A DNA stretch of 64,000 nt from a virus: IMG/VR virus record IMGVR_UViG_3300020471_000004, positions 1-64,000 of that record. One strand, given 5' to 3'. The notes under the pieces were generated by a model. The model did not search any database. It had not been told where the DNA came from and was given only the letters and a program-made list of their open reading frames with translations. Shown in pieces: positions 1 to 64,000 of this stretch. How positions within the stretch are numbered: the stretch's first letter is position 1; each line of letters begins with the position of its first letter. A program made the translations under genes and the position numbers.

Positions 1-209
1 AAAAAATCAATAAATCCTAATGGCTTAGAATCTATGCTACCGTATAGATTATAGTAAACGGAATTTTCTATAAGAGACATGTAACTTAATTCAAAGGGAA
101 GGTTCTCTAGACTTTGAGGTACACTACCTTGAAAGAAGAAAGCATCGAACCAATCGTAGTCAATAGACAATTCAAATGCCGCTACTTTGTTTAAGTTAAT
201 TCCTTGCAT
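1..209 (-). CDS. Hypothetical protein, partial (3' end beyond window)
   Basis: An open frame begins with ATG at 207-209 and stays open to the left edge, giving at least 69 residues (MQGINLNKVAAFELSIDYDW and onward). It is acidic and rich in aromatic residues, with no domain I recognise. It starts only 12 bases beyond a strong terminator that closes the preceding tail fibre gene, so it needs read-through or its own signal; I see no good ribosome site (AGG about 10 bases upstream). Its position next to tail fibre genes suggests a virion or fibre-associated protein, but this is inference from context only. Confidence 0.6.
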   Translation of the reverse strand, partial: MQGINLNKVAAFELSIDYDWFDAFFFQGSVPQSLENLPFELSYMSLIENSVYYNLYGSIDSKPLGFIDF

Positions 210-220
210 AAGTAAAACCT

Positions 221-250
221 AAAAAAGGGAGGGGCGTGAGCCCTACTCCC
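221..250 (-). terminator. Intrinsic terminator after the 138-aa fibre gene
   Basis: On the minus strand GGGAG and GGGC pair with GCCC and CTCCC around a TCAC loop, with a two-base bulge that is part of the TAG stop codon of the upstream gene. Six T residues follow. This is a canonical rho-independent terminator and marks the end of the fibre unit read from about 2314. Confidence 0.85.
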
Positions 251-659
251 GAATTACCGCTAAACAAGCTTTACCTAGTATAGGCAGGCTCGTAAAGCTA
301 ACTTCAATAGTGTTTTCATCTATCTGAGTAATTTCATCAGGCGATACTACTTTGCCTGTTTCATCGAAACACTGAAGGATAAATGTAGTACTATTCATGT
401 TATGCGCAATAGTCCAAGTGCTTGAAGCACTTTCTTGAACATGTACATAGCTGTCGGTATTACCGGTAACATCGTCCAGAACCACTGCTTGAAGGCTACC
501 GCCGACATTCATCAAGATTTCGCCTTCGCCTAGTGTTATACCTGTAAGCTGACGAGGACCTGAACCTTGCCTAACGATAACACTGTTAGCAGGAACATCA
601 CTAGGTAAATACGGACGAAGAGGAAGTTCCGTCTGAATAAAATCAGTAAACGCACTCAT
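243..659 (-). CDS. Tail fibre / virion structural protein, small
   Basis: 138 residues. Residues from about 70 to the end show a pattern I know from small phage virion proteins: an H-x-Q-x-x-A-S-x-x-W-x-I-x-H-N start, a central D-E-T-G-K-V-V-x-P strand, an I-x-x-x-D-E-N-T-I-E-V-x-F strand, and a G-x-A-C-L end. This module is common in tail fibre or baseplate-appended proteins and is probably a small beta-sandwich. The start codon overlaps the end of the preceding 551-aa fibre gene by one base (TAATG), so the two are translationally coupled and probably assemble together. A terminator overlaps its stop codon. Confidence 0.6.
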   Translation of the reverse strand: MSAFTDFIQTELPLRPYLPSDVPANSVIVRQGSGPRQLTGITLGEGEILMNVGGSLQAVVLDDVTGNTDSYVHVQESASSTWTIAHNMNSTTFILQCFDETGKVVSPDEITQIDENTIEVSFTSLPILGKACLAVIRE

Positions 660-2314
660 TATTCAGTCTCCTCAAATTCAAGAACCAGTGTGCCTGATGT
701 GTTAGAACCAGCAAAGGCACTATCAGAAATCCAAACATGAGTACCATTTGGATCTAAGTTGCCTTCAGAATCTACAATAGTAAATCCTTTCTGCACATCC
801 CGCTTATCTGGGTAATAGGTAAGAACGTCCGCGCCTTTGTACGAAACAATAACGTTTGACACATCGTATACGCTAGTACCGATAGCAACGAACTGTTCTA
901 GAGCAGGAACAGTAATATCACGCTTAACAATACCTGCAACCAGATACTGGTCACCGCTTGTGATAGTAGAGCCGTCTACGTCTGCCAAGTTAGTAATAAC
1001 CAAATCAGCAAAAGTATAGGTACCACGAGGAACAGAATCGTCTACAGTAAGAGTAGTTCGCCAAACTGTATCTGATATGCGATTCCAGTTACCGCTTAGT
1101 GTACCACCTGTTGCTGTCAAGCTTGTAGGGGCACCAAGAAGTTTCTGGTCAGCACGTACTTCTACGTTGTATACCTCACCTGCTGCACTTGAACGAAGGC
1201 TATCAGGATTACCAGGTATAACAATTTGCGCATCAGGTACATCGTCTGCAACGCTAACACGCCAGCGAGCTGTAGATACCGCACCGTTAGAAGAACGAGT
1301 AGCAGTAATCGTTACGTTGTTGGTATCAACTTGGTAACCGATAGTTTCATCTACGCGACTAACTGTTTTGGTAGCTGCATAGTTGTTAGGATCTGTAACA
1401 CCTAAACCAGCCGCAGCAGAGTAATCAACAACGTCAGCATTGGTAACAGTCATAGAGACATTAACGCTTTCGTTGTCTTTGATTGCTTGTTGACCTGCAG
1501 GGTAGCTATAACCAATTGCACCAAAAGTAGGCTTAACTTGCGATACGTCCATAGTATCTATAGATGTGAACGGGTCACCGTCTGTACCAAGTAAGTTAGT
1601 AGCAATTGCACGGATAGGTAAGTCACCAGTACGATTAGATACAACAAACGAGCCTGTGAACGCTTTGAAGCCTGCACCTGCGGAGTCATCAGCACCTAGT
1701 GTAAGCTGTTTTTGTTGACCGCTAACACCGTAGTCAAGAAGTCTGACTTCTTCGGCATCGTTGCCTACTACACCGCTTACGGTAACAGTATCGCCCTGTT
1801 TAACCTGTGTCTGTGAACCAGGGTAATCACCAAGCGAAAGTTGAGAAATCTCAGGGCCGCCTATCAAAACGTCAAGGCTAAACGAGTACTCGTAACCTGT
1901 AGAACTTACTACAAGAATAGTCTGTTCTGTGACTTCTGGGTCCAAAGTTAAATCAACGTAACCTGTGTAAAGACGCGGGTTAGCAGGGTCTGCGGTAATG
2001 TTTTCAATTTGAGCAGCAACACCGTTAGCGGTAACTTCAACACTTGAAGCGCCCATGTTAGGCTCTGCAAGAAATTGAACACGCACATTCTCGGTATTAG
2101 TAACTGCATGTGACAAGTAGAACTGAGAAGGGATAGTATTAGGCATGTATTCTTTAAGACCTACAATACCTTCTGATACAGGAACTAGATCGGTAACAAA
2201 TATACCACCAGCAGTTCTCAAGTCCACATATTGCTTAGGTACGGCATGCAATGCATCTACTGGATCACCAGATAGCAAAGCATGACCGACAACCTTGGGA
2301 GAGTGGAGTTTCAT
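659..2314 (-). CDS. Tail fibre-like structural protein with Ig-like region
   Basis: 551 residues. The N-terminus carries the pattern D-P-V-D-A-L-H-A-V-P-K-Q-Y-V-D (residues about 17-31), a hallmark of many phage tail fibre and baseplate-attached fibre proteins. The rest is rich in Thr, Val, Ser and Asn with several predicted beta-sandwich segments of about 90 residues (for example V-K-Q-G-D-T-V-T-V-S-G-V near 170), resembling Ig-like folds. No enzymatic motif is seen. GAGGAA precedes the ATG. It is the first gene after a terminator and an AT-rich gap of about 100 bases, so it probably has its own promoter. It is likely a host-recognition or fibre component. Confidence 0.65.
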   Translation of the reverse strand: MKLHSPKVVGHALLSGDPVDALHAVPKQYVDLRTAGGIFVTDLVPVSEGIVGLKEYMPNTIPSQFYLSHAVTNTENVRVQFLAEPNMGASSVEVTANGVAAQIENITADPANPRLYTGYVDLTLDPEVTEQTILVVSSTGYEYSFSLDVLIGGPEISQLSLGDYPGSQTQVKQGDTVTVSGVVGNDAEEVRLLDYGVSGQQKQLTLGADDSAGAGFKAFTGSFVVSNRTGDLPIRAIATNLLGTDGDPFTSIDTMDVSQVKPTFGAIGYSYPAGQQAIKDNESVNVSMTVTNADVVDYSAAAGLGVTDPNNYAATKTVSRVDETIGYQVDTNNVTITATRSSNGAVSTARWRVSVADDVPDAQIVIPGNPDSLRSSAAGEVYNVEVRADQKLLGAPTSLTATGGTLSGNWNRISDTVWRTTLTVDDSVPRGTYTFADLVITNLADVDGSTITSGDQYLVAGIVKRDITVPALEQFVAIGTSVYDVSNVIVSYKGADVLTYYPDKRDVQKGFTIVDSEGNLDPNGTHVWISDSAFAGSNTSGTLVLEFEETE

Positions 2315-2363
2315 TTGACTTCCTCAATAAGGATTTATTTAACCAGTTAAATAGGTTTATTGC

Positions 2364-2380
2364 AACCTAGTATTAAATTA
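2364..2380 (-). promoter_or_regulatory. Candidate promoter element upstream of fibre gene
   Basis: The minus strand reads TAATTTAATACTAGGTT about 50 bases before the ATG of the 551-aa fibre gene. Upstream of the first tail sheath gene (17161-17177) the near-identical TAATTTAATTCTAGTTA occurs. The gap lies directly after a terminator, where a promoter is expected. There is no clear -35 box, so a phage-specific promoter class is inferred. Confidence 0.35.
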
Positions 2381-2400
2381 GTATCAAATAGAAACAAGAA

Positions 2401-2419
2401 AGGGAGCATTATGCTCCCT
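2401..2419 (-). terminator. Intrinsic terminator after the 105-aa gene
   Basis: AGGGAGCA pairs with TGCTCCCT around a three-base loop. On the minus strand it is followed by the T-rich TTTCTTGTTTC. The stem begins inside the TAG stop of the upstream hypothetical gene (stop at 2418-2420). Confidence 0.8.
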
Positions 2420-2735
2420 ATATACGGCAAGATAAGATTTTTAAACGACGGGCGCGAGATCTGTCATGCGCGCTGGATACAATAACAGCGGGATAGTTTG
2501 AAAGGATAACTTCATCTACACATGACCAATTAAAGCCATGTAGATTGGAAAAGGTCTTGAAGCACTTGAATAAAGGACAGCCTTTTTCAAATTCAAATAC
2601 AACACCTGCATGTTTTATATGAGGAAAGTGCCGCAAAGCAGCACTACGCAAGTTATTAAAGGCATCTTCAAAATAAGTTTCATTAGAAGACCTTACTCTG
2701 TAGTCGCCTGATACTACACCTATTTTTATATACAT
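2418..2735 (-). CDS. Hypothetical protein
   Basis: 105 residues, basic at the C-terminus (H-D-R-S-R-A-R-R-L-K). The N-terminal strand I-K-I-G-V-V-S-G-D-Y-R is followed by a helix, and a hydrophobic strand Y-P-A-V-I-V-S-S-A-H lies near the end. This order vaguely resembles small Rossmann-like (SLOG/DUF2493-type) folds, but I would not assign it. It overlaps the preceding 101-aa gene by one base (TAATG) and ends at a terminator, so it is the last gene of the unit read through the PTPS-like enzyme. Confidence 0.65.
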   Translation of the reverse strand: MYIKIGVVSGDYRVRSSNETYFEDAFNNLRSAALRHFPHIKHAGVVFEFEKGCPLFKCFKTFSNLHGFNWSCVDEVILSNYPAVIVSSAHDRSRARRLKILSCRI

Positions 2736-3040
2736 TAGTCTGCCTTGGTTTTAGGCTTATCGGGTAATTTTATTTTATAGTAACCTAGTTTACGCTCTAA
2801 TGCTTGGATGTAAAGTTTTAAGTCTACATCGTTGTTTTCGGACAAGGACTTTATGTCGTTCTCTTTTCCATCAAGTAGGTGAAGCACTTCAACCAACCTA
2901 CGATTTGTAGATAGTGCAATAGTGCGCAAGTCACTAGGAGTTTTTGATACAATAGTGTCTTCTTGGTCTTCTAAAGATTTTACCTCAGACCAGTACTGAC
3001 TATTTTCTGTTAAAGGAACTTCAAACCTACGTCGAGACAT
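2735..3040 (-). CDS. Hypothetical protein, charged
   Basis: 101 residues, highly charged and mostly helical. Heptad-like leucines from residue 50 on (L-V-E-V-L-H-L-L-D-G-K, I-Q-A-L-E-R-K-L) suggest a short coiled coil. It begins directly after the PTPS-like gene (stop and start adjacent) and overlaps the next gene by one base. No family is recognised. The shared operon with the PTPS-like enzyme does not by itself suggest a role. Confidence 0.65.
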   Translation of the reverse strand: MSRRRFEVPLTENSQYWSEVKSLEDQEDTIVSKTPSDLRTIALSTNRRLVEVLHLLDGKENDIKSLSENNDVDLKLYIQALERKLGYYKIKLPDKPKTKAD

Positions 3041-4000
3041 TTAACGGGTACCTACGTCTGCAATACCGCCTTTTTCAAGGCCTTCACTAACATACACTTT
3101 AGCAATACCTAGGCTTTCTAGAATATCTCGGTAACGGTCTGCTACAAATTCAGCTAGGTGCTCTACTGTAGTTTCGCAATCCAGTATGATGCAGTCTTGC
3201 TCTTTTACTTTTTGGAGCATTGCACCACGAGAGCTGGTGTACTTGATAGTAACCCAACCGTCTGCAACTTCGGTAACGTTTTCTGACCAAGCAAACACAA
3301 CACCGTCTAGCTCATTCACTATCTTTCTGACTTCATCTGAATAAAGTTCTCTAGAGCCGGGCCAGAAGCTAGTAGTTTCCCAAATAGAAGGCGATTCTTC
3401 AAAAGCGATATAGCTTATGTGACCGTGTGCTATGTTCTGGCAACCGAATGACGTTGAGTTTTTAAGACCATGTGTGTATCGGAAAACAAAACCGTTAAGT
3501 TCAGGCACACAGAACGCAGGATAACTCATGTTGTTGGTAAGCTTGACTTCTATTTCGATAGCTTGACCGTCTTGTGCAAACTTTTCTACCAAGTAATCAC
3601 CAATAGCATTTTCCCAGGCATCAATTAGATTACACATGTTTAGAGTCTGCTGTTCTTCAACTTCGAGAATTCTAAAACAGTTCGAAGGTGCAATTACAGT
3701 AGTGTGAGGAGTAGTTACTTCAACAACATCATTATGGAAGCGGTTAACTTCAATACCCATTTCAGGATGAACTGTAACCCAGCATTTGTGGTCAAAGCCC
3801 TGACCTTCGTGATCGTCAATCCAGCTTTTGATTCTTTTCTTGGCAGTACTGAAATCAATTAGTACCGCTTCTTCTGGATCTTCGGTACCTGACATTTTAA
3901 CATGTAGGTTAAAGCTGTCACCTCTTAATTTTCCCCCAGGTACGAACATTGCCAGATCGATGTTCGTAAGATTTGCGTAATACATTTGTACTTCTTTCAT
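3041..4000 (-). CDS. PTPS/QueD-like enzyme, divergent and enlarged
   Basis: 319 residues, more than twice the usual 120-140 of 6-carboxy-tetrahydropterin synthase (QueD) or 6-pyruvoyl-tetrahydropterin synthase. The N-terminal part has the family's central pattern (L-I-D-F at 48-50, F-D-H at 69-71). The C-terminal part has C187 and H192-G-H194, like the zinc-binding C...HGH of QueD, then C-E-T-T-V-E-H-L-A at 275-283 (family consensus P-T-x-E-N-L-A) and V-S-E-G near 304-307. This suggests a tandem or circularly arranged pair of T-fold units. Known family members make deazaguanine precursors (queuosine, phage DNA modification) or pterins; the substrate here is not determinable. No QueC, QueE or FolE is visible in the window. 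Confidence 0.6.
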   Translation of the reverse strand: MKEVQMYYANLTNIDLAMFVPGGKLRGDSFNLHVKMSGTEDPEEAVLIDFSTAKKRIKSWIDDHEGQGFDHKCWVTVHPEMGIEVNRFHNDVVEVTTPHTTVIAPSNCFRILEVEEQQTLNMCNLIDAWENAIGDYLVEKFAQDGQAIEIEVKLTNNMSYPAFCVPELNGFVFRYTHGLKNSTSFGCQNIAHGHISYIAFEESPSIWETTSFWPGSRELYSDEVRKIVNELDGVVFAWSENVTEVADGWVTIKYTSSRGAMLQKVKEQDCIILDCETTVEHLAEFVADRYRDILESLGIAKVYVSEGLEKGGIADVGTR

Positions 4001-4034
4001 GCTAGGTCTCTTGTACTGTGGATTTAGTTATTGT

Positions 4035-4367
4035 TTACAGTTTTTGTAACTGGTCGCGTATACTTATTAAGGTATTGAACGAGTCTTTTGCACCTAAAGG
4101 CAAGAACTTAGGGGAGTACTCGCTATGCAACAAAAGAATAGAATCAAAGGTTTCTTTGTCTTGGTACCAGTTCAAACAGAGCATATCCCATTCCTCTTCA
4201 AGTTTTACGTCTTCTAAGGGAATAAGAATAAAATGTTGATTATTGCTTGTGGTAACACGATCTGAACCAGATGCTAGCTTTCTAAACCTTTTGGGGGCTA
4301 GACCTGTATGGTGCGAGATTATTTCCCAACCAATTTTGCATACACGTTTTGTTTTTTCGTCAGTCAT
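4035..4367 (-). CDS. Hypothetical protein
   Basis: 110 residues with no recognised domain. Two tryptophans (E-E-E-W-D-M and N-W-Y-Q-D) and a mixed alpha/beta pattern suggest a small globular protein. It lies 3 bases after the spike gene and 34 bases before the PTPS-like gene, so it is probably co-transcribed with both. A small baseplate accessory or a cytoplasmic protein are equally possible. Confidence 0.6.
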   Translation of the reverse strand: MTDEKTKRVCKIGWEIISHHTGLAPKRFRKLASGSDRVTTSNNQHFILIPLEDVKLEEEWDMLCLNWYQDKETFDSILLLHSEYSPKFLPLGAKDSFNTLISIRDQLQKL

Positions 4368-4370
4368 ATA

Positions 4371-5198
4371 TCAATTCAGGTTAATTGTTCCTGCCTTAGC
4401 GTTTATAGTAGAGCCTGCTTTTAGGTCCATGCTTGAACCTGACTTATCTTCAATCTTACCACCTACAGTACGTTTGAATTTGCCTGCAATCTTTTCTTCA
4501 ACGTTACCGTCTACCTGTACTGTCATGTGACCTTTTACATAAGTGTGGTAGTTACCGGCATCGCCACCCAACAGACCTTCAAAAGGTATCTTCTTTTGCG
4601 GATGTGCTGCTAGGCTTCCTAGTACACTGTCAGGAGCGTTAGCAAGATAACCAGGTATACCACCTGTACTGTTTGTTATTTTTTGTTGTAAGTTACCTAC
4701 AACCGTTTGATTAACGTCCCCTAGAACTGTAAGGTTAACATCACCAGGGTTGTGTACGAATATCTCGTTTGTCTTGGTGTCTATTACTACAGCATAGCCG
4801 TTGTGCAAAACAACGCCTTTTCTATGAGGATAATTAGTTTCGAATTCAGGTAAAATATTTTCTACATCGATAGGGACAGAAGTATAACTAGGGTTGTTAG
4901 CATCACCTCCGTGCCTAAAGTACACTGCAACCTTGTTACCTCTGCGTGGAACACCTGCAAAACTACCAGTGCGTTGCTCTACATCACCGCCAAGTAATCC
5001 GAACGGATGGAAGTTTTCTTCTGGTATGCACCACGGTAAATCTTCATCAGGTATACTGTCTTGAAATATGTCTAGTCGAACTCTAATCCGACCTAGGTAC
5101 TCAGGATCATTATCATCGACTACTACACCTACGTAAGGAGTATTAGGGTCTAGACCTTTGCGGTGCAGTATCTTGTTTAGGTCGATAGTGCTGTGCAT
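4371..5198 (-). CDS. Baseplate central spike, gp5/VgrG-like without lysozyme
   Basis: 275 residues. Residues about 18-110 form an OB-fold typical of T4 gp5, gpV and VgrG: V-G-V-V-V-D-D-N-D-P, then G-R-I-R-V-R-L-D, and later R-R-G-N-K-V-A-V-Y-F-R-H-G-G-D. From about 140 the sequence is short repeated strands (D-V-N-L-T-V-x-G-D-V-N-Q-T-V-x-G-N and again from 225) as in the trimeric beta-helix of membrane-piercing needles. There is no lysozyme domain between them, unlike T4 gp5. It should trimerise under the hub protein (5864-7870) and puncture the outer membrane. No PAAR tip gene is apparent beside it. Confidence 0.8.
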   Translation of the reverse strand: MHSTIDLNKILHRKGLDPNTPYVGVVVDDNDPEYLGRIRVRLDIFQDSIPDEDLPWCIPEENFHPFGLLGGDVEQRTGSFAGVPRRGNKVAVYFRHGGDANNPSYTSVPIDVENILPEFETNYPHRKGVVLHNGYAVVIDTKTNEIFVHNPGDVNLTVLGDVNQTVVGNLQQKITNSTGGIPGYLANAPDSVLGSLAAHPQKKIPFEGLLGGDAGNYHTYVKGHMTVQVDGNVEEKIAGKFKRTVGGKIEDKSGSSMDLKAGSTINAKAGTINLN

Positions 5199-5200
5199 AA

Positions 5201-5500
5201 TTAAATCCTAACCTCTGTTATAAGAAATAAAACCATAGTACCTACCCAAGCCAGTGCGCAAAGTAAAGTAAACATGGTATCTTGAAAAAAGGATATTTGA
5301 ATATCCCAATGCGCAAGTATTCGCCTGTTTTTAAAATCACTTAAAGGGAAAAGAGCGAAACTTGCCCCTACCAAAACAGCACTGGTCAAAAGTGCTTCTG
5401 TACAAGAGTCTAGTACCCAAACAAAAATAGATACCAATACTGCAAATACTATCTTAGCGCTAATACTAAGATAAATACTCAGATACTTAGGATTAAACAC
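5201..5500 (-). CDS. Small membrane protein (three predicted TM segments)
   Basis: 99 residues with hydrophobic segments at about 13-31, 36-52 and 74-95. Charged residues (S-D-F-K-N-R-R) lie in the loop between the second and third. It sits between the spike gene and a terminator, beside another unrelated three-TM protein of similar size. Holin, antiholin, spanin-like or superinfection-exclusion roles are all possible; no family motif separates them. Confidence 0.6.
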   Translation of the reverse strand: MFNPKYLSIYLSISAKIVFAVLVSIFVWVLDSCTEALLTSAVLVGASFALFPLSDFKNRRILAHWDIQISFFQDTMFTLLCALAWVGTMVLFLITEVRI

Positions 5501-5527
5501 TTGTCTCTCCGAACTACTTGGAATACA

Positions 5528-5563
5528 AAAAAGGCTATACGCGTGTTTACGTATAGCCTTTTT
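5528..5563 (-). terminator. Strong intrinsic terminator (bidirectional)
   Basis: A perfect 14-base-pair stem (AAAAAGGCTATACG against its complement) with an 8-base loop, flanked by A and T runs on both sides so it can act in either direction. On the minus strand it follows the stop of the 94-aa membrane protein and separates the hub operon from the 99-aa membrane protein and spike genes. Confidence 0.9.
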
Positions 5564-5569
5564 ACAGTT

Positions 5570-5854
5570 TTACGCCATGCTACTTATGAACCAAACTACT
5601 AGAGTTACCAGCAACATTATTGCCATCAACAACCACCTAGACACAAAGGGCCTGTGATACCCTGCAACAGGTGTATTATGAGGCAAACTTTCATAAGGTA
5701 TAGCAGCAACAATACCTAAGCATACTGCAAAGCCTAATGCGCCTACAAAAGAAGATACACTAAGGCTCAGGGGTATGAATGAGTTTATTACCCAAACAAG
5801 TAAACCTCTAATAAGTATATCTGCAATAACAAGTAGAAAGTAAAGTCCGTACAT
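5570..5854 (-). CDS. Small membrane protein (three predicted TM segments)
   Basis: 94 residues. Hydrophobic segments lie at about 3-27, 29-52 and 72-92, with a short polar loop (P-H-N-T-P-V-A-G-Y-H-R) before the last one. It starts 9 bases after the hub gene and ends at a strong terminator. It is similar in size and topology to the protein at 5201-5500, but I see no clear sequence identity. It may be a lysis or membrane-modifying protein; context is baseplate genes only. Confidence 0.6.
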   Translation of the reverse strand: MYGLYFLLVIADILIRGLLVWVINSFIPLSLSVSSFVGALGFAVCLGIVAAIPYESLPHNTPVAGYHRPFVSRWLLMAIMLLVTLVVWFISSMA

Positions 5855-5863
5855 AGTTTCTCC

Positions 5864-7870
5864 TTACACGTTGGTTGTTGCTGTCGTTCCGTTAGGTCCG
5901 TTCAGCGTTGCACCTGCTGATGCGCCTTCTCCGTTAGCACACAGCATGTCATTGATCATAGACTCAAGCCTTCTTAATCTTCGAGCCAGATCGTTTTGGG
6001 GTAAAAACAATTTTGCAAGAGCTAGTCTGTCCATACAGTTAGTAGGTATATCGAGACCTTGACGTTTTTCATTAATGCGCTCTTGTATTTGTTGACACGT
6101 AGAGTTTACTTTGGCGTTGTTCAAATAGCTTTGAGGTATGTCTCCGTTGGCAACCAAAGCGTTTAGATCGTCTTCGAACTCTCCTGAAAGTTTGTCTATC
6201 TGGCTAACTCTTCCTGCTAGCATTCCTAGTACAGCACCTATGTTAGGACCGACTAGGCTTAATGCTGCAAGTTCGCTAGGGATTAGTTCACCACACAGTT
6301 CATCTAGTTTTTGTATAGCAGATTGAAATTCCCTACCTACTGCCTCTAAGTAGTCTTTGCCTTCGCCATACTTTTTGACTATAGCACTATCTGCAAATTG
6401 TTTGCCTTCTGCTTCAAAATCATCTAAAAGTTTCTGAACCTTGGCTTGTTGAGCTTCCACAAACTTATTAAAAGTATCAAGCTTACTGGTTTCTTCTGCG
6501 TCTGCATCATGCTCACCTAGCTCTCGTGCAAGCTGCTCTTGCTCTGTCTGCTCTGTAGTCTGTGTCTTGACCTTAGGATTTGTGGCACGTTCAATTTCTT
6601 TGGTGTTTCTAGGGTCACCAGGGTCTACTGCTGTAGGCGCCTTGTTAGTCTTTTTGGGAGTAACAGAGCTGGTGTTTTCAGAACCTACAAGAGGCGTAGA
6701 ACCTGCTTCGTTTACATAACTACGGTATAAGGTATACACTTCGGTAAAGTGGCTTTCTCTGAATACAGTAGTACGGTTACCGATGATATACTTACCGCTA
6801 AATGCCTCGTTCTTGGTAGCTTGCCTGCTGTCTGTGTTAACATGCTCGTACTCTACACACGCAAGAAGGGGAAAGTGGTTGAACGAATCGCATAGACCCC
6901 TAACAGTCTCGGTAAATAAACCTAGGTGACGCATGTTCAAATACTGAGCTTTGTAGTAATTCTCATGCATGTTAGAGGCACCTAGAGGAGCAGTACCGCT
7001 ATCAAAGAATTTACCGCCTGTAAGGCTTGTGAGGTCTATAGAGTTTTTAACGTCCTCGTTTATTGGTATACCTTTTCCGAATACAACAGGTTTAGCTTCT
7101 TCGTACTTGAACAATGACCCGTCTATAGAGTGCTGAACATGAGTATGACCGTAGTTGGTAAGCTTGTTAAAGAAACCGCTACTGGTATCTATACTAGACT
7201 CTCTTAAAGACACGGCACCTTCTTTGTTACTTACGTTTGCAACATTAAACATTCCGATTTCAGGTTCTTGTTTTAGTTCCTGAAACAAATCGTTTATATA
7301 AAAAGTATCCCAGTCTAAAGCTGCTTTGACGCAAGTTTGAGGCCCTGAATATGCCTTAGATACAATATCTTTTACAAACTGTATCTGTGAACGTCCTATA
7401 TTTCGCCAAGTCATAGAGTCTTGGCAAGTCAAAGCTTGACCTTTAGAGACTTCTATACTGTACTTGCCAAATATTTCAGATAAAACAGAATCGGAAGTAC
7501 CTGTGTATGCCTCCCTCTGAACCTCTAGGATATATTCAGGTAAATCAGGAATAAGAGTAGCTGTTCTTTTGTAACCTTGAGATTGTGCTTCTGTTTTTAC
7601 TTTACCTAGTATTCGGGTTTTTATTGTACGAGGTTCTGCTTCATCATTGCCTTTACCGAATGTTATTTCAATCTTAGACCCGTCTACAAGAGCAAGGTCA
7701 CCAGTATTGAACATATCGTGCATATCGTTGACTTCAAGAATCGCTACAGGAATCTCGAAACCTATGCCGCTATGCATAGTAAGGCTTCTGAACACGTTGT
7801 TGGCAGGCGGTAGCTCTATATCATTAATTTTTATTTCAAGATACACACCACCGCTTAGACTTATAGCCAT
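5864..7870 (-). CDS. Baseplate hub protein (gp27/gpD-like)
   Basis: 668 residues. The first ~400 residues follow the pattern of hub proteins: an N-terminal strand-rich domain (V-Y-L-E-I-K-I-N-D-I-E-L-P), a segment with I-x-I-T-F-G-K-G, a long domain with W-R-N-I-G-R-S-Q-I-Q-F-V-K-D-I near 155-170, and a final strand domain (S-G-K-Y-I-I-G-N-R-T-T) close to 360. From about 400 on it is hydrophilic, then helical with coiled coils (430-640). It forms the platform to which the spike (4371-5198) should bind, with the tape measure and tube above. One base overlap with the LysM gene upstream supports a baseplate operon. Confidence 0.65.
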   Translation of the reverse strand: MAISLSGGVYLEIKINDIELPPANNVFRSLTMHSGIGFEIPVAILEVNDMHDMFNTGDLALVDGSKIEITFGKGNDEAEPRTIKTRILGKVKTEAQSQGYKRTATLIPDLPEYILEVQREAYTGTSDSVLSEIFGKYSIEVSKGQALTCQDSMTWRNIGRSQIQFVKDIVSKAYSGPQTCVKAALDWDTFYINDLFQELKQEPEIGMFNVANVSNKEGAVSLRESSIDTSSGFFNKLTNYGHTHVQHSIDGSLFKYEEAKPVVFGKGIPINEDVKNSIDLTSLTGGKFFDSGTAPLGASNMHENYYKAQYLNMRHLGLFTETVRGLCDSFNHFPLLACVEYEHVNTDSRQATKNEAFSGKYIIGNRTTVFRESHFTEVYTLYRSYVNEAGSTPLVGSENTSSVTPKKTNKAPTAVDPGDPRNTKEIERATNPKVKTQTTEQTEQEQLARELGEHDADAEETSKLDTFNKFVEAQQAKVQKLLDDFEAEGKQFADSAIVKKYGEGKDYLEAVGREFQSAIQKLDELCGELIPSELAALSLVGPNIGAVLGMLAGRVSQIDKLSGEFEDDLNALVANGDIPQSYLNNAKVNSTCQQIQERINEKRQGLDIPTNCMDRLALAKLFLPQNDLARRLRRLESMINDMLCANGEGASAGATLNGPNGTTATTNV

Positions 7871-8181
7871 TAGATAGTTACCTCTACACTAGAGTTCTTT
7901 TTAAGCTGTGCAAGAACTTGGCTACTGTCAGGAATCTCAATAACTTGCCCTGAATAAAGGCTTTGTGCATCTACAATCCCGTTATACGCAAGAATAAGAG
8001 GGTAAAGCTCTACTGTACCGTAGTAATCATAGGCAATAAGTTGAGGGTTTCCCTCTTCACCTGGTTTAACTGTGTGCTCTACTGTACGTGTAACCGAGTC
8101 CAACTGTTGGTACATTAAATTTTTAAAAGGGTCAAGTCCTAAACTATCTCCTTTGGTGAAACGCATAGGATCTATTTTCAT
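7870..8181 (-). CDS. LysM-like baseplate protein (gp53/gpX-like)
   Basis: 103 residues. Residues about 33-85 match a LysM pattern seen in small tail proteins: V-K-P-G, then Y-G-T-V-E-L-Y-P-L-I-L-A-Y-N-G-I, then L-Y-S-G-Q-V-I-E-I-P-D. In T4 gp53 and in Mu/P2-type gpX this domain sits in the baseplate and contacts neighbouring wedge or spike proteins. It overlaps the hub gene by one base. The MKID start also resembles the N-terminal peptide discussed for internal head proteins, but the following residues do not fit, so I do not include it there. Confidence 0.65.
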   Translation of the reverse strand: MKIDPMRFTKGDSLGLDPFKNLMYQQLDSVTRTVEHTVKPGEEGNPQLIAYDYYGTVELYPLILAYNGIVDAQSLYSGQVIEIPDSSQVLAQLKKNSSVEVTI

Positions 8182-8183
8182 AA

Positions 8184-8912
8184 CTATATCCCGAATGTTT
8201 CAGTTTTAAACCAAGTATCAATGTCGTCCCTACTTACGGGCCAATACGATTGGACGTCTACATTCATTGTGCTGCTGATAGGTAATCCGCTGTCATGCTC
8301 GAACTGTCCGTCTACAGCTACCTGCACATCGGTAATAATGCAAGGGCTCATAGAAAAGAAATTACCTATAGTACATTTGAATATTCGGTTTTCGATCAAA
8401 CTTGATACGTCTTGGTTCTGTCCCTTAGAATACGCGTCAATTGCCGTAAGTATAGGACTAGGCCCAGGTACCCTTGTTCTGCCGAAATCATCTAACTCTG
8501 GCGTTATGAGCCTAAGCATGTTAACCATAGGCTTGTGTACGTCCTGCGCACCTGACTTCCACGCACTTAGTTCAAAAGGCAAGGAAATAGAAAGATAGCT
8601 AGGGCCAGACCATGTTTGCGGGCTAGCGTACTTGACTTTCTGGCTTCCACCTAAAGACCTTTTGGATATTGAGTCAACAAGCTGCGCAACATTCGCTACA
8701 CCAGGTACTGCTTCTGCAAGACCTCCCATAGGGTCCCAATTGTTTGCAAGACTAAAACTAAAGTCTTCTGGTATATAACCCTCAAAAACATCGACACCAT
8801 CAAGCGACTCTATTCGGGTTTTGTACATACCGTCTACATGAATAAGACCGTCTTGACTTTGACCTACATCAGAGCCGTCTGGTCTACCAAAGGCAGTAGT
8901 TAGATAGTTCAT
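8184..8912 (-). CDS. Probable baseplate / tube-initiator protein
   Basis: 242 residues, mixed beta-strand. A segment W-S-G-P-S-Y-L-S-I-S-L-P-F-E-L (about 103-117) followed by D-V-x-K-P-M-V-N-M-L-R-L-I-T-P recalls baseplate-tail-tube junction proteins of the gp48/gp54 type, which cap the hub and start tube polymerisation. The N-terminal part has no recognised domain. Position between tape measure and LysM/hub genes supports such a role, but the assignment is based on pattern and order only. Confidence 0.45.
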   Translation of the reverse strand: MNYLTTAFGRPDGSDVGQSQDGLIHVDGMYKTRIESLDGVDVFEGYIPEDFSFSLANNWDPMGGLAEAVPGVANVAQLVDSISKRSLGGSQKVKYASPQTWSGPSYLSISLPFELSAWKSGAQDVHKPMVNMLRLITPELDDFGRTRVPGPSPILTAIDAYSKGQNQDVSSLIENRIFKCTIGNFFSMSPCIITDVQVAVDGQFEHDSGLPISSTMNVDVQSYWPVSRDDIDTWFKTETFGI

Positions 8913-11650
8913 TAGATATATCCCAAATTAATCAAAGTAAAGGTAGGGTCATCTACAATCACAGGAACGTTATTTAAAGAAGGTCTATTGTTGAACACAG
9001 AGGCTTGCTTAGGCATATCTTTAGGTTTAGCAGCTTTTTGTGATACAACAGAGTTCTTTTTCTCAGGTTTAGGCTCAGGTATATTAACAATGACCTCAGG
9101 CGGGTCTTGCTTTTCAAAAGGGCTAAACCTCTCAGGAACATTAGACGGCATAGTGCTGTCTATCATTGGGCTTATGTTTTGCTCTATAGGAGAGTTGATA
9201 AAACTTGAATAACTTTGTGATACTGCATCGACAATCTCTGCCTGACTATCTAGATTACGGTAGTCAAACACAGGTTGGTTAGTAGACAAGTTATACTCTC
9301 GAGAGCTAGGCTCAGGACTTAGACCGTGTTTGGTTCTGACAATCTCCTGTGCCCTAGCATAGCTTAAACCAGGGCTAGTACTTTTAATGCTTTCTATCTC
9401 TGCCTCTATCAAAGCATAGTTTGCTACATAAGTACGCTCTTTAGCTTCTTCGCGCTCTTTTTCCAGAAGCGCTCGTTCTTTTTTGTTTTGCCTAGATCTG
9501 TTTGCAAGATGCGATTCAACGTAGTTACTAGACCTTCTTAACTCGTTTGCGCTCTCTCTTGCGCTTTCTACTATAGGATTACTGTCAAAAGTTTGAGAAA
9601 TTATTTCACCGTTTCTTAGTCGGGCACTACCATCAATAATATTGCCTGAGGCATCCATCAAACCTGCCTGTCTTGCAGAGTTGTTTATAGACTCTTCTAA
9701 TTCGGCAAATTCTCTATCTTGAAAAGTCATATCTGATTCGGTATATGCTTTAGATTCAGGCTCATCTTCTCCCATTATACTAGAGACAATTCCCTCTACA
9801 GCCTCTTCACCTAACCAGCCTCCTGCCATTGCGCCTAAGAAACCTCCTACAGCAGTACCTGCAAAAGGTAGTATCATTGTTCCTAAAGCTGCACCAGCAG
9901 AACCGCCTGCTAAAGCACCTCCTAGTCTACCACCTGCGCCTGCATACTCTACTGTCTTTTCATCGTCAGAAAGAGTAGCATCGTTGTAGGTGCTGTACAC
10001 ATCAGCACCTGCAAACAAAGGTTCAAGAATAGGCACACGACCTAAGGTACGAAGCAAACCTGCTTTAGGAACACGAACTGCGCGTTCAGGAACATCAGGT
10101 GCAGAAACAGGAGGCATAGGGTTTGCTCTTGCTTCTCTTACACTGCGTAGTTTATTTACGCCCATGTAACCTAGACCACCAGCACCTGCAAGAGCGAGAG
10201 CTGAACCCATAGAAGAATCAGGTTGCTCGTAACTTGCGTTCAGTTGTTCTAGTTGCGGTTCAGGTATAGATACTTCTGAGGCATCAATTTCGTCATCATC
10301 ACTACGAAACATATCTAAAGCAAGAAGTCCGCCAGTAGCAAGTAACGCATATTTACCTTTACCTTTAGCACCCTCAGTTATTAAATTCTTGGCACTGTTT
10401 CGGAGATTGCTAAATAAACCCCCTCTTGCACCTTGGTTAGGCTGTGCGTTAACAGGACGCTGCGTAGTCGATTCTTCGACAAAAGTAGGAGTAGACTGTC
10501 TGCCTTGTATAAACTTTTTAGTAGCGTAACCTGCACCGGCTACACCTAAGGCAGTAGCTACTGTGCCTGAACCTGTGTCATATACAGCACTTGCGGCATC
10601 AATGCTATCTTGACCTACAGCATCACCTACGGTTTCCCGTAATGTCCGAAAGCCAGGTATCATATCAAGAATGTTAGTGAAAGCTTCACGAATGGCAGTA
10701 CCTACACTGCGTACCACATCACCTAGCATACCAGGTAAGTCATTAAAGGCAGCGTTTAGCTTTTCAAAGGCTTTGTCTGCAAGGTTGTTCCAGTTATCTT
10801 TAAGATAAGTAAAACCGTCTTTGACCATCTTTATAAGGTCTACACCAAAGAAAGCCTGTAGAACATCATATGCAAGGATAAGTCCTGTTACTACTGCGCT
10901 GATTATTTGCATACCTTTACCAAGTACACCCATAATTCGCCCTAGCTTACCTCCACCAGACGTGCCTCCGAATCCACCGAAGCCGCCTAGCCCACCTAGA
11001 CCAAACATTCCACCCAGACCTCCCATCATGCCTCCGAACGGCATAGTAGGTGCTTTAATATCCTCAGACTGTTCACCTAATTCAGGTTCTTTATCTTTAG
11101 AAAGCTCTTTCTGGTCTTGATCAAAGTCTCTGTCTTTTTGATAACTAAACTGGTCTGCGTATATGTCACGAAGATTACCGATAAGGTTATTGCCTTTATC
11201 GATAGTGTCTATTTGCCTGCGCGATTGCATATCAACCGTATCAGTCAGTGCATCTAGTTTTGTTTCGGTAATAGAAGCAAGAGCATTCACAGACTCTTTT
11301 ACTTTACTATCGCCTTCTACGTAAGGAACTAAGGCAGCAGTTTCAGGTGGTTCATTATACTCAATGTTTACGTTACGCTCTGTGCCTGCGAATTCAGTAA
11401 GCACACGTTGTAACCTATCAGGAAAGCTTGACAGGTCTAGTGAAGCATTAGAATCTCCAATAGCTACAGCATCAGGTCCCATTACATACACATTATCAGG
11501 ATAAAAGCTTGCACCTGTACTGGGGTCTTTGGGAGGATTTGGAGGAATTACAGGTCCTCTGGGTCTGCGTTTAGGTCGATCGGCATTGTCAGCTCTTTTG
11601 GCAGCTAACCTATCTGCGGTATCACCTAAAAGTTCTTCAACGTTTACCAT
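8912..11650 (-). CDS. Tape measure-like protein, 912 aa
   Basis: Residues 1-200 are charged and helical; 206-234 are almost pure Gly/Phe/Met/Leu; 239-270 form a long hydrophobic segment; 570-620 form a second, glycine-zipper hydrophobic segment (G-G-A-L-A-G-G-S-A-G-A-A-L-G); and 690-760 are strongly charged, helical and coiled-coil-like. This mix of helices and membrane-active segments is typical of proteins held inside the tail tube and ejected to form a channel. It lies between two putative chaperone genes and the hub genes, as tape measures do. The length suits a contractile tail of modest length. It overlaps the upstream gene by 14 bases. Confidence 0.6.
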   Translation of the reverse strand: MVNVEELLGDTADRLAAKRADNADRPKRRPRGPVIPPNPPKDPSTGASFYPDNVYVMGPDAVAIGDSNASLDLSSFPDRLQRVLTEFAGTERNVNIEYNEPPETAALVPYVEGDSKVKESVNALASITETKLDALTDTVDMQSRRQIDTIDKGNNLIGNLRDIYADQFSYQKDRDFDQDQKELSKDKEPELGEQSEDIKAPTMPFGGMMGGLGGMFGLGGLGGFGGFGGTSGGGKLGRIMGVLGKGMQIISAVVTGLILAYDVLQAFFGVDLIKMVKDGFTYLKDNWNNLADKAFEKLNAAFNDLPGMLGDVVRSVGTAIREAFTNILDMIPGFRTLRETVGDAVGQDSIDAASAVYDTGSGTVATALGVAGAGYATKKFIQGRQSTPTFVEESTTQRPVNAQPNQGARGGLFSNLRNSAKNLITEGAKGKGKYALLATGGLLALDMFRSDDDEIDASEVSIPEPQLEQLNASYEQPDSSMGSALALAGAGGLGYMGVNKLRSVREARANPMPPVSAPDVPERAVRVPKAGLLRTLGRVPILEPLFAGADVYSTYNDATLSDDEKTVEYAGAGGRLGGALAGGSAGAALGTMILPFAGTAVGGFLGAMAGGWLGEEAVEGIVSSIMGEDEPESKAYTESDMTFQDREFAELEESINNSARQAGLMDASGNIIDGSARLRNGEIISQTFDSNPIVESARESANELRRSSNYVESHLANRSRQNKKERALLEKEREEAKERTYVANYALIEAEIESIKSTSPGLSYARAQEIVRTKHGLSPEPSSREYNLSTNQPVFDYRNLDSQAEIVDAVSQSYSSFINSPIEQNISPMIDSTMPSNVPERFSPFEKQDPPEVIVNIPEPKPEKKNSVVSQKAAKPKDMPKQASVFNNRPSLNNVPVIVDDPTFTLINLGYI

Positions 11651-12599
11651 AGTGTTTAGCCAAAGTTGGAGACATAGAAGAGCTTTTCGATGCAGCCTGT
11701 TTACGTCTTTCTTCTTCTTGCTTCTGTTTGTCTTTTACTAGACAAGAATGCCAATAAAGAAGTTTCATAACAGGAGTATCTTCGGAAATAACAGCACCTT
11801 GGAATTGACCAAATATGTTGTACTGCAAATCCATTATCTTCTGCTGGTCTATAGCTGGTAGTATTTCAAATATGTCTAGGTCTTTATCAACGGTGTACGG
11901 CTTGTCGCACCTGTTGCATTTTAGATCATACATGATTCGAGTGCCGTAAGGCAATGCCTGAAAACGTTCTATATCACCTGCGGTCTTTTCGTAATCATCA
12001 TACCAATCAAATAACTCTAAAGCTTCTTTTAAGGTATCACAATCTAACCACATAAGATAGGGAACAATGTGTTCGTACTCAGGTTCTTCTAGCAGGTCTT
12101 CTGCTTCAAGCAAGTCACGCACAAGAGGAAATTTATAACCTTTAGGTAACTTAAACCCTACTGGAATCTGAGTAGTTCGGGTACGTATATTGTACACCAA
12201 GGTAGTGTTTTTACGTTTACATGCAGCGCGTTCATACCCAAGTTGTTCTAAACTGGTACTGTTTAGTTTCTCTAGATAAGGAACATCCTTTATCACACGT
12301 TCTATACCTATTGACTGAATAGGCCAGTTAGTGCAGGTCCATGTTACAGTCATAACGTTTTCAGGATAACTTTTTTGTTTTAACCAATGTAGGATATATT
12401 TAAAATCAAGTACTCTAAGTTGGGTAACGTCTATGTCAACATGAGACTGAATCAAGTTAACTAGTGTACCTACGCTTCGGTGCTGCGTGGCATTAAATAG
12501 AGTAAGCATATCCCCTACTTCAAGAGGTTTAAGGCGAATACGGTCGAAGGGATAATCGGAATAATCACTAATTATCCCTCCTATTTCAAGCATACTCAC
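11637..12599 (-). CDS. Tape-measure/baseplate assembly chaperone-like protein B
   Basis: 320 residues. The first half parallels the next upstream gene (12596-13363): both have a D-F-x-Y-I/V-x-x-W/Y-L segment followed by S/T-W-T-C, and both carry a late C-x-C/x-x-C-x-K knuckle (here L-K-C-N-R-C-D-K). Such paired proteins upstream of the tape measure in T4-like phages (gp26/gp51 group) act in hub assembly. The C-terminal 60 residues are charged (Q-K-Q-E-E-E-R-R-K-Q). One metal ion may bind the cysteines. ATGA overlap with its paralog suggests coupled translation. Confidence 0.5.
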   Translation of the reverse strand: MSMLEIGGIISDYSDYPFDRIRLKPLEVGDMLTLFNATQHRSVGTLVNLIQSHVDIDVTQLRVLDFKYILHWLKQKSYPENVMTVTWTCTNWPIQSIGIERVIKDVPYLEKLNSTSLEQLGYERAACKRKNTTLVYNIRTRTTQIPVGFKLPKGYKFPLVRDLLEAEDLLEEPEYEHIVPYLMWLDCDTLKEALELFDWYDDYEKTAGDIERFQALPYGTRIMYDLKCNRCDKPYTVDKDLDIFEILPAIDQQKIMDLQYNIFGQFQGAVISEDTPVMKLLYWHSCLVKDKQKQEEERRKQAASKSSSMSPTLAKHYGKR

Positions 12600-13363
12600 G
12601 TTTGTCTAAAGAAAGACTCTGCACCTAGAGAAATTCTTTGTCTTACTGCGGTTTTGCAGCAACGGCATTCAGCAATAAGCATATTACTAGGGCCGTGTGC
12701 GTAGTCGTGGTTATACTGGTCACCTTCGTCCAGTATATCTACATCACGTTCGCCTTGTGCCGCAACCCACTCTAGTTTTTCTTTAAGCGTTCTGCCGTGT
12801 TTAACCCATTGAAGACCTGGCAGCAATTGTGCCATGTTATGGTCTTTAACCAGTCGCATGTACTCAGGCAGCAAAGTAGCGTTAGGAATCTCGAAGTCTT
12901 CACCTAAAACAATTTCTTGTTCAGGCAAATATACAACAGGAATATCATCAAGCTTATACACTTGCGTATTGTCTGTTCCGCAACTTACAGGCACAAGGGT
13001 CTGGTCTTTGAATTCAGGATCCATCATAAGACGTTTGGCATCAGGGGCACTAATGCGCTCTTGATTGTCTTTTGTGTGATACCAGAACCCATCACAGGTC
13101 CAGCTTAGAGAAAGAGGAGTACGTAGACTGCATCTAAGGTAAGTTACAACATAATAGAAATCACCTACAGTTAAGTAGTTAAGCGGTACGTTAACTGAGG
13201 TACGAATTGCTTCTACAAATGCCTCTGGGCTACTTTTAGATACTGCGGTACTGAATAGCTGCATCTGTTTTAAGCTCAAGCGTTGTATATTTAATTGAGG
13301 ATACTTATCCTTAGGAATTAATTTACCACGAGAAGGTAAATCGTCTAGTGCTACTGTTTTCAT
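12596..13363 (-). CDS. Tape-measure/baseplate assembly chaperone-like protein A
   Basis: 255 residues. The N-terminus (D-D-L-P-S-R-G-K-L-I-P, then an L-S-L-K-Q-M motif) follows the pattern of T4-like hub assembly proteins, which start L-P-S-x-G. A segment V-G-D-F-Y-Y-V-V-T-Y-L-R leads into L-S-W-T-C, and E-C-R-C-C-K lies near the end; both are matched in the paralog at 11637-12599. It probably acts with it during initiation of the tail rather than staying in the virion, by analogy. It overlaps its paralog by 4 bases and follows the tube-like gene by 6. Confidence 0.5.
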   Translation of the reverse strand: MKTVALDDLPSRGKLIPKDKYPQLNIQRLSLKQMQLFSTAVSKSSPEAFVEAIRTSVNVPLNYLTVGDFYYVVTYLRCSLRTPLSLSWTCDGFWYHTKDNQERISAPDAKRLMMDPEFKDQTLVPVSCGTDNTQVYKLDDIPVVYLPEQEIVLGEDFEIPNATLLPEYMRLVKDHNMAQLLPGLQWVKHGRTLKEKLEWVAAQGERDVDILDEGDQYNHDYAHGPSNMLIAECRCCKTAVRQRISLGAESFFRQT

Positions 13364-13369
13364 ATTTTC

Positions 13370-13894
13370 CTATACTGGTAAAGGCACGAATGCGTCACAT
13401 GCCACGTTAAGGCTTAGTTTATGCCTGTCATTTGATGCGTAAGTTAATTGCAGAGGTTGGATTCCTAGGGGCCATGCATTACGAGCTATTCCTTCCAAGA
13501 TAACTTCATTCTGGTCATTAAGAAGAAGAAACTTTAGGTCACGCTTGTAGAAAGATGCAGGGTAGTAACCGCCTGTTGAAGGGTTCTGTATTTTGGACTG
13601 CCAGTTCAGTATGTATCTCATAGAACGGGCTTTTTGATCCTCGTAGAGAACCATATCAAAAGGCTGGACTTGACTTCCGCCTGGAAAGAAAATGTTGGTT
13701 GCTGCAATAGTTTTTGATTTTTCAGCTATCTGAGGAAAAGGTAACGAGGCTTCTTCACAATAATGAGGCTGTATAGTTTCAGCACCGTTAAATGTAGGGA
13801 ATGCATCTACAATCCACTTCATTTGCATTAGAGGAGCGCCAGTATCTTTGGTAGCCTCGTATAACTCCTGAATTGTTATTTCTCTTTTTGCCAT
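13370..13894 (-). CDS. Tube-like / baseplate protein
   Basis: 174 residues, beta-rich. The pattern of strands around a long loop (Y-C-E-E-A-S-L-P-F-P near 50, F-D-M-V-L-Y near 80, then W-Q-S-K-I and a final L-Q-L-T-Y-A-S-N-D-R-H-K-L-S-L-N-V) resembles the gp19-superfamily tube fold used by tail tube and tube-initiator proteins. A bona fide tube gene is at 14987-15499, so this one is more likely a baseplate ring or tube-initiator. The assignment is tentative. Confidence 0.45.
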   Translation of the reverse strand: MAKREITIQELYEATKDTGAPLMQMKWIVDAFPTFNGAETIQPHYCEEASLPFPQIAEKSKTIAATNIFFPGGSQVQPFDMVLYEDQKARSMRYILNWQSKIQNPSTGGYYPASFYKRDLKFLLLNDQNEVILEGIARNAWPLGIQPLQLTYASNDRHKLSLNVACDAFVPLPV

Positions 13895-13916
13895 ATAGAC
13901 CTCGACACAGTGGACT

Positions 13917-14603
13917 CTATTCCAAGTCCACTACCATCAACAAATGTTTAACTTCGCCTTGAAGCCGTGTCGTGCCTACTTCTACGTCAATACCGCGAAT
14001 GGAACTTTCAACCGTTTCTTCTAACTCTTCTGCCCAGTCACCGAACTCACCTACGCGCAAATGGTTACGCCTACGGTAAGAGCGCAATGTACTAGATACA
14101 TCATAGAAGTGATAGAATTCCCCAGGTAACATTTCTTGTGTCTTGATGAACTTGATACGGTTCATTCCTGGGTATTTAACTTTTGAAAGACGGGAAGTTA
14201 ATCCAGTATTTTCTTTAGGTGCTTTTAAATCTTTAACACGAACCTCTACAGTCTTGGTCCCTTTGCTAGGGTCAAGCTTGTTTTGTTTATCGTGTCCTGC
14301 AGGTGCACCTCTTAAACTATCTTTAACAGACTTACCATCTACCTTACCAGTAAATGTGCGTGAGCGTTTAAGTAAAGCACTCAGTTCTCGTTGAGATATT
14401 TTGAACTTTAGGTCCAGTGCTTCTGCATCGATTAAATAGAAGTTACCGCCACGAATAGGCTTAACTCCAAAAACATGACCTGCTTCTAGAATTAGATCGT
14501 AACTACGGTGGTGTTGTAGAAACTTTGCAGGTCTTTTGCCTAAGAACTTATACCAAGCGCAGCTTTTAACGTCTACAGGTTTTGCCGATAGACTTATAAG
14601 CAT
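13917..14603 (-). CDS. Probable internal head protein, SH3-like module
   Basis: 228 residues, basic. It starts MLISLSAKPVDV, the second form of the shared N-terminal peptide. Residues about 17-85 (W-Y-K-F-L-G-K, then G-H-V-F-G-V-K-P-I-R-G-G-N-F-Y-L-I, then a helix ending L-L-K-R-S-R) closely match residues 17-90 of the protein at 40585-42285 and more loosely 27881-28819. The rest has no recognised domain. It lies between the tube-like gene and a very basic 109-aa protein. I infer packaging in the head; nothing excludes a tail role. Confidence 0.5.
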   Translation of the reverse strand: MLISLSAKPVDVKSCAWYKFLGKRPAKFLQHHRSYDLILEAGHVFGVKPIRGGNFYLIDAEALDLKFKISQRELSALLKRSRTFTGKVDGKSVKDSLRGAPAGHDKQNKLDPSKGTKTVEVRVKDLKAPKENTGLTSRLSKVKYPGMNRIKFIKTQEMLPGEFYHFYDVSSTLRSYRRRNHLRVGEFGDWAEELEETVESSIRGIDVEVGTTRLQGEVKHLLMVVDLE

Positions 14604-14606
14604 AAC

Positions 14607-14936
14607 TTATCTTCTTTTAGGTTTAGGTAAACGTTGAAGCATCTGTATTTTGCGCTTGTACTCCATATAGAAAGAACGCGCTTCTTTACGTGCTTCTTGA
14701 ATCTCCTGAGGAGAGCCTTCACGATACTTAACTTTATCCAGGCGCGAAAGAATTTTAGAGCGCAAGTTACGAGCTTCACGCTGCATAACTGAATAACGAT
14801 CTTTTTTCTGGATACGCTTACGGTAAGGCCCCCGGCGACGGCGAGGTCGAAAGCGGCGCATACGTCTTTGTGCAGGGTCTACACCTAAATCTTTGTAGTC
14901 AACAGATTCAGATGAAAGGTCAAGATTGATTTTCAT
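14607..14936 (-). CDS. Highly basic internal-type protein with targeting peptide
   Basis: 109 residues. It starts MKINLDLSSESV, the MKI[DN]L-type peptide ending in S-E-S-V. Residues 23-109 are extremely rich in Arg and Lys (R-R-M-R-R-F-R-P-R-R-R-R-G near 24-36) and helical, which suits DNA binding inside the capsid like the small internal proteins of T4. AAGGAT is well placed before the ATG. If the peptide is cut after S-E-S, a protein of about 97 residues with a strong positive charge would remain. Confidence 0.6.
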   Translation of the reverse strand: MKINLDLSSESVDYKDLGVDPAQRRMRRFRPRRRRGPYRKRIQKKDRYSVMQREARNLRSKILSRLDKVKYREGSPQEIQEARKEARSFYMEYKRKIQMLQRLPKPKRR

Positions 14937-14986
14937 AAGTAAGAATCCTTTAAATCGGCCTTCCTTGGCCCTACTTCACGGCTAAA

Positions 14987-15499
14987 TTAGGCAACTTCTT
15001 TGTAGTAGTCGAAGCTGAATTCAACAGCAACAGGAAGAGCTTGCGAACTAGAACCGTCAAAAGAAAGATCAGGTACAGTCTTGGGCCAGACACCGAAGAT
15101 TTCATAAACAGCGGCTTCACTACCGTCCTGTTTAAAGATTCGGAAAGTGCCTGTGACTGCGTAGTCTGCTTTAAAGTTACCAAGCTGAGATTCATGGTCA
15201 CGGCAATAATTAACCCACTGTTCGAGAGGTTTATAAATTGCCATTTCAGAGTTTTCAGCAAACTCTGCACTCATGCTTCCTGTAACGGTATTCTTACCTG
15301 CGTGCCGCACAGTATGACCAAATACTTCTATCAATACTTCTTCGATAGTCATACCAGGCTTAGTAGCAGTACGGCACTGAATACGCAAAGCTTCTCCAGC
15401 ATTTATACCATCAGGTAACTGCGGAAAAGAAAGCTCGTAGTTGTCTGACAATAAAGGATCGCCGATACTTATAGCATCGTCAAGTGTTGGTTTAGTCAT
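14987..15499 (-). CDS. Tail tube protein (gp19-like)
   Basis: 170 residues, the expected length for T4-like tube proteins. It has the family's arrangement: N-terminal S-D-N-Y-E-L-S-F-P, a C-R-T-A-T-K-P-G-M-T strand leading to F-G-H-T-V-R-H-A-G-K, a helix with W-V-N-Y-C-R-D-H, then strands ending V-E-F-S-F-D-Y-Y-K. It is directly downstream of the first sheath gene (12 bases), the classical sheath-tube order. It stacks as hexameric rings forming the DNA conduit inside the sheath. Confidence 0.8.
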   Translation of the reverse strand: MTKPTLDDAISIGDPLLSDNYELSFPQLPDGINAGEALRIQCRTATKPGMTIEEVLIEVFGHTVRHAGKNTVTGSMSAEFAENSEMAIYKPLEQWVNYCRDHESQLGNFKADYAVTGTFRIFKQDGSEAAVYEIFGVWPKTVPDLSFDGSSSQALPVAVEFSFDYYKEVA

Positions 15500-15510
15500 A
15501 TTAAATTACC

Positions 15511-17130
15511 TTATGTCCGGTCGAGATATTCGATAGCTGATTGAATCTGACCCGTTTTCGGAACTACTGCGGTCAAGTGAATTCGTTTGGTATAACGAGT
15601 AGGGTCAAGATAAACATCAACGATTAGATCGCCATTAGCAATAGTGTCATTGGTGTTATTACGACGGTCACAAATAACTTCAAACCAGTACAGGCCACGA
15701 CCGCGGCGCACAGGTTCAAGTAAGTTTGTTAATGTAGTTTTTTGTTGGTCCATCAGCAATTGCGTGATAGGTTTGAACACAGCATATTGGTTATTAAGCT
15801 GTACCGCGGCATGAAGCATAGCAAGCATACGGCGAACACCAACATCCTGTACAGCACTTTTCACAGTGTATAGCGTATCAGCACCCCAAACAACTACACC
15901 GTAGCCTGTCATGTTACGCACGATATTGATTTGGTTTTCAACTAATGCGTTACGGTGACCTTGCTTGTAATTCTGATTAAGATTCAGAATACCATTAAGC
16001 GTACCGTTTTGGATACCTGCAGGTGCAAACCAAGGCGCTTCGTTTTCATCAGTACGAGCATATACCGCAGCTACGTGACCGCTAGGTGGTACCCAAACGT
16101 CAACACCGTTACCTGTATCTCTAACCAATAAGTCAGGGCCGTAGATTGCACTGTGGCTAGAATTCAGGTTCAAGATATTGCGTCTGTAGTCAATAGCTGC
16201 CTGTGTTTCTTGCATATCGCTAGGTAAGTCTAGAACTGCAATACAGTCTTGGCGTACAGTGCAGATGGTATCCATCTTTAATTGAATTGCAGGGTCAGAG
16301 TAGCCTGCATTAATCAAGATGTTTACATCAATTTCTTCTGGGTCCATATAACGATCCCAGGCATTGATAATGTCACCTGTAGTTATTGGGTTACCGTCAC
16401 TACCTTGAGTAAGCTGACCGTTAAGCTCGTTGTTAACGTCATCGCGCATACCTCCACCGATAGCATTAATTAACTGAGGCTTATTGGTATTTGCAAACTC
16501 GTAATGCTGAGTATTGAAACGAATACTCACAAGATTACTACGTTTGTTTACCTGGTCTTCGATATACATTTGACGACCAGACTCGTCTACTTTACGGAAA
16601 CAAGTACCTACGTATTCTTCAAGAGGTATTGTATTTGAACCTTCGTAAACTCGGAAATAGAAGCTATCGCCAGAGTCATCTGCGGTGTTAGGGAAGAACT
16701 CTATCCAGAGATTATTGTTCCATTCACCTTCGTCACGACCGTACACGAGCATAATATCATCTTGTGTTAGTGTGACAGCGTTAGGGTTAGCAAAGCCTGC
16801 ACCTAAGCTTCGAGTATCGCTGTAGTTATTGTCTGTGAATACGATTACGCCGCCGTAAAGGGCATCACGCGCAACACGAGTAAAATATAGGCGATTAGCT
16901 TCTGCTAGAAACGCCTCGGCGCAGTAGTGCGCTTTGTTTTTAACAGGATCTTTCGTGCCGAAAATTCGGCGAAAGTCTTCGTTGTCAGTTGCTAGTGTAG
17001 GTACGCCGATAGGTCCGCGTGTTGAGTACCCTACCATGCCACCAATAGAGGTAGCAGCGGCAGTAATACGCTGGTCACGCAAATTCTCGGCAGTATATAC
17101 ACCCGCTGACGAATTACTGGTAGCAAGCAT
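15511..17130 (-). CDS. Tail sheath protein 1 (main sheath)
   Basis: 539 residues. The N-terminus (S-S-A-G-V-Y-T-A-E-N) and the segment G-Y-S-T-R-G-P-I-G-V-P begin the usual sheath pattern. The C-terminal domain has A-V-L-D-L-P-S-D-M-Q, V-P-P-S-G-H-V-A-A-V-Y-A-R-T-D, W-F-A-P-A-G, and C-D-R-R-N-N-T-N-D-T-I-A-N-G-D. These are conserved in contractile sheath proteins and very similar to the second sheath at 57317-58963. It should polymerise around the tube and contract on infection. Being directly before the tube gene it is the likelier main sheath. Confidence 0.9.
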   Translation of the reverse strand: MLATSNSSAGVYTAENLRDQRITAAATSIGGMVGYSTRGPIGVPTLATDNEDFRRIFGTKDPVKNKAHYCAEAFLAEANRLYFTRVARDALYGGVIVFTDNNYSDTRSLGAGFANPNAVTLTQDDIMLVYGRDEGEWNNNLWIEFFPNTADDSGDSFYFRVYEGSNTIPLEEYVGTCFRKVDESGRQMYIEDQVNKRSNLVSIRFNTQHYEFANTNKPQLINAIGGGMRDDVNNELNGQLTQGSDGNPITTGDIINAWDRYMDPEEIDVNILINAGYSDPAIQLKMDTICTVRQDCIAVLDLPSDMQETQAAIDYRRNILNLNSSHSAIYGPDLLVRDTGNGVDVWVPPSGHVAAVYARTDENEAPWFAPAGIQNGTLNGILNLNQNYKQGHRNALVENQINIVRNMTGYGVVVWGADTLYTVKSAVQDVGVRRMLAMLHAAVQLNNQYAVFKPITQLLMDQQKTTLTNLLEPVRRGRGLYWFEVICDRRNNTNDTIANGDLIVDVYLDPTRYTKRIHLTAVVPKTGQIQSAIEYLDRT

Positions 17131-17160
17131 GTATGTTACTCCTATGGATTTAACTCTACT

Positions 17161-17177
17161 TAACTAGAATTAAATTA
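17161..17177 (-). promoter_or_regulatory. Candidate promoter element upstream of sheath 1
   Basis: The minus strand reads TAATTTAATTCTAGTTA about 31 bases before the sheath ATG, close to the element before the fibre gene at 2364-2380. The 51-base gap between the 131-aa gene and sheath is one of few non-coding gaps in the tail region. A promoter is inferred from the match only. Confidence 0.35.
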
Positions 17178-17181
17178 TTGT

Positions 17182-17577
17182 TCAAGCATAAGAAATTTTG
17201 ATGCTTTGTTCGATTTCAGACCGTATTGTCAGACGTCCGCTAAACTGTCCTGCAAAACAAAACACACGTTTAATATCCAACGCAACGGTGTTGTACAAAC
17301 TAGAGTCACCTAACTCTAATATAAAGTTATAAGGTGCTTCTAACAACAGAAAATGTTTTTGATTATATTCAGGTAGTAACCAAAAGTCTGTAGGTGAAAC
17401 CATACGAGACTGACGAGTTAAAGTATCTGAATGAGGAACAAGGGCACTAGTAGACTGCCGAGAAACTACACTGGTAGTCCATACAGTAGCACTTGAGATA
17501 GCTACATCGAAAGTATAGGTAACACCTACGTCTTTGGGCCGATGTATTGTGCTGTTTACTTTAATTGGAGTTCTCAT
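17182..17577 (-). CDS. Neck or tail-completion protein, hypothetical
   Basis: 131 residues, beta-rich, with no domain I recognise. It lies between the gp15-like gene (one-base overlap, TAATG) and the first sheath gene, where T4-like phages place neck and tail-terminator genes. Its all-beta character would suit a ring-forming connector. The role is inferred only from order. Confidence 0.5.
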   Translation of the reverse strand: MRTPIKVNSTIHRPKDVGVTYTFDVAISSATVWTTSVVSRQSTSALVPHSDTLTRQSRMVSPTDFWLLPEYNQKHFLLLEAPYNFILELGDSSLYNTVALDIKRVFCFAGQFSGRLTIRSEIEQSIKISYA

Positions 17578-18230
17578 TAAGAATCCACCGCTTTGTTAGG
17601 TACTAGGTTATAAGTAATTTCACCTTCGTTATTAAACTTAGGTACGTCTTTACTTGTTCCTATATATCCATCAATACGAAAAGACATTTCTAGACCAAAG
17701 TTACCAGGACTAGATTCATCTTCTAGGGATGCCTCAGGAAAAGGTACGCTATTATCTTCGGTATAAATACGGTTAACAAAGTCCACACCTTGATTTCCTA
17801 TTGGTATATGAACTTTTACGTTCAGCGCCTCAGTCTGCATAAGAATAAGCCAGCGCTCTATCATAGCAAGCGTATCTTGAATATTGTTGGAAGTATAGTG
17901 AAAGGTACAGTCAACAGTACAAGGGAAGTAGTAACCCATTGAGTATGCTGTGTTGTCTGTGGCCCCTGCAAGCGCAGTACCGTGCCTACGATGCGTCTTA
18001 ACATTACCCATATCTCTACGTATCTGAACAGTGGTTATTTTCCAGTACTGATATGGATAAGCAGAAGACGTTATGTTACGATCTTTTTTAACAGCCCCCT
18101 TGTGGTCATCGTTTGTGACTAAAGGAAAACTATCAAAATTAAACCGTTTGATGAATGCTGTCTTGGTTGCATGTAAAGAAGCATACAACGGAGCATTGGT
18201 TTGTTTAGTCCCGCCTAGTAAATCTTTCAT
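17577..18230 (-). CDS. Tail sheath stabiliser / completion protein, gp15-like
   Basis: 217 residues from the ATG at 18228-18230. That start is chosen because GAGAA precedes it, while the longer start (18257) lies within a terminator hairpin. Residues 100-190 show the order seen in T4 gp15: a strand with P-C-T-V-D-C-T-F-H-Y, a helix with D-T-L-A-M-I-E-R-W-L, V-K-V-H-I-P-I, and a final L-E-M-S-F-R-I-D-G-Y-I. gp15-type proteins cap the tube and sheath and join the tail to the head. It begins a new unit after the terminator. Confidence 0.5.
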   Translation of the reverse strand: MKDLLGGTKQTNAPLYASLHATKTAFIKRFNFDSFPLVTNDDHKGAVKKDRNITSSAYPYQYWKITTVQIRRDMGNVKTHRRHGTALAGATDNTAYSMGYYFPCTVDCTFHYTSNNIQDTLAMIERWLILMQTEALNVKVHIPIGNQGVDFVNRIYTEDNSVPFPEASLEDESSPGNFGLEMSFRIDGYIGTSKDVPKFNNEGEITYNLVPNKAVDS

Positions 18231-18243
18231 TGTTTTCTCGAAA

Positions 18244-18291
18244 CAAAAAAGCCCCATGTAATGCTAGAAATTCCAACATTATCACAGGGCT
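18244..18291 (-). terminator. Intrinsic terminator after capsid operon
   Basis: On the minus strand AGCCCTGTG-A-TAATG pairs with CATTACATGGGGCT (14 pairs including two wobble pairs and one bulged A) around a 13-base loop, followed by TTTTTTG. It lies between the 131-aa gene (stop at 18299) and the gp15-like gene, and separates the head unit from the tail unit. Confidence 0.85.
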
Positions 18292-18298
18292 CGGTGAT

Positions 18299-18694
18299 TT
18301 ATTTAAGCTTTAAGCTTAAAGGGGATTTGATTGCCTTAGGCGCACTGTTTGATACAGTCTCAATATCGCCATCATCAAACAACTGTGAGCTAAAGTCAAT
18401 AGCATCTTCGTCATCGCTACGTAAGTCACCTCGGCGTAGAACCCTATGGTTTTCTTCCATTATCTCAGCCATTGCGCTGCTAATAGAATTAAGGTCACCT
18501 TCAGGTGCAGAGTAGGCAAGACTCTGTGCAAGCACTTTACCAGTGTAGTTGTCCTCAAGCAAAGAATCAATAAAGTCTTCGCTATCGGCATTGCTCATAG
18601 CAAGAGCAAACAAATAACTGGCATTTTTAAAGTCTTGTTGTTGATAGGCTATACATGATAAAGCAATCAAGTCTTTTGCATTGTTTTCTTTCAT
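18299..18694 (-). CDS. Small protein linked to capsid gene
   Basis: 131 residues. The first 50 residues resemble a single TPR-like helix pair (A-K-D-L-I-A-L-S-C-I-A-Y, then A-S-Y-L-F-A-L-A-M). The rest is acidic (S-D-D-E-D-A-I-D) and ends basic. V-S-N-S-A-P near the C-terminus (about 115-120) resembles the S-x-S-A element of the inferred prohead protease sites, though it is weak. It follows the major capsid gene and precedes a terminator. A head-assembly cofactor is possible. Confidence 0.55.
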   Translation of the reverse strand: MKENNAKDLIALSCIAYQQQDFKNASYLFALAMSNADSEDFIDSLLEDNYTGKVLAQSLAYSAPEGDLNSISSAMAEIMEENHRVLRRGDLRSDDEDAIDFSSQLFDDGDIETVSNSAPKAIKSPLSLKLK

Positions 18695-18710
18695 GCCCTA
18701 TCTCCGTGCT

Positions 18711-18733
18711 GAGGGAAGACCTAGTCTTCCCTC
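18711..18733 (-). promoter_or_regulatory. Perfect hairpin after the major capsid gene
   Basis: A 10-base-pair perfect stem (GAGGGAAGAC against its complement) with a 3-base loop lies 14 bases after the capsid stop and 16 bases before the next ATG. It lacks a T tract, so it is more likely an mRNA 3'-end stabiliser or an attenuator that protects capsid mRNA than a full terminator. Confidence 0.6.
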
Positions 18734-18746
18734 GGTTAAACGAATC

Positions 18747-19826
18747 TTAGATACGCTTACCTTTAGCAACAGAGCGAACGTTACCTACCAAGAAGCTAAT
18801 GCTTTGGCTAATTAACCAACCTTTGTTAGTTTCGCCTTGGTTAGCACCGTCAGTAGGAGTAGAACGGATACCGCGAGTCGAGAACGCTGCGTGGTGTTCA
18901 GGATCAGATACAACGTAGATTTCACCTTTATCAAGAACGCGTTGGTTCTCAGGACGGAAACCGTCGGTCATAAGTTCCATACCGATTAGTGTACCGATTT
19001 TACCGTTCATTACTAGGTCGTACTTAGATACTGGATCTAAGAAAGCGCTGAACTCGCTGTTACCGATAATGTCTTTCCAGAAGTCATTAGAGATAATCGC
19101 TTTAGTAGCTGGTAAGTTCCAACCAGATACTTGTTCAGAAAGTGACGCAAGCATTTTAGGCGTAAGTTCACCAGAAATGTATGAAATGTCGTTAACGCGA
19201 CCAACAGTTGCATCAACAGCACGTTTCCAAATGCGGTCTTCTGCAACCATTACTGCTTCCATTGCCTGGTCGCGAATGTCACGTAGAAGGTCGCCAGATG
19301 ATTGGTCAAGCTCAAGTTGCGATACGCGTACCGCAGACTTAACTTCGTATTCAGCAGGTGTGAACTGACGGTCACGAATTAGCTGGTAACCCATCTGAGT
19401 TGGTGATGTTGATACAACAGCTTGAACTTCGTGGCGGAACATAGGGATACGCGGGTATTCACCTTGTTTAAGGTTGTTACCTACTGCTAGGTTACGCATG
19501 AAGCCTGCACGGTCTGCTTGCTCAACGATACGATCAGAAATCGCAGCACCAAGAGCAGCCCAGTCATCTAGGTTAGAGTTAGCTTGAGCGATCAAATCAC
19601 GGAATTCCTCAGAAGTCATTGCGTCTTCTTGAGGTGCTTCAACGATTTGTCCAGCAGAAGCCATTGACATTAACTTACCAATGTTTTGCATTAGTTCGTT
19701 ACGGTCGTGTGCGTTGATTTCACCGTTTGATGAAAGCGCCTTCATGCCGGAACCAGGTAAAATTAGGTTGTCTAGCGATTCGCCGTTTGCCATTACGTGG
19801 CGGAAGTTACGAGCAGAATGTTTCAT
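18747..19826 (-). CDS. Major capsid protein (HK97-like)
   Basis: 359 residues. An N-terminal helical region of about 90 residues is followed by a capsid core: Y-P-R-I-P-M-F-R-H near 123-131, a long segment with A-V-R-V-S-Q-L-E-L-D-Q, K-A-I-I-S-N-D-F-W-K-D, then G-K-I-G-T-L-I-G-M-E-L-M-T-D and G-E-I-Y-V-V-S-D-P-E-H-H. These follow HK97-fold major capsid proteins of giant myoviruses. The N-terminal part is expected to be removed by the prohead protease: L52-M-S-M-A-S-A58 resembles the inferred cleavage element. It sits between decoration-like and TPR-like genes, flanked by two mRNA hairpins. Confidence 0.75.
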   Translation of the reverse strand: MKHSARNFRHVMANGESLDNLILPGSGMKALSSNGEINAHDRNELMQNIGKLMSMASAGQIVEAPQEDAMTSEEFRDLIAQANSNLDDWAALGAAISDRIVEQADRAGFMRNLAVGNNLKQGEYPRIPMFRHEVQAVVSTSPTQMGYQLIRDRQFTPAEYEVKSAVRVSQLELDQSSGDLLRDIRDQAMEAVMVAEDRIWKRAVDATVGRVNDISYISGELTPKMLASLSEQVSGWNLPATKAIISNDFWKDIIGNSEFSAFLDPVSKYDLVMNGKIGTLIGMELMTDGFRPENQRVLDKGEIYVVSDPEHHAAFSTRGIRSTPTDGANQGETNKGWLISQSISFLVGNVRSVAKGKRI

Positions 19827-19847
19827 ATGAGAATTACTCCAAAATTG

Positions 19848-19886
19848 GGTTCAATAATGTTTCTTGAAGACCGGTATTACTGAACC
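19848..19886 (-). promoter_or_regulatory. Hairpin overlapping stop of upstream gene, before capsid RBS
   Basis: On the minus strand GGTTCAGTAAT (which holds the TAA stop of the 236-aa gene) pairs with ATTATTGAACC, 11 pairs with one G-U, around a 17-base loop. The arm ends 8 bases before the GGAG ribosome site of the capsid gene. No T tract follows. It may set a 5' end for capsid mRNA or tune its translation. Confidence 0.5.
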
Positions 19887-20587
19887 GATTCAAGAGTAAG
19901 GAAGGCATTGCCTGCAACAGGAGCAGAAACAACAACCCAGTTAGTTAGTTTTGTACCAGTGCCGCCAACAGTTACAGTACCGTTAGCGCCTAGGCTTGGG
20001 TGCATTGCGCCTGACCAGTCAACAGATGCATCGAAGTTTGAAATCGATAGACGAGTACAAGAAATCAAACGACCTGTACGACCTAGCGCAGCGCCTGGTG
20101 AACCACCGATAGGGCCGTCACCGTGGTAAAGTGAAGCTTCCGATGCAGAAGGCTCGTAAGTGTACTGGATGTAAACTGATTGACCTTCAACGTCTGTGTG
20201 GAACAATAGACGGTCACGATCAATGACAACTTTACCTTCGTTACCAGAGCCAGTAGGTGCAGTGCTACCAGTTGAAATATCGCCAGAAGCAACAACAGAA
20301 CCGTCTAGCTTGATAAGGAAGTTAGAAGGATCTGGAGTGTGACCCATTGCGAAAGCGCCGTTAGTAACAGTACCTTTGTCAATTGCAGGTAGCTGACCAA
20401 CAGGCATTGCTGTGTTGATAGAGAAGCCTGCAAATACTTCGTCGGCTGCGCCAGTTGAAAGACCTAAAAGGTTCTTGCCGTCAACGTTTTTGAAAACAAG
20501 AGCCATACCTTCATCGTTAATTTGTTCGCCAGGTACGTGATCACCTTCAGCAGTTTTAACGATCATAGTGTTTGAATATTGAATCAT
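19877..20587 (-). CDS. Head decoration-like structural protein
   Basis: 236 residues, mostly beta-strand and rich in Gly, Ser and Thr, with no enzyme motif. The N-terminus (M-I-V-K-T-A-E-G-D-H-V-P-G-E) and C-terminal strands (G-T-V-T-V-G-G-T-G-T-K-L-T-N-W-V-V-V) suit an exposed structural protein. It sits between scaffold and major capsid genes, where phages commonly encode a decoration or stabilising protein. This is inferred from order and composition. Confidence 0.5.
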   Translation of the reverse strand: MIQYSNTMIVKTAEGDHVPGEQINDEGMALVFKNVDGKNLLGLSTGAADEVFAGFSINTAMPVGQLPAIDKGTVTNGAFAMGHTPDPSNFLIKLDGSVVASGDISTGSTAPTGSGNEGKVVIDRDRLLFHTDVEGQSVYIQYTYEPSASEASLYHGDGPIGGSPGAALGRTGRLISCTRLSISNFDASVDWSGAMHPSLGANGTVTVGGTGTKLTNWVVVSAPVAGNAFLTLESVQ

Positions 20588-20619
20588 TTTTAATTCTCCG
20601 ATATATCCCGAGCGTTACC

Positions 20620-22599
20620 TTAGAAGGATTTCATTGCTCTAGAAAGTTTTGATTGGAAGTCAGAAGTTGAAACCGCAGTTGATTGCGACTCCAAAGTTTT
20701 TTCTTTTGGTACAACACGAGGTTGTAAACGTTGCTCTACAGAACTAACAGATTCCTGTCCGTCTTTACGAGCAAAAGAACTAGCAGCAACCATTTCGGCA
20801 ACTTCGTTTTGGAAGTCAGCGGACTTGCTGATAAGTTCCATCGTCTGGTCAACCAACAGCTTGTTGAATGCACCTGCGTTAGCTTCAAACACGTTATCAA
20901 TAAGCTCACGAGCATTATCAATACCTGCAGCCTTCAAGGTACTGGCCAAGCTTGAAATGATTGGGTTAGACTTTCCACGGAACACACCGTTATTCAGTCC
21001 CATGATAGAAGTAGCAAGGGCAGCACCCAGGCGTTCCATCAGTTTAGCATCGCGGTCTTTCTGGGCTTGTTCGTAGCCTGCAATTTTTGCATCCGCTTGT
21101 GCAACGATTTCTTTAGAGATAACCGTTTGCATTGTTTGTTCGTCAAAAGCAATTGACTCGAAACCGAACTGTTTAAGACCTGACTCTACGCCATCGTTAG
21201 CGATTGCTTTTAAGCAAGCTTGGCGGTAAGTAGGTTGATTAAAGATGCCACGTAGATTACCTTCGACATTTGACTCTGATGCAACTGCAACAGGAGTAGC
21301 GCCATGGAAAGCAACCCAACGGTTTTCACCAGCAACAACAGATACATTAGCTAGGCTAACTTGGTCTGCTTGTAAACCGCCTTCGGTAGAAGATGCAACC
21401 GCAGTCATAACGTCAAGAGAAGCAGAAACAGATACAGAGTCAGATTCAAGCTCTTCATCGTCATCGTCATCTTCTTCATCTTCTTCGTCATCTAGACCAT
21501 CAACGTCTTCGTCTTCGTCAGAGTCATCTTCGTCAGAGTCATCTTCGTCTTCGTCAGAGTCATCTTCGTCTTCGTCTTCGTCTTCGTCTTCGTCTTCGTC
21601 AGAAGAAGAGATAACTTCGAAATCATCGTCCAGGTCATCGAACTCGTCATCGTCCAGGTCCGAATCAATGTCGTCAAGGTCGTCAAGGTCGTCATCGTCA
21701 TCTAGATCCATATCCATGTCGTCATCCAACATAATATCATCTAGGTCATCGTCTTCATCCATAAGAAGATCATCGTCCATGTCCATAGAGGCATGTTCAA
21801 GTTCATCTAAAACTTCTGGATCGACAACGGCGGTAGAACAGCTAGGGCACACTGTAATGTCTTCGCTAGAAGAAAGAACGTGCATACCGCATTCTTCTGA
21901 ATCAGCACAAACAAAGTAATGCGCATCAGTTCCGAAACGGTCAGCAGCATCTTGCACTGCACTAGAGTTAGACTCTAATTCCTGCGCTGCAACTTCTTCA
22001 CCGTAGAAAGGACTGTAGTGAACAGAACCGCTAGAGTTAGAAATAAAGCTAACTTGGTTTTCGGTGTCTTCGTAAGCAGAAACAGGAGAATCGCCTGCTA
22101 GAATAGCCAGGTAGTCTTCTTTGGCTTCTTCAAAAGAAGAGGCAACGACAACGATACCTTGCTCGCCTTCAAGCTCTTGAACAAGAGCGCTTTCAGACTC
22201 TAGCTCGTCTTCTAAATCGCGGTCGAAATCTACATCGGTACTGCACGAAGGACAGTTAGATACAGACTCGCAAGCATCTGCGATAATGTGCGTGTTACAT
22301 TCAGAACACATGGTGTAATGAACTGACACTTGGTCTTCTTGGTCGGCACTGCTGGTAACTTCGAGATCAGTATCTAAAACCTTCATTGAGTCTCTGTTAC
22401 CAGACAGAGGATTCAAAAAAGATTTATGCGCACCAGCAACAGTAGCGATAGCAAAAGAACCGTCGGCAGAAGAAAGAACTTCTAGGGACTCTTGTTTAGC
22501 AACCATTGCGTAGTTACGGATAGCTTGTTCTCGGGTACCTGCAGTAACAACAATACCGCCAAAGCTAGGCTGAGTCGGTGATTTTTGTTTTACTGTCAT
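20620..22599 (-). CDS. Prohead scaffold / core protein, acidic, zinc-knuckle repeats
   Basis: 659 residues. Residues about 14-133 and 148-268 are a tandem duplication, each starting G-I-V-V and ending in a cysteine pair module (C98-x-x-C101 with C116-x-x-C119; C231-x5-C237 with C251-x-x-C254). Residues 272-385 are almost only Asp, Glu and Ser, typical of a prohead core. Residues 390-610 are mixed helical. LESESA (133-138), LESNSSA (208-214), LESDSV (384-389) and LESQSTA (636-642) lie at domain boundaries and look like protease sites. It is the first gene of the head unit, upstream of decoration and capsid genes. AGGAGGT-like sequence (GTACCTCCTGAGGAG) lies before the ATG. Confidence 0.65.
   Translation of the reverse strand: MTVKQKSPTQPSFGGIVVTAGTREQAIRNYAMVAKQESLEVLSSADGSFAIATVAGAHKSFLNPLSGNRDSMKVLDTDLEVTSSADQEDQVSVHYTMCSECNTHIIADACESVSNCPSCSTDVDFDRDLEDELESESALVQELEGEQGIVVVASSFEEAKEDYLAILAGDSPVSAYEDTENQVSFISNSSGSVHYSPFYGEEVAAQELESNSSAVQDAADRFGTDAHYFVCADSEECGMHVLSSSEDITVCPSCSTAVVDPEVLDELEHASMDMDDDLLMDEDDDLDDIMLDDDMDMDLDDDDDLDDLDDIDSDLDDDEFDDLDDDFEVISSSDEDEDEDEDEDEDDSDEDEDDSDEDDSDEDEDVDGLDDEEDEEDDDDDEELESDSVSVSASLDVMTAVASSTEGGLQADQVSLANVSVVAGENRWVAFHGATPVAVASESNVEGNLRGIFNQPTYRQACLKAIANDGVESGLKQFGFESIAFDEQTMQTVISKEIVAQADAKIAGYEQAQKDRDAKLMERLGAALATSIMGLNNGVFRGKSNPIISSLASTLKAAGIDNARELIDNVFEANAGAFNKLLVDQTMELISKSADFQNEVAEMVAASSFARKDGQESVSSVEQRLQPRVVPKEKTLESQSTAVSTSDFQSKLSRAMKSF
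21504..21602. repeat. Tandem hexamer and 15-mer repeat coding the acidic tract
   Basis: The plus strand repeats GTCTTC many times and GTCAGAGTCATCTTC three times within the scaffold gene. It encodes Asp-Glu and Asp-Ser-Asp-Glu runs. It is likely to vary in length by slippage. Confidence 0.85.
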
Positions 22600-22675
22600 T
22601 CTGAATCTCCTCAGGAGGTACGTTTTAACGATACAAAGATACTATTTGCATAGAAAAACACTGTAGTTCTTTGCA

Positions 22676-22688
22676 TACTATAAAATTA
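22676..22688 (-). promoter_or_regulatory. Candidate promoter element of scaffold/capsid unit
   Basis: The minus strand reads TAATTTTATAGTA, 77 bases before the scaffold ATG. The identical 13-mer occurs before the second sheath gene (59020-59032). TATAGT can serve as a -10 box, but no convincing -35 box lies at the right distance, so a phage-encoded or sigma-appropriated polymerase is possible. Confidence 0.45.
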
Positions 22689-22805
22689 ATGAAAACAAGA
22701 AAAATCGTGTAGAAATAGCAAGATTTTTCAAAATATTTTTTATACGCAAAAATCAGCTATTTTTCGCTATTTTCAGCGAATCTTAGGTATGTGAAAAGGA
22801 GCCAT

Positions 22806-22834
22806 AAAAAAGCCCCGAATTAACGAGGCTTTTT
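22806..22834 (-). terminator. Intrinsic terminator before the scaffold gene
   Basis: On the minus strand AAAAAGCC-T-CG pairs with CG-G-GGCTTTTT (one mismatch) around a 6-base loop, with a T run after the stem. It follows the stop of the 456-aa gene (22908) and isolates the capsid unit from the internal-protein unit. Confidence 0.85.
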
Positions 22835-22907
22835 GTATTACTGGAAACTAACCGAAATACCTACCAATAAGCACAGCTTTCTGCATAGCAGTATTATTAC
22901 CTGCAGA

Positions 22908-24278
22908 TTACTTTGCATCTAAGTCAAGCGAGTAGTAGTCTACTAGTTTGCCTTTAAGTTCTGCGGATACTCCTGATGAAGGCACATCATAGGAAACAAA
23001 CTTAACGCCTCTACCGTAAGCTTTGGTCACAGAAGCTTTCCACTCATTGTAGCTTTGACCTTTATTCTGGCTAGGGTTATCTAGGCGCGAGCTTTTGCCT
23101 GTATTCTTTGTGTCTGGACTACTGCTTTTTGTGCCTGAACGTTTTTTAGCCTGTTCGACTTTTATTTGGCGACTAGTAGGTGTTTTTTCTATAAGCTTTT
23201 CTGCTTTTCTAAGATCCCTTTGCAAAGGACGTATCTCGGCATTTAAGTCTCTAGCCTGTTGGGCTAATTCTTTTTTCTTTTCCTTGTTATCTGTGTTGTC
23301 CATGCGCTGCTTTATGCGCTCTACTTTTTGCTGCAACTTAACTATGTTCTTATACATTTTATAAGTATCAGGCGCTTTTACTGGAGCCTTAGGCTCCCTA
23401 GTTACTCGTGCTTTGCGTGTCTTAGAAGCAGTTTCATTAGGAGATTTCTTGCGTCCCTCAGGCACTTCTTCACCGTTCATAATACCTGCAATACGGCGTG
23501 CAGCTATACGAGGTCCTGCATAGTACTTGCGCATAGGTCCACCGCTAGCAGGCTGGTGGAATACATGCCAGCCAGGTGCAAGCATACCAGGTGAGCGTTT
23601 CTTGCGTCCCATTTTAGAACCTACGTTGCCTTTACCTCTAGCAGGAGCCGCCGATTCAGATTCAATACTTGATACTGAAATAAACGCTTCGTTGCCTCTA
23701 GAACCGTCACCGCGTGAGCTTCTACCGCGAGAATAGTCTACAAGGTCTTGAACAGCTAAAGGTATAGCACGTACATCTGAACATTCGCGGAAAGCAACGT
23801 GAACATTAGATTTAGTTAGTTCAAAAGAGTAGACACCGTCTTCAAAACCGTCATAGTTTATAGAGTAACCGCTAGGTAGCCGCGCTTGTTTAATAGCTTT
23901 ATAGGCGGCTTGGTTGCCAACGTTTGAATTTGAAGTGCTTTCTCTCTCAAAGTCTTCCTCAAAGCTTAGTGCCTCTGCTTCAAGGTCTGTAATAGACTCT
24001 GAGTAAGGACCGTCAGGGTCAATATCCCATAAACCGTCACTTGCTAGTGCCTCCATTTCCCGTTGTGCGAACAGGCGATTCTTCATGCTAGGGGTATACT
24101 TGGCTTCTTTAGATATGCGGAAAATACTAAATAGACCTGTACGGCTTTTTAATACGTAACGTCCTGGTTGAGCAAAAACTACTCGTGCTTTAGGCTTTAC
24201 TGTAGCAAGAGCCTTTTCAATAGTAGCAGGAATAGGGTGCTTAGAACGTGCGCTTTCTGAAAGTATTTGAATATACAT
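22908..24278 (-). CDS. Probable internal head protein, basic, two processing motifs
   Basis: 456 residues. It starts MYIQILSESA, one of the clearest copies of the N-terminal peptide with its S-E-S-A end, and carries I-E-S-E-S-A at 205-210, just before a strongly basic region (G-R-K-K-R-S-P). Residues 300-390 are charged and helical. An N-terminal segment (R-Y-V-L-K-S-R-T-G-L-F-S-I-F) may be a distant SH3-like strand pair. Cleavage at 210 would release an acidic-neutral N-terminal part and a basic C-terminal part. No enzyme motif is seen. It ends just before the terminator ahead of the scaffold gene. Confidence 0.55.
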   Translation of the reverse strand: MYIQILSESARSKHPIPATIEKALATVKPKARVVFAQPGRYVLKSRTGLFSIFRISKEAKYTPSMKNRLFAQREMEALASDGLWDIDPDGPYSESITDLEAEALSFEEDFERESTSNSNVGNQAAYKAIKQARLPSGYSINYDGFEDGVYSFELTKSNVHVAFRECSDVRAIPLAVQDLVDYSRGRSSRGDGSRGNEAFISVSSIESESAAPARGKGNVGSKMGRKKRSPGMLAPGWHVFHQPASGGPMRKYYAGPRIAARRIAGIMNGEEVPEGRKKSPNETASKTRKARVTREPKAPVKAPDTYKMYKNIVKLQQKVERIKQRMDNTDNKEKKKELAQQARDLNAEIRPLQRDLRKAEKLIEKTPTSRQIKVEQAKKRSGTKSSSPDTKNTGKSSRLDNPSQNKGQSYNEWKASVTKAYGRGVKFVSYDVPSSGVSAELKGKLVDYYSLDLDAK

Positions 24279-24293
24279 AGTTAATCCTTTGGT

Positions 24294-25271
24294 CTATTTA
24301 CTACGCTTAGTGCTTTTAGTGCTTTTAGTGCTTTTAGTACTACGGGTGCTTTTAGTACTACGCTCTTTGCGGGTTTTAGACTTAGGGCTTAAAGCATCAA
24401 TCTGTTTTTGGACTTTTTCTTGTAAAGCTTCCCACGCATCAACTGCCTTATCCATTTCTGCTTCAACCTTGTCATACTCTTTATTGAGTTTGTCCAGCTT
24501 TTGTTGAATTTCTTTTTTCTTAGAGCCTTCAGCGTCTCTGAGTTCGTACTCAAGATCATCAATATCATCGGCTAGGTCAATGCTTTTGTCTTCAAGCTCG
24601 GCGACCTTTTCAAACTCCTTGCTTGACTCAACACTTTGGCGCAATTCGTCTATTTGTTTTCTAGCTTTTTCTTTTTCTTCTTTTTCTTTGTACTTTTGAG
24701 GATTGTTGGCTTTATCGGCTTTCTCAAGTTCCTTGTGTTCAGCTTCAAGCTTCTTATATTTCTTTTCGAGCTTCTTCTTGGTCTTTTTAGCAGCAACTCT
24801 TTCTTCGTCTACTTCTTTTTTGTAATACTCGATTTCTTTTTTAGCGTCAGCCACTTCTCCCTTGGCGTATTCTATTTCACTTTCGTCTCCGTCCTCTTCG
24901 GCCTCTTCAAGCTCTTCTTGGGCATCTTCAAGACGTTCTTGGGCATCTTCTAACCTACGTTGGTTTTTAGTATCACCTTCTAGGGCATCTTCGGCTTCAT
25001 CTAACTCGAAACCAAGGTTTTCCATTTTAAGAGCCACAGAATCCAAGCGCTTTTCAATTGATTTAGCAGACTTATCTTTTGTAGTAGAAGCATTGTCCTT
25101 TTGAGCTTGCTTCTTGGTAGTGTTGTCACGTTCTGCCTTTGGTTTAGCTAAACGTTTGGCATGGCTGCTGTTCGGGTACTTTTTTAGGTATTTCTTTTTC
25201 TCAGAAGAACCTAATTTTGCAAACTGCTCAGCAGACAAGCCTGCACTTTCTGAATTAAGAGTAATAATCAT
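24294..25271 (-). CDS. Coiled-coil internal-type protein with STK-repeat tail
   Basis: 325 residues. It starts MIITLNSESAG, matching the N-terminal peptide, followed by F-A-K-L-G-S-S-E-K-K-K-Y-L-K-K-Y-P-N-S-S-H-A-K (about 17-40), which is shared with the protein at 33458-34828. Residues 70-300 are a long, highly charged coiled coil. The C-terminus is repeated Ser-Thr-Lys or Ser-Thr-Arg triplets encoded by 9-base repeats. It would be rod-shaped with a basic DNA-binding tail. Packaging in the head is inferred from the peptide. Confidence 0.55.
   Translation of the reverse strand: MIITLNSESAGLSAEQFAKLGSSEKKKYLKKYPNSSHAKRLAKPKAERDNTTKKQAQKDNASTTKDKSAKSIEKRLDSVALKMENLGFELDEAEDALEGDTKNQRRLEDAQERLEDAQEELEEAEEDGDESEIEYAKGEVADAKKEIEYYKKEVDEERVAAKKTKKKLEKKYKKLEAEHKELEKADKANNPQKYKEKEEKEKARKQIDELRQSVESSKEFEKVAELEDKSIDLADDIDDLEYELRDAEGSKKKEIQQKLDKLNKEYDKVEAEMDKAVDAWEALQEKVQKQIDALSPKSKTRKERSTKSTRSTKSTKSTKSTKRSK
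24309..24362. repeat. 9-bp tandem repeat encoding Ser-Thr-Lys/Arg tail
   Basis: AGTGCTTTT occurs three times in tandem, followed by alternating AGTACTACG and GGTGCTTTT units, at the 3' end of the coiled-coil gene. It codes for repeated S-T-K and S-T-R on the minus strand and is prone to slippage. Confidence 0.85.
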
Positions 25272-25279
25272 GTTTTTTC

Positions 25280-25753
25280 CTAGATTGTTTCATACAAGCG
25301 TTTAAGACCAGCCATCTTTCCTGGGTAACCTTTACGCTGTAACAAATTAAAAAAGTCTACAGGCTTCATGTTGTGCAAGGGATTACTATCTCTAGCAGTA
25401 CCGCGCGGGTGAATATAGTCTTTGACAAATTCATCAAACTCTATTTCGTACTCTACCATACTGTCAACAAACTCCAAGAACTGTTCCCAAAGTTTATCTT
25501 CGTCAGGAGTATTCAGATCCACAAGTTCAAAGGATTTGACCTCGGCAATAGGTAACGCTCGGGGGTATGCCAGTATACCGTGCCTATAGTTTCGAGAGTC
25601 ACGAATACCTGCAAAGCGTTTATCTTTTGCAGCTTTTTCTGCATCGATAAACTCTACAGGCTGGGGGTTTGTAGGCTGTGCCCCTATAGAATAAGGTCTG
25701 AATTTCAGTCCGTAATAGAACTTTTGGTTACTTAATGAAATTAGAAGTTTCAT
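25280..25753 (-). CDS. Hypothetical protein, ISLS-type N-terminus
   Basis: 157 residues. It starts MKLLISLSNQKFYYG, close to the MLISLS form of the shared peptide but lacking S-x-S-A. The middle (R-D-S-R-N-Y-R-H-G-I-L-A-Y-P-R) and C-terminal half (E-Y-E-I-E-F-D-E-F-V-K-D-Y) are globular in character. No family is recognised. It sits between the topoisomerase and coiled-coil genes with 7-8 base gaps, so it is co-transcribed with the internal-protein run. Confidence 0.55.
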   Translation of the reverse strand: MKLLISLSNQKFYYGLKFRPYSIGAQPTNPQPVEFIDAEKAAKDKRFAGIRDSRNYRHGILAYPRALPIAEVKSFELVDLNTPDEDKLWEQFLEFVDSMVEYEIEFDEFVKDYIHPRGTARDSNPLHNMKPVDFFNLLQRKGYPGKMAGLKRLYETI

Positions 25754-25760
25754 AGATACC

Positions 25761-27434
25761 TCAAATAAGCTTTTCTATGTTAGCTGGCATTCTTAAACCT
25801 AGGCGTTCATAGAAGTCTGCCAAAATAGCAGGGTCAATATAGTTAGCAATAGCAGTAGATATAGTAAGCTTACCGTTATTAAAATGGCCAAGCTCTTTGG
25901 CTACTTTTTGTAAAGCACCTTTTAACCAAGTCTCTGCGTCTTTGTTAGTTACCTGGCGTTTACGAGTAAATAAAGGACACTTTTCAATAATATCTCTTGC
26001 TAGACGTGTACCTTTAAGAGTACGGAATTTGTGAGCAGTAACCCCTTCAGGTAACATAGACTTCAAATATTTGTTTACAGCATTGGCTGTTATACGTCTG
26101 TTACCGAAAGTAAATAGAGGGTCTTTGCGCTTCTTGCCTTCGCTAAGTTGGTCAAGCAGTTCTATAATCAATTTGTTTGTGACAGAATTAGGTTTAAGCA
26201 CATGCTTTTGGACCTGTGCTTTCTTGGCTTCGTACTTTATTTCTCGGTTCTGACCTTTCTTGTAATAGTGACCTGATTGCAGTACAGTCAAACCGTATGT
26301 GGTCTTATCACCTGTCTTGCCTTCACGGGTACCTATACGCGCACTGGTTTGGTACATAACTTCTATAACAAGACACAGCAAGCCTTCTTTGGTTGATATG
26401 CCTTCTGATTTTAGTTTCTGCAACCAACGTCTTCTTACACCAGGCGCTACTTTTTCAAATTCTTCTACAATCTTAAACTTTTTGCTACGTTGCTTAGAGT
26501 TCCACCTTTCGGTGTATACCTTTAGATAGTTTTCAGCAGCAGGGGCCTTATATTCTAAAACATAGGCGTTATCTTTTTTAGGATCGTAGTTAGGATTCAT
26601 GCGAACATCGCCTGCTATACCTTTATTGCTTAACAACAAACCTTTTGAGGTATAGTAAGAAAGAGTATCGTCAATGTAACCAACAAACTGTTCAGGTAGA
26701 TTGTGATGGCGTATGCCTGCATCTTTGATAGCATCAATTACTTCACGGATGTCCAGATACGGCTTACCTGATTGGCGTACATAGTTTACAACAAAGTTTT
26801 TCCATGCTTTATTTACTTCTAGGCTAGCTTTTCGGAATTCAACATAGACAGGATTGTCTTTGTGTTTCTTGCGGAGTTCTTGACTTAGGTGGATAGTGCC
26901 GTCACCACCTAACTTGGTGCTAAGTTTAGAAACCTTTTTAAGTAAACTATCTTGGTCACTTACTTCTAGTTCAAACAGACTTGAAAGAGCTACATCGTTT
27001 AAGTCACTTACTTTGGTCTTTAGAACGTTAATCGCATTCTGCCTAGAAGTTTCTTTAGGAGACGTAGCAATTGTGTAGAACTTTTTGATTATGTCTAGTC
27101 CTGACCTAGATATAAGAGTTTCGTTCTCTATTTTAGCACGTACCTTTTTGTCTCTTACCTGCTTGGCTACTTCATACGCAGAACCTAGAAAGTCTTCGTC
27201 CTCTTCGTGTAAGGTATACCCTTTTAAGAAAAGGCTTGTCATTTCATCGTAAGCTTTTAGGTTAAACTTGTAGTGGGCCATAAACTCACGCCCTTGCTTA
27301 ACCCACTCACGGATGTCGCCAGCTAGGTTATGAGGGAATTTGTATTCAGGACTATCTGAATATGCGACAAGCAGCACCACTTTTGTAAATGCCGTTGCTA
27401 TGTCAGAATTAATTTTTGATAAAGATACTAACAT
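25761..27434 (-). CDS. Type IB DNA topoisomerase
   Basis: 557 residues from the ATG at 27432-27434, which overlaps the upstream stop as TAATG; a longer start would overlap by 36 bases more. The C-terminal half matches poxvirus/bacterial-type topoisomerase IB: catalytic R366 in S-A-R-I-G, T-Y-G-L-T-V-L, K404/K405 in the beta-hairpin, T-A-H-K-F-R471-T, H517 in E-L-G-H, and the probable nucleophile Y532 in N-Y-I-D-P. It relaxes supercoils through a 3'-phosphotyrosine. The N-terminal ~290 residues are an extra domain. It starts MLVSLSKINSD, the ISLS-type peptide of presumed head proteins, so it may be packaged and injected. Confidence 0.75.
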   Translation of the reverse strand: MLVSLSKINSDIATAFTKVVLLVAYSDSPEYKFPHNLAGDIREWVKQGREFMAHYKFNLKAYDEMTSLFLKGYTLHEEDEDFLGSAYEVAKQVRDKKVRAKIENETLISRSGLDIIKKFYTIATSPKETSRQNAINVLKTKVSDLNDVALSSLFELEVSDQDSLLKKVSKLSTKLGGDGTIHLSQELRKKHKDNPVYVEFRKASLEVNKAWKNFVVNYVRQSGKPYLDIREVIDAIKDAGIRHHNLPEQFVGYIDDTLSYYTSKGLLLSNKGIAGDVRMNPNYDPKKDNAYVLEYKAPAAENYLKVYTERWNSKQRSKKFKIVEEFEKVAPGVRRRWLQKLKSEGISTKEGLLCLVIEVMYQTSARIGTREGKTGDKTTYGLTVLQSGHYYKKGQNREIKYEAKKAQVQKHVLKPNSVTNKLIIELLDQLSEGKKRKDPLFTFGNRRITANAVNKYLKSMLPEGVTAHKFRTLKGTRLARDIIEKCPLFTRKRQVTNKDAETWLKGALQKVAKELGHFNNGKLTISTAIANYIDPAILADFYERLGLRMPANIEKLI

Positions 27435-27874
27435 TATTCTACCATATGGGCCGGAGCTTGCTTTAACCAAGCTATTGCTTCGTCTTGGCTATCAAAAGAT
27501 TTAAAATTGATACCTGACTCGTTAAATACACGCTCTATTTGGATTCTTGAATTCTTAGACATTTGAGGATCGAAAATAACAGCAACAAAACAAGGATAAT
27601 CACGAGTGCTATTTAACCATTTACGAAAGCGAACGAATTCTTTAAATTTTGTTTCGGCATCTGTACTGGACACAGTGCCTTTATCCGCGTATATGCAGTA
27701 CTTCCAATTTGTATCTCTGCTTTGCGATATAACCTTATTTATTCCATCGATTATACCACAAGCATTATCTATTCCAATAGTTCTTAGAAGTACAAGGGTA
27801 ACTATGCTAGATAGTTCCCTGTAACACACAGCGTAAGTCCCTTTAGGGCAGCTTATTGCTGCATCGTCTTGCAT
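27434..27874 (-). CDS. Hypothetical protein, STAS-like fold possible
   Basis: 146 residues. The pattern (W-K-Y-C-I-Y-A-D strand, a helix with F-V-R-F-R-K-W-L, V-A-V-I-F-D-P strand, R-V-F-N-E-S-G-I, F-D-S-Q-D-E-A-I-A-W-L-K) resembles SpoIIAA-like/STAS domains, which often end with an S-x-x-E-A-I-x-W-L helix. I am not certain. It lacks the shared N-terminal peptide, unlike most neighbours. Its stop overlaps the start of the topoisomerase gene. Confidence 0.5.
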   Translation of the reverse strand: MQDDAAISCPKGTYAVCYRELSSIVTLVLLRTIGIDNACGIIDGINKVISQSRDTNWKYCIYADKGTVSSTDAETKFKEFVRFRKWLNSTRDYPCFVAVIFDPQMSKNSRIQIERVFNESGINFKSFDSQDEAIAWLKQAPAHMVE

Positions 27875-27880
27875 AGTGCC

Positions 27881-28819
27881 TCACATTGATTTGTAGCTAC
27901 CTGAATACTGACCGTCAACTAGGTATTGGTTAACAAAATATTTTTCAGCTATTTCCCAACCTACAGGGGTAGTAAATCCTCTAACAGATTGACCGTGAAC
28001 CATAGCTTCTACCAGTATAGCAAAAGCTTCATCCCACCAAGGGTTAGCATACCCAGGGTGGTTGAATTGGTCTTTGTGTAGGCGCTTGGCAGCTACTTGC
28101 TTCTTGAACTTTATTACATCGCTATTCTTCAACACATTCTTTATAGCATAGTGCGCAAGTTCGTGAGTTAGAACCTGTGCAATACCGTCTACAGAAAGGC
28201 TTCCGAATATACGAGTTAACTGACCTGGGTTCAGTATAATATAAATATCATACGTACCTCGAGTACGGTTCATGCTGTGAGCAATACAGCTACCTATCTC
28301 GTTAGAAATGCCTAAGCTGATTGGGTACTTGAACTTTATTTTAGTACCTAATCGACCTAGAGCAATTTCTATGTTTCGTCTAATGCTACCGCTTGCAGGC
28401 AATACAGTACCTACGAATATAGAAGTAGGTTTCTGTATAAACTGAAAGTTAACTTTAGCTGAGCCTGCAATAGTAGGTGCTACCTTTTTAGGTGACGGAG
28501 CAGTCACCTTAGGTTTAGGTTTTATATCAGATGCAGATTTAAAAGTTTCATCAAAAGATGAACTCCCTGCCAGCACGTCTTTACCTTGTATTTTGCCTAA
28601 ATAAGGCTTAGACGTGGTTACCAGCTCTCTTGCTTTCTGCTCACTAATAGGAACTAAAGCAGCTACTTGGTTATCAACCAAAATAAACTGGTCTTTGTTC
28701 TTGACCAGACCGTATACGGCCCTGCCTTCTAAATTAATTCGAGTAGTAGCACCGTCAACACTGATAGGGTTGCCTAAATACCTATACCAACGCCCAGCAT
28801 GAAGTACATCAATTTTCAT
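27881..28819 (-). CDS. Zinc metallopeptidase with SH3-like N-terminal module
   Basis: 312 residues. The N-terminus is MKIDVLHAG, then W-Y-R-Y-L-G-N with G-R-A-V-Y-G-L-V (residues 11-70), a degenerate copy of the SH3-like module seen at 13917-14603 and 40585-42285. A linker (95-125) leads to a peptidase-like domain with H219-E-L-A-H223, the zinc-binding HExxH, and W-W-D-E-A-F-A-I-L-V-E-A near 261-272 supplying a possible third ligand (E264 or E271). HExxH peptidases cleave peptides or proteins. It is followed closely by the STAS-like and topoisomerase genes. If packaged, it could process host or viral proteins on entry. Confidence 0.65.
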   Translation of the reverse strand: MKIDVLHAGRWYRYLGNPISVDGATTRINLEGRAVYGLVKNKDQFILVDNQVAALVPISEQKARELVTTSKPYLGKIQGKDVLAGSSSFDETFKSASDIKPKPKVTAPSPKKVAPTIAGSAKVNFQFIQKPTSIFVGTVLPASGSIRRNIEIALGRLGTKIKFKYPISLGISNEIGSCIAHSMNRTRGTYDIYIILNPGQLTRIFGSLSVDGIAQVLTHELAHYAIKNVLKNSDVIKFKKQVAAKRLHKDQFNHPGYANPWWDEAFAILVEAMVHGQSVRGFTTPVGWEIAEKYFVNQYLVDGQYSGSYKSM

Positions 28820-28834
28820 GGCTTTTCCTTAATC

Positions 28835-30763
28835 TTACGACCAGATACTTACGATACCTGACTGTCTAAAACCTTCTTTGTCAACAACTACTCGGAACTC
28901 TGCTGAACGAGAGATAGGCGAGTAGTAACCAAGTATTTCGCCACTTCCGCCTAAGCCAGTTACAGTTACAGACCCTTCTTCCTCAGCATCGATCCAGTCA
29001 GGCAGATTGTCTTCTTCTTTCAAGGTAGAAGGTAACGAATCAATAAGTTTTTTGATCTTGGCGTAACCTAGACCTTTAACACTGGAGCCTGCACCTTCTT
29101 CTGCTTCATTCATTATCTTTCTACCTAAGGTAGGAGTAATTACAGAGTCCAGCAGTTTAAAAGTATTTTTCGGCAATACATTAGTATAACCTCTTGCTAG
29201 AGAGACCCCTGACTTTAAGCTTATTGAATCAACCTTTAAGCTCTCTACAAAAGCAGTTGCTTTTTTGATTCCAGCAGGAGTAAAGTTAAACTTGTTACCA
29301 GCAACGTAAATGCCTTTTAACCCTTTAGCAGCACCTGGTTTAGGCAAAATTACGTAAGGGCTATCTCCGTCGATATTTACTTTCCAAGTATAGCGCTCTA
29401 CCTCTCTGCTATTGTAATAAGATACATTACCTGTGCCGAAAACAGTAGAAAGAAGTTTTATGGTATCTTCCTCAGAAGTGCTACCTCTTTGCTTAGAGGT
29501 AGCCAGAGGCTTTTTTGGAGAGTTTATTATTCCCTCTTCTCTTAAAGTAACTAGTAGTTTTTTAACAGAGTTTACTAGGCCTTTATCAAACACTCTTATT
29601 AAAGAAGGGCTAGAGTCATTTAATAAAAGAGCCGCTACTACCTGAGCGTACGGGTCATAGTTTTCTAGATCGAACAGTATGCTCTTGGCCCGTTTTTGAG
29701 TAAGGCCGGTGTCAGTCATTAGTTTTGTAAGACCTTTTTCTACAGAAGTACGACTACCGTTAGTAAGCATAGCTCTTAAGGGCTTAACGTCAGCAGGGCT
29801 TGCATCGTTGCCTCGAGAATCAGTAAGACTAACAGTATCATCACCATCCAGGTATTCGTAAACGTCACTTATTTTAGAATTTGTTTTGTCTGCTATAACA
29901 ATAGCTCTTAAGGTTTCTTTGACTGACTCTTGGTTAAAAGTAAGTCCCTTACCGATAGAAGCCTCTAATACCTTCTGGTACTTGGGACTTAGTTTCTTTG
30001 CTACTAGACCCGCGACAGCCCCTACCTTTACAGGCGCAGAACCAGGCTTTTGTGTTCGCATATTAGGAGTAATAGTAGCACCAGAAAGCTTTTGTAAAGC
30101 AGCGTTAGGCTTGATACTTTTGATGTTTGACATGATTGCAGAGAAGGTTTTGGCACTAGCCAGCTTTTTGACATTGGCAACCATCTTCTTACCGGCAGCA
30201 GAAGCAGCGTACTTTTCTAACGCTGCGGTATCTTTGGTTTTTAGAGCACCGATTAGGTAATCGATACCCTTGGTGTTTAATTGTTTTTCTTTAGAGTAGT
30301 CTTCTAGCTTAGACAAGATAGAAACACCTTTTGATCCGAAAAGGATCTTGGCATTTTCTTGTTGCTTTTTAGAAGCCGATTCAGACTCTAGTCCGTCTTC
30401 AAGGCTTGCAGAAGCAGAAGCTTTTACTTCCATCATAAACTTAGAACCTGGCCCTCCGACCGGTTTAACTCCACCTACTTTTAAACCTGCATCTTTCAAA
30501 GCTGCCTTAAAAGAACGTGAATAGTTTTTCTCGTTCTGGAAGTCGGCACTCATAGTTTTAGGATGGAAAGCAGATCGAACAACTGCGCCTTTTTCACCAG
30601 GCGATACACTAAACATAGCAGTAGGTATGCCTGCATCTTTCAAAGCAGCACGTACTTGTTTACCAATACGGCCTGCTTCGGCTTTTGTGATAGTATTGGA
30701 AGCTTTTTTAACCGAGCCGGAAAGAGCCGGCATGTCTTGGGTGTTAGAAACATCAATCTTCAT
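28835..30763 (-). CDS. Large internal-type protein, 642 aa
   Basis: It starts MKIDVSNTQDMPALSG. Residues 20-115 form a compact basic alpha/beta unit (I-G-K-Q-V-R-A-A-L-K-D-A-G-I), K-A-S-A-S-A-S-L-E-D-G lies near 114-124, and LESESA at 125-130 looks like a processing site. The rest is basic, helical and of low similarity to anything I know, ending with a beta-rich domain. A T4-like TATAAATA lies upstream, after the gap that begins this unit. Cleavage at 130 would release a 130-residue N-terminal part. Confidence 0.55.
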   Translation of the reverse strand: MKIDVSNTQDMPALSGSVKKASNTITKAEAGRIGKQVRAALKDAGIPTAMFSVSPGEKGAVVRSAFHPKTMSADFQNEKNYSRSFKAALKDAGLKVGGVKPVGGPGSKFMMEVKASASASLEDGLESESASKKQQENAKILFGSKGVSILSKLEDYSKEKQLNTKGIDYLIGALKTKDTAALEKYAASAAGKKMVANVKKLASAKTFSAIMSNIKSIKPNAALQKLSGATITPNMRTQKPGSAPVKVGAVAGLVAKKLSPKYQKVLEASIGKGLTFNQESVKETLRAIVIADKTNSKISDVYEYLDGDDTVSLTDSRGNDASPADVKPLRAMLTNGSRTSVEKGLTKLMTDTGLTQKRAKSILFDLENYDPYAQVVAALLLNDSSPSLIRVFDKGLVNSVKKLLVTLREEGIINSPKKPLATSKQRGSTSEEDTIKLLSTVFGTGNVSYYNSREVERYTWKVNIDGDSPYVILPKPGAAKGLKGIYVAGNKFNFTPAGIKKATAFVESLKVDSISLKSGVSLARGYTNVLPKNTFKLLDSVITPTLGRKIMNEAEEGAGSSVKGLGYAKIKKLIDSLPSTLKEEDNLPDWIDAEEEGSVTVTGLGGSGEILGYYSPISRSAEFRVVVDKEGFRQSGIVSIWS

Positions 30764-30821
30764 AGTTTTATTTCCGTTGTTTATCTAGTTACTTTGTATA
30801 AGTATAGCAGAATTTTGCTAT

Positions 30822-30829
30822 TATTTATA
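30822..30829 (-). promoter_or_regulatory. T4-type late promoter core (TATAAATA)
   Basis: The minus strand reads TATAAATA, the exact T4 late -10 consensus, 59 bases before the 642-aa gene's ATG. Beside it is TAGCA-(6)-TGCTA, an inverted repeat that could bind a regulator, and TATACT, a possible sigma70 -10 box. It lies in one of the few intergenic gaps (30764-30862). Confidence 0.4.
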
Positions 30830-30862
30830 GACCGACTTTTGTACCTTAATGTTAAAGATAGG

Positions 30863-31411
30863 TTAACTCTTGTTTCGCGCTACCTTTAGTAAGGCTTTGG
30901 CAGATTGCTCCAACATTTTCAGTCGGTCAGCCTGTGTCAAGCCTAGGTGTTTGTTTTTAGAAAAACTAGCCTGCCAAGAAGCTAGAAAACTATTTGTAAG
31001 GTCTTCTTGGGCTTCTGATAGACGAAGTTTTTTATCTTGCTCAGCTTTGGCAGATTCTATGCCTGCTTTAAAGAAAGCAAGTATTGAATTCTTTCCTCTG
31101 GAAGATAGATAAGTATCTATGATTTCAAATAAATACTCGAAATCTTCACCCATCTCAAAGTAACGGTCTAATACAGTTTCGTTACGGTCAAGGTATTCTG
31201 AAATTTTAGGTACAGCAGTACGTAACTGGCGCATATTTGTAATGCGTAGCGTAGAGATAATTTCCTGTAGTCCTAATAAGAAGTTGCTTTCGTAAGCAGG
31301 AGTAAACCGTTTACCGCTATACATCATCAAGCTCATTATATTACACAGCTTGGCAACTTTAGGCTTTTCGAACAAGGAACTTATTGAACGCTTAGTTAAA
31401 TCAATTTTCAT
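30863..31411 (-). CDS. Hypothetical internal-type protein, helical
   Basis: 182 residues starting MKIDLTKRSISSLFEKPK, an MKIDL-type start. It is helical throughout, with leucine-rich amphipathic segments (E-I-I-S-T-L-R-I, Y-L-F-E-I-I-D-T-Y-L) and a charged C-terminal helix. No family is recognised. It directly follows the protease gene (2-base gap), and the gap after it holds the candidate late promoter. Confidence 0.55.
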   Translation of the reverse strand: MKIDLTKRSISSLFEKPKVAKLCNIMSLMMYSGKRFTPAYESNFLLGLQEIISTLRITNMRQLRTAVPKISEYLDRNETVLDRYFEMGEDFEYLFEIIDTYLSSRGKNSILAFFKAGIESAKAEQDKKLRLSEAQEDLTNSFLASWQASFSKNKHLGLTQADRLKMLEQSAKALLKVARNKS

Positions 31412-31413
31412 AG

Positions 31414-32217
31414 TTACCTCATTACTGCCATGACTTGGTTATGGTTACTATGGTTTGAAACATAGGCAGGATCTTCTACAGCGCTGTTTTCAAAACCAGT
31501 TATTTGGTGCACATACCTGAAAGCGATCTGGTTTGCATCGTTTACATAAGTAGGCTTTTGTAGAACAGTATGACTACATACATTACGTAAATTATCTTTA
31601 TATACCGTATGTCCACAAATGCTACAGGTGTAAGCTTGATACCACATACCAATACTGAATGTATTTAGGTCCTCTGTTAGAATGCGGTTAGCAAGAACAG
31701 GGTCTTTGGTTCGGTCAAAAGCAAGTAACTGAATAATACGAGCATGGTTGCCACGGAACTGAGGTAACGACTTCATGTATACGTCAAGAATAACACCTTT
31801 AGCTTTGGTAATATCCTTGTTGTCATGCTCTTGGTGAGTAGGTTTTCCTTTCCACGTTTTGTATGCCAGCATACCTAAATCAGGACGAAAGCGTAGTGCC
31901 TCTTGAGTAGACAAACAATCACCGTTGGTGTTAGGTACGTCAGTTATAACACTAGGCACAGGCACCATCACGTAGTCACGAAGATTAGGGCTTATCTGAT
32001 AATGTTCAGATGCCATTGGTAACCAAGTGTTTGCATCTATTACCATGCTTTCTGAGGCGCCTGTTGCACTAGGCTTAAAAGTGATTTCGTTTGATTTACC
32101 AATGTCTTTTAACTCGATAGCTTTGTGGCGTACGTCACGTTTGGTAACATCGAAACTAGAGCTTTCAAAGCTGTTCTGTTCATTGGGAATAATAATGTCT
32201 TTTAAATCAAGTTTCAT
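31414..32217 (-). CDS. Prohead protease (gp21-like)
   Basis: 267 residues. It matches large-phage prohead proteases: P95-N-T-N-G-D near the start of the core, G-K-P-T-H-Q-E-H131-D-N with the candidate catalytic His, and N-T-F-S188-I-G with the candidate catalytic Ser, followed by a metal-binding C198-x-x-C201...C214-x-H knuckle typical of this subfamily and a C-terminal E-D-P-A-Y segment. It matures scaffold and internal head proteins before DNA packaging. Its own N-terminus has F-E-S-S-S-F (17-22), like the LESSSA of the neighbouring 413-aa protein, so self-processing is likely. Confidence 0.8.
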   Translation of the reverse strand: MKLDLKDIIIPNEQNSFESSSFDVTKRDVRHKAIELKDIGKSNEITFKPSATGASESMVIDANTWLPMASEHYQISPNLRDYVMVPVPSVITDVPNTNGDCLSTQEALRFRPDLGMLAYKTWKGKPTHQEHDNKDITKAKGVILDVYMKSLPQFRGNHARIIQLLAFDRTKDPVLANRILTEDLNTFSIGMWYQAYTCSICGHTVYKDNLRNVCSHTVLQKPTYVNDANQIAFRYVHQITGFENSAVEDPAYVSNHSNHNQVMAVMR

Positions 32218-32219
32218 AA

Positions 32220-33461
32220 TTAACCTACTCGGGTTACTTCTATAACTAACTGGTTATTAGCGTTACGACCTGCGTTAACGTTAATATCTTGAGTAGAAAC
32301 TCTGCCACCGCGCGAAGCACCTTTGTTTACGAAAGTGAAAGAACCTACTTCACCTTTCTCGAAATCAGGAGTTGGTTTTGACGTAAGAGAAGACAGACTG
32401 TTTGTACTAATAGCTTTGGCTACTTTCTTAGCTATAGCTGCACTAGTATTGTATTCAACAGAGAATGAAGTATTGCCTATACTATAAGAAGAAGGCAATC
32501 TTTTTGAATTGGTTATCTTTAGGTATAGCTGACCTTTGCCTTTTGAAAATCTGCCTGCACTTTGGCCTTTTCTGCTAGGTCTAGGCTTACGAGTAGTAGG
32601 ATCTCTGGTAATAGTTTCTTTACGAGCAGGCACATCGTAATCACCTAGTTCTACGTCACCGCTAGTTTGGGCATTACGTATAAGGTCTAGTGAGAAACGA
32701 GTAGGTTGCTTAGGTTCAAAAATTGAAGTGATAGCAAGAGGAGTCTGTTTGCCTGACTTGAGCATACTAGCAGCCTGTTTAGGTGTAACTCGGATCATGC
32801 GACCATCACCAAACGTGCCACCACGGCTCTTGAATGCAGTACCTTGCTTCCAGCCGTCTGTAGAAAAGGCAGGAGATGCAAAATCAATACCGTATTTAGA
32901 TTTGATAGAACTAACAAAGCCAAGTTTTTTGCTTTCAAGCAACGACACTAGGTCTTTTATCAAATCATTCAGGTTGAAAGGATAGCGCTGACCAGGTTTA
33001 AGCGTCTTCAAGAATTCTTCGGTTGCTGCCAAGTTAGAAAGAATTTGGACATTCTTTTTGGTCATGCTGGTACGAGTGTTTGCACCGAACAAGGCAATAG
33101 CCGCCAACTTAGCCAGATCCGCAGAGTTGTCTTGGGCAACCTTCTTGGGGCTAGGTTTGCGTGTAGGCTTTTTAGTACCAGTAGCTGCATCTTCCGATAA
33201 GATTTTATGGTCACGTTTAAGTTGGTTAAACTTGTTTCGCGTTATCTTGAACTTCCAGTACTTGTTTAGCTCCTCGTCAAAGTCAAACAGGAATATACCT
33301 TTAGGTGAATTAGAAAGGTAGAAAATATCGCCACGTCTTAGAGCCAGTTCGTGAGTAGCATCTTCTATTTCAATTTTCTTTTTAGCTTTCATCTGAATAG
33401 ACCCTTTAATAGGCGCTTTAACTTTAGTTGCAGATGAACTTTCTAGTAGATTTATTTTCAT
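32220..33461 (-). CDS. Internal head protein, LESSSA targeting peptide
   Basis: 413 residues. It starts MKINLLESSSATKVKA, one of the clearest copies of the peptide, followed by H-E-L-A-L-R-R-G-D-I-F-Y-L (about 38-52), which resembles the start of the SH3-like module. Basic segments (G-T-K-K-P-T-R-K-P-S-P-K-K, R-K-P-R-P-S-R-K) flank central globular parts. No enzyme motif. It lies beside the prohead protease gene (2-base gap) and overlaps the upstream gene by ATGA. Confidence 0.6.
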   Translation of the reverse strand: MKINLLESSSATKVKAPIKGSIQMKAKKKIEIEDATHELALRRGDIFYLSNSPKGIFLFDFDEELNKYWKFKITRNKFNQLKRDHKILSEDAATGTKKPTRKPSPKKVAQDNSADLAKLAAIALFGANTRTSMTKKNVQILSNLAATEEFLKTLKPGQRYPFNLNDLIKDLVSLLESKKLGFVSSIKSKYGIDFASPAFSTDGWKQGTAFKSRGGTFGDGRMIRVTPKQAASMLKSGKQTPLAITSIFEPKQPTRFSLDLIRNAQTSGDVELGDYDVPARKETITRDPTTRKPRPSRKGQSAGRFSKGKGQLYLKITNSKRLPSSYSIGNTSFSVEYNTSAAIAKKVAKAISTNSLSSLTSKPTPDFEKGEVGSFTFVNKGASRGGRVSTQDINVNAGRNANNQLVIEVTRVG

Positions 33462-34828
33462 AACATGTTCCTGTTAATCGTATGCTTTACCCAAGTGCAA
33501 CATTCTGAATAAGTTTGCCTAATAGGGTTAATTAAAGTAAGTTGGTTAGAGTTTACTACAGTATACGGTTCTTTTTCGCTGCGACCTGTCCGGAAAGCAC
33601 TCTCAGTAAAACCGTCATAAAGTTTCGCTACCCAGCTACGTGTGTTTGCTCCTGTACCCTTGATTTTAGGGTCAGATTCAATACGACCAATATGGTCACC
33701 GCCATACATTATATCGTACTTGGTTCTTTCGGCATCAGTCAGCTTACGTTGAGAAGGACATACTCTAAAACTAATACGGGGCCTAGTGGCCGATTCAGAA
33801 TCGAGGCTATCTAGTTCACTAGGTATATCTATGTATTCTTCTTTGTCATCCTCAAGAAACTTATCAATATCTTCTTTACTAGGAACAAACTTCTCCTGTT
33901 CCATATCGTGACGTATCTCCAGTAGACCTATCTTTTTGGACAAAGTATCAAAGTCTATGCCTGTTAACCAATCCATGTAGTGTTTGACAAAACGTTCCAT
34001 GGTAGGGTTTGTTTCAGGGTCAGACAAGTCTTCTTCGTATTCTTCATCCTCTTCTTCAGGTTCTTCTGCACTAAGGCTTGACCATCTAGAAAGAGATACA
34101 CGATCTAACCAAGCATCAAATTCCTGCTTGTACTCGTCTTGGGGAGTAAGTAGGCGTGATACACTGTTAGACTCTAGTTTTTGCTTGGAATACTCTTGAA
34201 GGTCTTTGTAGTTAGAAGGGCCTAAGAAAGCACTTAGCAATACTTTGCTTACGCTTTTGCCAATCTTTTTCCAGCGACCTTGTCCTAAAGTATTCTCATT
34301 GACAGCATCTAACAGCTTTAACGCAGAGCGACCGCCTCTGCGGTCACTGTCTTGTGCATCTTTGGCACTATATTTACCTTTAAGAATCTTACCGGCAAAG
34401 CCGTTGAACTCTCTACGACCTTGTGGTGAAAACTTGCTGTCCATAACCTGGACAACTTTCGTAAAGCTATCTTTTATTTTCTTAAAGTTTTCTTTCATGT
34501 CCATGCGTACAGCAGGAGCGTTTACTTCAAGACGGTCAGTTTCTTCCTGTACAAGAGCTGCTTCTTGGGCTCTAATCTCACGAGACTTAGGTAACTGCTC
34601 TTTCTTAACAGGTTTCGCAGGTTTCGCTTTAGGTCGAGCAGCTTTACGAGTGGTCTTGTTAGAAGGTTTAGCTTTAGGCTTTTTAGGCTCATTGATTCTA
34701 AGCTTACCTGATTTAACACCTTTAGCGTATTTGCTATTAGGGTGCTTTTCTATGTAAGCTTTTCTTCTAGCTGGACCTGCCTTTTTCCACCAGTTAGATT
34801 CTTGTGCAGATAAGGATATAAGTGTCAT
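33458..34828 (-). CDS. Internal head protein with two processing motifs
   Basis: 456 residues from the ATG at 34826-34828, which overlaps the upstream glycosyltransferase stop as ATGA. It starts MTLISLSAQESNWWKKAG, then R-R-K-A-Y-I-E-K-H-P-N-S-K-Y-A-K (about 21-36), also present in the coiled-coil protein at 24294-25271. Basic residues dominate 37-90; LESNSVS begins at 218; an acidic stretch lies near 255-275; LDSESA is at 342-347 and separates a compact C-terminal domain (350-456) from the rest. Cleavage at 347 would free it. Confidence 0.6.
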   Translation of the reverse strand: MTLISLSAQESNWWKKAGPARRKAYIEKHPNSKYAKGVKSGKLRINEPKKPKAKPSNKTTRKAARPKAKPAKPVKKEQLPKSREIRAQEAALVQEETDRLEVNAPAVRMDMKENFKKIKDSFTKVVQVMDSKFSPQGRREFNGFAGKILKGKYSAKDAQDSDRRGGRSALKLLDAVNENTLGQGRWKKIGKSVSKVLLSAFLGPSNYKDLQEYSKQKLESNSVSRLLTPQDEYKQEFDAWLDRVSLSRWSSLSAEEPEEEDEEYEEDLSDPETNPTMERFVKHYMDWLTGIDFDTLSKKIGLLEIRHDMEQEKFVPSKEDIDKFLEDDKEEYIDIPSELDSLDSESATRPRISFRVCPSQRKLTDAERTKYDIMYGGDHIGRIESDPKIKGTGANTRSWVAKLYDGFTESAFRTGRSEKEPYTVVNSNQLTLINPIRQTYSECCTWVKHTINRNML

Positions 34829-35967
34829 ACTTTTTCCAATTTCGTTTGCAGCCACATCAAGTTATTACCTATACGAAGTTTGTCTTTCTCAGGAATATAA
34901 GCTTCTTTCTCACTAAGCAACTGTCCGTATATAGTAAATGCCTGTCGGTAATCACCGAAGATATTCAAAGAATACGCGGCTAAATCATAGAGTTTCCACT
35001 CTAAGTACCCTTGTTTATTATAAATTACATTTTGTTGGGTATTTTCAATATCAGAAAGCAATTCTATACCGTGAGTTGCCCAGTAGAAACAAGACTGAGC
35101 ATCTTGTTTTTCGTAGTAGTGTTGAGCAAAAGTATACGCGGCCTCTACAGAAGTAGGCTCGATAGAAAGCGCACGGTACAAACTCGCTCTAGGATCTATT
35201 TCTAGTTTAGAGCAGGCGTCTGCTTGCAATAAATATGCATCTACTCTTTGCGCCTCGGTTCCTTCACATTTCTCTATGTCTTGCAAGATATTATAAGTTA
35301 TTTGCCAGTTCCCTTCATAGCTGTGCTCTCTTGCTAGGTAATACAGGGTTCTTAAATCAGTAGGGTTCTCTACATGCTGCTTAGCCAAAAGAGGCATGTA
35401 ATCACGAGGCTTACTATTATCTTTAAGGTGTCGTACACCTATGCCTGAATATATGTAGTCAGGCTCACCTTCTAAACTTACCAGAATTTCATGGCAAGAA
35501 TACTTCCATCTAAAACCTCTAGCGGTATGTATTTTATTCTGGCTATAGGTCATGAGTTCTACACCGTTATTTTCGGCAAAAATCATTTTTGTTTGTAAAA
35601 CCAGATAGCGTTTTAAATCGATGCCGTTATCAACAACAAGTTTAGCTAGCTTTTGGTACCAGTCAGGATCAATACGCTCGTCTAGGTCTAACCACATAAG
35701 CAAATCGTAAAAGTCACAATGCTTTTGGGCTTGTTCCATTGCCATGTTACGTGCAATAGAGAAATCAAAGGGATCTATTAATGCCTGGTGCAACTCTATC
35801 TTACCAGGGTATTTGTTTTGCATTTCTTTTATTAAGCTTACAGAGCTGTCTTCACTGCCTGTATCAAGTAGAACTATTTGGTTAACACTTTTGACCAAGC
35901 TTTCTATCCAAGGCACTACGTTGTTTTGCTCATTTTTTAGAATAGAGTATGCTACGATTTTAAACAT
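34825..35967 (-). CDS. GT2-type glycosyltransferase with TPR-like C-terminus
   Basis: 380 residues from the ATG at 35965-35967. The first ~220 residues form a GT-A fold: I-L-K-N-E-Q-N-N-V-V-P-W-I-E-S-L, L-L-D-T-G-S-E-D-S-S, F-S-I-A-R-N-M-A, and the metal-binding W-L-D-L-D-E-R. The rest (about 220-380) has repeated helix pairs resembling TPR. Known proteins of this build transfer sugars to proteins or cell-surface glycans. It sits within the internal-protein run between the Big_9-like protein and the 456-aa protein, so modification of virion proteins is possible. Confidence 0.75.
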   Translation of the reverse strand: MFKIVAYSILKNEQNNVVPWIESLVKSVNQIVLLDTGSEDSSVSLIKEMQNKYPGKIELHQALIDPFDFSIARNMAMEQAQKHCDFYDLLMWLDLDERIDPDWYQKLAKLVVDNGIDLKRYLVLQTKMIFAENNGVELMTYSQNKIHTARGFRWKYSCHEILVSLEGEPDYIYSGIGVRHLKDNSKPRDYMPLLAKQHVENPTDLRTLYYLAREHSYEGNWQITYNILQDIEKCEGTEAQRVDAYLLQADACSKLEIDPRASLYRALSIEPTSVEAAYTFAQHYYEKQDAQSCFYWATHGIELLSDIENTQQNVIYNKQGYLEWKLYDLAAYSLNIFGDYRQAFTIYGQLLSEKEAYIPEKDKLRIGNNLMWLQTKLEKV

Positions 35968-36886
35968 AGAGAATATTTCCGCTTTCCCACCATTTAGTTC
36001 CATAGTCTTGTGTTATACGGAAGGTGTAATCAGTATAACGGTTATAATCAAGACCATTGTTGATGTATCTGTAATAAGGTACGCCGTTTCTATAGCCACC
36101 GTGTACTCTTCTTACACGATGATGGAAATATAGACGTTGTACCAATTTAAGAGTATAATTCTTACCTGTAGGTCTATAAGGTACAAGGGACTCTCCTTCA
36201 TAGCCTTGCATATCTGAATCATTTTCTGCAACGAAGCCGCTAAAGCTGTTTGCAGGATCTCTCACACGGGGATAATAGCCTGTGGCGTATCCAGAGACAT
36301 ACTGGGTTTGATGCAAAAGCTTATCCTGCGAAAATATTTTAGTGCGACCATCTTCTTTTTTGGCGTATTTGTAATCTTCCCAATACCAGAAGTAACGAGT
36401 GAATAAAGGAACAGGCTCACCTACAGGAGTGTATTCGAGAAGATCTACAGAGTAAGTTTCAGATTGTTGGTCAAAGGTAAGGTTAGTAAACTCTGCTCCG
36501 TACCATCTGATAACATCAATAAGAACCTGAGCCATAAGACTGCGTTGAGTACCGTTGGATAGAATATAAGTCAGGCAGTCTTGTCCTAAGTACCCAGGGA
36601 TAGACCGATATATGATAGAAGGTTTTATTTGGTCGGTAGTTGCTGTACCGTGAGCAGGAGGCTCTGTGAGGATAGGACGCATACGCCATCCCCTCTGTAC
36701 TGCCATTCGGGACATTACTTCTGGGTCAGGCGATGTGAAGTCTTCAGGGTCACGGGCGCCTTGAAGACGCCACTCTGATAAATCAATAGTAAACGGCTGC
36801 CCTGTACGAGCAGTTACCGTTAAGTCAGGAGCAAATGGTACGTAGTTTCTCCACGTATCAAGAGATATTAAGTTTCCGTATAACAT
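35960..36886 (-). CDS. Virion structural protein with Ig-like (Big_9-type) domain
   Basis: 308 residues from ATG at 36884-36886 (AAGG upstream; an in-frame TTG lies two codons earlier). Residues about 70-130 show P-P-A-H-G-T-A-T, I-I-Y-R-S-I-P-G-Y-L-G-Q-D-C-L-T-Y-I-L-S-N-G-T, the usual pattern of Ig-like cadherin/Big_9 repeats. The rest is rich in Tyr and Arg with no recognised domain. It overlaps its neighbours at both ends. It is probably a surface or fibre-attached protein; exact place unknown. Confidence 0.5.
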   Translation of the reverse strand: MLYGNLISLDTWRNYVPFAPDLTVTARTGQPFTIDLSEWRLQGARDPEDFTSPDPEVMSRMAVQRGWRMRPILTEPPAHGTATTDQIKPSIIYRSIPGYLGQDCLTYILSNGTQRSLMAQVLIDVIRWYGAEFTNLTFDQQSETYSVDLLEYTPVGEPVPLFTRYFWYWEDYKYAKKEDGRTKIFSQDKLLHQTQYVSGYATGYYPRVRDPANSFSGFVAENDSDMQGYEGESLVPYRPTGKNYTLKLVQRLYFHHRVRRVHGGYRNGVPYYRYINNGLDYNRYTDYTFRITQDYGTKWWESGNILYV

Positions 36887-37124
36887 CGTCAAACCCTTGT
36901 TGGTCTAACACGCTAGGACATGCACTGAGTACAACTGGTGCAGTATCGTTACGAGCTAGAGATAACATTCGTTTGAAGATACCTGTAGTATAAGCATAGT
37001 ACTGGTCATCGTCAGGACTAAAGCGCTTTGTTGCCAGAGTCTTGGCTCGTTCCCATACCTTTTCTACGGCGGCGATCTTCATGTTTCTTTGGTCAGATAC
37101 TTTTTTTAAGTAATCATTCGGCAT
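36858..37124 (-). CDS. Hypothetical protein
   Basis: 88 residues, helical, with a basic N-terminal half (Y-L-K-K-V-S-D-Q-R-N-M-K-I-A-A-V-E-K). It starts 2 bases after the ligase gene and overlaps the next gene by 29 bases. No domain is recognised. Its small size and position make a partner of the ligase or of the structural protein equally possible. Confidence 0.55.
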   Translation of the reverse strand: MPNDYLKKVSDQRNMKIAAVEKVWERAKTLATKRFSPDDDQYYAYTTGIFKRMLSLARNDTAPVVLSACPSVLDQQGFDDVIRKLNIS

Positions 37125-37126
37125 AA

Positions 37127-39142
37127 CTAGATTCCATACTCTGATTTGAACTCGTCTAAGGTCATTACGGGAATACCTGCGTTTTCTGCTTTATCTACTT
37201 TACTTGATGTGTAAGCTTCATCTTTGATGACAAGAATAGTAGTATCAGATTTCATAGACTGAACTTTACCGCCTTGCTGTTCTATATAACGAGCAAGGTC
37301 TTTGTCTCTTACGCCAGTAAACGTTATTCGCTGTCCTTCAAACTCGTTCCCTTGTGCCTGTTCAGGTTCAGGTATAACTAGTTCTACGTTTAAATTACTA
37401 GCAAGTTTGAAAACACGCGGAAGACTTTTGGCAAATTCTCCAGCTAGCTTTTTGAAGCCTTTAATTTGCTCTATATCTTCTTGAACGTCCTCCACTTCGG
37501 CATCTTCCCAATAAAGTACATCGTCACCGTATTCGTCTACAATCTTTTGAACACGTTCTTTACCGAAACTAGGCATATAACCAGAAGCCACACAAAAATC
37601 AACAAAGGTTGGATCAGTCGTGACTTCACGTATGCGAGAAATAAAATCTCTAATAGACTTGTCTGCCCATCCGTCTACTCCTTTTAGGTCACGCGGTTTT
37701 ATTCGCATTACTTTTCGGGGAGTATTATAACCTAGTGCAATAAGCTTTTCGAAAGTGCTTTGTTTGAATCCTTCAAGACCTAGCGTTACAAAAAAGTGTG
37801 TAAGTTTCTTGGCGCGAGACTCTCCGCCTTTACTTGTAGATACTGCGTGTACTCCTTTTACCTTGTAGGGAAACGGAGGTTCAGCAGCTTTACGTGCAGG
37901 TTTAACAACTTCTACAATATAAGGTATAACACCGCCTGAACGAACAACTTTTATTTGAGCACCTACGTTAATGGGTTTCTGGTCTAGATTCTTTTTAGCA
38001 TCTGCTTTCTTGAAACCGTTCTGTATATAAAATAAAGAGTGTGCCAAGAAGTTTGATACCGTAACACCACCTAACCTAATAGGGTCAATGCTGATAGTAG
38101 GTACTATAATATTGTTCCGAGATATTTCCCAATCAACAGATTTGACTGGAACTACTTTCATTGCAGCCTCAGAGTTTTCTTTAAAGGCAGCAGCATGTTT
38201 AGCATAAGACTTTTGAGGAGTATAAGCCACGTCTTTGGCAACTATAATACCATCTATCTCATAAGAAGAATTTTCAATGCGGTTGTTGTATATCTGACTT
38301 AAAGAGTTGCTAGGGTCATCTGCAATAAAGTTATCAGTGGTAATATGCCATACCGTAGTAAACTTTAGCTTTTTAAGAAGTTGCAGTTGCTTAGAGATAG
38401 GTCCACCTGCTGTTCTACCTTGTTGAACTTCATAGAAAACAACGTCAATATCTCGCATGTGTCGTTGGTACTGCTTGAAGTCTTTAGAGCCTGCCAACTT
38501 GTTAAGTACTCCACCTGCCATGTTACGCGCAGCCTTGAAAGTACCTTCGGTGTTCTTAGTCTTGTCGTGCTTTGTGTCAAAAGTAGATGTTTTAACGATA
38601 GCCTCAGCCCGGGCTATGAACCGAGTTTTAATTGGTATCCTTTTAGGTATGCGAAGATAAGGGATCCAATGTGATACGTCTTGACCTACAGTACCGTCAC
38701 CTCTGGTTGCTGCTTGAACACATACGCCCTTTTCATATACAACTTGCAAGCTAATACCGTCTAGCTTATCCATTATAGTGTAAGCAGACTCGGGGTCTAA
38801 GAATTTAGCAAGTGCCTTGGTATTAGGCTTTATCTTGGTCATGCTAGGCATATAGACAGGAAGTTTAACTTCGATTCTGCCTTTAGAAACAGCCGCACCT
38901 ACTTGTTTCCATATCTTGTTTCTAGGCTGCATATCTTTGACAATATCTTCGATAACATCATAATGGCTATCAGGTAGCAGCTCTTTAGAGTTAGTGTAGT
39001 ACTCTCTTAGTACTTGGATCACTTCTATTTGCTTTCTTTTAGGCAAGTCTTCTACTGATTCTGGCTCTGCCAAGAGTTGGCTAATGGTTCGTTTTAGGTC
39101 AGCGTTCAACTTACTTCGAGCAATTCGGGATCTATAGTTCAT
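37127..39142 (-). CDS. ligA: NAD-dependent DNA ligase (LigA-type), zinc finger lost
   Basis: 671 residues. The adenylation domain has K126-L-D-G, the AMP-accepting motif, R147-G-D-G, E295-I-D-G-I-I-V-A-K and A-F-K at 319-321. An OB-fold follows, then helix-hairpin-helix repeats (K-G-V-D-G-W near 480) and a C-terminal BRCT domain (about 594-671, F-E-G-Q-R-I-T-F-T-G). The Cys4 zinc finger that normally follows the OB-fold is absent: no cysteines lie there. Domain Ia, which binds NAD, seems shortened. It seals nicks in duplex DNA with NAD. It is unusual in a head-protein run and lacks the internal-protein peptide. Confidence 0.85.
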   Translation of the reverse strand: MNYRSRIARSKLNADLKRTISQLLAEPESVEDLPKRKQIEVIQVLREYYTNSKELLPDSHYDVIEDIVKDMQPRNKIWKQVGAAVSKGRIEVKLPVYMPSMTKIKPNTKALAKFLDPESAYTIMDKLDGISLQVVYEKGVCVQAATRGDGTVGQDVSHWIPYLRIPKRIPIKTRFIARAEAIVKTSTFDTKHDKTKNTEGTFKAARNMAGGVLNKLAGSKDFKQYQRHMRDIDVVFYEVQQGRTAGGPISKQLQLLKKLKFTTVWHITTDNFIADDPSNSLSQIYNNRIENSSYEIDGIIVAKDVAYTPQKSYAKHAAAFKENSEAAMKVVPVKSVDWEISRNNIIVPTISIDPIRLGGVTVSNFLAHSLFYIQNGFKKADAKKNLDQKPINVGAQIKVVRSGGVIPYIVEVVKPARKAAEPPFPYKVKGVHAVSTSKGGESRAKKLTHFFVTLGLEGFKQSTFEKLIALGYNTPRKVMRIKPRDLKGVDGWADKSIRDFISRIREVTTDPTFVDFCVASGYMPSFGKERVQKIVDEYGDDVLYWEDAEVEDVQEDIEQIKGFKKLAGEFAKSLPRVFKLASNLNVELVIPEPEQAQGNEFEGQRITFTGVRDKDLARYIEQQGGKVQSMKSDTTILVIKDEAYTSSKVDKAENAGIPVMTLDEFKSEYGI

Positions 39143-39582
39143 TTTATTATTAAACCTATTGAAATCTTTTCAGGAGCATACGCAAATAAAACATCGAACA
39201 TCCCTGATACAGAGTTATAAAGAACCTCTACATAAGATACTTCTCGGTCGTCACCTGAGTATTCCTCTATCTGAAAAACAGGCAAAAGGTCAGAGACAGT
39301 AACAGGTTGTCCAGTCAGGCAGAAGCGTACTCTGCCGTTAACGTCTTTTTTGGTTACTTCTACATCAGGCTTTCTTTTTAGCAAAGCGCTCCAATCTAAA
39401 ACTTGTGTAAGAACAGGTACAGGTTCACTAGTAGACAAGGTAGGCTCCTTAACAGCTATAAGATCATCTTTGTCGTAAAATCCTACAATGTATTGAGTTT
39501 CCTCAGGCTTCTGAGCTTTGCATAACACACCATTTTTATAGACCAGCGCGTCTCCAGGTCTTATATCTAAATCAACCATCAT
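39139..39582 (-). CDS. Hypothetical protein, MVDLD start
   Basis: 147 residues. The N-terminus MMVDLDIRPGDALVYKNG recalls the MKIDL peptide only weakly; it continues as a small beta-rich unit (D-A-L-V-Y-K-N-G, Y-I-V-G-F-Y-D-K-D-D-L-I-A-V), which may be another SH3-like module. The second half has no recognised domain. It overlaps the ligase gene by ATGA. Function unknown. Confidence 0.55.
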   Translation of the reverse strand: MMVDLDIRPGDALVYKNGVLCKAQKPEETQYIVGFYDKDDLIAVKEPTLSTSEPVPVLTQVLDWSALLKRKPDVEVTKKDVNGRVRFCLTGQPVTVSDLLPVFQIEEYSGDDREVSYVEVLYNSVSGMFDVLFAYAPEKISIGLIIK

Positions 39583-39583
39583 T

Positions 39584-39913
39584 CTACGCTAGTTGGATTA
39601 TTACGTAAGACTCTGCCTTTGCTTGGTCATACACGACATTGAGTACAGGTCGTGTCAAGGCAGTTTGGGAATAGCCTACAAGGTCTTTACCTATTGCTTC
39701 AAGCACTTGCTTATAAATAGGCTTTTGCTCTACATTAGAAAAATCCCAAGTAGTCTTTGAATTCTCTGTAGTTACCTTCGGATAAAGTTTTTCATCTACT
39801 GCACCTTCATCCAAAGCTGCCTGTACTTGGTCTAAGCAGGATGCAACATCAGTACCTGTAGTAATATCGGCATCACAAGAGCCTGATATAATACTGTTTA
39901 AGTCTAAATTCAT
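39584..39913 (-). CDS. Small internal-type protein, MNLDL start
   Basis: 109 residues from ATG at 39911-39913, chosen because GAGGAT lies 7 bases upstream; a longer start at 39934 has none as good. It starts MNLDLNSIISGSCDADIT, similar to the MKIDL type. The rest is acidic, helical and unrecognised. It follows the 211-aa gene by 33 bases. Confidence 0.5.
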   Translation of the reverse strand: MNLDLNSIISGSCDADITTGTDVASCLDQVQAALDEGAVDEKLYPKVTTENSKTTWDFSNVEQKPIYKQVLEAIGKDLVGYSQTALTRPVLNVVYDQAKAESYVIIQLA

Positions 39914-39946
39914 AGAATATCCTCTTTGTTGCATCCTATTTACAGT

Positions 39947-40582
39947 TTAGTAAGGCAAACCTGCTAAACTTCTACCAGTAATGAACTTGTAGAATTCTTT
40001 AGATGGAGGTACGCCTGCACGTAGGTAAGTTCTAACGCCTTGCGGCCAGCGCCATTTATCTAAAGAGTATTCTCCTGAACCTGCATTGCCTCCTGTCCAG
40101 CGATTGTGGGCATCACCTTTATTACGGGTTAAGCGAGCTTCTTTTTGCTTTAAAGTAAGCTGACGTAAGAAATCTGCTTTGTCGTAGCCTCTAACATCCA
40201 TTGCAACAGGGAAAGGCAGTTTACCTCTTGCAGAAATCGAAGGTCTCCAGTACCCGAAGACTTTTCTAGGGAACGCTTTGCCTGCATTAAGCTCTTTAAA
40301 CAGTGCTTTACTGTGCGTACCAGGCTTACGTGCAAGTTTTATTGAAGCAGAATCATCTTTTAGCTTCTGGGCTTTGGCTTTACCTACAGCCTTCTTCGGT
40401 TTAAACTTGACTGTTATCTGCACTTCACCACCAAGGTTGTAACCTACCTTAAAGTTCTTGGCAGTTAAGGAACGTGGAAGCTCTGTTTTGTCACCTAATG
40501 CCTCAAGCAACGTAGTTTGAAACTGTTCTGTGCTTTTGGCTATTTTGTCTACAGCACTATTGGATTGTAATTGTACCTTCAT
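39947..40582 (-). CDS. Internal head protein, basic, QSNSA targeting peptide
   Basis: 211 residues. It starts MKVQLQSNSAVDKIAKS, with the S-N-S-A ending. Mature residues are strongly basic (K-P-K-K-A-V-G-K-A-K-A-Q-K-L-K, R-G-K, K-Q-K-E-A-R-L-T-R-N-K) with a C-terminal aromatic segment (W-R-W-P-Q-G-V-R-T-Y-L-R-A-G). This composition suits DNA contact inside the head. Gap to the upstream gene is 2 bases. Confidence 0.6.
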   Translation of the reverse strand: MKVQLQSNSAVDKIAKSTEQFQTTLLEALGDKTELPRSLTAKNFKVGYNLGGEVQITVKFKPKKAVGKAKAQKLKDDSASIKLARKPGTHSKALFKELNAGKAFPRKVFGYWRPSISARGKLPFPVAMDVRGYDKADFLRQLTLKQKEARLTRNKGDAHNRWTGGNAGSGEYSLDKWRWPQGVRTYLRAGVPPSKEFYKFITGRSLAGLPY

Positions 40583-40584
40583 AC

Positions 40585-42285
40585 CTAACTCGCAATTGGT
40601 TCATTTGACTTATCGTACATATCACGTTTGTTGTAATACTCGGTAAATTCTTTAGGGTTAAGTTTACGCAAACGTTTAGCTTGCTGCTCTATTGTTGCTT
40701 TTTTCCGAGTATCGAATCGGATAGTCTGGTAGTTACCATCATCGGCGCCTATGTCATAGACTTTGTATACTGTGATATTCTCGTTCTTTTTAAGAGGATA
40801 AATATCTAAGATAACAAACTCTCTTTTTTCAGTTTCGTCTTTATCAAACTGAATAACATCGCCTTCTTCAAACGGTTCCTCTTTTTCAGGTTCTTGTTCA
40901 TCCGAATCTTCCTCTGATTCCTCTTGGTCGTCTTCATCTTCGGATTCCTCCTCAGTTTCTTCCTCAAGGTCGTCTTCGTAATCTTCGTCATCCTCGTCAT
41001 AGTCAGCAGAGTCTAAAGCTTCTTCTTGTTCAGCTTCTTCGTTTGCTTCTTCATAGGTAAGGTCTTCTTCGTCCTCATCCTCTTCATCAATGTCGAGTTC
41101 ATCTTCTTCATCGAGGTCATCTAGATCTAGGTCATCGTCTTCGTCATCGTCTTTTGCGATTTGGACAGAACGACCTTTCCTCCGAGCTTCTTCCAGTTCT
41201 TCATCAAATATCTCTTCTACTGCTTTGGTATCAGCCTCAGGATCTACAATCTCATCTTCTTCTACCTCAGCATCCTGGTCCTCGTCATCTAAGTCAACGT
41301 CATCGATAGTATCAACGTCAATATCAAAATCGTCATCTTCCTCTAGATCAATGTTATTGAACTTACGAGCAGCAGGAGTTTTTTGTTCCATTTGATCACG
41401 TAAATACTCTTCAGGATTCTTCAAGTCTACAGGAGCATAGTCTTTAGGAACAGTAGGTTCTTGTTCAAGAACTTCACGTATTCTGCGTTTTTCTTCTTCA
41501 CGTTCTTTGCGTAGGCGTTCCTTTTCTTTCTCGATTGCCTGACGTTTTTCTTCGCGTTGCTTTTCTCTAAGAGCTTTAGCTTGTTCACGTTGCTTGGCTT
41601 TAGCACTTGATACTTTGCGTTGTTGCTCTTGTGCAATTTCTTCAAGGGTTACTTTACCTCTTAACCAATTTGCACGAGGCAAAATAGCACTTGCTTCTAC
41701 CATAGCATCGTAGGTATCTGAAGGTATATTCCAAAAAGAACCGTCATCGAATACAACTACACCACCTCGGGCTTGTTTCATAAAGCGAAGACCGAACTTT
41801 GTACCTTTAGGAATTTCAAAGCCTTTCTTGCTGGTCTTGTTGTACTTGAACCTAGTATCTTTGAGTTTACGCCATTGGTAATTACTGAAATCAACTCCGT
41901 TCTTAGACTCTTGTTTGACTTTGTTTTGAGGCTTAAACCTCTGAGCCATATAGTCCACAGATTTAGGAACGTTAATTCGTATAGCGCGTTGTCTGCCTCC
42001 GCCTCTCTTGTCTTGAATAGGAGGCATACGGCGTTTTTTCTTAGAGCGTTCTTCTAAGTAATTCAAGTCGCGCTCGTCAATAGTATGCGCGTAATTGTAA
42101 GTATCAGGAAAAATAAGATAGAACTTATTACCTCTAATAGGTTTAATTCCGAATACAGCACCCCGTTCTACACGAGGCGCCTTTTTGTTGCTTACTAGAG
42201 TTCTAGCTCTAGGGCCGTTGTATTCGTACCACTTGTAATTAGGTAAATCACTAAAAACAACAGTAGCACTTTCTGATATTAGCAT
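40585..42285 (-). CDS. Internal head protein, two SH3-like modules, acidic tract
   Basis: 566 residues. It starts MLISESATVVFSDLP. Residues 17-90 (Y-K-W-Y-E-Y-N-G, A-V-F-G-I-K-P-I-R-G-N-K-F-Y-L-I) form the SH3-like module shared with 13917-14603; residues 125-215 (Y-Q-W-R-K-L, G-T-K-F-G-L-R-F) look like a second copy. A charged coiled coil follows (215-290), then a stretch of Asp/Glu with few breaks (310-490) and a compact C-terminal domain (490-566). The acidic tract parallels the scaffold. It may be a core-associated protein, targeted by its N-terminal peptide. Confidence 0.6.
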   Translation of the reverse strand: MLISESATVVFSDLPNYKWYEYNGPRARTLVSNKKAPRVERGAVFGIKPIRGNKFYLIFPDTYNYAHTIDERDLNYLEERSKKKRRMPPIQDKRGGGRQRAIRINVPKSVDYMAQRFKPQNKVKQESKNGVDFSNYQWRKLKDTRFKYNKTSKKGFEIPKGTKFGLRFMKQARGGVVVFDDGSFWNIPSDTYDAMVEASAILPRANWLRGKVTLEEIAQEQQRKVSSAKAKQREQAKALREKQREEKRQAIEKEKERLRKEREEEKRRIREVLEQEPTVPKDYAPVDLKNPEEYLRDQMEQKTPAARKFNNIDLEEDDDFDIDVDTIDDVDLDDEDQDAEVEEDEIVDPEADTKAVEEIFDEELEEARRKGRSVQIAKDDDEDDDLDLDDLDEEDELDIDEEDEDEEDLTYEEANEEAEQEEALDSADYDEDDEDYEDDLEEETEEESEDEDDQEESEEDSDEQEPEKEEPFEEGDVIQFDKDETEKREFVILDIYPLKKNENITVYKVYDIGADDGNYQTIRFDTRKKATIEQQAKRLRKLNPKEFTEYYNKRDMYDKSNEPIAS

Positions 42286-42294
42286 AAGTGATCC

Positions 42295-45200
42295 TTAACC
42301 ACCTTGGATATAACCTGTACTTGGACAACCGTAACATGCATTAACACACGGTAATTTTTGTGACCAAATCCAACACCCAGGAGAAATTTCAGCAGGCTTA
42401 ACTACAACCAAATGTAATCCCCATACCTGTGTAGCGTTTTCAATAGCAGCTTGTTCGGATTCAAAGTAACCGTTATCTAAGCAAGCCTCGTTTCCTAGCT
42501 CAACACAATCCGATTCGTTAATAACAACTGTTTTAGATCCTAAGCTAGAGAAACTAAAGGTATCTAACGAAACAAAATTAGGTGCGTAAGTAGAGACTTC
42601 TTGGTGTACCAGTCTGTCTGATATTAAATTACTTGTTTCTGTTCTATATTCATTAGGGCTTGTTACCTTAACAGTATACGACAGGGTATAGTCAATATCA
42701 AAGTAAAGGTCTTTCACCAATCGCATTGGCTCTATTTGTTCGTAGTGAGAATACTTAGAAGTGTTTACCTTTAACCAAAAGTCAGTAGCGTTGACACTTC
42801 TGTGGTGCTTAACCCATTCACGGTCTATATTAGTGACTAGGTTAGAGTATTCTTTTTCAAACTCTCGGTCAATAGTAACAGAGTTGATTTCTTTTTTCTT
42901 GATAAACCCACTATATAAAACTTCATTATAGGTTGCCTGGGACTTTTCAAAGTCTTGAATGAACCACTTACCTATATCATAGTAGCTTCGGTCGTATTCA
43001 TATTTAACAAAGCCGTTGTCAGGATAAACATAGTAACCGAAAGCTCCTTCAGTCTCGTAGAAAGAGTAACCATAACGGTCTGCTTCTGTACCGAAAGTAG
43101 GTTGTTCAAACTCGTTACGTGTATATTCCCATTCAGGCTCAACTACGTGTGAAGGGTTGGCAGACTTGGCATACTCAAACTCTTGTGAGGCTACGTTCAA
43201 CGTTCCTGACTTTTGCGCCTTTGGTTCTTGATGTATTTGACGAATACCGCTATTAGACTTACCATATCCAAAAACACTATTACTAACAATAGAGGAAATA
43301 GGATTATAGATATGACCAGGACTTTGAACACCAGTACCATCAGAAAAATAATATTTAATATAATCCCGCTCTGTCTCGGATACTCTTGGGCTGTTAGCTT
43401 TCGAGTAGGCTTGATCAAACATTTGCGCAACATAACAGTTCGCCTGTTCAGGTATTGGTGAACCTGTAGTAAACAAGTTAACTACGTTTCCTAAAGTTTC
43501 AGATTCTCGGTCTAGGGAAATGTCTACAGCATTGTTTTTGGCTATATCAGTTCCTTGACGCAACACATAAACTTGCGCAGCCTCTACAAGTTCTACAGGG
43601 CCTCTTGCAACTACAGGCACTAAGTCTCTTGCTTTTATAGCCTGGTCTACAGAAATAGATTGTATAGTCCACGCACCTTTAGATATGCCGGAGGTGACCA
43701 AGTGGCCAGTTGTCGAACCGTAAGGACCTAGTGCGTACCCTTCTAGGAAGATCTGCGACTGACCTTTTACCTTTATAGGAGTTCGTGAACGTAATACCCC
43801 TCTGTAATTCAAGTTGCCTAAAAGTTCAGGAGCCATAACTCCGTCAACATAAGCTACTGTGTTTCTAGGTATACTAATCTCTATTGTATAAGTAGAGCCT
43901 ACAGTATCGAGGTCAACTACGTCTGACCTAACACGATCACCTAAAGTGAGACCAGACATAACACCGAAGTTTAAAGGTACTTGGTTTATACCAGGTAATG
44001 TAGTAACTATCCAAGTAACCGAAATACCGCACATTGCTAAAACTATTTGATGCTCAGTAGCAAATACAGGTTGAGTAGTTAATGCAAGGCTAACCGAGTC
44101 ACCGTCATTAATAGTGGCGTTTAGACCTGCGTCTTGACCGTTGATTATCAATCTAGCTGAGTAATCGTTGTTGATTTGTGCATAAACTGGATCGGCAGTA
44201 CTTACCACAATAGGTTCAGATATAAATTCTTTGCCTAGCTCGGCATAGTTAAGATCTACAAAATCAGCACTGTAGGAAGGAGCTTCAAAGTCAGGTTCAC
44301 TACTTTTAGTAGCAATAGACCATGTGCTATCAAACAAGTTACCCCAAGTGACAGTAGCAAAAGAGGTAGCACAGTACTCAGCCTCGCTTACTGATGCAAG
44401 ATAAACTTGATCGCCGTTAGACACGCTGGTAGATGTGCCTACGTCTTCACCGTTTTTATAAATAATTGCCCCTTCGGTTACTTCCATTGTACAAGAGTCT
44501 ATCTCAAGACCTTGAATGTCGATAACGTTTGAAACGTAACCAGTGTCAGGTTCAGCATCGTAGATAGGAATCCACGTAGTTTCAAAAGGAATAAGTCTTT
44601 TGAGTTCAGGAGTGGCAGCAAAAGAGTAAACGCTTTGTCCTAAAACAAAGTTTACGTTTCGAGCTTTACCTCCTTGCAAAGATACCTCAAAGCTGAACTC
44701 TTGATCAGGGTAGATTGTTTTTCCTACTGACCAGCCTTCATCGTTGACCCAGACACTTACACTAACATCATCATCGTCAGGATACAAGTACAATACAACA
44801 GGCTCTCTTACGCCAGTCAGAGTATAAGAAGGGCTTTGCTTAGATCCGCTTACAGGTATATCTGTTACCGAATGGTACTCTTGGGCATCAGGGTCATTAT
44901 CTGATAAAATAAGACGTTCATCAATATCTGGATATAAAGAACTTGCTATTATCTTAGTACCAGCAGGGTTCACATGCATTTCATAAACGTGAGAGTCTAG
45001 AGCTATCTTACCTTCATACCTAAGATCTGTATTGTAGAAAACTATCTCTTTATTTACTATGTCACTTGCATATAAAAGATTTTCTGCACGATTAAAGCTT
45101 AGTGCATCTAAGTACCCTGTACTAAAGTAGAACTTGTTTGCAACTACAGAGTGTCCGTTTTCGAAATCAACTTTTACTTTAGATAATCTACGTTCGTGCC

Positions 45201-46173
45201 TGTGCGAGATAAAAATGTTAGCACCTACCGAGTCGTAGTAAAGGCTTGAAGCAAAAGCTGGAACACTTAGCGTTTGGGTTATGGTTGCGTCTGCAACAAA
45301 AACCAAAGACGTTTCTGTAAGAACCACACATTCGGTACCTACAGTGTACAACCTGTGAGGCTTTGTAGCAGTGGAAAATGTTTCAGTGCTTGAAACAGAA
45401 CCATCATCGTTTATAGTAGCAACTGTGATAGTGTTTGAGTTTTTATGTGCAATATAAAGTTTGTTTAGCACTGAGGTTAAAGCAATAGGTTCAGGTATAT
45501 CAATACTTCCAATTTCGGTATACGCATTGGTATAAAAAACAACTTTATTGCTATCTAGGAAGGCGAAAGCAGAAAAGATACGTCTTGAACTTAAGGCTGA
45601 GAAAACAGTTACGGAATCTACAGGCCCTTGATAGTCAGGTAAAAACCTACCTATAAAGTCACCTTCGAAATTAAAAACACTTATGTAGTGCAGGTATCTG
45701 TCTAATACATGAATTCGGTTTCTTAATATAGATTCATCATTTGTATCTATATTTTTGTCCACTAAAGGGACTTGAGTAACTACATCAGAATCTATTACAG
45801 TAACAGAGCCGTTGTCACTTGCTGTCCATGTAGATTCAGGGAGAACTTCCCAGGCGTATTTACCGTTTAGAGCATCGTTGTACTCAAAGGTTTCGGTGGG
45901 TTTATTGATAAGGACAAATGTGCCTTCTAACACGTTGTCTTGAAAAAGCTGAATAAATCTAGGTACACCTGCTTGGCTAGAAGAAGTGGCCTTTATTTGT
46001 AAAGTATCTCCTAAAAGAGCATTTGTCGAAGAGCCTCGGTCAACTCCGTTTATTAATATTGAGCCGTTAGCTACGCTTAAAGACACAAGGCTTTCAGCTA
46101 TAATTGAAATAGGTTGACTTATTTCCTGTGTGTTTGGGTCTAGACCTGACTTGTAACCAAGATCGTATAACAT
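42295..46173 (-). CDS. Large virion protein with propeller-like region, Cys-rich end
   Basis: 1292 residues. Residues ~150-430 show repeated strand units (L-Y-I-A-H-K-N-S-N-T-I-T-V, L-L-Y-A-S-D-I-V-N-K-E-I-V-F-Y-N) like YVTN/NHL beta-propellers. At least three repeats of the form I-N-G-x-D-x-G-x-S...G-D-x-x-x-L/I (about 37-62, ~560-590 and ~660-690) suggest duplicated beta domains. The last ~80 residues hold several cysteines (C-V-E-L-G-N-E-A-C, C-W-I-W, C-V-N-A-C-Y-G-C), possibly a disulfide or metal cluster. Position between structural genes suggests a tail or baseplate appendage that binds the host. Details are inferred. Confidence 0.55.
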   Translation of the reverse strand: MLYDLGYKSGLDPNTQEISQPISIIAESLVSLSVANGSILINGVDRGSSTNALLGDTLQIKATSSSQAGVPRFIQLFQDNVLEGTFVLINKPTETFEYNDALNGKYAWEVLPESTWTASDNGSVTVIDSDVVTQVPLVDKNIDTNDESILRNRIHVLDRYLHYISVFNFEGDFIGRFLPDYQGPVDSVTVFSALSSRRIFSAFAFLDSNKVVFYTNAYTEIGSIDIPEPIALTSVLNKLYIAHKNSNTITVATINDDGSVSSTETFSTATKPHRLYTVGTECVVLTETSLVFVADATITQTLSVPAFASSLYYDSVGANIFISHRHERRLSKVKVDFENGHSVVANKFYFSTGYLDALSFNRAENLLYASDIVNKEIVFYNTDLRYEGKIALDSHVYEMHVNPAGTKIIASSLYPDIDERLILSDNDPDAQEYHSVTDIPVSGSKQSPSYTLTGVREPVVLYLYPDDDDVSVSVWVNDEGWSVGKTIYPDQEFSFEVSLQGGKARNVNFVLGQSVYSFAATPELKRLIPFETTWIPIYDAEPDTGYVSNVIDIQGLEIDSCTMEVTEGAIIYKNGEDVGTSTSVSNGDQVYLASVSEAEYCATSFATVTWGNLFDSTWSIATKSSEPDFEAPSYSADFVDLNYAELGKEFISEPIVVSTADPVYAQINNDYSARLIINGQDAGLNATINDGDSVSLALTTQPVFATEHQIVLAMCGISVTWIVTTLPGINQVPLNFGVMSGLTLGDRVRSDVVDLDTVGSTYTIEISIPRNTVAYVDGVMAPELLGNLNYRGVLRSRTPIKVKGQSQIFLEGYALGPYGSTTGHLVTSGISKGAWTIQSISVDQAIKARDLVPVVARGPVELVEAAQVYVLRQGTDIAKNNAVDISLDRESETLGNVVNLFTTGSPIPEQANCYVAQMFDQAYSKANSPRVSETERDYIKYYFSDGTGVQSPGHIYNPISSIVSNSVFGYGKSNSGIRQIHQEPKAQKSGTLNVASQEFEYAKSANPSHVVEPEWEYTRNEFEQPTFGTEADRYGYSFYETEGAFGYYVYPDNGFVKYEYDRSYYDIGKWFIQDFEKSQATYNEVLYSGFIKKKEINSVTIDREFEKEYSNLVTNIDREWVKHHRSVNATDFWLKVNTSKYSHYEQIEPMRLVKDLYFDIDYTLSYTVKVTSPNEYRTETSNLISDRLVHQEVSTYAPNFVSLDTFSFSSLGSKTVVINESDCVELGNEACLDNGYFESEQAAIENATQVWGLHLVVVKPAEISPGCWIWSQKLPCVNACYGCPSTGYIQGG

Positions 46174-46508
46174 TATTCACCTACAATGCTAACTCTGCCG
46201 CATCGGATAACTTCTTTGATTGCATTACTTACAGCTATCGCTTTGTGTCTAGGCCCTAATATTTGGAAATCTCTATTATCGAATTTAGCTAAGTTTTCAG
46301 AGACAAACCTATACACTGCATTTCTTTTGGCAGCAGCAAAAGAATCAGAAGAAGTACTAACGTGCATTGAAAAATTTCGGTACTGTACTTTAATCCTAAA
46401 TATTTTAAATGTTTTTCTATCCCTAGGTATTTGTTGAGCCGTAAGCTTATACGACTTAGGTTTACAAAGAGGGCTCAGAGAACCCTCTTTATAGATAGAA
46501 GAAAACAT
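46173..46508 (-). CDS. Hypothetical protein, uncertain start
   Basis: 111 residues from ATG at 46508, but no ribosome site precedes it, and codons 7-16 form a hairpin (46466-46490) like a terminator for the upstream gene. A later start is possible; the next Met is at codon 48 (M-H-V-S-T-S). The C-terminal half (A-A-A-K-R-N-A-V-Y-R-F-V-S-E-N-L) is a conserved-looking helix-strand domain. It overlaps the 1292-aa gene by one base. Confidence 0.5.
   Translation of the reverse strand: MFSSIYKEGSLSPLCKPKSYKLTAQQIPRDRKTFKIFRIKVQYRNFSMHVSTSSDSFAAAKRNAVYRFVSENLAKFDNRDFQILGPRHKAIAVSNAIKEVIRCGRVSIVGE
46466..46490 (-). terminator. Terminator-like hairpin within the 5' end of a small gene
   Basis: On the minus strand AAAGAGGG pairs with CCCTCTTT around a 9-base loop, 27 bases after the stop of the first five-paralog gene. 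The T run is short (TTTG). It overlaps codons 7-16 of the following frame. Confidence 0.4.
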
Positions 46509-46516
46509 AAAGACAC

Positions 46517-47557
46517 TTATCGCGCCACTGTTACGCCTACACCTTCTACCTGAAAGTAAATACGCATCCCTTTGTTATCAGGGTGGTTAGCATTTAGCGC
46601 ACGGTACTTTCTAGGCTGGGCTTCACCGTATACGTCAACTTCATGTGTTGCATATTGCGAAGTAACGTCTGCCGAAGCAAAAGCAATAATATCAATCTCT
46701 TGTGAGTAGCTGTACCGTTGAGTATTTAAGCCACGCAGGAAGTTGATAATGTATTTACCGTTCTCGTATATACTTGTCTGTTGAACAGAGTTCATAATAC
46801 GCGTAGAGTCGGGAGTATCTGTAGATGCCGATACAGGGAAAGTAGGCGCGTTAACATCTTTTTCTCGCACAACAAACTTCTGGATACCTAAAGGCTCAGG
46901 AGAGTTCAGGTCACTGCCGCCTCCGCCATTTTGAGAGAAGATACAAAATAAAGGTTCTTTTAAAGTAGTGTCTAAAGCACCTGTACTGTCAACCATACGC
47001 GAAATAGCAAACCATGCAAACTTATCACCCTCACCATCAAAAGACTCTGCCCACATGCAGAAAGCAATGCCGTGGTCGGTTACTGTAAGGAAATAACTAA
47101 GAGGTACAGACTCTTCATCGTTACCTGAGAAACCCCAGTTTTCATAAGAGAAAAAGTGATTTCTGTTTCCGCCTGTTAGAACTTGGCTGTCTTTAAACAT
47201 AAAGCCTGACTTAGAGACATTTGTGTTGTCACCGCTAGTTCTTGAAGTAGCCACAGTAACTGAACCCGAGTTACCCAGAATTAACTGAGTAGGAGTAAAC
47301 GCATAAAAGTCTAAACTATCGTCATCGTCATCAGCCTCTATATAAAGTAACCAAGGCTGATTACCTTCACCGCACAAAGGGTCTACATCAACTGTAGGTT
47401 GAAGCAAAATATTCTTGTGAGTAGAGGCTAAAGTTAAATCTGAATTTTGTTGGTCTACTGACAAAACAGTAAAGCCGTTTGCAGTTAGGTTTATAGCTAA
47501 GTCTGCTGCAAGTGCCTCGACACTTATAAAGTTATTCTTTTCTATTGTAAAACCCAT
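46517..47557 (-). CDS. Virion paralog family, copy 1 (346 aa)
   Basis: 346 residues. It shares with four neighbours (47557-52269) the patterns S-Y-x-L-x-x-x-D-H-G-I-x-F-x-M-W-A-E-S, R-E-x-D-V-N-A-P-T, D-S-T-R-I-x-N and T-Q-R-Y-x-Y, and a C-terminal G-M-R-x-x-x-Q. I know no function. Such runs of large paralogs in giant phages are usually structural proteins of tail, baseplate or fibres. One-base overlap with copy 2. Confidence 0.6.
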   Translation of the reverse strand: MGFTIEKNNFISVEALAADLAINLTANGFTVLSVDQQNSDLTLASTHKNILLQPTVDVDPLCGEGNQPWLLYIEADDDDDSLDFYAFTPTQLILGNSGSVTVATSRTSGDNTNVSKSGFMFKDSQVLTGGNRNHFFSYENWGFSGNDEESVPLSYFLTVTDHGIAFCMWAESFDGEGDKFAWFAISRMVDSTGALDTTLKEPLFCIFSQNGGGGSDLNSPEPLGIQKFVVREKDVNAPTFPVSASTDTPDSTRIMNSVQQTSIYENGKYIINFLRGLNTQRYSYSQEIDIIAFASADVTSQYATHEVDVYGEAQPRKYRALNANHPDNKGMRIYFQVEGVGVTVAR

Positions 47558-48753
47558 TAGATAATTCCTTCAGCTTCGGTGATCATAAGCATACGCATTC
47601 CTCTATTAAAAGAAGCGTTTGCGCCTAGACCGACATATTTTCGAGGAGTACTTTCGCCGTAGAAAGTAAGTTCAATTTCATTATTTTGAGATACTGCATC
47701 AGCACTAGTATATGCAATCATATCCAATTCATGAGGGTACCCATAACGCTGAGTACTTAGACCGTTAGGGAAGTGTATAATGAATTTTTCGTCTTCACCT
47801 ACAGCTACCTGTTCTTTGTTATTGATAATACGAGTAGAGTCCGCGGTATCAATAACAGCGCTACGTGGTAGAGTAGGCGCTGTTACATCGCTTTCGCGTA
47901 CTACCAAATACATGATCTGGTCATGCTCGTCCTTAGGATCTAGGTCTCCGTTACCTGCAAGAGAGAATACGCAAAATAGAGGACTAAGACCGTCAACTAT
48001 TACAGCACCTGTATCTTTATCTACCATACGCTGAACACAGAACCAAGCTTGGTCTTGTCCGTCGCTGTCATAAGCTTCTGCCCACATAGCAAAAGAAATA
48101 CCGTGGTCTGATAAGGTAATTCTATAGCTAAGAGGGTGTGCAGAGAAGTCGCCTACTTTGCCCCAGTTTGGCTGATTCTTCTGAGTGAAATCTTTTTCTT
48201 GGTTTTGTGCATCGTCATTGAAACAATAGAAGAAACCGTTAGTATAAGTCTTAGCAGTACCAGAACCGCCCTTAACGTCTATGTACTTACGAATCAAACT
48301 ATCGTAGCTTAAAAAGCCTGCACCTTTTTCAATTCTTTCGCGAGTACCGTTGCCTGACGAACTGTAAGGCATAAAGTCTTTAAAATATTTGTAAGCAATT
48401 CTCCAGGTACCATCTTGATTCTTTATAATTTGGGTAGGTGTACATACCCAAATACGTAACCAGTTTTGATGACCTTCATTGAATCGGTAAGACAGCTTAC
48501 CAGAACCATCGTCACCTTCAGTAGATTGTGCTGTAATAAACACAACCCAAGGTTGATCTTCATCACCTGCTAGCGGGTCTACAGATGTAGTTGCTTTTAA
48601 ACAAACAGCAGTCGTCTCTCCATCCGGTATAGAGTTACTTGCTGCCCCGTTGTGGTATATGGCTTCAAAACCATTAGCGACCATGTCTTTGCTAAGAGCA
48701 TTAAGAAGCTCTGTAGCTTTGGCAAAGCCTTCGCGTTTTGTAGTAAAACCCAT
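47557..48753 (-). CDS. Virion paralog family, copy 2 (398 aa)
   Basis: 398 residues from ATG at 48751-48753 (M-G-F-T-T-K-R-E-G), chosen by similarity to copies 1 and 4 and GGAG 7 bases upstream. It is the longest copy, with an insertion of about 50 residues in the first third (near K-Y-F-K-D-F-M-P-Y). It keeps D-H-G-I-S-F-A-M-W-A-E-A, W-F-C-V-Q-R and the C-terminal G-M-R-M-L. Same array as copies 1, 3, 4 and 5. Confidence 0.6.
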   Translation of the reverse strand: MGFTTKREGFAKATELLNALSKDMVANGFEAIYHNGAASNSIPDGETTAVCLKATTSVDPLAGDEDQPWVVFITAQSTEGDDGSGKLSYRFNEGHQNWLRIWVCTPTQIIKNQDGTWRIAYKYFKDFMPYSSSGNGTRERIEKGAGFLSYDSLIRKYIDVKGGSGTAKTYTNGFFYCFNDDAQNQEKDFTQKNQPNWGKVGDFSAHPLSYRITLSDHGISFAMWAEAYDSDGQDQAWFCVQRMVDKDTGAVIVDGLSPLFCVFSLAGNGDLDPKDEHDQIMYLVVRESDVTAPTLPRSAVIDTADSTRIINNKEQVAVGEDEKFIIHFPNGLSTQRYGYPHELDMIAYTSADAVSQNNEIELTFYGESTPRKYVGLGANASFNRGMRMLMITEAEGII

Positions 48754-48773
48754 TGTTATCTCCAAAAATTAAA

Positions 48774-49781
48774 TTAATCGCCGCCTGCTGTCCAGAACAT
48801 AACACGCATACCTGCGTTATATTGTTTATCAGCCGTCATGCCTTGATAAGTACGCTCATTACTTTCACTGTAAGGATTAGTCGTTAACGTAGAGCTTTGG
48901 CTCAGTACGTCACTTGATATAATCCCTACTAGGTCAAGCTCTGTGTCGTAACCATACCGCTGAGTGCAAAGGCCGTTAGGAAAAGTCAGTACAATCTCAT
49001 TGCCTTCTCTTATAGACACCTGCTGCTTGTTGTTTATGATCCTGTTTGAATCTGCTGTATCTTCTACTGCGGTTACAGGAATAGTAGGTGCATTAACATC
49101 ACTTTCTCTAACAACAAACTTTTGAATAGCATCACCATCCGAAGAACTTGGATTGTAGGAAAATACGCAGAACAGAGGACTTTTGCCTGTTGTAACAGGA
49201 ACACCTGCAGGTGTAACCATTCGCTGACACACAAACCATAAAAACTTATCGCCATCGCTGTCTGCACTTTCAGACCAGATACCTACAGAAATACCGTGAT
49301 TGGTTTGGTTAAAACACAAACTAAAAGGATATGCCTGGGTATCTGAACCTGCAAGTCCCCAAACTTCATAGTCTAAAGTTCTTCGGTATTCACTTTCTCG
49401 GGAACTGTCGAAGTGAACACTGCCGGGAGTAAGTTTACCAGATGCAATACTTTTAGAGTCCTCTTGTTTTTTAAGAGCTATACGCCAGTTGTTATTTGAC
49501 GGATCTACGATGATTTGTTCAGGAGTGACTATATAGATATCCATCCACTGTTCAGATTCGTTGAACTCAAGAACTATACCCCAAGGTTGACTACTAACTA
49601 TAGAATCTATAGTAGAAGTCGCCTTAAGGTAAATCTTTTCTTGAATATTGTCGATATTTCCTGGTTCAGTGTCATCAACTCGAACTACTTCAAAAGAACC
49701 GGAGTCTTTAAAAGTAGAAGCAATCTGGATAACTAGGTCCCGAAACGTCACAATGCCGTTATATAGGAAACTAGAAGACAT
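48774..49781 (-). CDS. Virion paralog family, copy 3 (335 aa)
   Basis: 335 residues. It aligns with the other copies from about residue 65 on (N-H-G-I-S-V-G-I-W-S-E-S, R-M-V-T-P-A-G, V-V-R-E-S-D-V-N-A-P-T, C-T-Q-R-Y-G-Y-D-T-E-L-D) but its N-terminus (M-S-S-S-F-L-Y-N-G-I) differs. It is the most diverged of the five. Same strand and spacing as the rest. Confidence 0.6.
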   Translation of the reverse strand: MSSSFLYNGIVTFRDLVIQIASTFKDSGSFEVVRVDDTEPGNIDNIQEKIYLKATSTIDSIVSSQPWGIVLEFNESEQWMDIYIVTPEQIIVDPSNNNWRIALKKQEDSKSIASGKLTPGSVHFDSSRESEYRRTLDYEVWGLAGSDTQAYPFSLCFNQTNHGISVGIWSESADSDGDKFLWFVCQRMVTPAGVPVTTGKSPLFCVFSYNPSSSDGDAIQKFVVRESDVNAPTIPVTAVEDTADSNRIINNKQQVSIREGNEIVLTFPNGLCTQRYGYDTELDLVGIISSDVLSQSSTLTTNPYSESNERTYQGMTADKQYNAGMRVMFWTAGGD

Positions 49782-49783
49782 AA

Positions 49784-50797
49784 TTAAATACCTGCGCCTT
49801 TAATAAGACAAAACATACGCATGCCTGTATTCCTAGGGAAGTTCGCCTGCATACCAATATATTGTCTTGGTTCGTCTTCACCATATAAAGGTACATCAAT
49901 GGCTTGGTTCTGCGATATAACATCAGCGCTGGTGTAAGCAATCATGTCCAATTCATAGCTATAATCATACCGCTGAGTATTAATACCTTGAGGAAAGCGT
50001 ATAGTGTAGTTATTGTCTTCTGACAAAGAAACTTGTTGCAGAGGATTAATAATAGCACGGCTATCAGGTCCGACTTTAACAGCACTTTCAGGACGAGTAG
50101 GTGCATTAACATCCGTTTCGTAGACTACGAATTTAAGAATAGCTGATTCTACTGCATTAATATCCTCAGAGTCGGCAATATTTGTACTACCTCCACCTGC
50201 TGTGGCAAATACGCAGAACAGAGGACTTTTGCCTGTTGTGACTACAGTACCATCTTTTTGTACAGGTCTTTGAATAGTAAACCAGCTAAAACAGTCACCT
50301 GCCTTATCAAAAGACTCTGCCCACAAAAAGAAACTAATTCCGTGGTCACTGATAGACAGGCGATAGCTAATTGGTATAGCGCGAGGGTCTACACCGCCTA
50401 TATTAAAACACGACCAGTTAGAGTCTGTTCTACTCATGAACTTAGAGTTAGGTTCACCTACTTCATTGTCTAAAAATAAATGACCTGATTGAGAGCTAGT
50501 GCCATTAGCGGCTACCGTATATGTATCACTAAGCTGAGTAACATGGCAAGCCCAGAAGCGTATAAAGCCTCCGTCTGCATCAGTCGCTTCTAATACAAGT
50601 CGCCAATCTTGACCTACAGGATCTACATCAGTAGTAGGGGCAAAAACATAGTGCGTTGTGCCGTCACTAGGAACAGGACTTGAATCACTACCGTTAGCTG
50701 CAATTAAGGTATAACCGTTCGCAACAAGGTCTTGAGCTAGTTCTTTTCCAAGCTTCTGCACAGATACGTAACTATTACGTTCTACAGAAAAGCCCAT
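49784..50797 (-). CDS. Virion paralog family, copy 4 (337 aa)
   Basis: 337 residues, starting M-G-F-S-V-E-R-N-S. It keeps all shared blocks (D-H-G-I-S-F-F-L-W-A-E-S-F-D, Q-R-P-V, N-A-P-T-R-P, I-N-P-L-Q-Q, T-Q-R-Y-D-Y-S-Y-E-L-D-M-I). It is closest to copy 5 by eye. Between them lies a 145-aa unrelated gene. Confidence 0.6.
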   Translation of the reverse strand: MGFSVERNSYVSVQKLGKELAQDLVANGYTLIAANGSDSSPVPSDGTTHYVFAPTTDVDPVGQDWRLVLEATDADGGFIRFWACHVTQLSDTYTVAANGTSSQSGHLFLDNEVGEPNSKFMSRTDSNWSCFNIGGVDPRAIPISYRLSISDHGISFFLWAESFDKAGDCFSWFTIQRPVQKDGTVVTTGKSPLFCVFATAGGGSTNIADSEDINAVESAILKFVVYETDVNAPTRPESAVKVGPDSRAIINPLQQVSLSEDNNYTIRFPQGINTQRYDYSYELDMIAYTSADVISQNQAIDVPLYGEDEPRQYIGMQANFPRNTGMRMFCLIKGAGI

Positions 50798-50806
50798 TTC
50801 GTTCTC

Positions 50807-51241
50807 CTATCTATTTCGAAACTTATGGAGGTTTCTTTCACTTTTAAAATGGTTCAGAAGCACATGATGTTCAGGAGTACCTGGTATCATCCAAGAGCTA
50901 GGAGGCTCTACGTGGTTCTGGAATTCTTTGTTAAACAGTTTGTAACCTTCGCCCAACTCTTTATCAGAGTTTAAGGCTCTTTGCATTATCTCTCCGTCAA
51001 TTGCATTCTGCCTAGTAAAAGCCTTTACCATCCTTTCTTTGACTTTCGAACCATATACAAACGTATACAATTCAGGAGTAGGCATCTTTAAGTATAAACG
51101 AAATGCCTTAAAGAACCCTCTTGCTACTTCCAGTATATGGTCTTTTTCAATATCAAGATAGTAGATCAAGTTCATCACATCATGCAGTTCCCTAGCTAAA
51201 CCTATCTTGGGAATATTGTTTAGAGAGATAAGCATTCTCAT
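50807..51241 (-). CDS. Small protein with MLISLN start, inserted in paralog array
   Basis: 144 residues from the TAATG-overlapping ATG (51239-51241); the M at residue 3 begins MLISLNNIPKIG, the ISLS-type peptide. The rest is helical and basic (K-V-K-E-R-M-V-K-A-F-T-R) with no recognised domain. It splits copies 4 and 5 of the array, so it may have been inserted after duplication or retained as a partner. Confidence 0.55.
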   Translation of the reverse strand: MRMLISLNNIPKIGLARELHDVMNLIYYLDIEKDHILEVARGFFKAFRLYLKMPTPELYTFVYGSKVKERMVKAFTRQNAIDGEIMQRALNSDKELGEGYKLFNKEFQNHVEPPSSWMIPGTPEHHVLLNHFKSERNLHKFRNR

Positions 51242-52269
51242 TAAAAACCTTTACCTTGAGTCTGGCATAAAAGACGCATACCTGTATTATTAGGAAAGTT
51301 CGCATTGAGAGCTTTATACGTTCTCATAGAAGACTCACCAAATACAGTGAAGCTAGGTTTAGACCACTGGCTCAATACGTCAGCACTGGTATACGCGATC
51401 ATATCCAATTTGTAGTCGTACATGTAACGGTCAGTAGTGAAGCCTTGCGGCATTCTGATAACATAGTTGCTATCTTCCATAAGAGCAATTTGCTGGATAG
51501 GATTAATAACAGGATAGTTATCAGCCGTAGGTACTATTGCAGTTACAGGGATTGTCGGTTTATTAATGTCTTCTTCTCGTACCACAAACATTTGAATAGT
51601 ATTTGTGACTTTAGGAGACACTGCATTGTTAAGTAAACCTATATCGTCTATACCGTTTTGAGAAAACAGGCACATCAGCATAGCCTTTCCGTCGGTTACA
51701 ACTAGACCTGTATTGCAATCTACAGGTCGTTGAATCAGAAACCAACAAAAGCAGTCACCTGCCCCGTCAAAAGACTCTGCCCACATGTGAAAGAAGACAC
51801 CGTGGTCAGTAACCGATAAGTGGTAACTAAGCGGAATATTCTTTTCATCTACACCGTCTGGTTTGTAACAAGACCAGCGTGTATTGTCTTGAACCCTGCT
51901 CCAAAAGAAACTGCCATCGGCATCAGCCTCAGCAACATTCCCTAAGCTAAGCCGTCCGCTGTCGTAGTCTTCCTTGTATTGAGTAGGACTGTTAGTGTCG
52001 TCAATCTGTGTAGGCGTAAGGGCCCATACATTTATATAGCCTGAACTTTGGTTAAACTCTAGCATAAGACGCCAAGGCTGATCTTCTATCAAAGGGTCAA
52101 CACTGTCGTCAGGTTCTAGAATATAGTGGTTTGTAGAAGCTTGATAAGAACTGGTATCAAGCTTATCGGCAGCAATAACTTTAAAGCCTGTAGTCTCTAG
52201 ATCTTTTACAATCTGGAAACCCATAGCAGTAATGTCAGTAAAGCCGTTACGTTCTATACTTAGACTCAT
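51241..52269 (-). CDS. Virion paralog family, copy 5 (342 aa)
   Basis: 342 residues, starting M-S-L-S-I-E-R-N-G-F. It keeps T-D-H-G-V-F-F-H-M-W-A-E-S-F-D, Q-R-P-V-D, V-V-R-E-E-D-I-N-K-P-T-I-P, I-N-P-I-Q-Q-I and T-T-D-R-Y-M-Y-D-Y-K-L. It is the first of the array in transcription order and overlaps the 267-aa fibre-like gene by one base. Confidence 0.6.
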   Translation of the reverse strand: MSLSIERNGFTDITAMGFQIVKDLETTGFKVIAADKLDTSSYQASTNHYILEPDDSVDPLIEDQPWRLMLEFNQSSGYINVWALTPTQIDDTNSPTQYKEDYDSGRLSLGNVAEADADGSFFWSRVQDNTRWSCYKPDGVDEKNIPLSYHLSVTDHGVFFHMWAESFDGAGDCFCWFLIQRPVDCNTGLVVTDGKAMLMCLFSQNGIDDIGLLNNAVSPKVTNTIQMFVVREEDINKPTIPVTAIVPTADNYPVINPIQQIALMEDSNYVIRMPQGFTTDRYMYDYKLDMIAYTSADVLSQWSKPSFTVFGESSMRTYKALNANFPNNTGMRLLCQTQGKGF

Positions 52270-53072
52270 TATTCTTGCACCAAATATGTTAACGTCATTT
52301 TGGGACGTATAGGAGCATCACCAACATTAGTGAACCTGAAATGCAAAGTACGCTCTACAGGATCATCTAAGTTGGCAAGAAAACTGTAACGACGGAATCT
52401 TTTATAAGAACCGTCGTCTTGTACTTGTATACCTTCATCAACCAAAAGGTTAACATCGGAGATATAAGTATAAGGATTTTTATCATCCCTAGCAGCCGTA
52501 GTGAATCCCTCTACTTTTAAGTCTAAAGCATTTACCTCTAGCTTTAGTAGCATAACCACTTTACCTACATCAGGTAAATCAAAGTCATGCAGATCGCCAG
52601 ACTCAAGAGATTCTTCCATTTCATATTCAACAATACCGCGTGTACCTGAGTTAGATACGTAGTCGATCCAAACAGGCTTTTTGTTTGCATCAAGACCAAG
52701 TATCTGCCCAGGAGTCCCAGGCACAGGTACAACTCTATCAGGGTCAATACTTATAGTAGATTCACCTATTACTTGAATAGGAGCCTCGACTTGGTAGTCT
52801 GTACCAAATTTAAGCTCCTCCCAAGTTTCTTTATCTGCGGTAAGTTTATAGATTACTGCATCTTCAACCACATAGGCAAGTTGCCCTTCTTTACGTGCAT
52901 CGAATTGCTCAATCAAGCCATTAAACGATTTGCCAATGGCATCCTGAACCCACTGATCACGGTCAGAAATAGTTTTGAAAACACGATACCCGCCTTTTAA
53001 GTAGGTATCTTCTATAATGAAAGGTACGTTAGAGCTTGCTGGGAGAAAATAACTGGTTGCGCTTAATGGCAT
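52269..53072 (-). CDS. Fibre-like structural protein, 267 aa
   Basis: 267 residues. Residues 20-90 have an F-K-T-I-S-D-R-D-Q-W-V-Q and E-G-Q-L-A-Y-V-V-E-D segment seen in small fibre and baseplate-attached proteins, followed by a P-G-T-P-G-Q-I-L-G-L linker common in fibre proteins (120-130) and a beta-rich C-terminal domain. It is between the fibre-like Ig protein and the paralog array. A fibre or adaptor role is inferred. Confidence 0.5.
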   Translation of the reverse strand: MPLSATSYFLPASSNVPFIIEDTYLKGGYRVFKTISDRDQWVQDAIGKSFNGLIEQFDARKEGQLAYVVEDAVIYKLTADKETWEELKFGTDYQVEAPIQVIGESTISIDPDRVVPVPGTPGQILGLDANKKPVWIDYVSNSGTRGIVEYEMEESLESGDLHDFDLPDVGKVVMLLKLEVNALDLKVEGFTTAARDDKNPYTYISDVNLLVDEGIQVQDDGSYKRFRRYSFLANLDDPVERTLHFRFTNVGDAPIRPKMTLTYLVQE

Positions 53073-53084
53073 GTTATACTCCTA

Positions 53085-55577
53085 TTACGGGTTACCTGAC
53101 CCTTCGTTACTTGAACCATATGTGATAGCAAAGGTCTGTGTAGGACCATACGCAACGTCAGTACGGTAAATATAATATTCAGTGCCGCCAACTGTAACTT
53201 CTGCAGGAGATCCAAATGAACCATCTTGCCAAGTATGGCGACCCATGTCCCAACTACCTGCGGTATTATTAGCAGTATTAACAATGTACAAGTAGCCCCA
53301 TTCTTTCGGATACATAATAAAACCTTGTTCGGTATTATTATCATTCAGAGGTCCTACTGTAATTTCTTCACCGTTAGTTCCTTCTAGGCTACCTGTAAGT
53401 AAATCGTAGAACGCTGGGCTTGCGTAGTCTGCAATGTAGTCTTGAATAGGTGCAATACCCCATCTAGGTGATACATCGCTATCTGCAACATTGAGCGTAA
53501 GGTTACCTGTAACAGTGGTTCCGTTCTCAACATAAGTACCACGTACTGTAACAACTTTATTGCCTGTAACGTTACCGAGCAATACATCATTAGAGTTAGA
53601 ACCTGCGAACGTGCTGCCGTATGCATTGTTAACAAATGACGGAGTAAGGTCAGGACTTGCTTTAACGTCTGCGGTACTACCATCATTATAAGTAACAGTG
53701 TAGGCAATAATTGCAGTCTCACCTTCAGTGTAGTCGTTGTCAGGGCTTGTGGTTAATGCAAGCGATACAGGAACTAGTGCAGCCGCGATAATATCAACGT
53801 TTTTAGTCGCACTCATTTCAACACCGTTAATGGTATGAGTAGCACTGATAGTAACCTGTTGATCGTTTTCAATATCACCTGCTGTTAGTCTACCGCTACC
53901 ATTTATAGAACCGTAGGTGTCACCTGCGGTTAGTGACCAATCAGCATCTGCTGTGTAGGTCTGAGTAGTAGAATTATCAAACGTTACACGTAAGCTATAA
54001 TTGCTGCTGGTTTGCTCGTTGACAGAGTTAGCACCGATAATAGTTGCAGACACAGGAACAGGCGGATTATTAGTAAGAGTAACATCTAGTGTACCTGTAA
54101 TAGTCTTGCCGTATTCGGTAAACTCTGCTTGTAGCCTAACAGTACGGTCTTGATTGATTGAGTTAGCAGTAAGCTCGTAGCCATTAAGAGTACTATAAGC
54201 GTTAGACAGTTGCGTAAAGGTATCTGGGGTAAACGGATGTTCTTCACTGCCGTCATCGCGCACAAGCCTTACAGTATACGTAGCGCTTTCACCTTCTGCG
54301 ACTGACGTTGGTCCAACTATTTCAAGAGACTGAATAAGAGGATCTGTATCTACTACTGTAACGGTTTTGGTTGCTGAAACCTCAGTACCATCGTAAGTAT
54401 AGGTAGCAGAAATAACAACAGGCTTATCGCCGCCGTTAACCTCTTTGGCACTTAGCAATGCTGCACCGGTGATAGTTGCGTGAGCAGTAGAATCTAGGCT
54501 AATCGCGTCTGCTACAACATCTTGAGTAGAGTTATCACTAAAGGTAGCTCTAATGATATACTGAGAGTCAGTGTTTTCATCTACCAAGTTGTCACCGACT
54601 ATTTCAAGTCTAGTTATCTCCAGACCTGCCTGGATTTCAATACTGTGGTTATCTGTTGCAGTAACACCATCTTCGGTATAGCTTGCATTAAGAACAACCT
54701 GAGTATTAGAAGTAACGTTGTTGGTAACAAAGTTGCCTGCAGTATTGATACTTGAAACAGTATTGTTAGAAGTGGTAAATGTATTAGGTGTAACAATACT
54801 TGTTCTGCCGTCTGCGTAGAAAGCAGTAACGGTCATTTGTACAGATGATTGTTCAGGTATAGACGTAGGTCCGTTGATCTGAATAGCAATAAGAGAAGTA
54901 TCTACTTCCACCAAATCGTCCTGTGTAGGGAAACGCCAAATAGCAATCCATTCATTAGAATTGTCTTCGCTTTGTCCTATAAGAAACAGCATCATTCCTT
55001 GTTGAGGAGGCGCACTATTAGAAACCAATGCGTATTCATTGGCATTAATTTTTATTTTGGTACGCGGCTTATCTGGGTGCGTATGGAATACAGGATAACG
55101 TGGATTAGAGTTTCTAGGGTCTTCAATAGAAACAACACGTGCCTCAGGTTCAGGACCACTAAGCAATCCGAGTCCGTGTTCAGATACAGTGGCAGGTCCA
55201 GTAGGTTCTGAGTTAGTAGATATACCATAAAGTCTAGGGTCTTCAACAACTGGAGTATAATACTGCGCTTCTACCCATAAGTCTGCGTAAGCGGTCAACT
55301 CTTCCCAAGAATTATCATAAAAGCCGCTGTCGCTGTGGCTAATACGTTTTAAAACTTTCTTGTAAGCAGGATGATCACTATCAGCAGGGATCCAAAGAAC
55401 GTTATAAGGCAACTGACTAAAAGTAGGCTCTAGATAAGATACTACAACAATAAATGTTTTGTTAGGGTTGCTTCGTTCAGGTTGTACCGTAAACTGGATA
55501 GGATTTGTAGGCTCAATGTTACGATACCCTGCAAGTGCAAGGTAATTTTCAATAAAGTCTATTAACTGTTGGTCCAT
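53085..55577 (-). CDS. Structural protein with Ig-like (Big_2-type) repeats, 830 aa
   Basis: 830 residues. The first ~220 share blocks with the next two upstream proteins (L-P-Y-N-V-L-W-I, W-E-E-L-x-x-Y-x-D-L-W-V-E, D-P-R-N-S-N-P-R-Y-P-V). From ~230 to ~690 are about five Ig-like repeats of 90 residues with S-V-N-E-x-x-S-x-x-Y-x-x-x-x-T-x-x-x-x-x-x-x and A-T-Y-T-x-x-G-x-E. The end (~690-830) is beta-rich with many aromatics. It is likely a fibre or head/tail decoration that reaches the cell surface. Confidence 0.6.
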   Translation of the reverse strand: MDQQLIDFIENYLALAGYRNIEPTNPIQFTVQPERSNPNKTFIVVVSYLEPTFSQLPYNVLWIPADSDHPAYKKVLKRISHSDSGFYDNSWEELTAYADLWVEAQYYTPVVEDPRLYGISTNSEPTGPATVSEHGLGLLSGPEPEARVVSIEDPRNSNPRYPVFHTHPDKPRTKIKINANEYALVSNSAPPQQGMMLFLIGQSEDNSNEWIAIWRFPTQDDLVEVDTSLIAIQINGPTSIPEQSSVQMTVTAFYADGRTSIVTPNTFTTSNNTVSSINTAGNFVTNNVTSNTQVVLNASYTEDGVTATDNHSIEIQAGLEITRLEIVGDNLVDENTDSQYIIRATFSDNSTQDVVADAISLDSTAHATITGAALLSAKEVNGGDKPVVISATYTYDGTEVSATKTVTVVDTDPLIQSLEIVGPTSVAEGESATYTVRLVRDDGSEEHPFTPDTFTQLSNAYSTLNGYELTANSINQDRTVRLQAEFTEYGKTITGTLDVTLTNNPPVPVSATIIGANSVNEQTSSNYSLRVTFDNSTTQTYTADADWSLTAGDTYGSINGSGRLTAGDIENDQQVTISATHTINGVEMSATKNVDIIAAALVPVSLALTTSPDNDYTEGETAIIAYTVTYNDGSTADVKASPDLTPSFVNNAYGSTFAGSNSNDVLLGNVTGNKVVTVRGTYVENGTTVTGNLTLNVADSDVSPRWGIAPIQDYIADYASPAFYDLLTGSLEGTNGEEITVGPLNDNNTEQGFIMYPKEWGYLYIVNTANNTAGSWDMGRHTWQDGSFGSPAEVTVGGTEYYIYRTDVAYGPTQTFAITYGSSNEGSGNP

Positions 55578-55915
55578 TATTCTTCCCCTACTTGAAAAGA
55601 TTGGACAACGTCTGCGGTAACCACATCGTCTGTAAATATACAGCGTAGCTCTACAAGTCCGGGAGTGTCAAAAACTACATCAAAGTATTCAGATGCAGTA
55701 TGCGAAGGCAAAGTCGGCAAAGGATAGTTCTTGATAGGCCCTGGTTCAAGAGTTGCATTAGCAGTAACTACCATCACCTCTTTAGGTACAAACCAGCCTG
55801 CAAAGACTATCTCGTTGTTATTATTTTCTGCCCAAATCGGCATAAGAATTCGTTTTCGGGTATTCAGAGGAATAATATCCTCATGAGGTACACCGTATCG
55901 TGTAACTGTAGACAT
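55577..55915 (-). CDS. Small structural protein, hypothetical
   Basis: 112 residues, beta-rich, no recognised domain. It begins M-S-T-V-T-R-Y-G-V-P-H. It overlaps the Ig protein by one base (TAATG), so it is probably co-assembled with it. Likely a small appendage of fibre or baseplate. Confidence 0.5.
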   Translation of the reverse strand: MSTVTRYGVPHEDIIPLNTRKRILMPIWAENNNNEIVFAGWFVPKEVMVVTANATLEPGPIKNYPLPTLPSHTASEYFDVVFDTPGLVELRCIFTDDVVTADVVQSFQVGEE

Positions 55916-55923
55916 ATTAGCTC

Positions 55924-56649
55924 CTATACCAAAACAATATCAGCAGAGACCAAAGTCAGGCTGTTCATTGCATCTTGGTGAAGTCCGTTATCTCGGTCAG
56001 GTTCAGTAACAGAAGGATAAACGTGATTAGAAGTCAAGTCTCCCCAACTGGCATCCCCTAGGTGGTCAGTGAGCAAGGTATTACCTTCATCAGAAGTACC
56101 GTACTCGATAACTACTGCTCTACCTGTAGTCGCTAAACGTGTAGCAGGAACTTCATCATGCATTTCATCATGCGGAAGAGGATCACGCGCATCTGATAAA
56201 GTAGGGTCACCTTCACCGATAGCTACAGGGTCACCTGGATTTGTAGGAGTAACAGTAAGCGTAACCATACCGAGTGCGTCCGTAGAAGAATCAGGAGTGC
56301 TAGGAAGAATATCGTCACCAGAATCCCAAAATTGGTCTTCCCAAAGGTCAACGTACTGAGTAATTTCAACCCACGTATGTACAGTATTGCCACTTTGAGG
56401 AGTAGCTTTTGACTCTCTTCGGTATACTGTCAGGTAATCTGACTTAGACGAATCAAATTGGACCCAAAGAACGTTAAGAGGTAACGTTAAATCGTGCGGC
56501 TCTGTTTTTGCAGCAACTACAGTAGTGGTTTTAGCAATAACAGGATTTGTTCGGCGTACAATAACAGGTTGAGTGTGGCTCTCAATATCTGCGTAATCTC
56601 TAATATCGTGAACAAAGTCACGAAGTTTTTGTGCTTGCTCAGTAGCCAT
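55924..56649 (-). CDS. Paralog of the Ig-protein N-terminal domain, 241 aa
   Basis: 241 residues. It shares with 53085-55577 and 56661-57305 the blocks L-P-L-N-V-L-W-V, Y-R-R-E-S-K, W-V-E-I-T-Q-Y-V-D-L-W-E-D-Q, P-T-N-P-G-D-P-V, D-P-T-L-S-D-A-R-D-P-L-P-H. It is a baseplate- or sheath-associated virion protein by context; function unknown. Confidence 0.55.
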   Translation of the reverse strand: MATEQAQKLRDFVHDIRDYADIESHTQPVIVRRTNPVIAKTTTVVAAKTEPHDLTLPLNVLWVQFDSSKSDYLTVYRRESKATPQSGNTVHTWVEITQYVDLWEDQFWDSGDDILPSTPDSSTDALGMVTLTVTPTNPGDPVAIGEGDPTLSDARDPLPHDEMHDEVPATRLATTGRAVVIEYGTSDEGNTLLTDHLGDASWGDLTSNHVYPSVTEPDRDNGLHQDAMNSLTLVSADIVLV

Positions 56650-56660
56650 AGGATGCTCCT

Positions 56661-57305
56661 TTATGCAATATCATCTGGTGTAATTTTACGCCATTCAAGG
56701 TCACCTGAAGGAGTAAACATCAAAGCAGCGCTAACCTGTGCAATACTATTTAGAATATTACCGTGACCTGCCGAGTGTGCTAACATAGTAGCAGGTTTCT
56801 CTACGTGCGTGTGTGACTTAGGTACTCGGTTATCGCTCATTCGGGGGTCATCAGACACAATGAACACAGGCTGGTTAGGGTCTGTAGGGTCAACACTGAT
56901 TCGTGCTTTACCTGGGCCTTCTACACTAGCGTAAGGTACTGGTGTAACACCTACCAGTGCCAGATCAGAAGGGTCATAAGTTTGGTCTTCAAGAATATCC
57001 TCATAGAAGTAAAGAACTTCCCAATCTTGAGTAATACCTTCCGAACCGAAAGAACCTGGTGATTTAGATACTCGACGTAATGCTTGTTTGTACAAAGGGC
57101 TATCTGCTCGATAACATATCCATACAACGTTTAAAGGGAGAACCATATTAATAGGTTCTCCCTGGCTGCAAACAATCGCAATAGTACGATTGGTGTGTAC
57201 GTCAGTATGCCTCATAACTATCGGTGTATCTTCGGAAACGTTTTTAACATCTGATAGTTTTTCAAGAGTGTTAATTAGTTTCTCTAGTTTTGATTCCATA
57301 CCCAT
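56661..57305 (-). CDS. Paralog of the Ig-protein N-terminal domain, 214 aa
   Basis: 214 residues, same family as 55924-56649 (L-P-L-N-V-V-W-I, W-E-V-L-Y-F-Y-E-D-I-L-E-D-Q, D-P-T-D-P-N-Q-P-V, D-D-P-R-M-S-D-N-R-V-P-K-S-H). It begins 11 bases after the second sheath gene, which suggests that these proteins attach to that sheath or its baseplate. Confidence 0.55.
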   Translation of the reverse strand: MGMESKLEKLINTLEKLSDVKNVSEDTPIVMRHTDVHTNRTIAIVCSQGEPINMVLPLNVVWICYRADSPLYKQALRRVSKSPGSFGSEGITQDWEVLYFYEDILEDQTYDPSDLALVGVTPVPYASVEGPGKARISVDPTDPNQPVFIVSDDPRMSDNRVPKSHTHVEKPATMLAHSAGHGNILNSIAQVSAALMFTPSGDLEWRKITPDDIA

Positions 57306-57316
57306 AATATTTTACC

Positions 57317-58963
57317 TTACGCGTCTGTGGCTGTAGAGCCAGTAGGGTTTACATTAAAGACAACGTGAATACGCTTGGCTGCAATAACAGGATCCATATA
57401 CATGTCCAGAATCACATCACCGTTAGCAATAGTGTCGTTGGTGTTGTTACGCGAATCACAGATATTTGTAAACTCGTAAACACCTTGACCTCTACGGATA
57501 GGCTCTAGAGTGCTATCAGCAATAGCTTTCATTCTGTCACGCAATAACTGGTCATTCGGACGGAATACTCCAATCTTACTACTGCGTACCATTGTTTTAA
57601 GTACGTGCTTGACTAGTCTAACAACGTTAACGTATTGGAAAGACGTAGCCTGTGTTTGAGTAGTAGACTGACCCCAGATAACGTTACCTTGACCTCGAGG
57701 CATTTTGCGAATCGGATTGATTTGCGCCTGGTCTAGTGCGTTACGTGCGCCTTGGTCATAGTGGACTCGCATACCTAAAACACTTAAAGAGCCTAGTTCG
57801 ATACCTGCAGGAGCAAACCATAAAGCACGGTCATTATCTGCTTTTGCAAATGCGGCAGCTACGTAACCTGAAGGCGGCACATAGATTTCTAAGTCATTAG
57901 CAGAGTCATATACCAACACATCACTTGAATAGATAGCACACGCATGGCTAGACATATTAAGGATGTTTTTCTTGTAGTTGATTGCATCGGCAACTTCTTG
58001 CATGTCGCTAGGCATATCAAGAATTGCTATACAGTCATTACGGGCTAGCGCAATTTCGTTCATTGCATGTTGCACAGTATGGTGAGTGTAACCACCGTTA
58101 ACCATAATATCAATATCGATTTCTTCCGGGTCGCTGTAATTTTCTTGCCACGCTTCAATGATTTGGTCATTGGTAACAGGTAGTCCGTCAGTACCTCCAT
58201 CGAGCTGTACACTAGCGGTATTGACAATATCAAACTCAGGACAAAGAGTATTGTTTCGACAACGAACGAGATTAGATTTCTTGTTGATTACTTCTTCAAT
58301 ATGCAACTGGTTACCAGCTTCATCTGATTCGTAATGGCGAGTAACAAGGAAACTTTCATCAGGCGCAACGTTACCTGTAGGTTTAGTACGGTAAACATCG
58401 ACATAGAAGTATAAGGGGTTATGACCGTTACCGCGTAAAGCAACACCGATAGGGTTAGATGGGCGTACAACGATAGTAATACCGTTGTTCCATTGACCGG
58501 GGTCTATTGCGCAGAAGTAGCAAGGTAAGCTCGTAACACCAGGCGTAGTAGGAGTAAATCCGTAAGTATTAAGCGGATCATCTTTACCTTGAGCATTGCC
58601 TGTGGCAGAGTCTTTGAATACAGTAAGGGCAAGTTGAGGATTTTGTGCGTTAACGTCATCCACACTTAACATTGCGCCTGCTGTGAGAGCGCCGTTAACT
58701 ACGCGAGTAACGTAACACATGCTTGATTGGTTTAAGAAAGGTTCAACAGAGTATGCCATGTAACCGTAGCTAGGGTCACCAAAGCCGAATTTAGCTTTGT
58801 ATTTTGCAAAATCTGTTACCAGGGTACGTTGACCAACAGGGCCACTAGGAGCAGCACCTACAAATGCAGCAATAGAGCTTGGCGCATTATCAGGTCTTTC
58901 GCTGAGGTCTTTGATATAACTGTAGACCCCGTAAGCTGGATTTGATGGGTTTATTGTAGACAT
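57317..58963 (-). CDS. Tail sheath protein 2 (paralog)
   Basis: 548 residues. It has the whole sheath pattern: V-G-A-A-P-S-G-P-V-G near the start, A-I-L-D-M-P-S-D-M-Q, V-P-P-S-G-Y-V-A-A-A-F-A-K, W-F-A-P-A-G-I-E, and C-D-S-R-N-N-T-N-D-T-I-A-N-G-D. It is clearly paralogous to the sheath at 15511-17130 and similar in length, but the N-terminal domain differs, with a long loop (V-D-D-V-N-A-Q-N...). It is the first gene of an operon with three fibre-related paralogs. A special sheath ring, an alternative sheath or mixed sheath are all possible. Confidence 0.85.
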   Translation of the reverse strand: MSTINPSNPAYGVYSYIKDLSERPDNAPSSIAAFVGAAPSGPVGQRTLVTDFAKYKAKFGFGDPSYGYMAYSVEPFLNQSSMCYVTRVVNGALTAGAMLSVDDVNAQNPQLALTVFKDSATGNAQGKDDPLNTYGFTPTTPGVTSLPCYFCAIDPGQWNNGITIVVRPSNPIGVALRGNGHNPLYFYVDVYRTKPTGNVAPDESFLVTRHYESDEAGNQLHIEEVINKKSNLVRCRNNTLCPEFDIVNTASVQLDGGTDGLPVTNDQIIEAWQENYSDPEEIDIDIMVNGGYTHHTVQHAMNEIALARNDCIAILDMPSDMQEVADAINYKKNILNMSSHACAIYSSDVLVYDSANDLEIYVPPSGYVAAAFAKADNDRALWFAPAGIELGSLSVLGMRVHYDQGARNALDQAQINPIRKMPRGQGNVIWGQSTTQTQATSFQYVNVVRLVKHVLKTMVRSSKIGVFRPNDQLLRDRMKAIADSTLEPIRRGQGVYEFTNICDSRNNTNDTIANGDVILDMYMDPVIAAKRIHVVFNVNPTGSTATDA

Positions 58964-58967
58964 TAAG

Positions 58968-59049
58968 TAACTCCCTAAAGGAATAAGGCTTTTTATATAA
59001 AAGACCGTGTAAACAGCTTTACTATAAAATTATTAAACTTAGGGAGTTA
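58968..59049 (-). promoter_or_regulatory. Leader in which SD of sheath 2 can pair with upstream arm
   Basis: On the minus strand TAACTCCCTAA (at 59049-59039) is the perfect 11-base complement of TTAGGGAGTTA (at 58978-58968), which contains the ribosome site AGGGAG of sheath 2, with 60 bases between. Pairing would hide the ribosome site. The candidate promoter core lies just inside the upstream arm, so transcripts started there would lack that arm and escape. This is inference from sequence. Confidence 0.5.
59020..59032 (-). promoter_or_regulatory. Candidate promoter element of sheath 2
   Basis: The minus strand reads TAATTTTATAGTA, identical to the motif before the scaffold gene, 57 bases before the sheath 2 ATG. 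A run of T and A (TTTTATATAAAAA) lies downstream. See the shared-motif finding. Confidence 0.45.
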
Positions 59050-59067
59050 TTAAAGAGCGGAATATAA

Positions 59068-60165
59068 CTATCGAGCGCCAACAGCTCTACGAGCCATCAA
59101 CATCATTGTGCTGAATCGGTGGTGCAGTAAAGTTTTTACAGTAAGATTAGACTCCATCAAATGTTTCAACTTTTCTAAGTCAGTAACAGAGCCGTCCATT
59201 AAGAAAATGTCGTGTCCCATTACTAACTCAGGATGGCTGCAACGGTTTGCTAGTAAAGGTAAACAATCGTAATACATAGACTCTGCAATACAGTATCCGA
59301 AGTTTTCTTCTATTGAATGAGAAATCATTACCTTAGATTCAGCAAGAACTTTGTAGTACTCTTTCTTAGAAAGTCCTGCCTTTATTGTTACTAAACCTTT
59401 GGCGGCTAAAGCTTCTGCTTGACTTATCAAAGAGGGGTTGTTGCCTCTAAACGAAGACCTGCTGGTACAGATTACAATTTCACAACTGGGGTCTATATTG
59501 TTTTTGTAGTCTAGTGCTAGGTAAACACTTTGCATTGGACGTTTTTCAGTATCAAATCGATTAGGTAAAACAATTTGATTCTTTTTGGCTTTAACTTCTA
59601 CGCCCACATCAAACTGATCTTTAAACAGCGGGTTACCTGACACATAGATAATCTCAGAGATTGTTTGTTCAAGTGCCTGATCACCTATTGGTTTTACCCG
59701 TCTCTCAATAAAGGCGTTTTTATGGTACATACTACCAACAAATACCTGGTCACAAGCAAGAACCCAGCCTAGCTCAGTATAACGCTGATAAGACTCTGCG
59801 ATACTAAACGCATCTTCTACGGTGTAAGATGCTGCGTGAAGAAAGCCTGTGATTCTAACATTAATGCCGTTCATCTGGGACATTAATCGTACAGACTCTA
59901 GACCCCAGAACTCTATATCCCCGAAGAAAAAAGAATCTCCTTCGCTTACTTGACCTGAATTAAATAAAGCGCTTATCTTTTGCAACTGCACCATCTTATA
60001 GTGAATGGTACTGTTAATATCAAGGAAAGTACCTACAACAACTTCATCTTGCAAGGGAGTGCCGTCAATAATAACACAGTCATCAAAATACCCAGGTATT
60101 AAGTCATACCATTGTTGGGTGTACCGCTCTTCGAGAGGCTCTATAGGCACATAAAATACTGTCAT
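59068..60165 (-). CDS. GT4-type glycosyltransferase (GT-B fold)
   Basis: 365 residues. The C-terminal half has the GT-B sugar-nucleotide site pattern V-M-I-S-H-S-I-E-E-N-F-G-Y-C-I-A-E-S-M-Y-Y-D-C-L-P-L-L-A-N-R-C-S-H-P-E (split here as S-H-S-I-E-E-N-F-G, E-S-M, H-P-E-L), as in GT4 enzymes. The N-terminal half has F-L-H-A-A-S-Y and V-F-V-G-S-M-Y-H. It transfers a sugar from a nucleotide donor; acceptor unknown. It follows the 134-aa gene with ATGA overlap and precedes the regulated leader of sheath 2. Confidence 0.75.
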   Translation of the reverse strand: MTVFYVPIEPLEERYTQQWYDLIPGYFDDCVIIDGTPLQDEVVVGTFLDINSTIHYKMVQLQKISALFNSGQVSEGDSFFFGDIEFWGLESVRLMSQMNGINVRITGFLHAASYTVEDAFSIAESYQRYTELGWVLACDQVFVGSMYHKNAFIERRVKPIGDQALEQTISEIIYVSGNPLFKDQFDVGVEVKAKKNQIVLPNRFDTEKRPMQSVYLALDYKNNIDPSCEIVICTSRSSFRGNNPSLISQAEALAAKGLVTIKAGLSKKEYYKVLAESKVMISHSIEENFGYCIAESMYYDCLPLLANRCSHPELVMGHDIFLMDGSVTDLEKLKHLMESNLTVKTLLHHRFSTMMLMARRAVGAR

Positions 60166-60566
60166 AGCTCTTGGTCTCCTTCAAAATCCTCAGGAACTGT
60201 TTTGTATGCGCTTTCTACAGCAAAAGCATTTACATGTAAATCGCGATGAAATTTAATCTGGTCTGTAGGTTTAAGAAACCAGTAAGAGTCAGATTCAACG
60301 TGAAGCATTATAGATACCTCGTCAGGCCATTTCTCTGTAACCTGAGTAACTTCAAGAGTTATAAACATGCCTTGGTCTATTAGCCAAGCTAAATCTGAAG
60401 AAGAAGGATCAAGAGTGTTATCGTGGTCGCTTACGTAAATTGCTTTTACGCTAGATAATGTTTTATCATCTGCAAAAAGTGCTCTAGCACCAACTAGCTC
60501 TTGTGCATCACAAAAAAGAGTCTTAATACCTTTTAAGCGCCCTTCTACTTCTATTCCGATTTTCAT
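60162..60566 (-). CDS. Hypothetical protein in sugar-gene cluster
   Basis: 134 residues starting MKIGIEVEGRLKGIK. It has I-Y-V-S-D-H-D-N-T-L-D (about 48-58) and L-K-P-T-D-Q-I-K-F-H-R-D-L (about 98-110). I recall similar unassigned proteins in other large phages but no function. Despite MKIG- it does not fit the internal-head peptide. It is coupled by overlap to the GT4 gene. Confidence 0.55.
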   Translation of the reverse strand: MKIGIEVEGRLKGIKTLFCDAQELVGARALFADDKTLSSVKAIYVSDHDNTLDPSSSDLAWLIDQGMFITLEVTQVTEKWPDEVSIMLHVESDSYWFLKPTDQIKFHRDLHVNAFAVESAYKTVPEDFEGDQEL

Positions 60567-60574
60567 AATGTACC

Positions 60575-61237
60575 TTAGTAATTGTATGTTAGTTGTTCTT
60601 TGTTGTAAGTAACGCTAAACCCTGAGAAAGGGTAGCTATTCAAAAAGAATGCCGCTGCCTGGTCAAGATTGGTTACTTGTTGTAGACCTGTGAAGTCATG
60701 TTTAGTTCCTACCGGACACTTTACAGAAAACGTAACCATATCTCCTGAGTGTGTCATTATGCGGCTTGAATACGCATAGATCATATCACTGGGTACGCAA
60801 GACTCGAACAACCAATACTTTTCGTCTTCAAACAGAGAAGCCTGACTAGGATATAACTCTAGCAAAGCTTCTCTCTTTTGTTTTTGTTGATCAGGTTCTA
60901 GCACATCAAACTCTACATTCATATCGATAGAGTAATACTGAATGTTAGAGAAATAACGCTTGGCAATATTGTTTACCATCTTGTGGTGAACGTGATTATC
61001 GCCGATGTTAGGGGCAAGAACAGGAGTTTCTGAATCAAAACGACTTCTTATAAACTTCTCAGGATCGCCGTCTGAAAAGTAAATAGGTATGCTGTACTTG
61101 TCCGAGAAAGTTTGTGCTTCGGCTATTCTGTCTTCAAACAAATCAAAGAAGTAAACTACGGCAGTTACTTCTTGATTAACTATTTGTCTCCAACAGCCGA
61201 TAAGCTCGTCATCAACATGAGGTGCTAGAACTATCAT
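60575..61237 (-). CDS. PIG-L/LmbE-family deacetylase
   Basis: 220 residues. It has the family's zinc-binding A-P-H-V-D-D-E-L-I-G near residues 5-14 and a second histidine pair N-H-V-H-H-K at about 80-85. PIG-L proteins remove N-acetyl groups from sugar derivatives such as GlcNAc-PI or bacillithiol precursors. The C-terminal third (from about 160) holds a beta segment with V-K-C-P-V-G-T-K-H-D-F. Together with neighbouring glycosyltransferases it suggests a sugar-modification path. Start overlaps the PP-loop gene by one base (TAATG). Confidence 0.75.
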   Translation of the reverse strand: MIVLAPHVDDELIGCWRQIVNQEVTAVVYFFDLFEDRIAEAQTFSDKYSIPIYFSDGDPEKFIRSRFDSETPVLAPNIGDNHVHHKMVNNIAKRYFSNIQYYSIDMNVEFDVLEPDQQKQKREALLELYPSQASLFEDEKYWLFESCVPSDMIYAYSSRIMTHSGDMVTFSVKCPVGTKHDFTGLQQVTNLDQAAAFFLNSYPFSGFSVTYNKEQLTYNY

Positions 61238-61791
61238 TAAAATACCTTAATAAGGTTATGCTCACCTGTATATTCAGGAGTAAGATAAATGCCTTGTGAC
61301 TCTAGGTAATCAAATACGTCTTGGTCAGTCCAGTCGTAAATAGGATAGACAAACGTAAGACCAAACATAGAATTCTCTAAAACAGGAGGCATATCTTTTC
61401 TGTTAATGTCTTGTCCATCTACCATCACAGTAGTGCATTTAACAGTACGGTCGTACTCTGCTCTGCGTGAACCGTCAATCTGCGCTTTGTAACCACAACG
61501 GTCAACATGGTCTTCCATGTGACTGCGGTGTACAAAGTTTACGTCCTGACCTTGAACTGCCATAGCATAAAGCAAGTTAACAGTATAGGGGTGTGTGTCA
61601 GGATAACCTTTAGCGTTGTGTACCCATTCAATTGAATTAGGGCCATTTTCTTGTTCAAACAAGTGTCGGACACATACGCTATCTTTTCCGCCTGATGTGC
61701 CGCCGTATATAGCAGATAATCCGAATCTGCCTACCGCTTCTGCAATAATAGCTTTTGCATTCTCTACCTTAGCTGCAAGTTCTTTATTCAT
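61237..61791 (-). CDS. PP-loop ATPase, PAPS-reductase-like
   Basis: 184 residues from ATG at 61789-61791, which overlaps the upstream stop as ATGAATAA and has GGGGA 8 bases before; a longer start (61839) would overlap the neighbour by 56 bases. It has S-G-G-K-D-S, the ATP-binding PP-loop, and H-L-F after it; D-G-S-R-R-A-E-Y and P-I-Y-D-W-T-D-Q-D-V-F-D-Y-L are in the places seen in PAPS reductases and DndC-like proteins. It adenylates or reduces a sulfur or nucleotide substrate; which is not known. Another reading, QueC-like, is less likely. Confidence 0.7.
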   Translation of the reverse strand: MNKELAAKVENAKAIIAEAVGRFGLSAIYGGTSGGKDSVCVRHLFEQENGPNSIEWVHNAKGYPDTHPYTVNLLYAMAVQGQDVNFVHRSHMEDHVDRCGYKAQIDGSRRAEYDRTVKCTTVMVDGQDINRKDMPPVLENSMFGLTFVYPIYDWTDQDVFDYLESQGIYLTPEYTGEHNLIKVF

Positions 61792-62575
61792 CAGAATTTC
61801 CCCAAGTTTTTCCCGGAACGTCTTTTGTCCACAGGTCATTGTTTAAGTGAGAACCGGTACGGTCAGTGTGATAAGCATTTGCTACCAAGAACTCTAGGTC
61901 GGAGTCAAACAGCGAGCATATAAATACATCTACTCCTCTTTGACCTTTAGGCCAGCTTTTTAGTTTAGCCATTGCTTCTGCATTATTCTTTACAGATTTA
62001 GCAGACACCATAAAAGAGCCGCTGCTTAGACCTCGATTAGAAATATCGATAGCTACGTTGTGCTCTGTCTCTACATAATGCTTGTGTAGATAAGGCTTTG
62101 CTTGAGACAAACTGGTTGCCTTTTTTATCGCGTGTCCTATATCGAAGGGTTCATGTAAATAAGGATCCCAATCTGAATATTTTCTACGGTTAATCACTTC
62201 GTAAAATCCGTATAGGCATGCGCTACGTCCGTACTCTGCATGTTTAATCAAAGCATTACTTGTGATAGCAGGGACCAAAGAATCGTCATCTACACTTATC
62301 CAGTAATCTGCATCTGTACATTCCAGCATGTGGTGGTACATGTAAGCAAGAGACTTATCAGAAGAGTGTTTATGTACCACAAAGTCACTATCTCTACAAT
62401 GTGCTAGTGCACCTAGAGTATTCAAATAGTGGTCTATCGTTTCTGTTTCAAGAAAGTTAAGATTCATAACAAACTCGATACCGCCTTGATTGGTAAGTAT
62501 GTTGGTTGCAGCAGCATACACATCAATAAAACGGTCTACACTTGCACAAGAGGTGCTAAACATTATTCTGTTCAT
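61784..62575 (-). CDS. GT-A type glycosyltransferase-like protein
   Basis: 263 residues. It has W-I-S-V-D-D-D-S-L-V-P (about 92-102), a DxD-type metal site in a GT-A fold, with a preceding helix of H-K-H-S-S-D-K-S-L-A-Y-M-Y. No TPR or other domain. It precedes the PP-loop gene with an 8-base overlap, in the same cluster as the GT4 and PIG-L genes. The acceptor is unknown. Confidence 0.6.
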   Translation of the reverse strand: MNRIMFSTSCASVDRFIDVYAAATNILTNQGGIEFVMNLNFLETETIDHYLNTLGALAHCRDSDFVVHKHSSDKSLAYMYHHMLECTDADYWISVDDDSLVPAITSNALIKHAEYGRSACLYGFYEVINRRKYSDWDPYLHEPFDIGHAIKKATSLSQAKPYLHKHYVETEHNVAIDISNRGLSSGSFMVSAKSVKNNAEAMAKLKSWPKGQRGVDVFICSLFDSDLEFLVANAYHTDRTGSHLNNDLWTKDVPGKTWGNSDE

Positions 62576-62579
62576 ATGG

Positions 62580-62939
62580 TTATTCCCAAGTAAAGTCTAC
62601 ACGCGAACCGCATTCGCCGTCTTCTGAAACATCAACATAGAAGTTTCTTCTAGGATACTTTTCAGAGATATAAAGACCTAGGTCTTTGCACAACATTTCA
62701 CAGCTTTTGTGGTTTATGTCAATAGCGCCTGAGTCTAGTTGAGATTCTAGTTCTTCTTGGAACATGTGAAACTCTATCTCACGGTCATCGTGAAATACTT
62801 CGATACCGATTTCAAACTTAAACAAGTGTCGGTGTCGGGACTTCAAATACTCTACTTGATCAGGAGCATCAGGGTAGAAGTGAAAACCTTTACGTTGAAA
62901 GCGAACATAAATGGAAGTCTTTTGTTTTAAAATAGGCAT
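62580..62939 (-). CDS. PTPS-like small protein
   Basis: 119 residues from ATG at 62937-62939, with GAGGA just upstream; the longer start (62990) would overlap the J-domain gene by 50 bases. Residues about 36-60 (R-H-R-H-L-F-K-F then D-D-R-E-I-E-F-H) and S-C-E-M-L, V-S-E-D-G-E-C-G at 79-83 and 104-111 follow the order of PTPS/QueD folds (His pair, catalytic Cys or Glu, S-x-E), but it lacks clear HGH. Close relatives occur in many large phages as unassigned proteins. Function inferred only as PTPS-like fold. Confidence 0.55.
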   Translation of the reverse strand: MPILKQKTSIYVRFQRKGFHFYPDAPDQVEYLKSRHRHLFKFEIGIEVFHDDREIEFHMFQEELESQLDSGAIDINHKSCEMLCKDLGLYISEKYPRRNFYVDVSEDGECGSRVDFTWE

Positions 62940-62940
62940 A

Positions 62941-63747
62941 CTATTCCTCGAATGTGAATTCATCACTGTCTGTAGGCGAAACAAAAACACCAGAACGGTG
63001 CATTTCTATTTTGCGTTTATATATTGCTATCTTTTCTTTACAGAATTCGATAGTGGCGTTGAGCATGTTAAGATAAAACACGCTAGCTACTCTAGACCCA
63101 TGCAAAGTATACATGGTCATAACAGGATAGAATTCATCCTTCTTTATGTCTTCTATCTGATATTCAATTTCTGAGATTTTTATTTCTAGTTGTTCTTTCT
63201 CTACTGCTCTTTGCTCAAAGTCAGGACGGTTCTTTAAGTCTTTAAGGTAATCGGCTCGTGCTTTCTTATCAAAGACCAGTTTATAGATAGCTTTTAATTC
63301 ATCTAGGTCAAGCAGTTCGTATGCTTCAACAGCACGATGGTAAAAGTCTACCTTGCCTGAATCCCCTACTTTATCTGGATGTGTTTCGTTAACTATCTTT
63401 CGGTAGATCTCTCTGCAAATAGACTGGTGTGCTTTTGATATATCCCTTTCGTCTGCTTTGAAATCGTTTCCTTCCTCGTTAAGGTAATCGTCTTCATCTT
63501 GGTCTAGATCAGAACGCATCTGGGCACTGGTAAGTCTATCGAACTCTTCGGATATATCACTAAGCTCTGCCATCAAGCGCTCTTTTTCGGCAGCTTCCTC
63601 AATATTAGCACTGTCTACAATATCTAAAACTTCTTCATGGAGAACATTTAAAGCTTTAAGCTCTTTTTGTGAAGAAGCCAATAACTTTTTAAGTTTCGAA
63701 ATTTCTGAAACACTGACTTTGTAGGGATCGTACAGTACAGGTAACAT
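62941..63747 (-). CDS. J-domain (DnaJ-like) protein
   Basis: 268 residues. A charged coiled coil spans about 10-100. Residues about 107-165 form a J-domain: Y-R-K-I-V-N-E-T-H-P-D-K-V-G, with the HPD tripeptide needed to stimulate Hsp70 ATPase, then A-V-E-A-Y-E-L-L-D-L-D. A second helical region follows (180-250). It may recruit host DnaK for virion assembly or for another viral task. A hairpin lies upstream of its start. Confidence 0.75.
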   Translation of the reverse strand: MLPVLYDPYKVSVSEISKLKKLLASSQKELKALNVLHEEVLDIVDSANIEEAAEKERLMAELSDISEEFDRLTSAQMRSDLDQDEDDYLNEEGNDFKADERDISKAHQSICREIYRKIVNETHPDKVGDSGKVDFYHRAVEAYELLDLDELKAIYKLVFDKKARADYLKDLKNRPDFEQRAVEKEQLEIKISEIEYQIEDIKKDEFYPVMTMYTLHGSRVASVFYLNMLNATIEFCKEKIAIYKRKIEMHRSGVFVSPTDSDEFTFEE

Positions 63748-63766
63748 GTTTAACGCCTTTTAGTAG

Positions 63767-63788
63767 AATAGGGGCATTTGCCCCTATT
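63767..63788 (-). terminator. Hairpin between small gene and J-domain gene
   Basis: AATAGGGGC pairs with GCCCCTATT around a 4-base loop (9 pairs). T-rich sequence follows better on the plus strand (TATTATTT) than on the minus (TTCTACTAAAA), so it is a weak terminator for the 65-aa gene at most, or an element upstream of the J-domain gene. Confidence 0.55.
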
Positions 63789-63794
63789 TATTAT

Positions 63795-63992
63795 TTAACA
63801 AGTTTCTTTAACTAAAGAACTAATGTCTTTTTGAATCAAATCTTTTATGTGGTCAGGCACAACATTGCGTGTACACAGATGCTTTCGCAACCAAAGTAGG
63901 TTACATCCATGTTTATCAACAACCCGTCTATTTTTAGGAAGGTCTAAAGATTTAGATTCTAAAAACTCATTTAGTTGGTCAAGCTTAGTCAC
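63795..63992 (-). CDS. Hypothetical protein, possibly truncated by window edge
   Basis: 65 residues from a GTG start at 63990-63992; the frame remains open to the window edge (ATT, AAA codons before it), so the true start may lie beyond 64000. It is basic and helical with H-G-C-N-L-L-W-L-R-K-H-L-C. No domain is recognised. It ends just before a hairpin. Confidence 0.5.
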   Translation of the reverse strand: MTKLDQLNEFLESKSLDLPKNRRVVDKHGCNLLWLRKHLCTRNVVPDHIKDLIQKDISSLVKETC

Positions 63993-64000
63993 AATTTTTC

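Follow-up and report, generated by a model that had tools for sequence, protein, structure and literature searches.

The analysed window comprised bases 1-64000 of a virus record of 232,692 bases. Phage NCTB was the closest annotated relative, with 72% DNA identity over part of the sequence. The capsid protein grouped the phage with PaBG, Lu11, HRDY3 and jumbo phages of Dickeya and Erwinia, most of which have been named the Lupandier group (PMC7412058). Pseudomonas putida KT2440, a laboratory strain, is among the hosts of relatives by capsid protein. Genes were called with a simple script on the record in pieces, which yielded 248 genes; a few at the piece boundaries are missing. A preliminary description had ascribed a common N-terminal peptide to about 17 proteins. 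All of the listed genes exist and are located on the minus strand. In three of them (25761-27434, 33458-34828 and 39584-39913) the true start was not that of the longest open reading frame. About a dozen of the 17 genes encoded a hydrophobic start followed by S-x-S(-A). This tag was clear in ten genes (13917, 14607, 22908, 24294, 25280, 25761, 32220, 33458, 39947 and 40585; Table 1), and 30863 and the protease 31414 were related cases, not clear tags. In the other five, 27881, 28835, 39139, 39584 and 50807, the tag was weak or unsupported: they had an MK-hydrophobic prefix at most, and their relatives did not retain it. Three of these (39139, 39584 and 50807) were dropped because the tag was missing in relatives. 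Gene 5864 (MAISLSG) was also dropped, its tag being not conserved and missing in NCTB. The N-termini of the ligase and glycosyltransferase genes were read and carried no tag, in agreement with the earlier statement on tag-free neighbours.

Table 1. Genes of the tag cluster and its surroundings, with their N-termini and those of relatives
Gene product	Position	Strand	N-terminal feature	Profile match	Starts in relatives
KMPT-N protein, 228 aa	13917-14603	-	tag MLISLSA-KPVD	PF20294, E 5.5e-9	many relatives: MLISLSA, MLILLSESA, MLFFVSVSA, MLFFISTSA
Very basic Arg-rich protein, 109 aa	14607-14936	-	tag MKINLDLSSES-V		NCTB orthologue MKIFIDIPSES-V
Major capsid protein	18747-19826	-		phrog_2522, E 1.8e-93	
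456-aa protein	22908-24278	-	tag MYIQILSESA		NCTB MKIVSISA, MKIISISA; relative L024 MSINITFESLSA
Basic 325-aa protein	24294-25271	-	tag MIITLNSESA		
DarA_C-domain protein (antirestriction family), 157 aa	25280-25753	-	tag MKLLISLSN; domain starts at residue 10	PF18789, E 1.7e-7, above cutoff	L024 MEIFISLSA; NCTB MLISISL
Topoisomerase IB, 557 aa	25761-27434	-	tag MLVSLSK	PF01028, E 1.1e-19	
SprT/KMPT-N-like gene, doubtful tag	27881-28819	-	MKIDV prefix only		
Gene with doubtful tag	28835-30763	-	MKIDV prefix only		
182-aa protein, weaker tag	30863-31411	-	MKIDLTKRSISS		NCTB positional counterpart MKVFLSESK
Head maturation (prohead) protease	31414-32217	-	SxSF at residues 19-22	phrog_18299, E 1.5e-92	
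413-aa protein	32220-33461	-	tag MKINLLESSSA		
Tagged protein, start at 34828	33458-34828	-	MTLISLSA-QESNWWKK		L024 ..TSLSAEEAGWWKK; NCTB ..VSLSNQEADWWK
211-aa protein	39947-40582	-	tag MKVQLQSNSA		
KMPT-N protein, 566 aa	40585-42285	-	tag MLISESA	PF20294, E 8.8e-12	MLSQSA (JA13); MQSLSA, MHSLSA (IMG/VR)

Form and frequency of the tag

The tag consisted of a few alternating-hydrophobic residues followed by S-x-S, and the next residue was usually A, K, N or V (for example ISLSA, LSESA and ESSSA). An unsupervised motif search of the N-termini, as suggested in the preliminary description, gave a likelihood above that of shuffles (125 versus 94, s.d. 4.5). The motif itself came out diffuse, and targeted tests were therefore used. 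The strict core [ILV]-S-[LIVE]-S was present in the first 12 residues of 11 of the 246 proteins of the whole record. By chance, 1.1-1.25 were obtained in shuffles (maximum of 1000, 5-6) and 0.96 were expected from windows at internal methionines. NCTB held eight such proteins versus 1.1 expected and Dickeya phage JA13 held 11 versus 1.0 in shuffles. Shuffle controls covered these three genomes and internal methionine controls covered the present phage and NCTB. S-x-S alone was not enriched in NCTB, and looser patterns were generally less clear. In PaBG, the strict core was found in zero proteins and a hydrophobic..E-[SA] form occurred instead (9 versus 3.0 expected).

Tagged genes were concentrated at 13.9-42.3 kb, with 9 of 29 genes compared to 8 of 217 elsewhere (p=1.6e-5, which is optimistic because the finding itself defined the region). 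The equal frequency in non-virion genes that would have spoken against a virion signal was thus not observed, the values being 31% in the cluster and 4% elsewhere. The MK-hydrophobic-x-hydrophobic prefix alone was found in 8 of 29 genes of this region and in 2 of 217 others (p=5.5e-7, with the region picked post hoc) and therefore goes beyond an effect of A-rich starts. Several genes of the preliminary list should nevertheless be dropped. Serine codons of the tag were a mixture of TCN and AGY, differing from gene to gene. This argues against a DNA-level element and bears out the selection at the protein level that had been proposed from codon differences. In our judgement, the tag is almost certainly a real protein-level signal.

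Further copies were located beyond the window at 113105, 125559, 126292, 228112, in the giant helicase 75997 and perhaps at 229271. In the stretch 113105-126759 of the record, tagged genes, including a Nudix hydrolase, lay on the opposite strand amid genes of replication type; their products, if packaged, would require late expression from there. Behind the tags of 33458-34828, 24294-25271 and record 125559-126314, a small common segment of the form F/W..L....KK-Y-L/I-x-x-P-N-S-x-x-A-K was seen by eye, also in relatives. The proteins with this segment were otherwise different.

Exchange of the tag between cargoes and phages

A matrix was trained only on eight tags of JA13. Its top ranks in the present phage were 33458, 13917, 25280, 25761, 125559, 40585, 113105 and 32220, and such scores were found eight times compared to at most 0.65 expected in shuffled sequence. 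The eight JA13 training cargoes had no homologue in the present proteome detectable by BLAST; common descent of the cargo therefore cannot account for the match. The reciprocal matrix, built from the tags of the present phage, gave its top ranks to eight visibly tagged JA13 proteins, with a chance expectation of 1.7.

The tag was modular. In relatives it was present on varied cargo: a DarA_C domain, an ADP-ribosyltransferase, topoisomerase IB, Nudix and KMPT-N proteins. SLSA, SESA and SVSA were swapped among orthologues of one protein (topoisomerase, KMPT-N). Topoisomerase IB orthologues began with MLITLSR, MLISLSR, MHISLSA, MHTSLSA and MLLVSESA, the last from an internal start. The tag was retained across phages with proteins only 30-50% identical. 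Nudix proteins started with MKAQISLSSK..RKQSG in the present phage and MMLNVSLSAK..RKQSG in an Erwinia phage, the layout in both the present phage and Erwinia phages being tag, variable linker and RKQSG. The PaBG homologue starts with MAVRKQSG and has no tag, which identifies the tag as an add-on. JA13 (L088:21437-25185) encoded a pair of paralogues with the tag, 654 and 595 aa long, which shared about 52% identity in their first 230 residues and had no Pfam match.

Among the tagged cargo, homology to a Dar protein was identified for 25280-25753 by its profile match (PF18789, DarA_C). P1 DarA is a head-internal, protease-processed and ejected antirestriction protein (PMC12810830). JA13_190 was an ADP-ribosyltransferase of the polyvalent type (ART-PolyVal, E 2.4e-27) and recalls T4 Alt, a protein with a capsid-targeting sequence (PMC7411985). 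Other tagged cargo comprised topoisomerase IB, KMPT-N proteins, a Nudix hydrolase and a small, very basic protein. The topoisomerase model gave residues 1-6 a pLDDT below 50 and placed the first helix at residues 10-25; the tag is thus predicted to be a flexible peptide ahead of the fold, as expected.

Links to the phage head

The head maturation protease gene was located inside the tag cluster, and the cluster adjoined the capsid gene. The predicted fold of the protease gave BFVD matches to annotated prohead proteases, and no solved structure in the PDB was matched. Its N-terminal S-x-S-F was invariant in ten aligned sequences and followed by a variable linker. In the capsid proteins of Dickeya and Erwinia phages, S-x-S-[A/G/S] or a close variant of it is retained in a hypervariable arm around residue 65. 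Maturation takes about 20% off the PaBG capsid protein (PMC7412058), a loss that falls about at the position of this arm. From the alignment, the S-x-S-[A/G/S] of the arm is a candidate maturation site in the Dickeya and Erwinia phages; the aligned capsid protein of the present phage had no S-x-S there. In the capsid profile, the alignment to the phage G capsid (6wkk) begins near residue 78.

Two PaBG virion proteins had tag-like starts. PaBG gp83 starts with MLIKINLLEAVAAK, and its monoisotopic mass equals that of a published virion band to 0.002 Da (PMC7412058). Most PaBG tags follow another consensus (hydrophobic..E-A), so that it is a matter of judgement to equate this start with the tag of the present phage. 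No homology of gp83 to 22908 or 24294 was found. The 1969-aa, 221-kDa helicase gp202 starts with MGSLFTLNSLSAAID and matched a virion mass within 3 Da; the gp202 match was noticed after the fact. Orthologues of gp202 held LESSSA, LESLSA and STSA near their starts. The tag was missing from the PaBG virion protein gp191 and is therefore not a general feature of internal proteins. An 80-aa ORF adjoining gp83 (PaBG L015:25971-26213), not in the RefSeq annotation, had the tag-like start MIVRIKINLNEALAGDE.

The gene 20620-22599 near the capsid gene encoded an acidic, Cys-rich protein with the PHROGs name 'ATPase'. Its PaBG homologue gp82 is not on the virion list, on which gp80, gp81 and gp83 are included. 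This fits a scaffold or core protein leaving the head, and the 20620-22599 protein could possibly be the receptor of the tag. A viral-contig scan with this protein yielded no relatives; the patterns drawn were acidic low-complexity sequence.

A T4-style E-[SA] consensus was dropped as the sole consensus in both phages. In the present phage the plain pattern [hydrophobic]-x-E-[SA] near the start was not enriched (10 versus 6.7 expected; LSE-S and LLE-S occurred only in some tags), and in JA13 the hydrophobic-strand version was not enriched. Tags without Glu count against T4-style [LI]xE cleavage. S-x-S is a candidate alternative cleavage site to [LI]-x-E, and cleavage of many tags by the prohead protease appears about as likely as not.

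Proposed function and comparison with known systems

The tag is probably a transferable capsid-targeting sequence by which the tagged proteins are loaded into the head, as the preliminary description had proposed. The protease in the cluster, the two PaBG virion proteins, the DarA_C and ART-PolyVal cargo from families with known or predicted head packaging and injection, and the transferability of the tag between the cargoes of different relatives all point in this direction. We infer recruitment to the core, trimming and ejection as follows. Late in infection, the hydrophobic-strand/S-x-S-A peptide would bring each protein to a partner in the prohead core, which may be the scaffold and/or the protease. 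The tagged proteins would be enclosed ahead of DNA packaging, and the resident prohead protease would probably trim some of the tags at S-x-S or close to it. Once enclosed, the proteins would enter the next host together with the genome. The functions delivered would be antirestriction, ADP-ribosylation, DNA topology, Nudix, DNA-binding and some of no assigned function.

The tagged genes 113105, 125559 and 126292, among replication genes on the other strand, count against a location in the head. Together with the position of 13917 (KMPT-N) and 14607 (the basic protein) among tail genes, a setting repeated for KMPT-N in JA13, they could indicate docking to a phage structure or a compartment other than the head core, for example the tail tube/baseplate or a replication organelle. 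This is unlikely, since the head protease lies within the main cluster, which borders on the capsid gene, head packaging has precedents for DarA_C and ART cargo, and no tail protein had a supported tag. It is quite improbable that the motif is partly just an N-terminal prohead-protease cleavage site, with targeting residing in folded domains. S-x-S does recur at the N-terminus of the protease and, in one clade, in the arm of the capsid protein, but the cargo domains are unrelated and yet have the hydrophobic part before S-x-S in common, and a cut that takes off 5-10 N-terminal residues would serve no obvious purpose if these had no role in targeting. A similarity caused by translation initiation, codon effects or DNA-element copying, with no protein function, is hardly credible: A-rich starts favour initiation and three SESA genes have TCAGAAAG in common, but the switches between TCN and AGY, the internal and shuffled controls near 1 and the persistence of the tag at low protein identity argue against it.

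The best reading of the tag is that it acts like the signals of T4 and P1; it was not classed as the T4 kind. The T4 capsid-targeting sequence (IPI, IPII, IPIII and Alt; cut by gp21) is likewise a short peptide at the N-termini of internal proteins that are otherwise unrelated. T4 also encodes its own prohead protease, for which 31414-32217 is the counterpart, and delivers cargo with the DNA, some of it antirestriction proteins or ADP-ribosyltransferases, families that also occur among the tagged cargo. Targeting and processing residues are separable in T4 (PMC9026906). In contrast to the T4 consensus [LI]xE, the consensus here was S-x-S-A, on a dozen or more proteins of a distant jumbo lineage and known from sequences. 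In P1, a reporter is packaged by the first 30 residues of DarB, and that study saw no consensus in the N-termini of the Dar proteins (PMC9024508). The head-internal DarA is matched by the tagged DarA_C domain. Unlike in P1, one consensus was widely common, and the consensus over a dozen or more proteins is therefore a new element. SPN3US and phiKZ are also jumbo phages with many packaged proteins and a prohead protease, which removes N-terminal propeptides with a proposed targeting role (PMC7411985, PMC10052503). However, these propeptides are mostly 111-254 residues long, with cleavage after A-x-E; some 80% of head proteins are left uncut, and no common short tag has been described. DarA_C, ART-PolyVal and KMPT-N domains are shared with the polyvalent proteins, a class for which packaging and injection have been predicted in phages (PMC5512222), but here they were mostly on separate small proteins with one tag each. 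No paper on such a tag in this phage group was found in the open-access literature, which is not proof of absence.

The evidence leans towards a jumbo-phage family that loads a variable takeover and antirestriction arsenal of a dozen or more proteins into the head with one exchangeable, clade-tuned N-terminal address tag. This would be a further head-loading system beside those of T4 and P1, and would explain how unrelated enzymes reach the head. Few of the proteins that jumbo phages inject with their DNA have been identified. If the reading is correct, a scan for the tag would reveal the injected effector set of any family member, turning a genome sequence into a candidate list and giving testable function hints for many genes without a known role.

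Two tail sheath-like proteins were encoded in the window (15511-17130 and 57317-58963), and NCTB likewise has two annotated. The tail-fibre region 46517-52269 comprised five apparent paralogues of about 335-400 aa, interrupted by 50807, most of which had similar N-termini (MGF-x-ekNxf...).

Follow-up and report, generated by a model that had tools for sequence, protein, structure and literature searches.

The maturation site of the herpesvirus assemblin scaffold is V/L/I-x-A before S. In phage T4, the scaffold has been described as having several sites and the capsid protein as having an N-terminal propeptide of about 65-70 residues (PMC5694885). The first 10 residues of T4 IPIII have been reported as needed, positions 4 and 7 for targeting and positions 8 and 10 for processing (PMC9026906). 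Another example is that of phiKZ gp175 and SPN3US gp245, whose reported sites are S/A-x-E and A-x-E, with a small P3 residue (PMC9026906, PMC10052503, PMC13282480).

A different spelling recurs in a 64,000-nucleotide stretch of the IMG/VR virus record IMGVR_UViG_3300020471_000004 (positions 1 to 64,000; hereafter the window). The original prediction described LESxSA-type elements as prohead protease sites in the scaffold, in the genes at 22908, 28835 and 33458 and in the protease itself, and every one of them was found there (Table 1), as was a chance copy in sheath 1 (MLATSNSSAG). Processing by the prohead protease is still the best explanation: the elements are probably sites of a gp21-type enzyme with Ser/Ala instead of Glu specificity, accompanied by T4-like capsid-targeting propeptides. 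However, the consensus was drawn too narrowly and needs revision. L-E can be dispensed with, and what relatives (PaBG, Lu11, NCTB, and others) keep is an S-x-S or A-x-A core, in most cases with S/A behind it; in addition, many proteins have an N-terminal tag that ends in such a site.

Table 1. Head-module genes, candidate processing sites and N-terminal tags in the window.
Feature	Coordinates	Strand	Basis or comparison
Tag MLISLSA, KMPT-N protein (13917-14603)	14583..14603	-	NCTB orthologue MLISLSA
Tag MKINLDLSSESV, 109-aa basic protein (14607-14936)	14901..14936	-	NCTB MKIFIDIPSESV
Major capsid protein	18747..19826	-	lacks a clear S-x-S/A-x-A core around residue 70
Putative head scaffold, 659 aa	20620..22599	-	role suggested by position beside capsid gene, PHROG 20988, family alignment, AlphaFold model
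C-terminal site LESQSTA, scaffold aa 636, ahead of helix 646-658	20674..20694	-	kept in 9/9 aligned phages (six distant phages and HRDY3 outside the alignment) and 35/35 non-redundant scaffolds
Internal site LESDSV, scaffold aa 384, acidic-tract end	21433..21450	-	close to VESDSS (NCTB) and VVATASS (Lu11); pLDDT <50
Internal site LESNSSA, scaffold aa 208	21958..21978	-	close to LSSESSA (NCTB); outside pLDDT <50 stretches
Internal site LESESA, scaffold aa 133	22186..22203	-	aligns with LESDSS (NCTB); pLDDT <50 stretch 127-145
456-aa basic protein, N-terminal tag and one internal site	22908..24278	-	
Internal site IESESA, aa 205 of 456-aa protein	23649..23666	-	LESESA/IDSESA in NCTB relatives
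Tag MYIQILSESA, 456-aa protein	24249..24278	-	NCTB paralogue MKIVSISA
Tag MIITLNSESA, 325-aa gene at 24294	25242..25271	-	
Tag MKLLISLSN, DarA_C-domain protein (25280-25753)	25727..25753	-	
Tag MLVSLSK, topoisomerase IB (25761-27434)	27414..27434	-	start re-chosen by simple ribosome-site rule
Internal site LESESA, aa 125 of 642-aa gene (28835-30763)	30374..30391	-	
Prohead (head maturation) protease, 267 aa	31414..32217	-	PHROG 18299, alignment, VIA structure comparison
FESSSF, protease aa 17, possible autocleavage site	32152..32169	-	S-x-S-F/A-x-G-F column kept in relatives
Tag MKINLLESSSA, 413-aa gene at 32220	33429..33461	-	
Internal site LDSESA, gene at 33458, aa 342 from ATG 34828 (351 from GTG 34855)	33788..33805	-	LESESG in NCTB homologue
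Internal site LESNSV, gene at 33458, aa 218 from ATG 34828 (227 from GTG 34855)	34160..34177	-	MESNSS in NCTB homologue
Tag MTLISLSA, gene at 33458 (start 34828)	34805..34828	-	
Tag MKVQLQSNSA (gene 39947-40582)	40553..40582	-	
Tag MLISESA, KMPT-N protein (40585-42285)	42265..42285	-	

The strict form [LI][ED]SxS[AV] occurs seven times in 12 head-module proteins (4,593 aa; shuffled mean 0.10; seven or more copies in 0/1000 shuffles) and is absent from the remaining 15,922 aa of the window. One of the seven, LESSSA at the N-terminus of the 32220 gene product, had not been listed before. Elsewhere in this genome, three more stretches (18,179 aa) hold two copies, both of them N-terminal (aa 13 and aa 14); one belongs to a 1,934-aa helicase, the PaBG homologue of which is a protein of the virion. 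Since the strict pattern was derived from the window's own proteins, Phage NCTB is a fairer test. In this phage, the 14 proteins of the head module (4,442 aa) contain 10 copies of [LIVMF][EDQ]SxS (shuffled mean 1.40; 0/1000 shuffles) versus 23 in 73,913 aa outside the module (shuffled mean 18.6; p=9.5e-6).

The scaffold comprises two domain and zinc-ribbon repeats, an acidic tract, a coiled coil and a C-terminal helix. An S-x-S or A-x-A core lies 10-30 residues from the C-terminus in 35/35 close scaffolds (shuffled mean 6.6), and the C-terminal site is present in 17/17 members of a stricter non-redundant set (shuffled mean 3.15; 0/5000 shuffles). The sample derives from 85 viral-contig loci reached through the capsid protein (5 + 80), 32 of which, chosen to exclude duplicates and distant loci, were tried and 31 had a scaffold frame; together with 10 named phages they gave 41 scaffolds, thinned to 35. 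The HRDY3 scaffold is split into two genes. Farther away, the C-terminal site reads, by eye, x-T-A-[S/A] in five of six distant named phages, and several distant loci (e.g., L159 and L170), among 14 with a frame that were left uncounted, have no such site.

Flexible interdomain linkers rich in Ser and Ala, with no proteolysis involved, are an unlikely source of these elements. It is true that the scaffolds are Ser- and Ala-rich and that three of the four scaffold sites fall in low-confidence stretches; indeed, the claim that they lie between ordered regions holds for 133, 384 and 636 (pLDDT <50) and fails for 208, in a model of low confidence (mean pLDDT 60.6). However, local shuffles that keep composition yield far fewer S-x-S and A-x-A cores than are observed: among 17 strongly non-redundant scaffolds there are 70 copies of SxS[SA] versus 25.2 expected and 140 of AxA[SA] versus 44.1, with mixed pairs not enriched (SxA 27 versus 30.2, AxS 28 versus 29.4). 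One site-choosing step favoured same-letter pairs; these separate scaffold counts give the mixed pairs too. Composition also leaves the core at protein N-termini unexplained. Mixed-letter motifs were found in the C-terminal stretch of 17/35 scaffolds (shuffled mean 6.4), partly as overlapping runs, which counts against the protease-site reading.

The candidate enzyme for these sites matches the head maturation protease profile PHROG 18299 (E 1.5e-92) and has no Pfam match; H131 and S188, possible catalytic residues, are invariant in 16/16 aligned sequences. Its model has T4 gp21 as the top VIA match (5jbl_B, Z 8.1, 141 residues, rmsd 3.2), and the next, unrelated row is at Z 5.3. Support for the gp21 fold is moderate because the model has a pLDDT of 65.6 and none of the Foldseek matches reached E<=0.001. 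No sequence relatives of the protease were found among solved structures, the best hit (E 0.038) being to zinc fingers. Herpesvirus assemblins appear in VIA at Z 4.2 (VZV) and 3.0-3.6 (HCMV), under unrelated MCE-domain rows, and therefore a fold match alone is no proof of kinship; likewise, absence from the VIA match list excludes no protease family, assemblin-like ones included. As for FESSSF, the S-x-S/G-F column is conserved among relatives, but it could be structural and not a place of autocleavage.

A core has also been located at residues 66-80 of the major capsid protein in 24 of 38 aligned sequences (shuffled mean 7.3; 0/2000 shuffles). The exact site is missing in the other 14, namely the window, NCTB, AD1, Yen9-02, JA29 and nine IMG/VR loci, which counts against the protease-site reading. 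SMAS at residue 56 of the window protein was set aside as a less likely site, its place being helix-like and common to many relatives with a likely site at about 70. The PaBG capsid protein has sites at residues 71 and 78 of 368, and about 20% is reported to be lost when it matures (PMC7412058, section 3.2).

The same core ends short N-terminal tags of unrelated proteins, such as MLISLSA in the window, MKIQLAVA in Lu11 and MEMMLALA in HRDY3. The tagged window proteins carry DarA_C, KMPT-N and topoisomerase IB domains, and one Lu11 region has at least ten tagged genes. The original prediction included neither the N-terminal copies in window genes 13917, 14607, 22908, 24294, 32220, 33458, 39947 and 40585 nor the weaker copies in 25280 and 25761. 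In five phages, PaBG being excluded and added separately, tags of the type matching the scaffold were found in 64/1,543 proteins versus 110/6,172 control segments (p=1.5e-7; p=2.6e-6 with PaBG), and mismatched tags gave 18 versus 58 (p=0.25); these gene sets come from a simple gene caller, include false antisense frames and comprise the window plus 60 kb for the window phage. Enrichment is not significant in JA29 (p=0.17 and 0.10). PaBG is A-type by its scaffold, and its A-x-A tags are not enriched (p=0.73) while S-x-S tags are to some extent (p=0.022); in HRDY3, mixed A-x-S tags are enriched as well (p=0.0064). The tag results in these three phages count against the protease-site reading. Among PaBG virion bands, gp83 (MLIKINLLEAVAA) and the 221-kDa helicase gp202 (TLNSLSAA) are tagged; against the reading, the processed virion protein gp191 has no N-terminal tag. 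In Lu11 and HRDY3 orthologues A-x-A is kept in genome-specific tags (MKIQLAVA versus MEMMLALA) despite varied synonymous codons, and therefore selection acts on the protein. A start signal at the DNA or RNA level was rejected, upstream bases and synonymous codons being variable, and so was a Sec signal peptide, as the hydrophobic stretch never exceeds about five residues (by eye).

The genome-by-genome spelling of the tags would also suit docking or sorting motifs that a head protein binds and leaves uncut, and the targeting signal of P1 DarB has been placed within the first 30 residues (PMC9024508). Such docking is nevertheless improbable, since several interdomain scaffold sites and the PaBG capsid site, where about a fifth of the protein is lost, fit cutting better. 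Least probable are ordinary Glu-specific T4/phiKZ sites (L-x-E, S-x-E) concealed within LESESA: the protease is gp21-like and those of T4, phiKZ, 201phi2-1 and SPN3US have been reported to cut after Glu (PMC9026906, PMC10052503, PMC13282480), but Glu positions vary among the elements (LESNSSA, LESDSV, LESQSTA, MLISLSA, VATASS, MKIQLAVA), which supports the originally suggested difference in specificity.

From the elements, their conservation and position, and the likeness of the protease to gp21, we infer cleavage by a Ser/Ala-specific prohead protease in the following way. Cleavage sites would separate the domains of the newly made scaffold, and a further, conserved one would directly precede the C-terminal helix. 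The window protease, with a T4-gp21-like fold, would recognise the S-x-S or A-x-A core and have a small residue at P1, with P3 and P1 both Ser or both Ala; the scissile bond would probably lie ahead of Ser/Ala. Once the prohead is completed, the scaffold sites would be cut; the C-terminal cut would detach the helix, probably a capsid-binding tail, and the fragments would then exit the head. A tag of 6-12 residues, M-x-(hydrophobic)-x-(hydrophobic)-[S/A]-x-[S/A], would take carrier proteins into the prohead and would later be removed by a cut at its S-x-S/A-x-A end, as with T4 capsid-targeting propeptides.

A broader and more tentative possibility is that jumbo phages of this family share a Glu-independent code with P3 equal to P1 (both Ser or both Ala), in which the enzyme and every one of its substrates would change jointly from one form to the other. 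As an N-terminal tag of 8 residues, this code might direct a large set of proteins with DNA-handling or anti-host roles to the head, so that the packed proteome could be read from sequence, and the herpesvirus-like Ala-Ser form of the code may predate the Glu form. Two results count against the main, protease-site reading. In a blind pattern search A.AS came first in PaBG, Lu11, HRDY3 and GR7B, as did S.S.A in AD1, but S.S was not ranked first in the window, NCTB, Yen9-02, JA29, Y3 or Yoloswag. The capsid tree has only about two S/A switches. GC content was discarded as the cause of type (AD1, 0.502, is S; Lu11, 0.505, and L139, 0.403, are A). If true, a Ser/Ala-reading member would broaden the specificity known for the gp21 fold and suggest a connection with the scaffold site of herpesviruses, and the two types would be a natural experiment in the joint change of one protease and dozens of sites. 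The element could reveal proteins packed in the phage head, the tag being a testable handle on which of hundreds of unknown jumbo-phage proteins ride there and reach the cell together with the DNA.

Compared with known systems, the locus resembles T4 gp21/gp22/gp23 in that gp21 is the best match of the protease model, the scaffold has several candidate sites and many relatives have a candidate capsid-protein site near residue 70. T4 differs in cutting after Glu, which the shared core here lacks, and the window capsid protein, unlike gp23, has no clear site. The tags are similar to the T4 capsid-targeting sequence (IPIII, Alt) and the P1 DarB signal as very short N-terminal elements of unrelated internal proteins; on the other hand, they have another spelling, an S-x-S/A-x-A end and a larger, genome-specific set of carriers. 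With phiKZ gp175 and SPN3US gp245 the proposed system shares jumbo-phage head maturation, many substrates and a small P3, although Glu is required at P1 there and Ser or Ala is proposed here. Finally, as in the herpesvirus assemblin scaffold, a conserved candidate site lies close to the scaffold C-terminus, ahead of a tail.

A short core, S-x-S or A-x-A, usually followed by Ser or Ala, recurs in the putative head scaffolds of the window phage and its relatives. The original prediction had read LESxSA-type elements as prohead protease sites, and every element that it named is found in the sequence at its assigned position. In an alignment of nine phage scaffolds, the sites lie at the same borders and the surrounding letters vary. 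For example, the C-terminal site contains Ser in seven of the nine (LESQSTA, MQSQSS, VESQSSA, VQSQSSA, IQSQSSA, VESQSSS, and VTSQSSS) and Ala in PaBG (EATAS) and Lu11 (VAVASA). A core-type site is located 10–30 residues before the C-terminus in 35/35 non-redundant scaffolds from 10 named phages and 25 viral contigs (shuffled mean 6.6, maximum 16/35 in 2000 shuffles), and in 17/17 of a stricter set (shuffled mean 3.15, 0/5000). When the full length of the scaffolds in this stricter set is counted, SxS[SA] occurs 70 times (25.2 expected) and AxA[SA] 140 times (44.1 expected), and mixed pairs are not enriched (SxA[SA], 27 vs 30.2 expected; AxS[SA], 28 vs 29.4). In the C-terminal stretch alone, mixed pairs are more frequent than in shuffles (17/35 vs a mean of 6.4), partly through overlapping runs such as SQSSAS. 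At the site chosen, 21 of the 35 scaffolds are of S-S and 14 of A-A type, a distribution that needs about two changes on the capsid-protein tree; in five of six distant named phages the site reads, by eye, x-T-A-[S/A]. A blind pattern search ranked A.AS top in PaBG, Lu11, HRDY3, and GR7B, V.AS in Xhv12, and S.S.A in AD1; S.S was not top in the window phage, NCTB, Yen9-02, JA29, Y3, or Yoloswag, and no similar pattern emerged in Motura.

The expectation that such elements would be denser in head proteins than elsewhere was borne out for the strict form, [LI][ED]SxS[AV], with seven copies in the 12 proteins of the head module (4,593 aa; shuffled mean 0.10, 0/1000 shuffles), none in the remaining window proteins (15,922 aa), and two in three further stretches of the same genome (18,179 aa). 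Both of these are close to a protein start (residue 13 in one case, residue 14 in the other), and one of them is the N-terminal GLESSSA of a 1,934-aa helicase-like protein, whose NCTB and PaBG homologues also carry a core near the N-terminus. The PaBG homologue, by mass match and homology search, is gp202, which gives the largest band in PaBG virions (PMC7412058, Table 1). The window belongs to a 232,692-base virus record, and its protease and capsid protein are nearest to those of Phage NCTB (76% and 72% identity). NCTB provided a fairer test, its sequence having taken no part in defining the pattern: [LIVMF][EDQ]SxS occurs 10 times in its head module (shuffled mean 1.40) and 23 times in the 73,913 aa outside it. 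The next nearest protease and capsid relatives are PaBG, Lu11, and the Erwinia/Dickeya jumbo phages, and one paper places this group of jumbo phages in a single clade (PMC7412058).

The capsid protein has been also examined. [SA]x[SA][SA] is present at residues 66–80 in 24/38 capsid proteins (shuffled mean 7.3, 0/2000), and its same-letter version in 22/38 (shuffled mean 4.0, 0/2000). In PaBG, whose capsid protein is reported to be ~20% smaller after maturation (PMC7412058, section 3.2), the site lies at 71 and 78 of 368 residues. It was not found at residues 66–80 in the window phage, NCTB, and 12 others of the 38, which is a real gap in the case for the window phage.

The gene at 31414 matches a PHROG of head maturation proteases, and its H131 and S188 are invariant in 16/16 aligned sequences. 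The best structural match of its model (mean pLDDT 65.6) is T4 gp21 (Z 8.1), followed by unrelated MCE domains (Z ≤5.3); herpesvirus proteases (Z 3.0–4.2) rank under several of these and therefore carry no weight alone. Foldseek gave no match to the model at E ≤0.001. Related proteases of T4, phiKZ, 201phi2-1, and SPN3US cleave after Glu (PMC9026906, PMC10052503, PMC13282480), and the core has no fixed Glu, in accordance with the suggestion that its sites differ from those of T4 and phiKZ.

Coordinates of the features (window numbering unless a locus label, L, or another record is named)
Feature	Coordinates (strand)	Remark
Capsid protein	18747-19826 (-)	
Putative scaffold, 659 aa	20620-22599 (-); family also L002:17294-19231	'ATPase' label in PHROGs and many records looks wrong
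Scaffold N-terminal half	aa 8-270	apparent tandem duplication: small alpha/beta domain plus Cys-rich zinc-ribbon-like module
Ser-rich ORF, 224 aa	21245-21919 (+)	antisense to scaffold acidic tract; mirror of Asp/Glu codons, not likely a gene
Protease	31414-32217 (-)	NCTB protease annotated 'Phage endolysin', which looks wrong
33458 gene	34828	likely true start, ATG; not upstream GTG at 34855
25761 gene	27434	likely true start, ATG; not upstream TTG at 27470
Helicase-like protein	own genome 75997-81801 (L069:11997-17801)	
Small very acidic protein (35-37% Asp/Glu)	own genome L071:9105-9509; NCTB L037:9071-9514	starts MQMIISLSS; MNILISLSS
PaBG gp191	L054 from 7475; record 139631-140629	histone-like virion protein, KAATKAAKP repeats
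Lu11 gene run	L061:15656 to L062:11313 (~154-170 kb)	at least 10 genes, mostly unknown proteins, common MKIQLAVA-type start

At the start of many window proteins stands a short tag whose end carries the core seen at the scaffold sites (MLISLSA, MKINLDLSSESV, MYIQILSESA, MIITLNSESA, MKLLISLSN, MLVSLSK, MKINLLESSSA, MTLISLSA, MKVQLQSNSA, and MLISESA). Similar tags are MELLISLSK, MEILVSISA, and MEIEVSLSA in JA29; in one Lu11 region at least 10 genes start with MKIQLAVA, MKIQLATA, MKIMLAVA, or alike, a possible cassette of packed effectors, and HRDY3 orthologues of tagged Lu11 genes start with MEMMLALA and alike. Synonymous codons of the tags vary, and thus the peptide is what is conserved. When a hydrophobic residue followed by the core was sought in residues 2–11, with the matching S or A type set beforehand by the scaffold, 64/1,543 proteins of five phages carried a matching tag vs 110/6,172 control segments (p=1.5e-7); the other type was not enriched in the same phages (18 vs 58, p=0.25). 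By phage, p was 4.5e-4 (window), 0.039 (NCTB), 0.10 (JA29), 0.0041 (Lu11), 0.016 (HRDY3), and 0.73 (PaBG), and pooling with PaBG gave p=2.6e-6. In residues 2–15 of PaBG proteins S-x-S is enriched (p=0.022) and A-x-A is not (p=0.73), and HRDY3 tags show an excess of mixed A-x-S. Orthologues tend to keep their tags. Among 100 orthologue pairs of the window phage and NCTB, 8 share the tag, 9 and 3 have it in one member, and 80 lack it, although at least two of the 8 shared pairs are tail proteins picked up by the loose pattern; the figures for Lu11 and HRDY3 are 9, 4 and 4, and 104 (121 pairs).

Among the tagged proteins, Pfam identified DarA_C (25280), KMPT-N (13917, 40585), and topoisomerase IB (25761) above cut-off and, below it, SprT-like and KMPT-N domains in 27881 and an ADP-ribosyltransferase domain in one Lu11 protein; four other window proteins had no match above cut-off. 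DarA of P1 is cleaved and packaged into the head (PMC5512222, PMC12810830), and polyvalent-protein domains are known in effectors packaged in phage heads (PMC5512222). In PaBG, gp83 (tag MLIKINLLEAVAA) was matched to one of 14 identified virion bands; the Lys/Ala-rich gp191, found in several virion bands, has no tag and a sole core-like AASA at 203.

The analysis shows the presence, conservation, and placement of the element and the kinship of the protease; the cutting, targeting, and exit steps we infer. Scaffold and cargo would enter the prohead, the cargo brought by its N-terminal tag. The protease would then cleave the scaffold at its interdomain sites and at the site preceding the terminal helix (646–658), remove the propeptide from capsid proteins that have a site, and cut the tags at the end of the core. 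From sequence, the scissile bond most likely follows the second small residue, because distant phages preserve the final two letters (A-S) most faithfully; alternatively, cleavage may follow the first small residue.

No description of the S-x-S/A-x-A code was recognised in the accessible parts of the open-licence literature. The proposed maturation would work in the same way as that of the T4 head, although the code differs, and the tags would act, by analogy, like the targeting signals of T4 and P1.

Follow-up and report, generated by a model that had tools for sequence, protein, structure and literature searches.

Long-retained tail sheath paralogs of an uncultivated marine phage and their probable role in a single mixed sheath

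The window analyzed here, bases 1 to 64000 of the 232,692-bp record IMGVR_UViG_3300020471_000004 of an uncultivated marine virus, carries two full-length tail sheath genes, S1 and S2, which are likely to encode two subunits of one mixed contractile sheath, as in phage PaBG. To our knowledge, almost all contractile tails have one sheath protein. The statement in the initial annotation that contractile phages usually have one is right in general but overlooks a two-sheath group (PaBG, Lu11, Y3, Dickeya and Erwinia phages, and NCTB) that was already published. The pair is real but ordinary for its group, and the basic fact is on record for PaBG and its kin. The two genes are as follows.

15511..17130, minus strand: S1, tail sheath protein of 539 amino acids, ortholog of PaBG gp76, in the head/tail morphogenesis block
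57317..58963, minus strand: S2, second tail sheath protein of 548 amino acids, ortholog of PaBG gp213

The coordinates and strands first assigned to these genes were exact, and both products match PF04984 (Phage_sheath_1) above its cutoff of 31.4 bits (S1, 76.6 bits, E 2.7e-21; S2, 58.8 bits, E 8e-16) as well as PHROG 23, "tail sheath" (S1, E 6.5e-85; S2, E 3.5e-81). For PF17482, S2 scores 37.5 bits, above the cutoff of 26.9, while S1 falls slightly under it at 25.1 bits. Both genes are of intact length, as first noted. In BLASTP, 216 of 555 positions were identical (39%, E 6e-124) and S2 residues 7 to 542 were aligned, and a comparison of the S1-family and S2-family profiles gave a probability of 100% over 516 columns. 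A Phage_sheath_1 search of the entire 232,692-bp record returned these two places and no third sheath gene. The long C-terminal pattern said to be shared by the two proteins is also real, reading ICDRRNNTNDTIANGD in S1 and ICDSRNNTNDTIANGD in S2. Its codons differ between the genes at synonymous sites, which points to conservation instead of a recent copy and rules out gene conversion within the motif. Within one genome, likeness between S1 and S2 is highest in the subtilisin-like and C-terminal domains and lowest in the N-terminal and outer parts, a distribution that fits a common lattice with differing outer surfaces, although the trend is partly seen among orthologs too.

AlphaFold models of the two proteins had mean pLDDT values of 80.7 (S1) and 80.5 (S2), and the best Foldseek matches of both were phage sheaths, namely, T4 gp18 and a Klebsiella phage sheath of the T4 type (KP1-type), with best E values of 2.6e-32 and 4.7e-30. 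As modeled, S1 and S2 would both retain a complete sheath fold, with the C-terminal domain through which subunits are linked. Confidence was low over the first 23 to 26 residues of each model, as expected if the N terminus is an arm that folds only against its neighbors.

Possession of two sheath genes is a stable trait of this group. Both were found in nine of nine named relatives (NCTB, PaBG, Lu11, HRDY3, Y3, JA29, Yoloswag, fHe-Yen9-02, and Alexandra), and two sheath places were found in the 199,927-bp IMG/VR contig 3300020428_000007 (OM428). An S2 profile search recovered the second sheath from all 15 IMG/VR contigs of at least 129 kb, a set that was selected for carrying S1 and that, given near-duplicates, represents about 10 independent lineages. 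Two annotated sheaths have been described in all PaBG-group members except phiRSL1 (PMC6143709) and in Dickeya and Erwinia relatives (PMC6143709, PMC9686651, PMC8472413). Motura, BcepSaruman, BcepSauron, and PhiXhv phages each have a single sheath place; in Motura, BcepSaruman, and PhiXhv-12, the sheath is related (~30% identity) and adjoins tube genes, as S1 does, but is single and longer (652 to 665 amino acids). Two GenBank entries listed as complete genomes of 78 and 108 kb (PV550095 and PV359490) carry S2 sheaths like those of Erwinia and Dickeya jumbo phages and appear to be parts of larger genomes.

A tree inferred from 50 sheath proteins (LG+C20+F+G4) places S1 and S2 sequences on opposite sides of one branch, with near-mirrored topologies, and the one-sheath phages outside both. 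The tree is consistent with the earlier proposal that a duplication postdating the divergence from the Mieseafarmvirus lineage produced the two sheaths (PMC7412058). Support for the S1 and S2 clades was moderate (66/84 and 70/98, respectively) because a deep contig at their base, G018, has two similar copies, and an alternative tree uniting the two G018 copies fits equally well. If the G018 rows are disregarded, all other S1 rows group as a clade with 100/100 support, as do all other S2 rows. The copies in G018 (IMGVR_UViG_3300049182_000044; tree rows L234 and L245) are unusually alike, at 39 to 81% by region, and either represent a very early branch or have been homogenized.

We compared pairwise distances for S1 and S2 across 21 genomes. 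The two genes evolve at an equal rate, for which the means (1.782 and 1.783) are the informative part, since the correlation (r = 0.95) is expected for any gene pair of one genome. Between the window and OM428 or NCTB, dN was ~0.18 to 0.23 and dS was >2 for both sheaths, values that suggest strong purifying selection on each, although with dS saturated only the direction of this result is safe. Codon adaptation is nearly equal as well (S1 and S2, respectively, 0.563 and 0.569 in the window and 0.577 and 0.565 in PaBG), which may weakly suggest similar expression. The level of identity between S1 and S2, together with the tree, rules out a recent duplication. It is thus hardly credible that S2 is a recent redundant copy heading for loss; the duplication predates the group, low dN/dS and the retention of S2 throughout the group refute such a reading, and we found no points in its support.

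The two genes lie in distinct neighborhoods, with the following features.

14987..15499, minus strand: tail tube protein adjoining S1 (PHROG 45, E 1e-28)
13370..13894, minus strand: second tube-like protein (PHROG 45, E 1.1e-15)
56661..57305, minus strand: gene after S2 (PHROG 13325), by position the ortholog of PaBG gp214
53085..55577, minus strand: long tail protein or fiber of the S2 unit, 830 amino acids (PHROG 14098, "tail protein," E 9.2e-90)
46517-52269: five paralogs in the S2 unit (PHROG 12249, labeled "tail sheath")

S1 sits in the head/tail block, with the tail tube gene directly downstream, and the gene upstream at 18747-19826 is likely that of the major capsid protein, judging by its position relative to Alexandra and PaBG. 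S2 heads a unit of fiber-related paralogs, as the initial annotation proposed: it is followed by a run of minus-strand genes from 57305 down to 42295 with small gaps, and an N-terminal domain is common to the products of 56661-57305 and 55924-56649 and the start of 53085-55577. The order of S2 and the gp214-like gene is conserved in NCTB, PaBG, Lu11, and HRDY3. Both contexts also occur in NCTB and PaBG; the S2 context is found further in Lu11, HRDY3, Y3, JA29, Yoloswag, and fHe-Yen9-02 and that of S1 in Alexandra. In the block upstream of S2 (59068-63747), gene 59068-60165 resembles a glycosyltransferase and gene 61237-61839, with the motif SGGKDS, a PP-loop sulfurtransferase, both as read from sequence only.

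The PHROG 12249 paralogs were considered as further sheaths and rejected. An hhalign comparison with the S1 family showed no homology (probability 0.2, E 0.36), so a genome with seven sheaths can be dismissed, and neither a convincing Pfam family nor a solved structure was found for these proteins. The "tail sheath" label of this family, which recurs in the annotation of Y3, JA29, Yoloswag, and fHe-Yen9-02, looks wrong.

The presence of two sheath and two tube-like genes might suggest an alternative or second tail with S2 as its sheath, whether a switchable tail, a decoy, or a separate injection particle. Two PHROG 45 tube matches were found in each two-sheath genome tested and also in Motura, which has one sheath. 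Against a second tail, no second set of neck, tape-measure, or baseplate genes is annotated beside S2 in NCTB, PaBG, or their relatives, S1 and S2 have a leader motif in common, and both PaBG sheaths occur in purified virions. We regard a second tail as very improbable; the decoy and alternative-tail roles suggested in the initial annotation are without support.

PaBG provides the most direct evidence on how the two proteins are used. Its gp76 and gp213 were both visible as Coomassie-stained virion bands (PMC7412058, Table 1), and gp214 is likewise a virion protein (PMC7412058). The listed mass of gp213 (58,471.68) matches PaBG S2 translated from the second ATG of the gene (58,471.0), that of gp76 (57,891.91) is close to PaBG S1 (57,927), and gp214 was matched by mass to the gene after S2, read from a later ATG. 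Orthology of S1 and S2 to gp76 and gp213 is supported by the tree, synteny, and this mass match. A passage of PMC7412058 that cites Kurochkina et al. 2018 describes the PaBG sheath as "consisting of two separate proteins," an arrangement known in the literature as a two-component tail sheath; the present pair belongs to this PaBG type. The window resembles PaBG in having two full-length paralogs at separate loci, S1 beside tube genes and S2 followed by a gp214-like gene and long fiber genes. As part of an uncultivated marine phage, it differs from PaBG in having extra short fiber genes after S2 and, before S2, a strong hairpin that hides the Shine-Dalgarno (SD) sequence, the ribosome-binding site. 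Virion support for a mixed sheath would carry over from PaBG at 45% (S1) and 43% (S2) identity, and the gel bands give neither the ratio nor the position of the two proteins.

The closest named relative is NCTB, from a Trichodesmium bloom (LT598654), with which the window shares gene order, TAATTT, and the leader hairpin; identities are 74% for S1 and 73% for S2, so that ~26% of sheath residues differ. The "Lupandier" group, or hairy Myoviridae (Lu11, Y3, JA29, AD1, Yoloswag, and Alexandra), likewise has two sheath genes in the same kinds of context, but ortholog identity is ~33 to 40%, and most enterobacterial members tested are without an SD-hiding S2 hairpin.

The leaders of both genes contain the hexamer TAATTT, which, together with the SD-hiding hairpin of S2, is new in the present analysis.

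17131..17181, minus strand: S1 leader, with TAATTT at 17172-17177 and without an SD-hiding hairpin
58964..59067, minus strand: S2 leader of 104 nt, with TAATTT at 59027-59032 and hairpin arms at about 59038-59049 and 58968-58979

TAATTT was present in 32 of 32 S1 and S2 leaders (130 nt each, from the window, named phages, and contigs), which are related by descent and are not 32 independent cases, while no hexamer exceeded 13 in 200 dinucleotide shuffles. The sequence flanking TAATTT varies widely among leaders. On the coding strand of the window, 6 of 23 occurrences are intergenic, intergenic DNA making up 1.9% of bases, versus none of the 19 on the opposite strand. The intergenic minus-strand copies stand in leaders of late-type genes, at 2375, 15503, 17172, 22683, 48766, and 59027. 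In this phage group, TAATTT may act as a late promoter element, a candidate function suggested by its placement. The two features annotated in Lu11 (ctgtaaataacaagta) were considered as a published late promoter and are unlike TAATTT.

The initial annotation credited S2 with its own regulated leader, of which the folding part stands and the regulation is a prediction. The leader folds with a z score of -3.58, and its SD (GGGAG) is buried in a long stem, pairing with distant upstream bases at 0.999, the highest value among 59 window genes and one that none of 150 shuffles equaled. A similar hairpin is found in OM428, NCTB, G005, G004, Lu11, and Yoloswag (at most 4 of 150 shuffles as strong) and a weaker one in G018, HRDY3, and L260; by the shuffle test, Y3, JA29, and fHe-Yen9-02 show no SD hiding before S2, and in PaBG, L272, and G006 it falls short of significance. 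Because the S1 leaders of G018 and JA29 score high too, the contrast between S1 and S2 is a tendency. Read by eye, the arms are complementary in the three closest sequences (window, OM428, and NCTB), and one base pair is changed on both sides, from A-U to U-A, between the window and OM428. Translational control by the hairpin is possible. The leader of the gene at 18299-18694 (region 18299-18746) hides its SD as well, ranking second of the 59 genes with a pairing of 0.95.

Contractile injection systems carry several sheath proteins (Afp2/3/4 and PVC 2/3/4) and in this respect resemble the present phage, in that Afp and PVC likewise have more than one sheath paralog per machine. However, their sequence similarity to S1 and S2 is confined to the core domain, and they are encoded in different gene clusters. 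By analogy, S2 might form a specialized ring, proximal to the baseplate or neck, that links the fibers encoded downstream to the tail. S2 is always encoded with fiber and tail genes, apart from S1, its leader hairpin could reduce S2 dose to a level suiting a terminal ring, and the sequence matches include multisheath eCIS baseplates (6rao, 6j0n, and 9qgl). Yet PaBG gp213 is as visible by Coomassie staining as gp76, equal rates and near-equal codon adaptation suit comparable doses, and S2 retains the whole-length architecture of S1. The ring, one of the roles initially suggested, is the main rival reading, although we consider it unlikely. Possible, if doubtful, is that S2 is a distinct subunit with attachment sites for the downstream-encoded fibers or "hairs," its dose set by the SD-hiding hairpin. 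If true, this would imply that hairy jumbo phages have a two-protein sheath that is both patterned and decorated.

Of the roles initially put forward, the mixed sheath is supported by the co-retention of both genes, their equal rates, the shared leader motif, the complete folds of both sheaths, and the virion data for PaBG. We propose that S1 and S2 are ancient paralogs that would jointly form one contractile sheath on a single tail. Expression of both would be late, apparently from leaders with TAATTT, and the two proteins would mix in one sheath lattice. Both would also be required in the present phage, and we suggest that neither gene has been lost because both are needed.

A lineage that has kept two sheaths for its whole history offers a natural test of how a lattice may be divided between two subunits. 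The window extends the sheath pair to uncultivated marine phages, with constraint that is equal for the two copies. TAATTT and the hairpin before S2 provide two testable leader elements through which S1 and S2 may be dosed.
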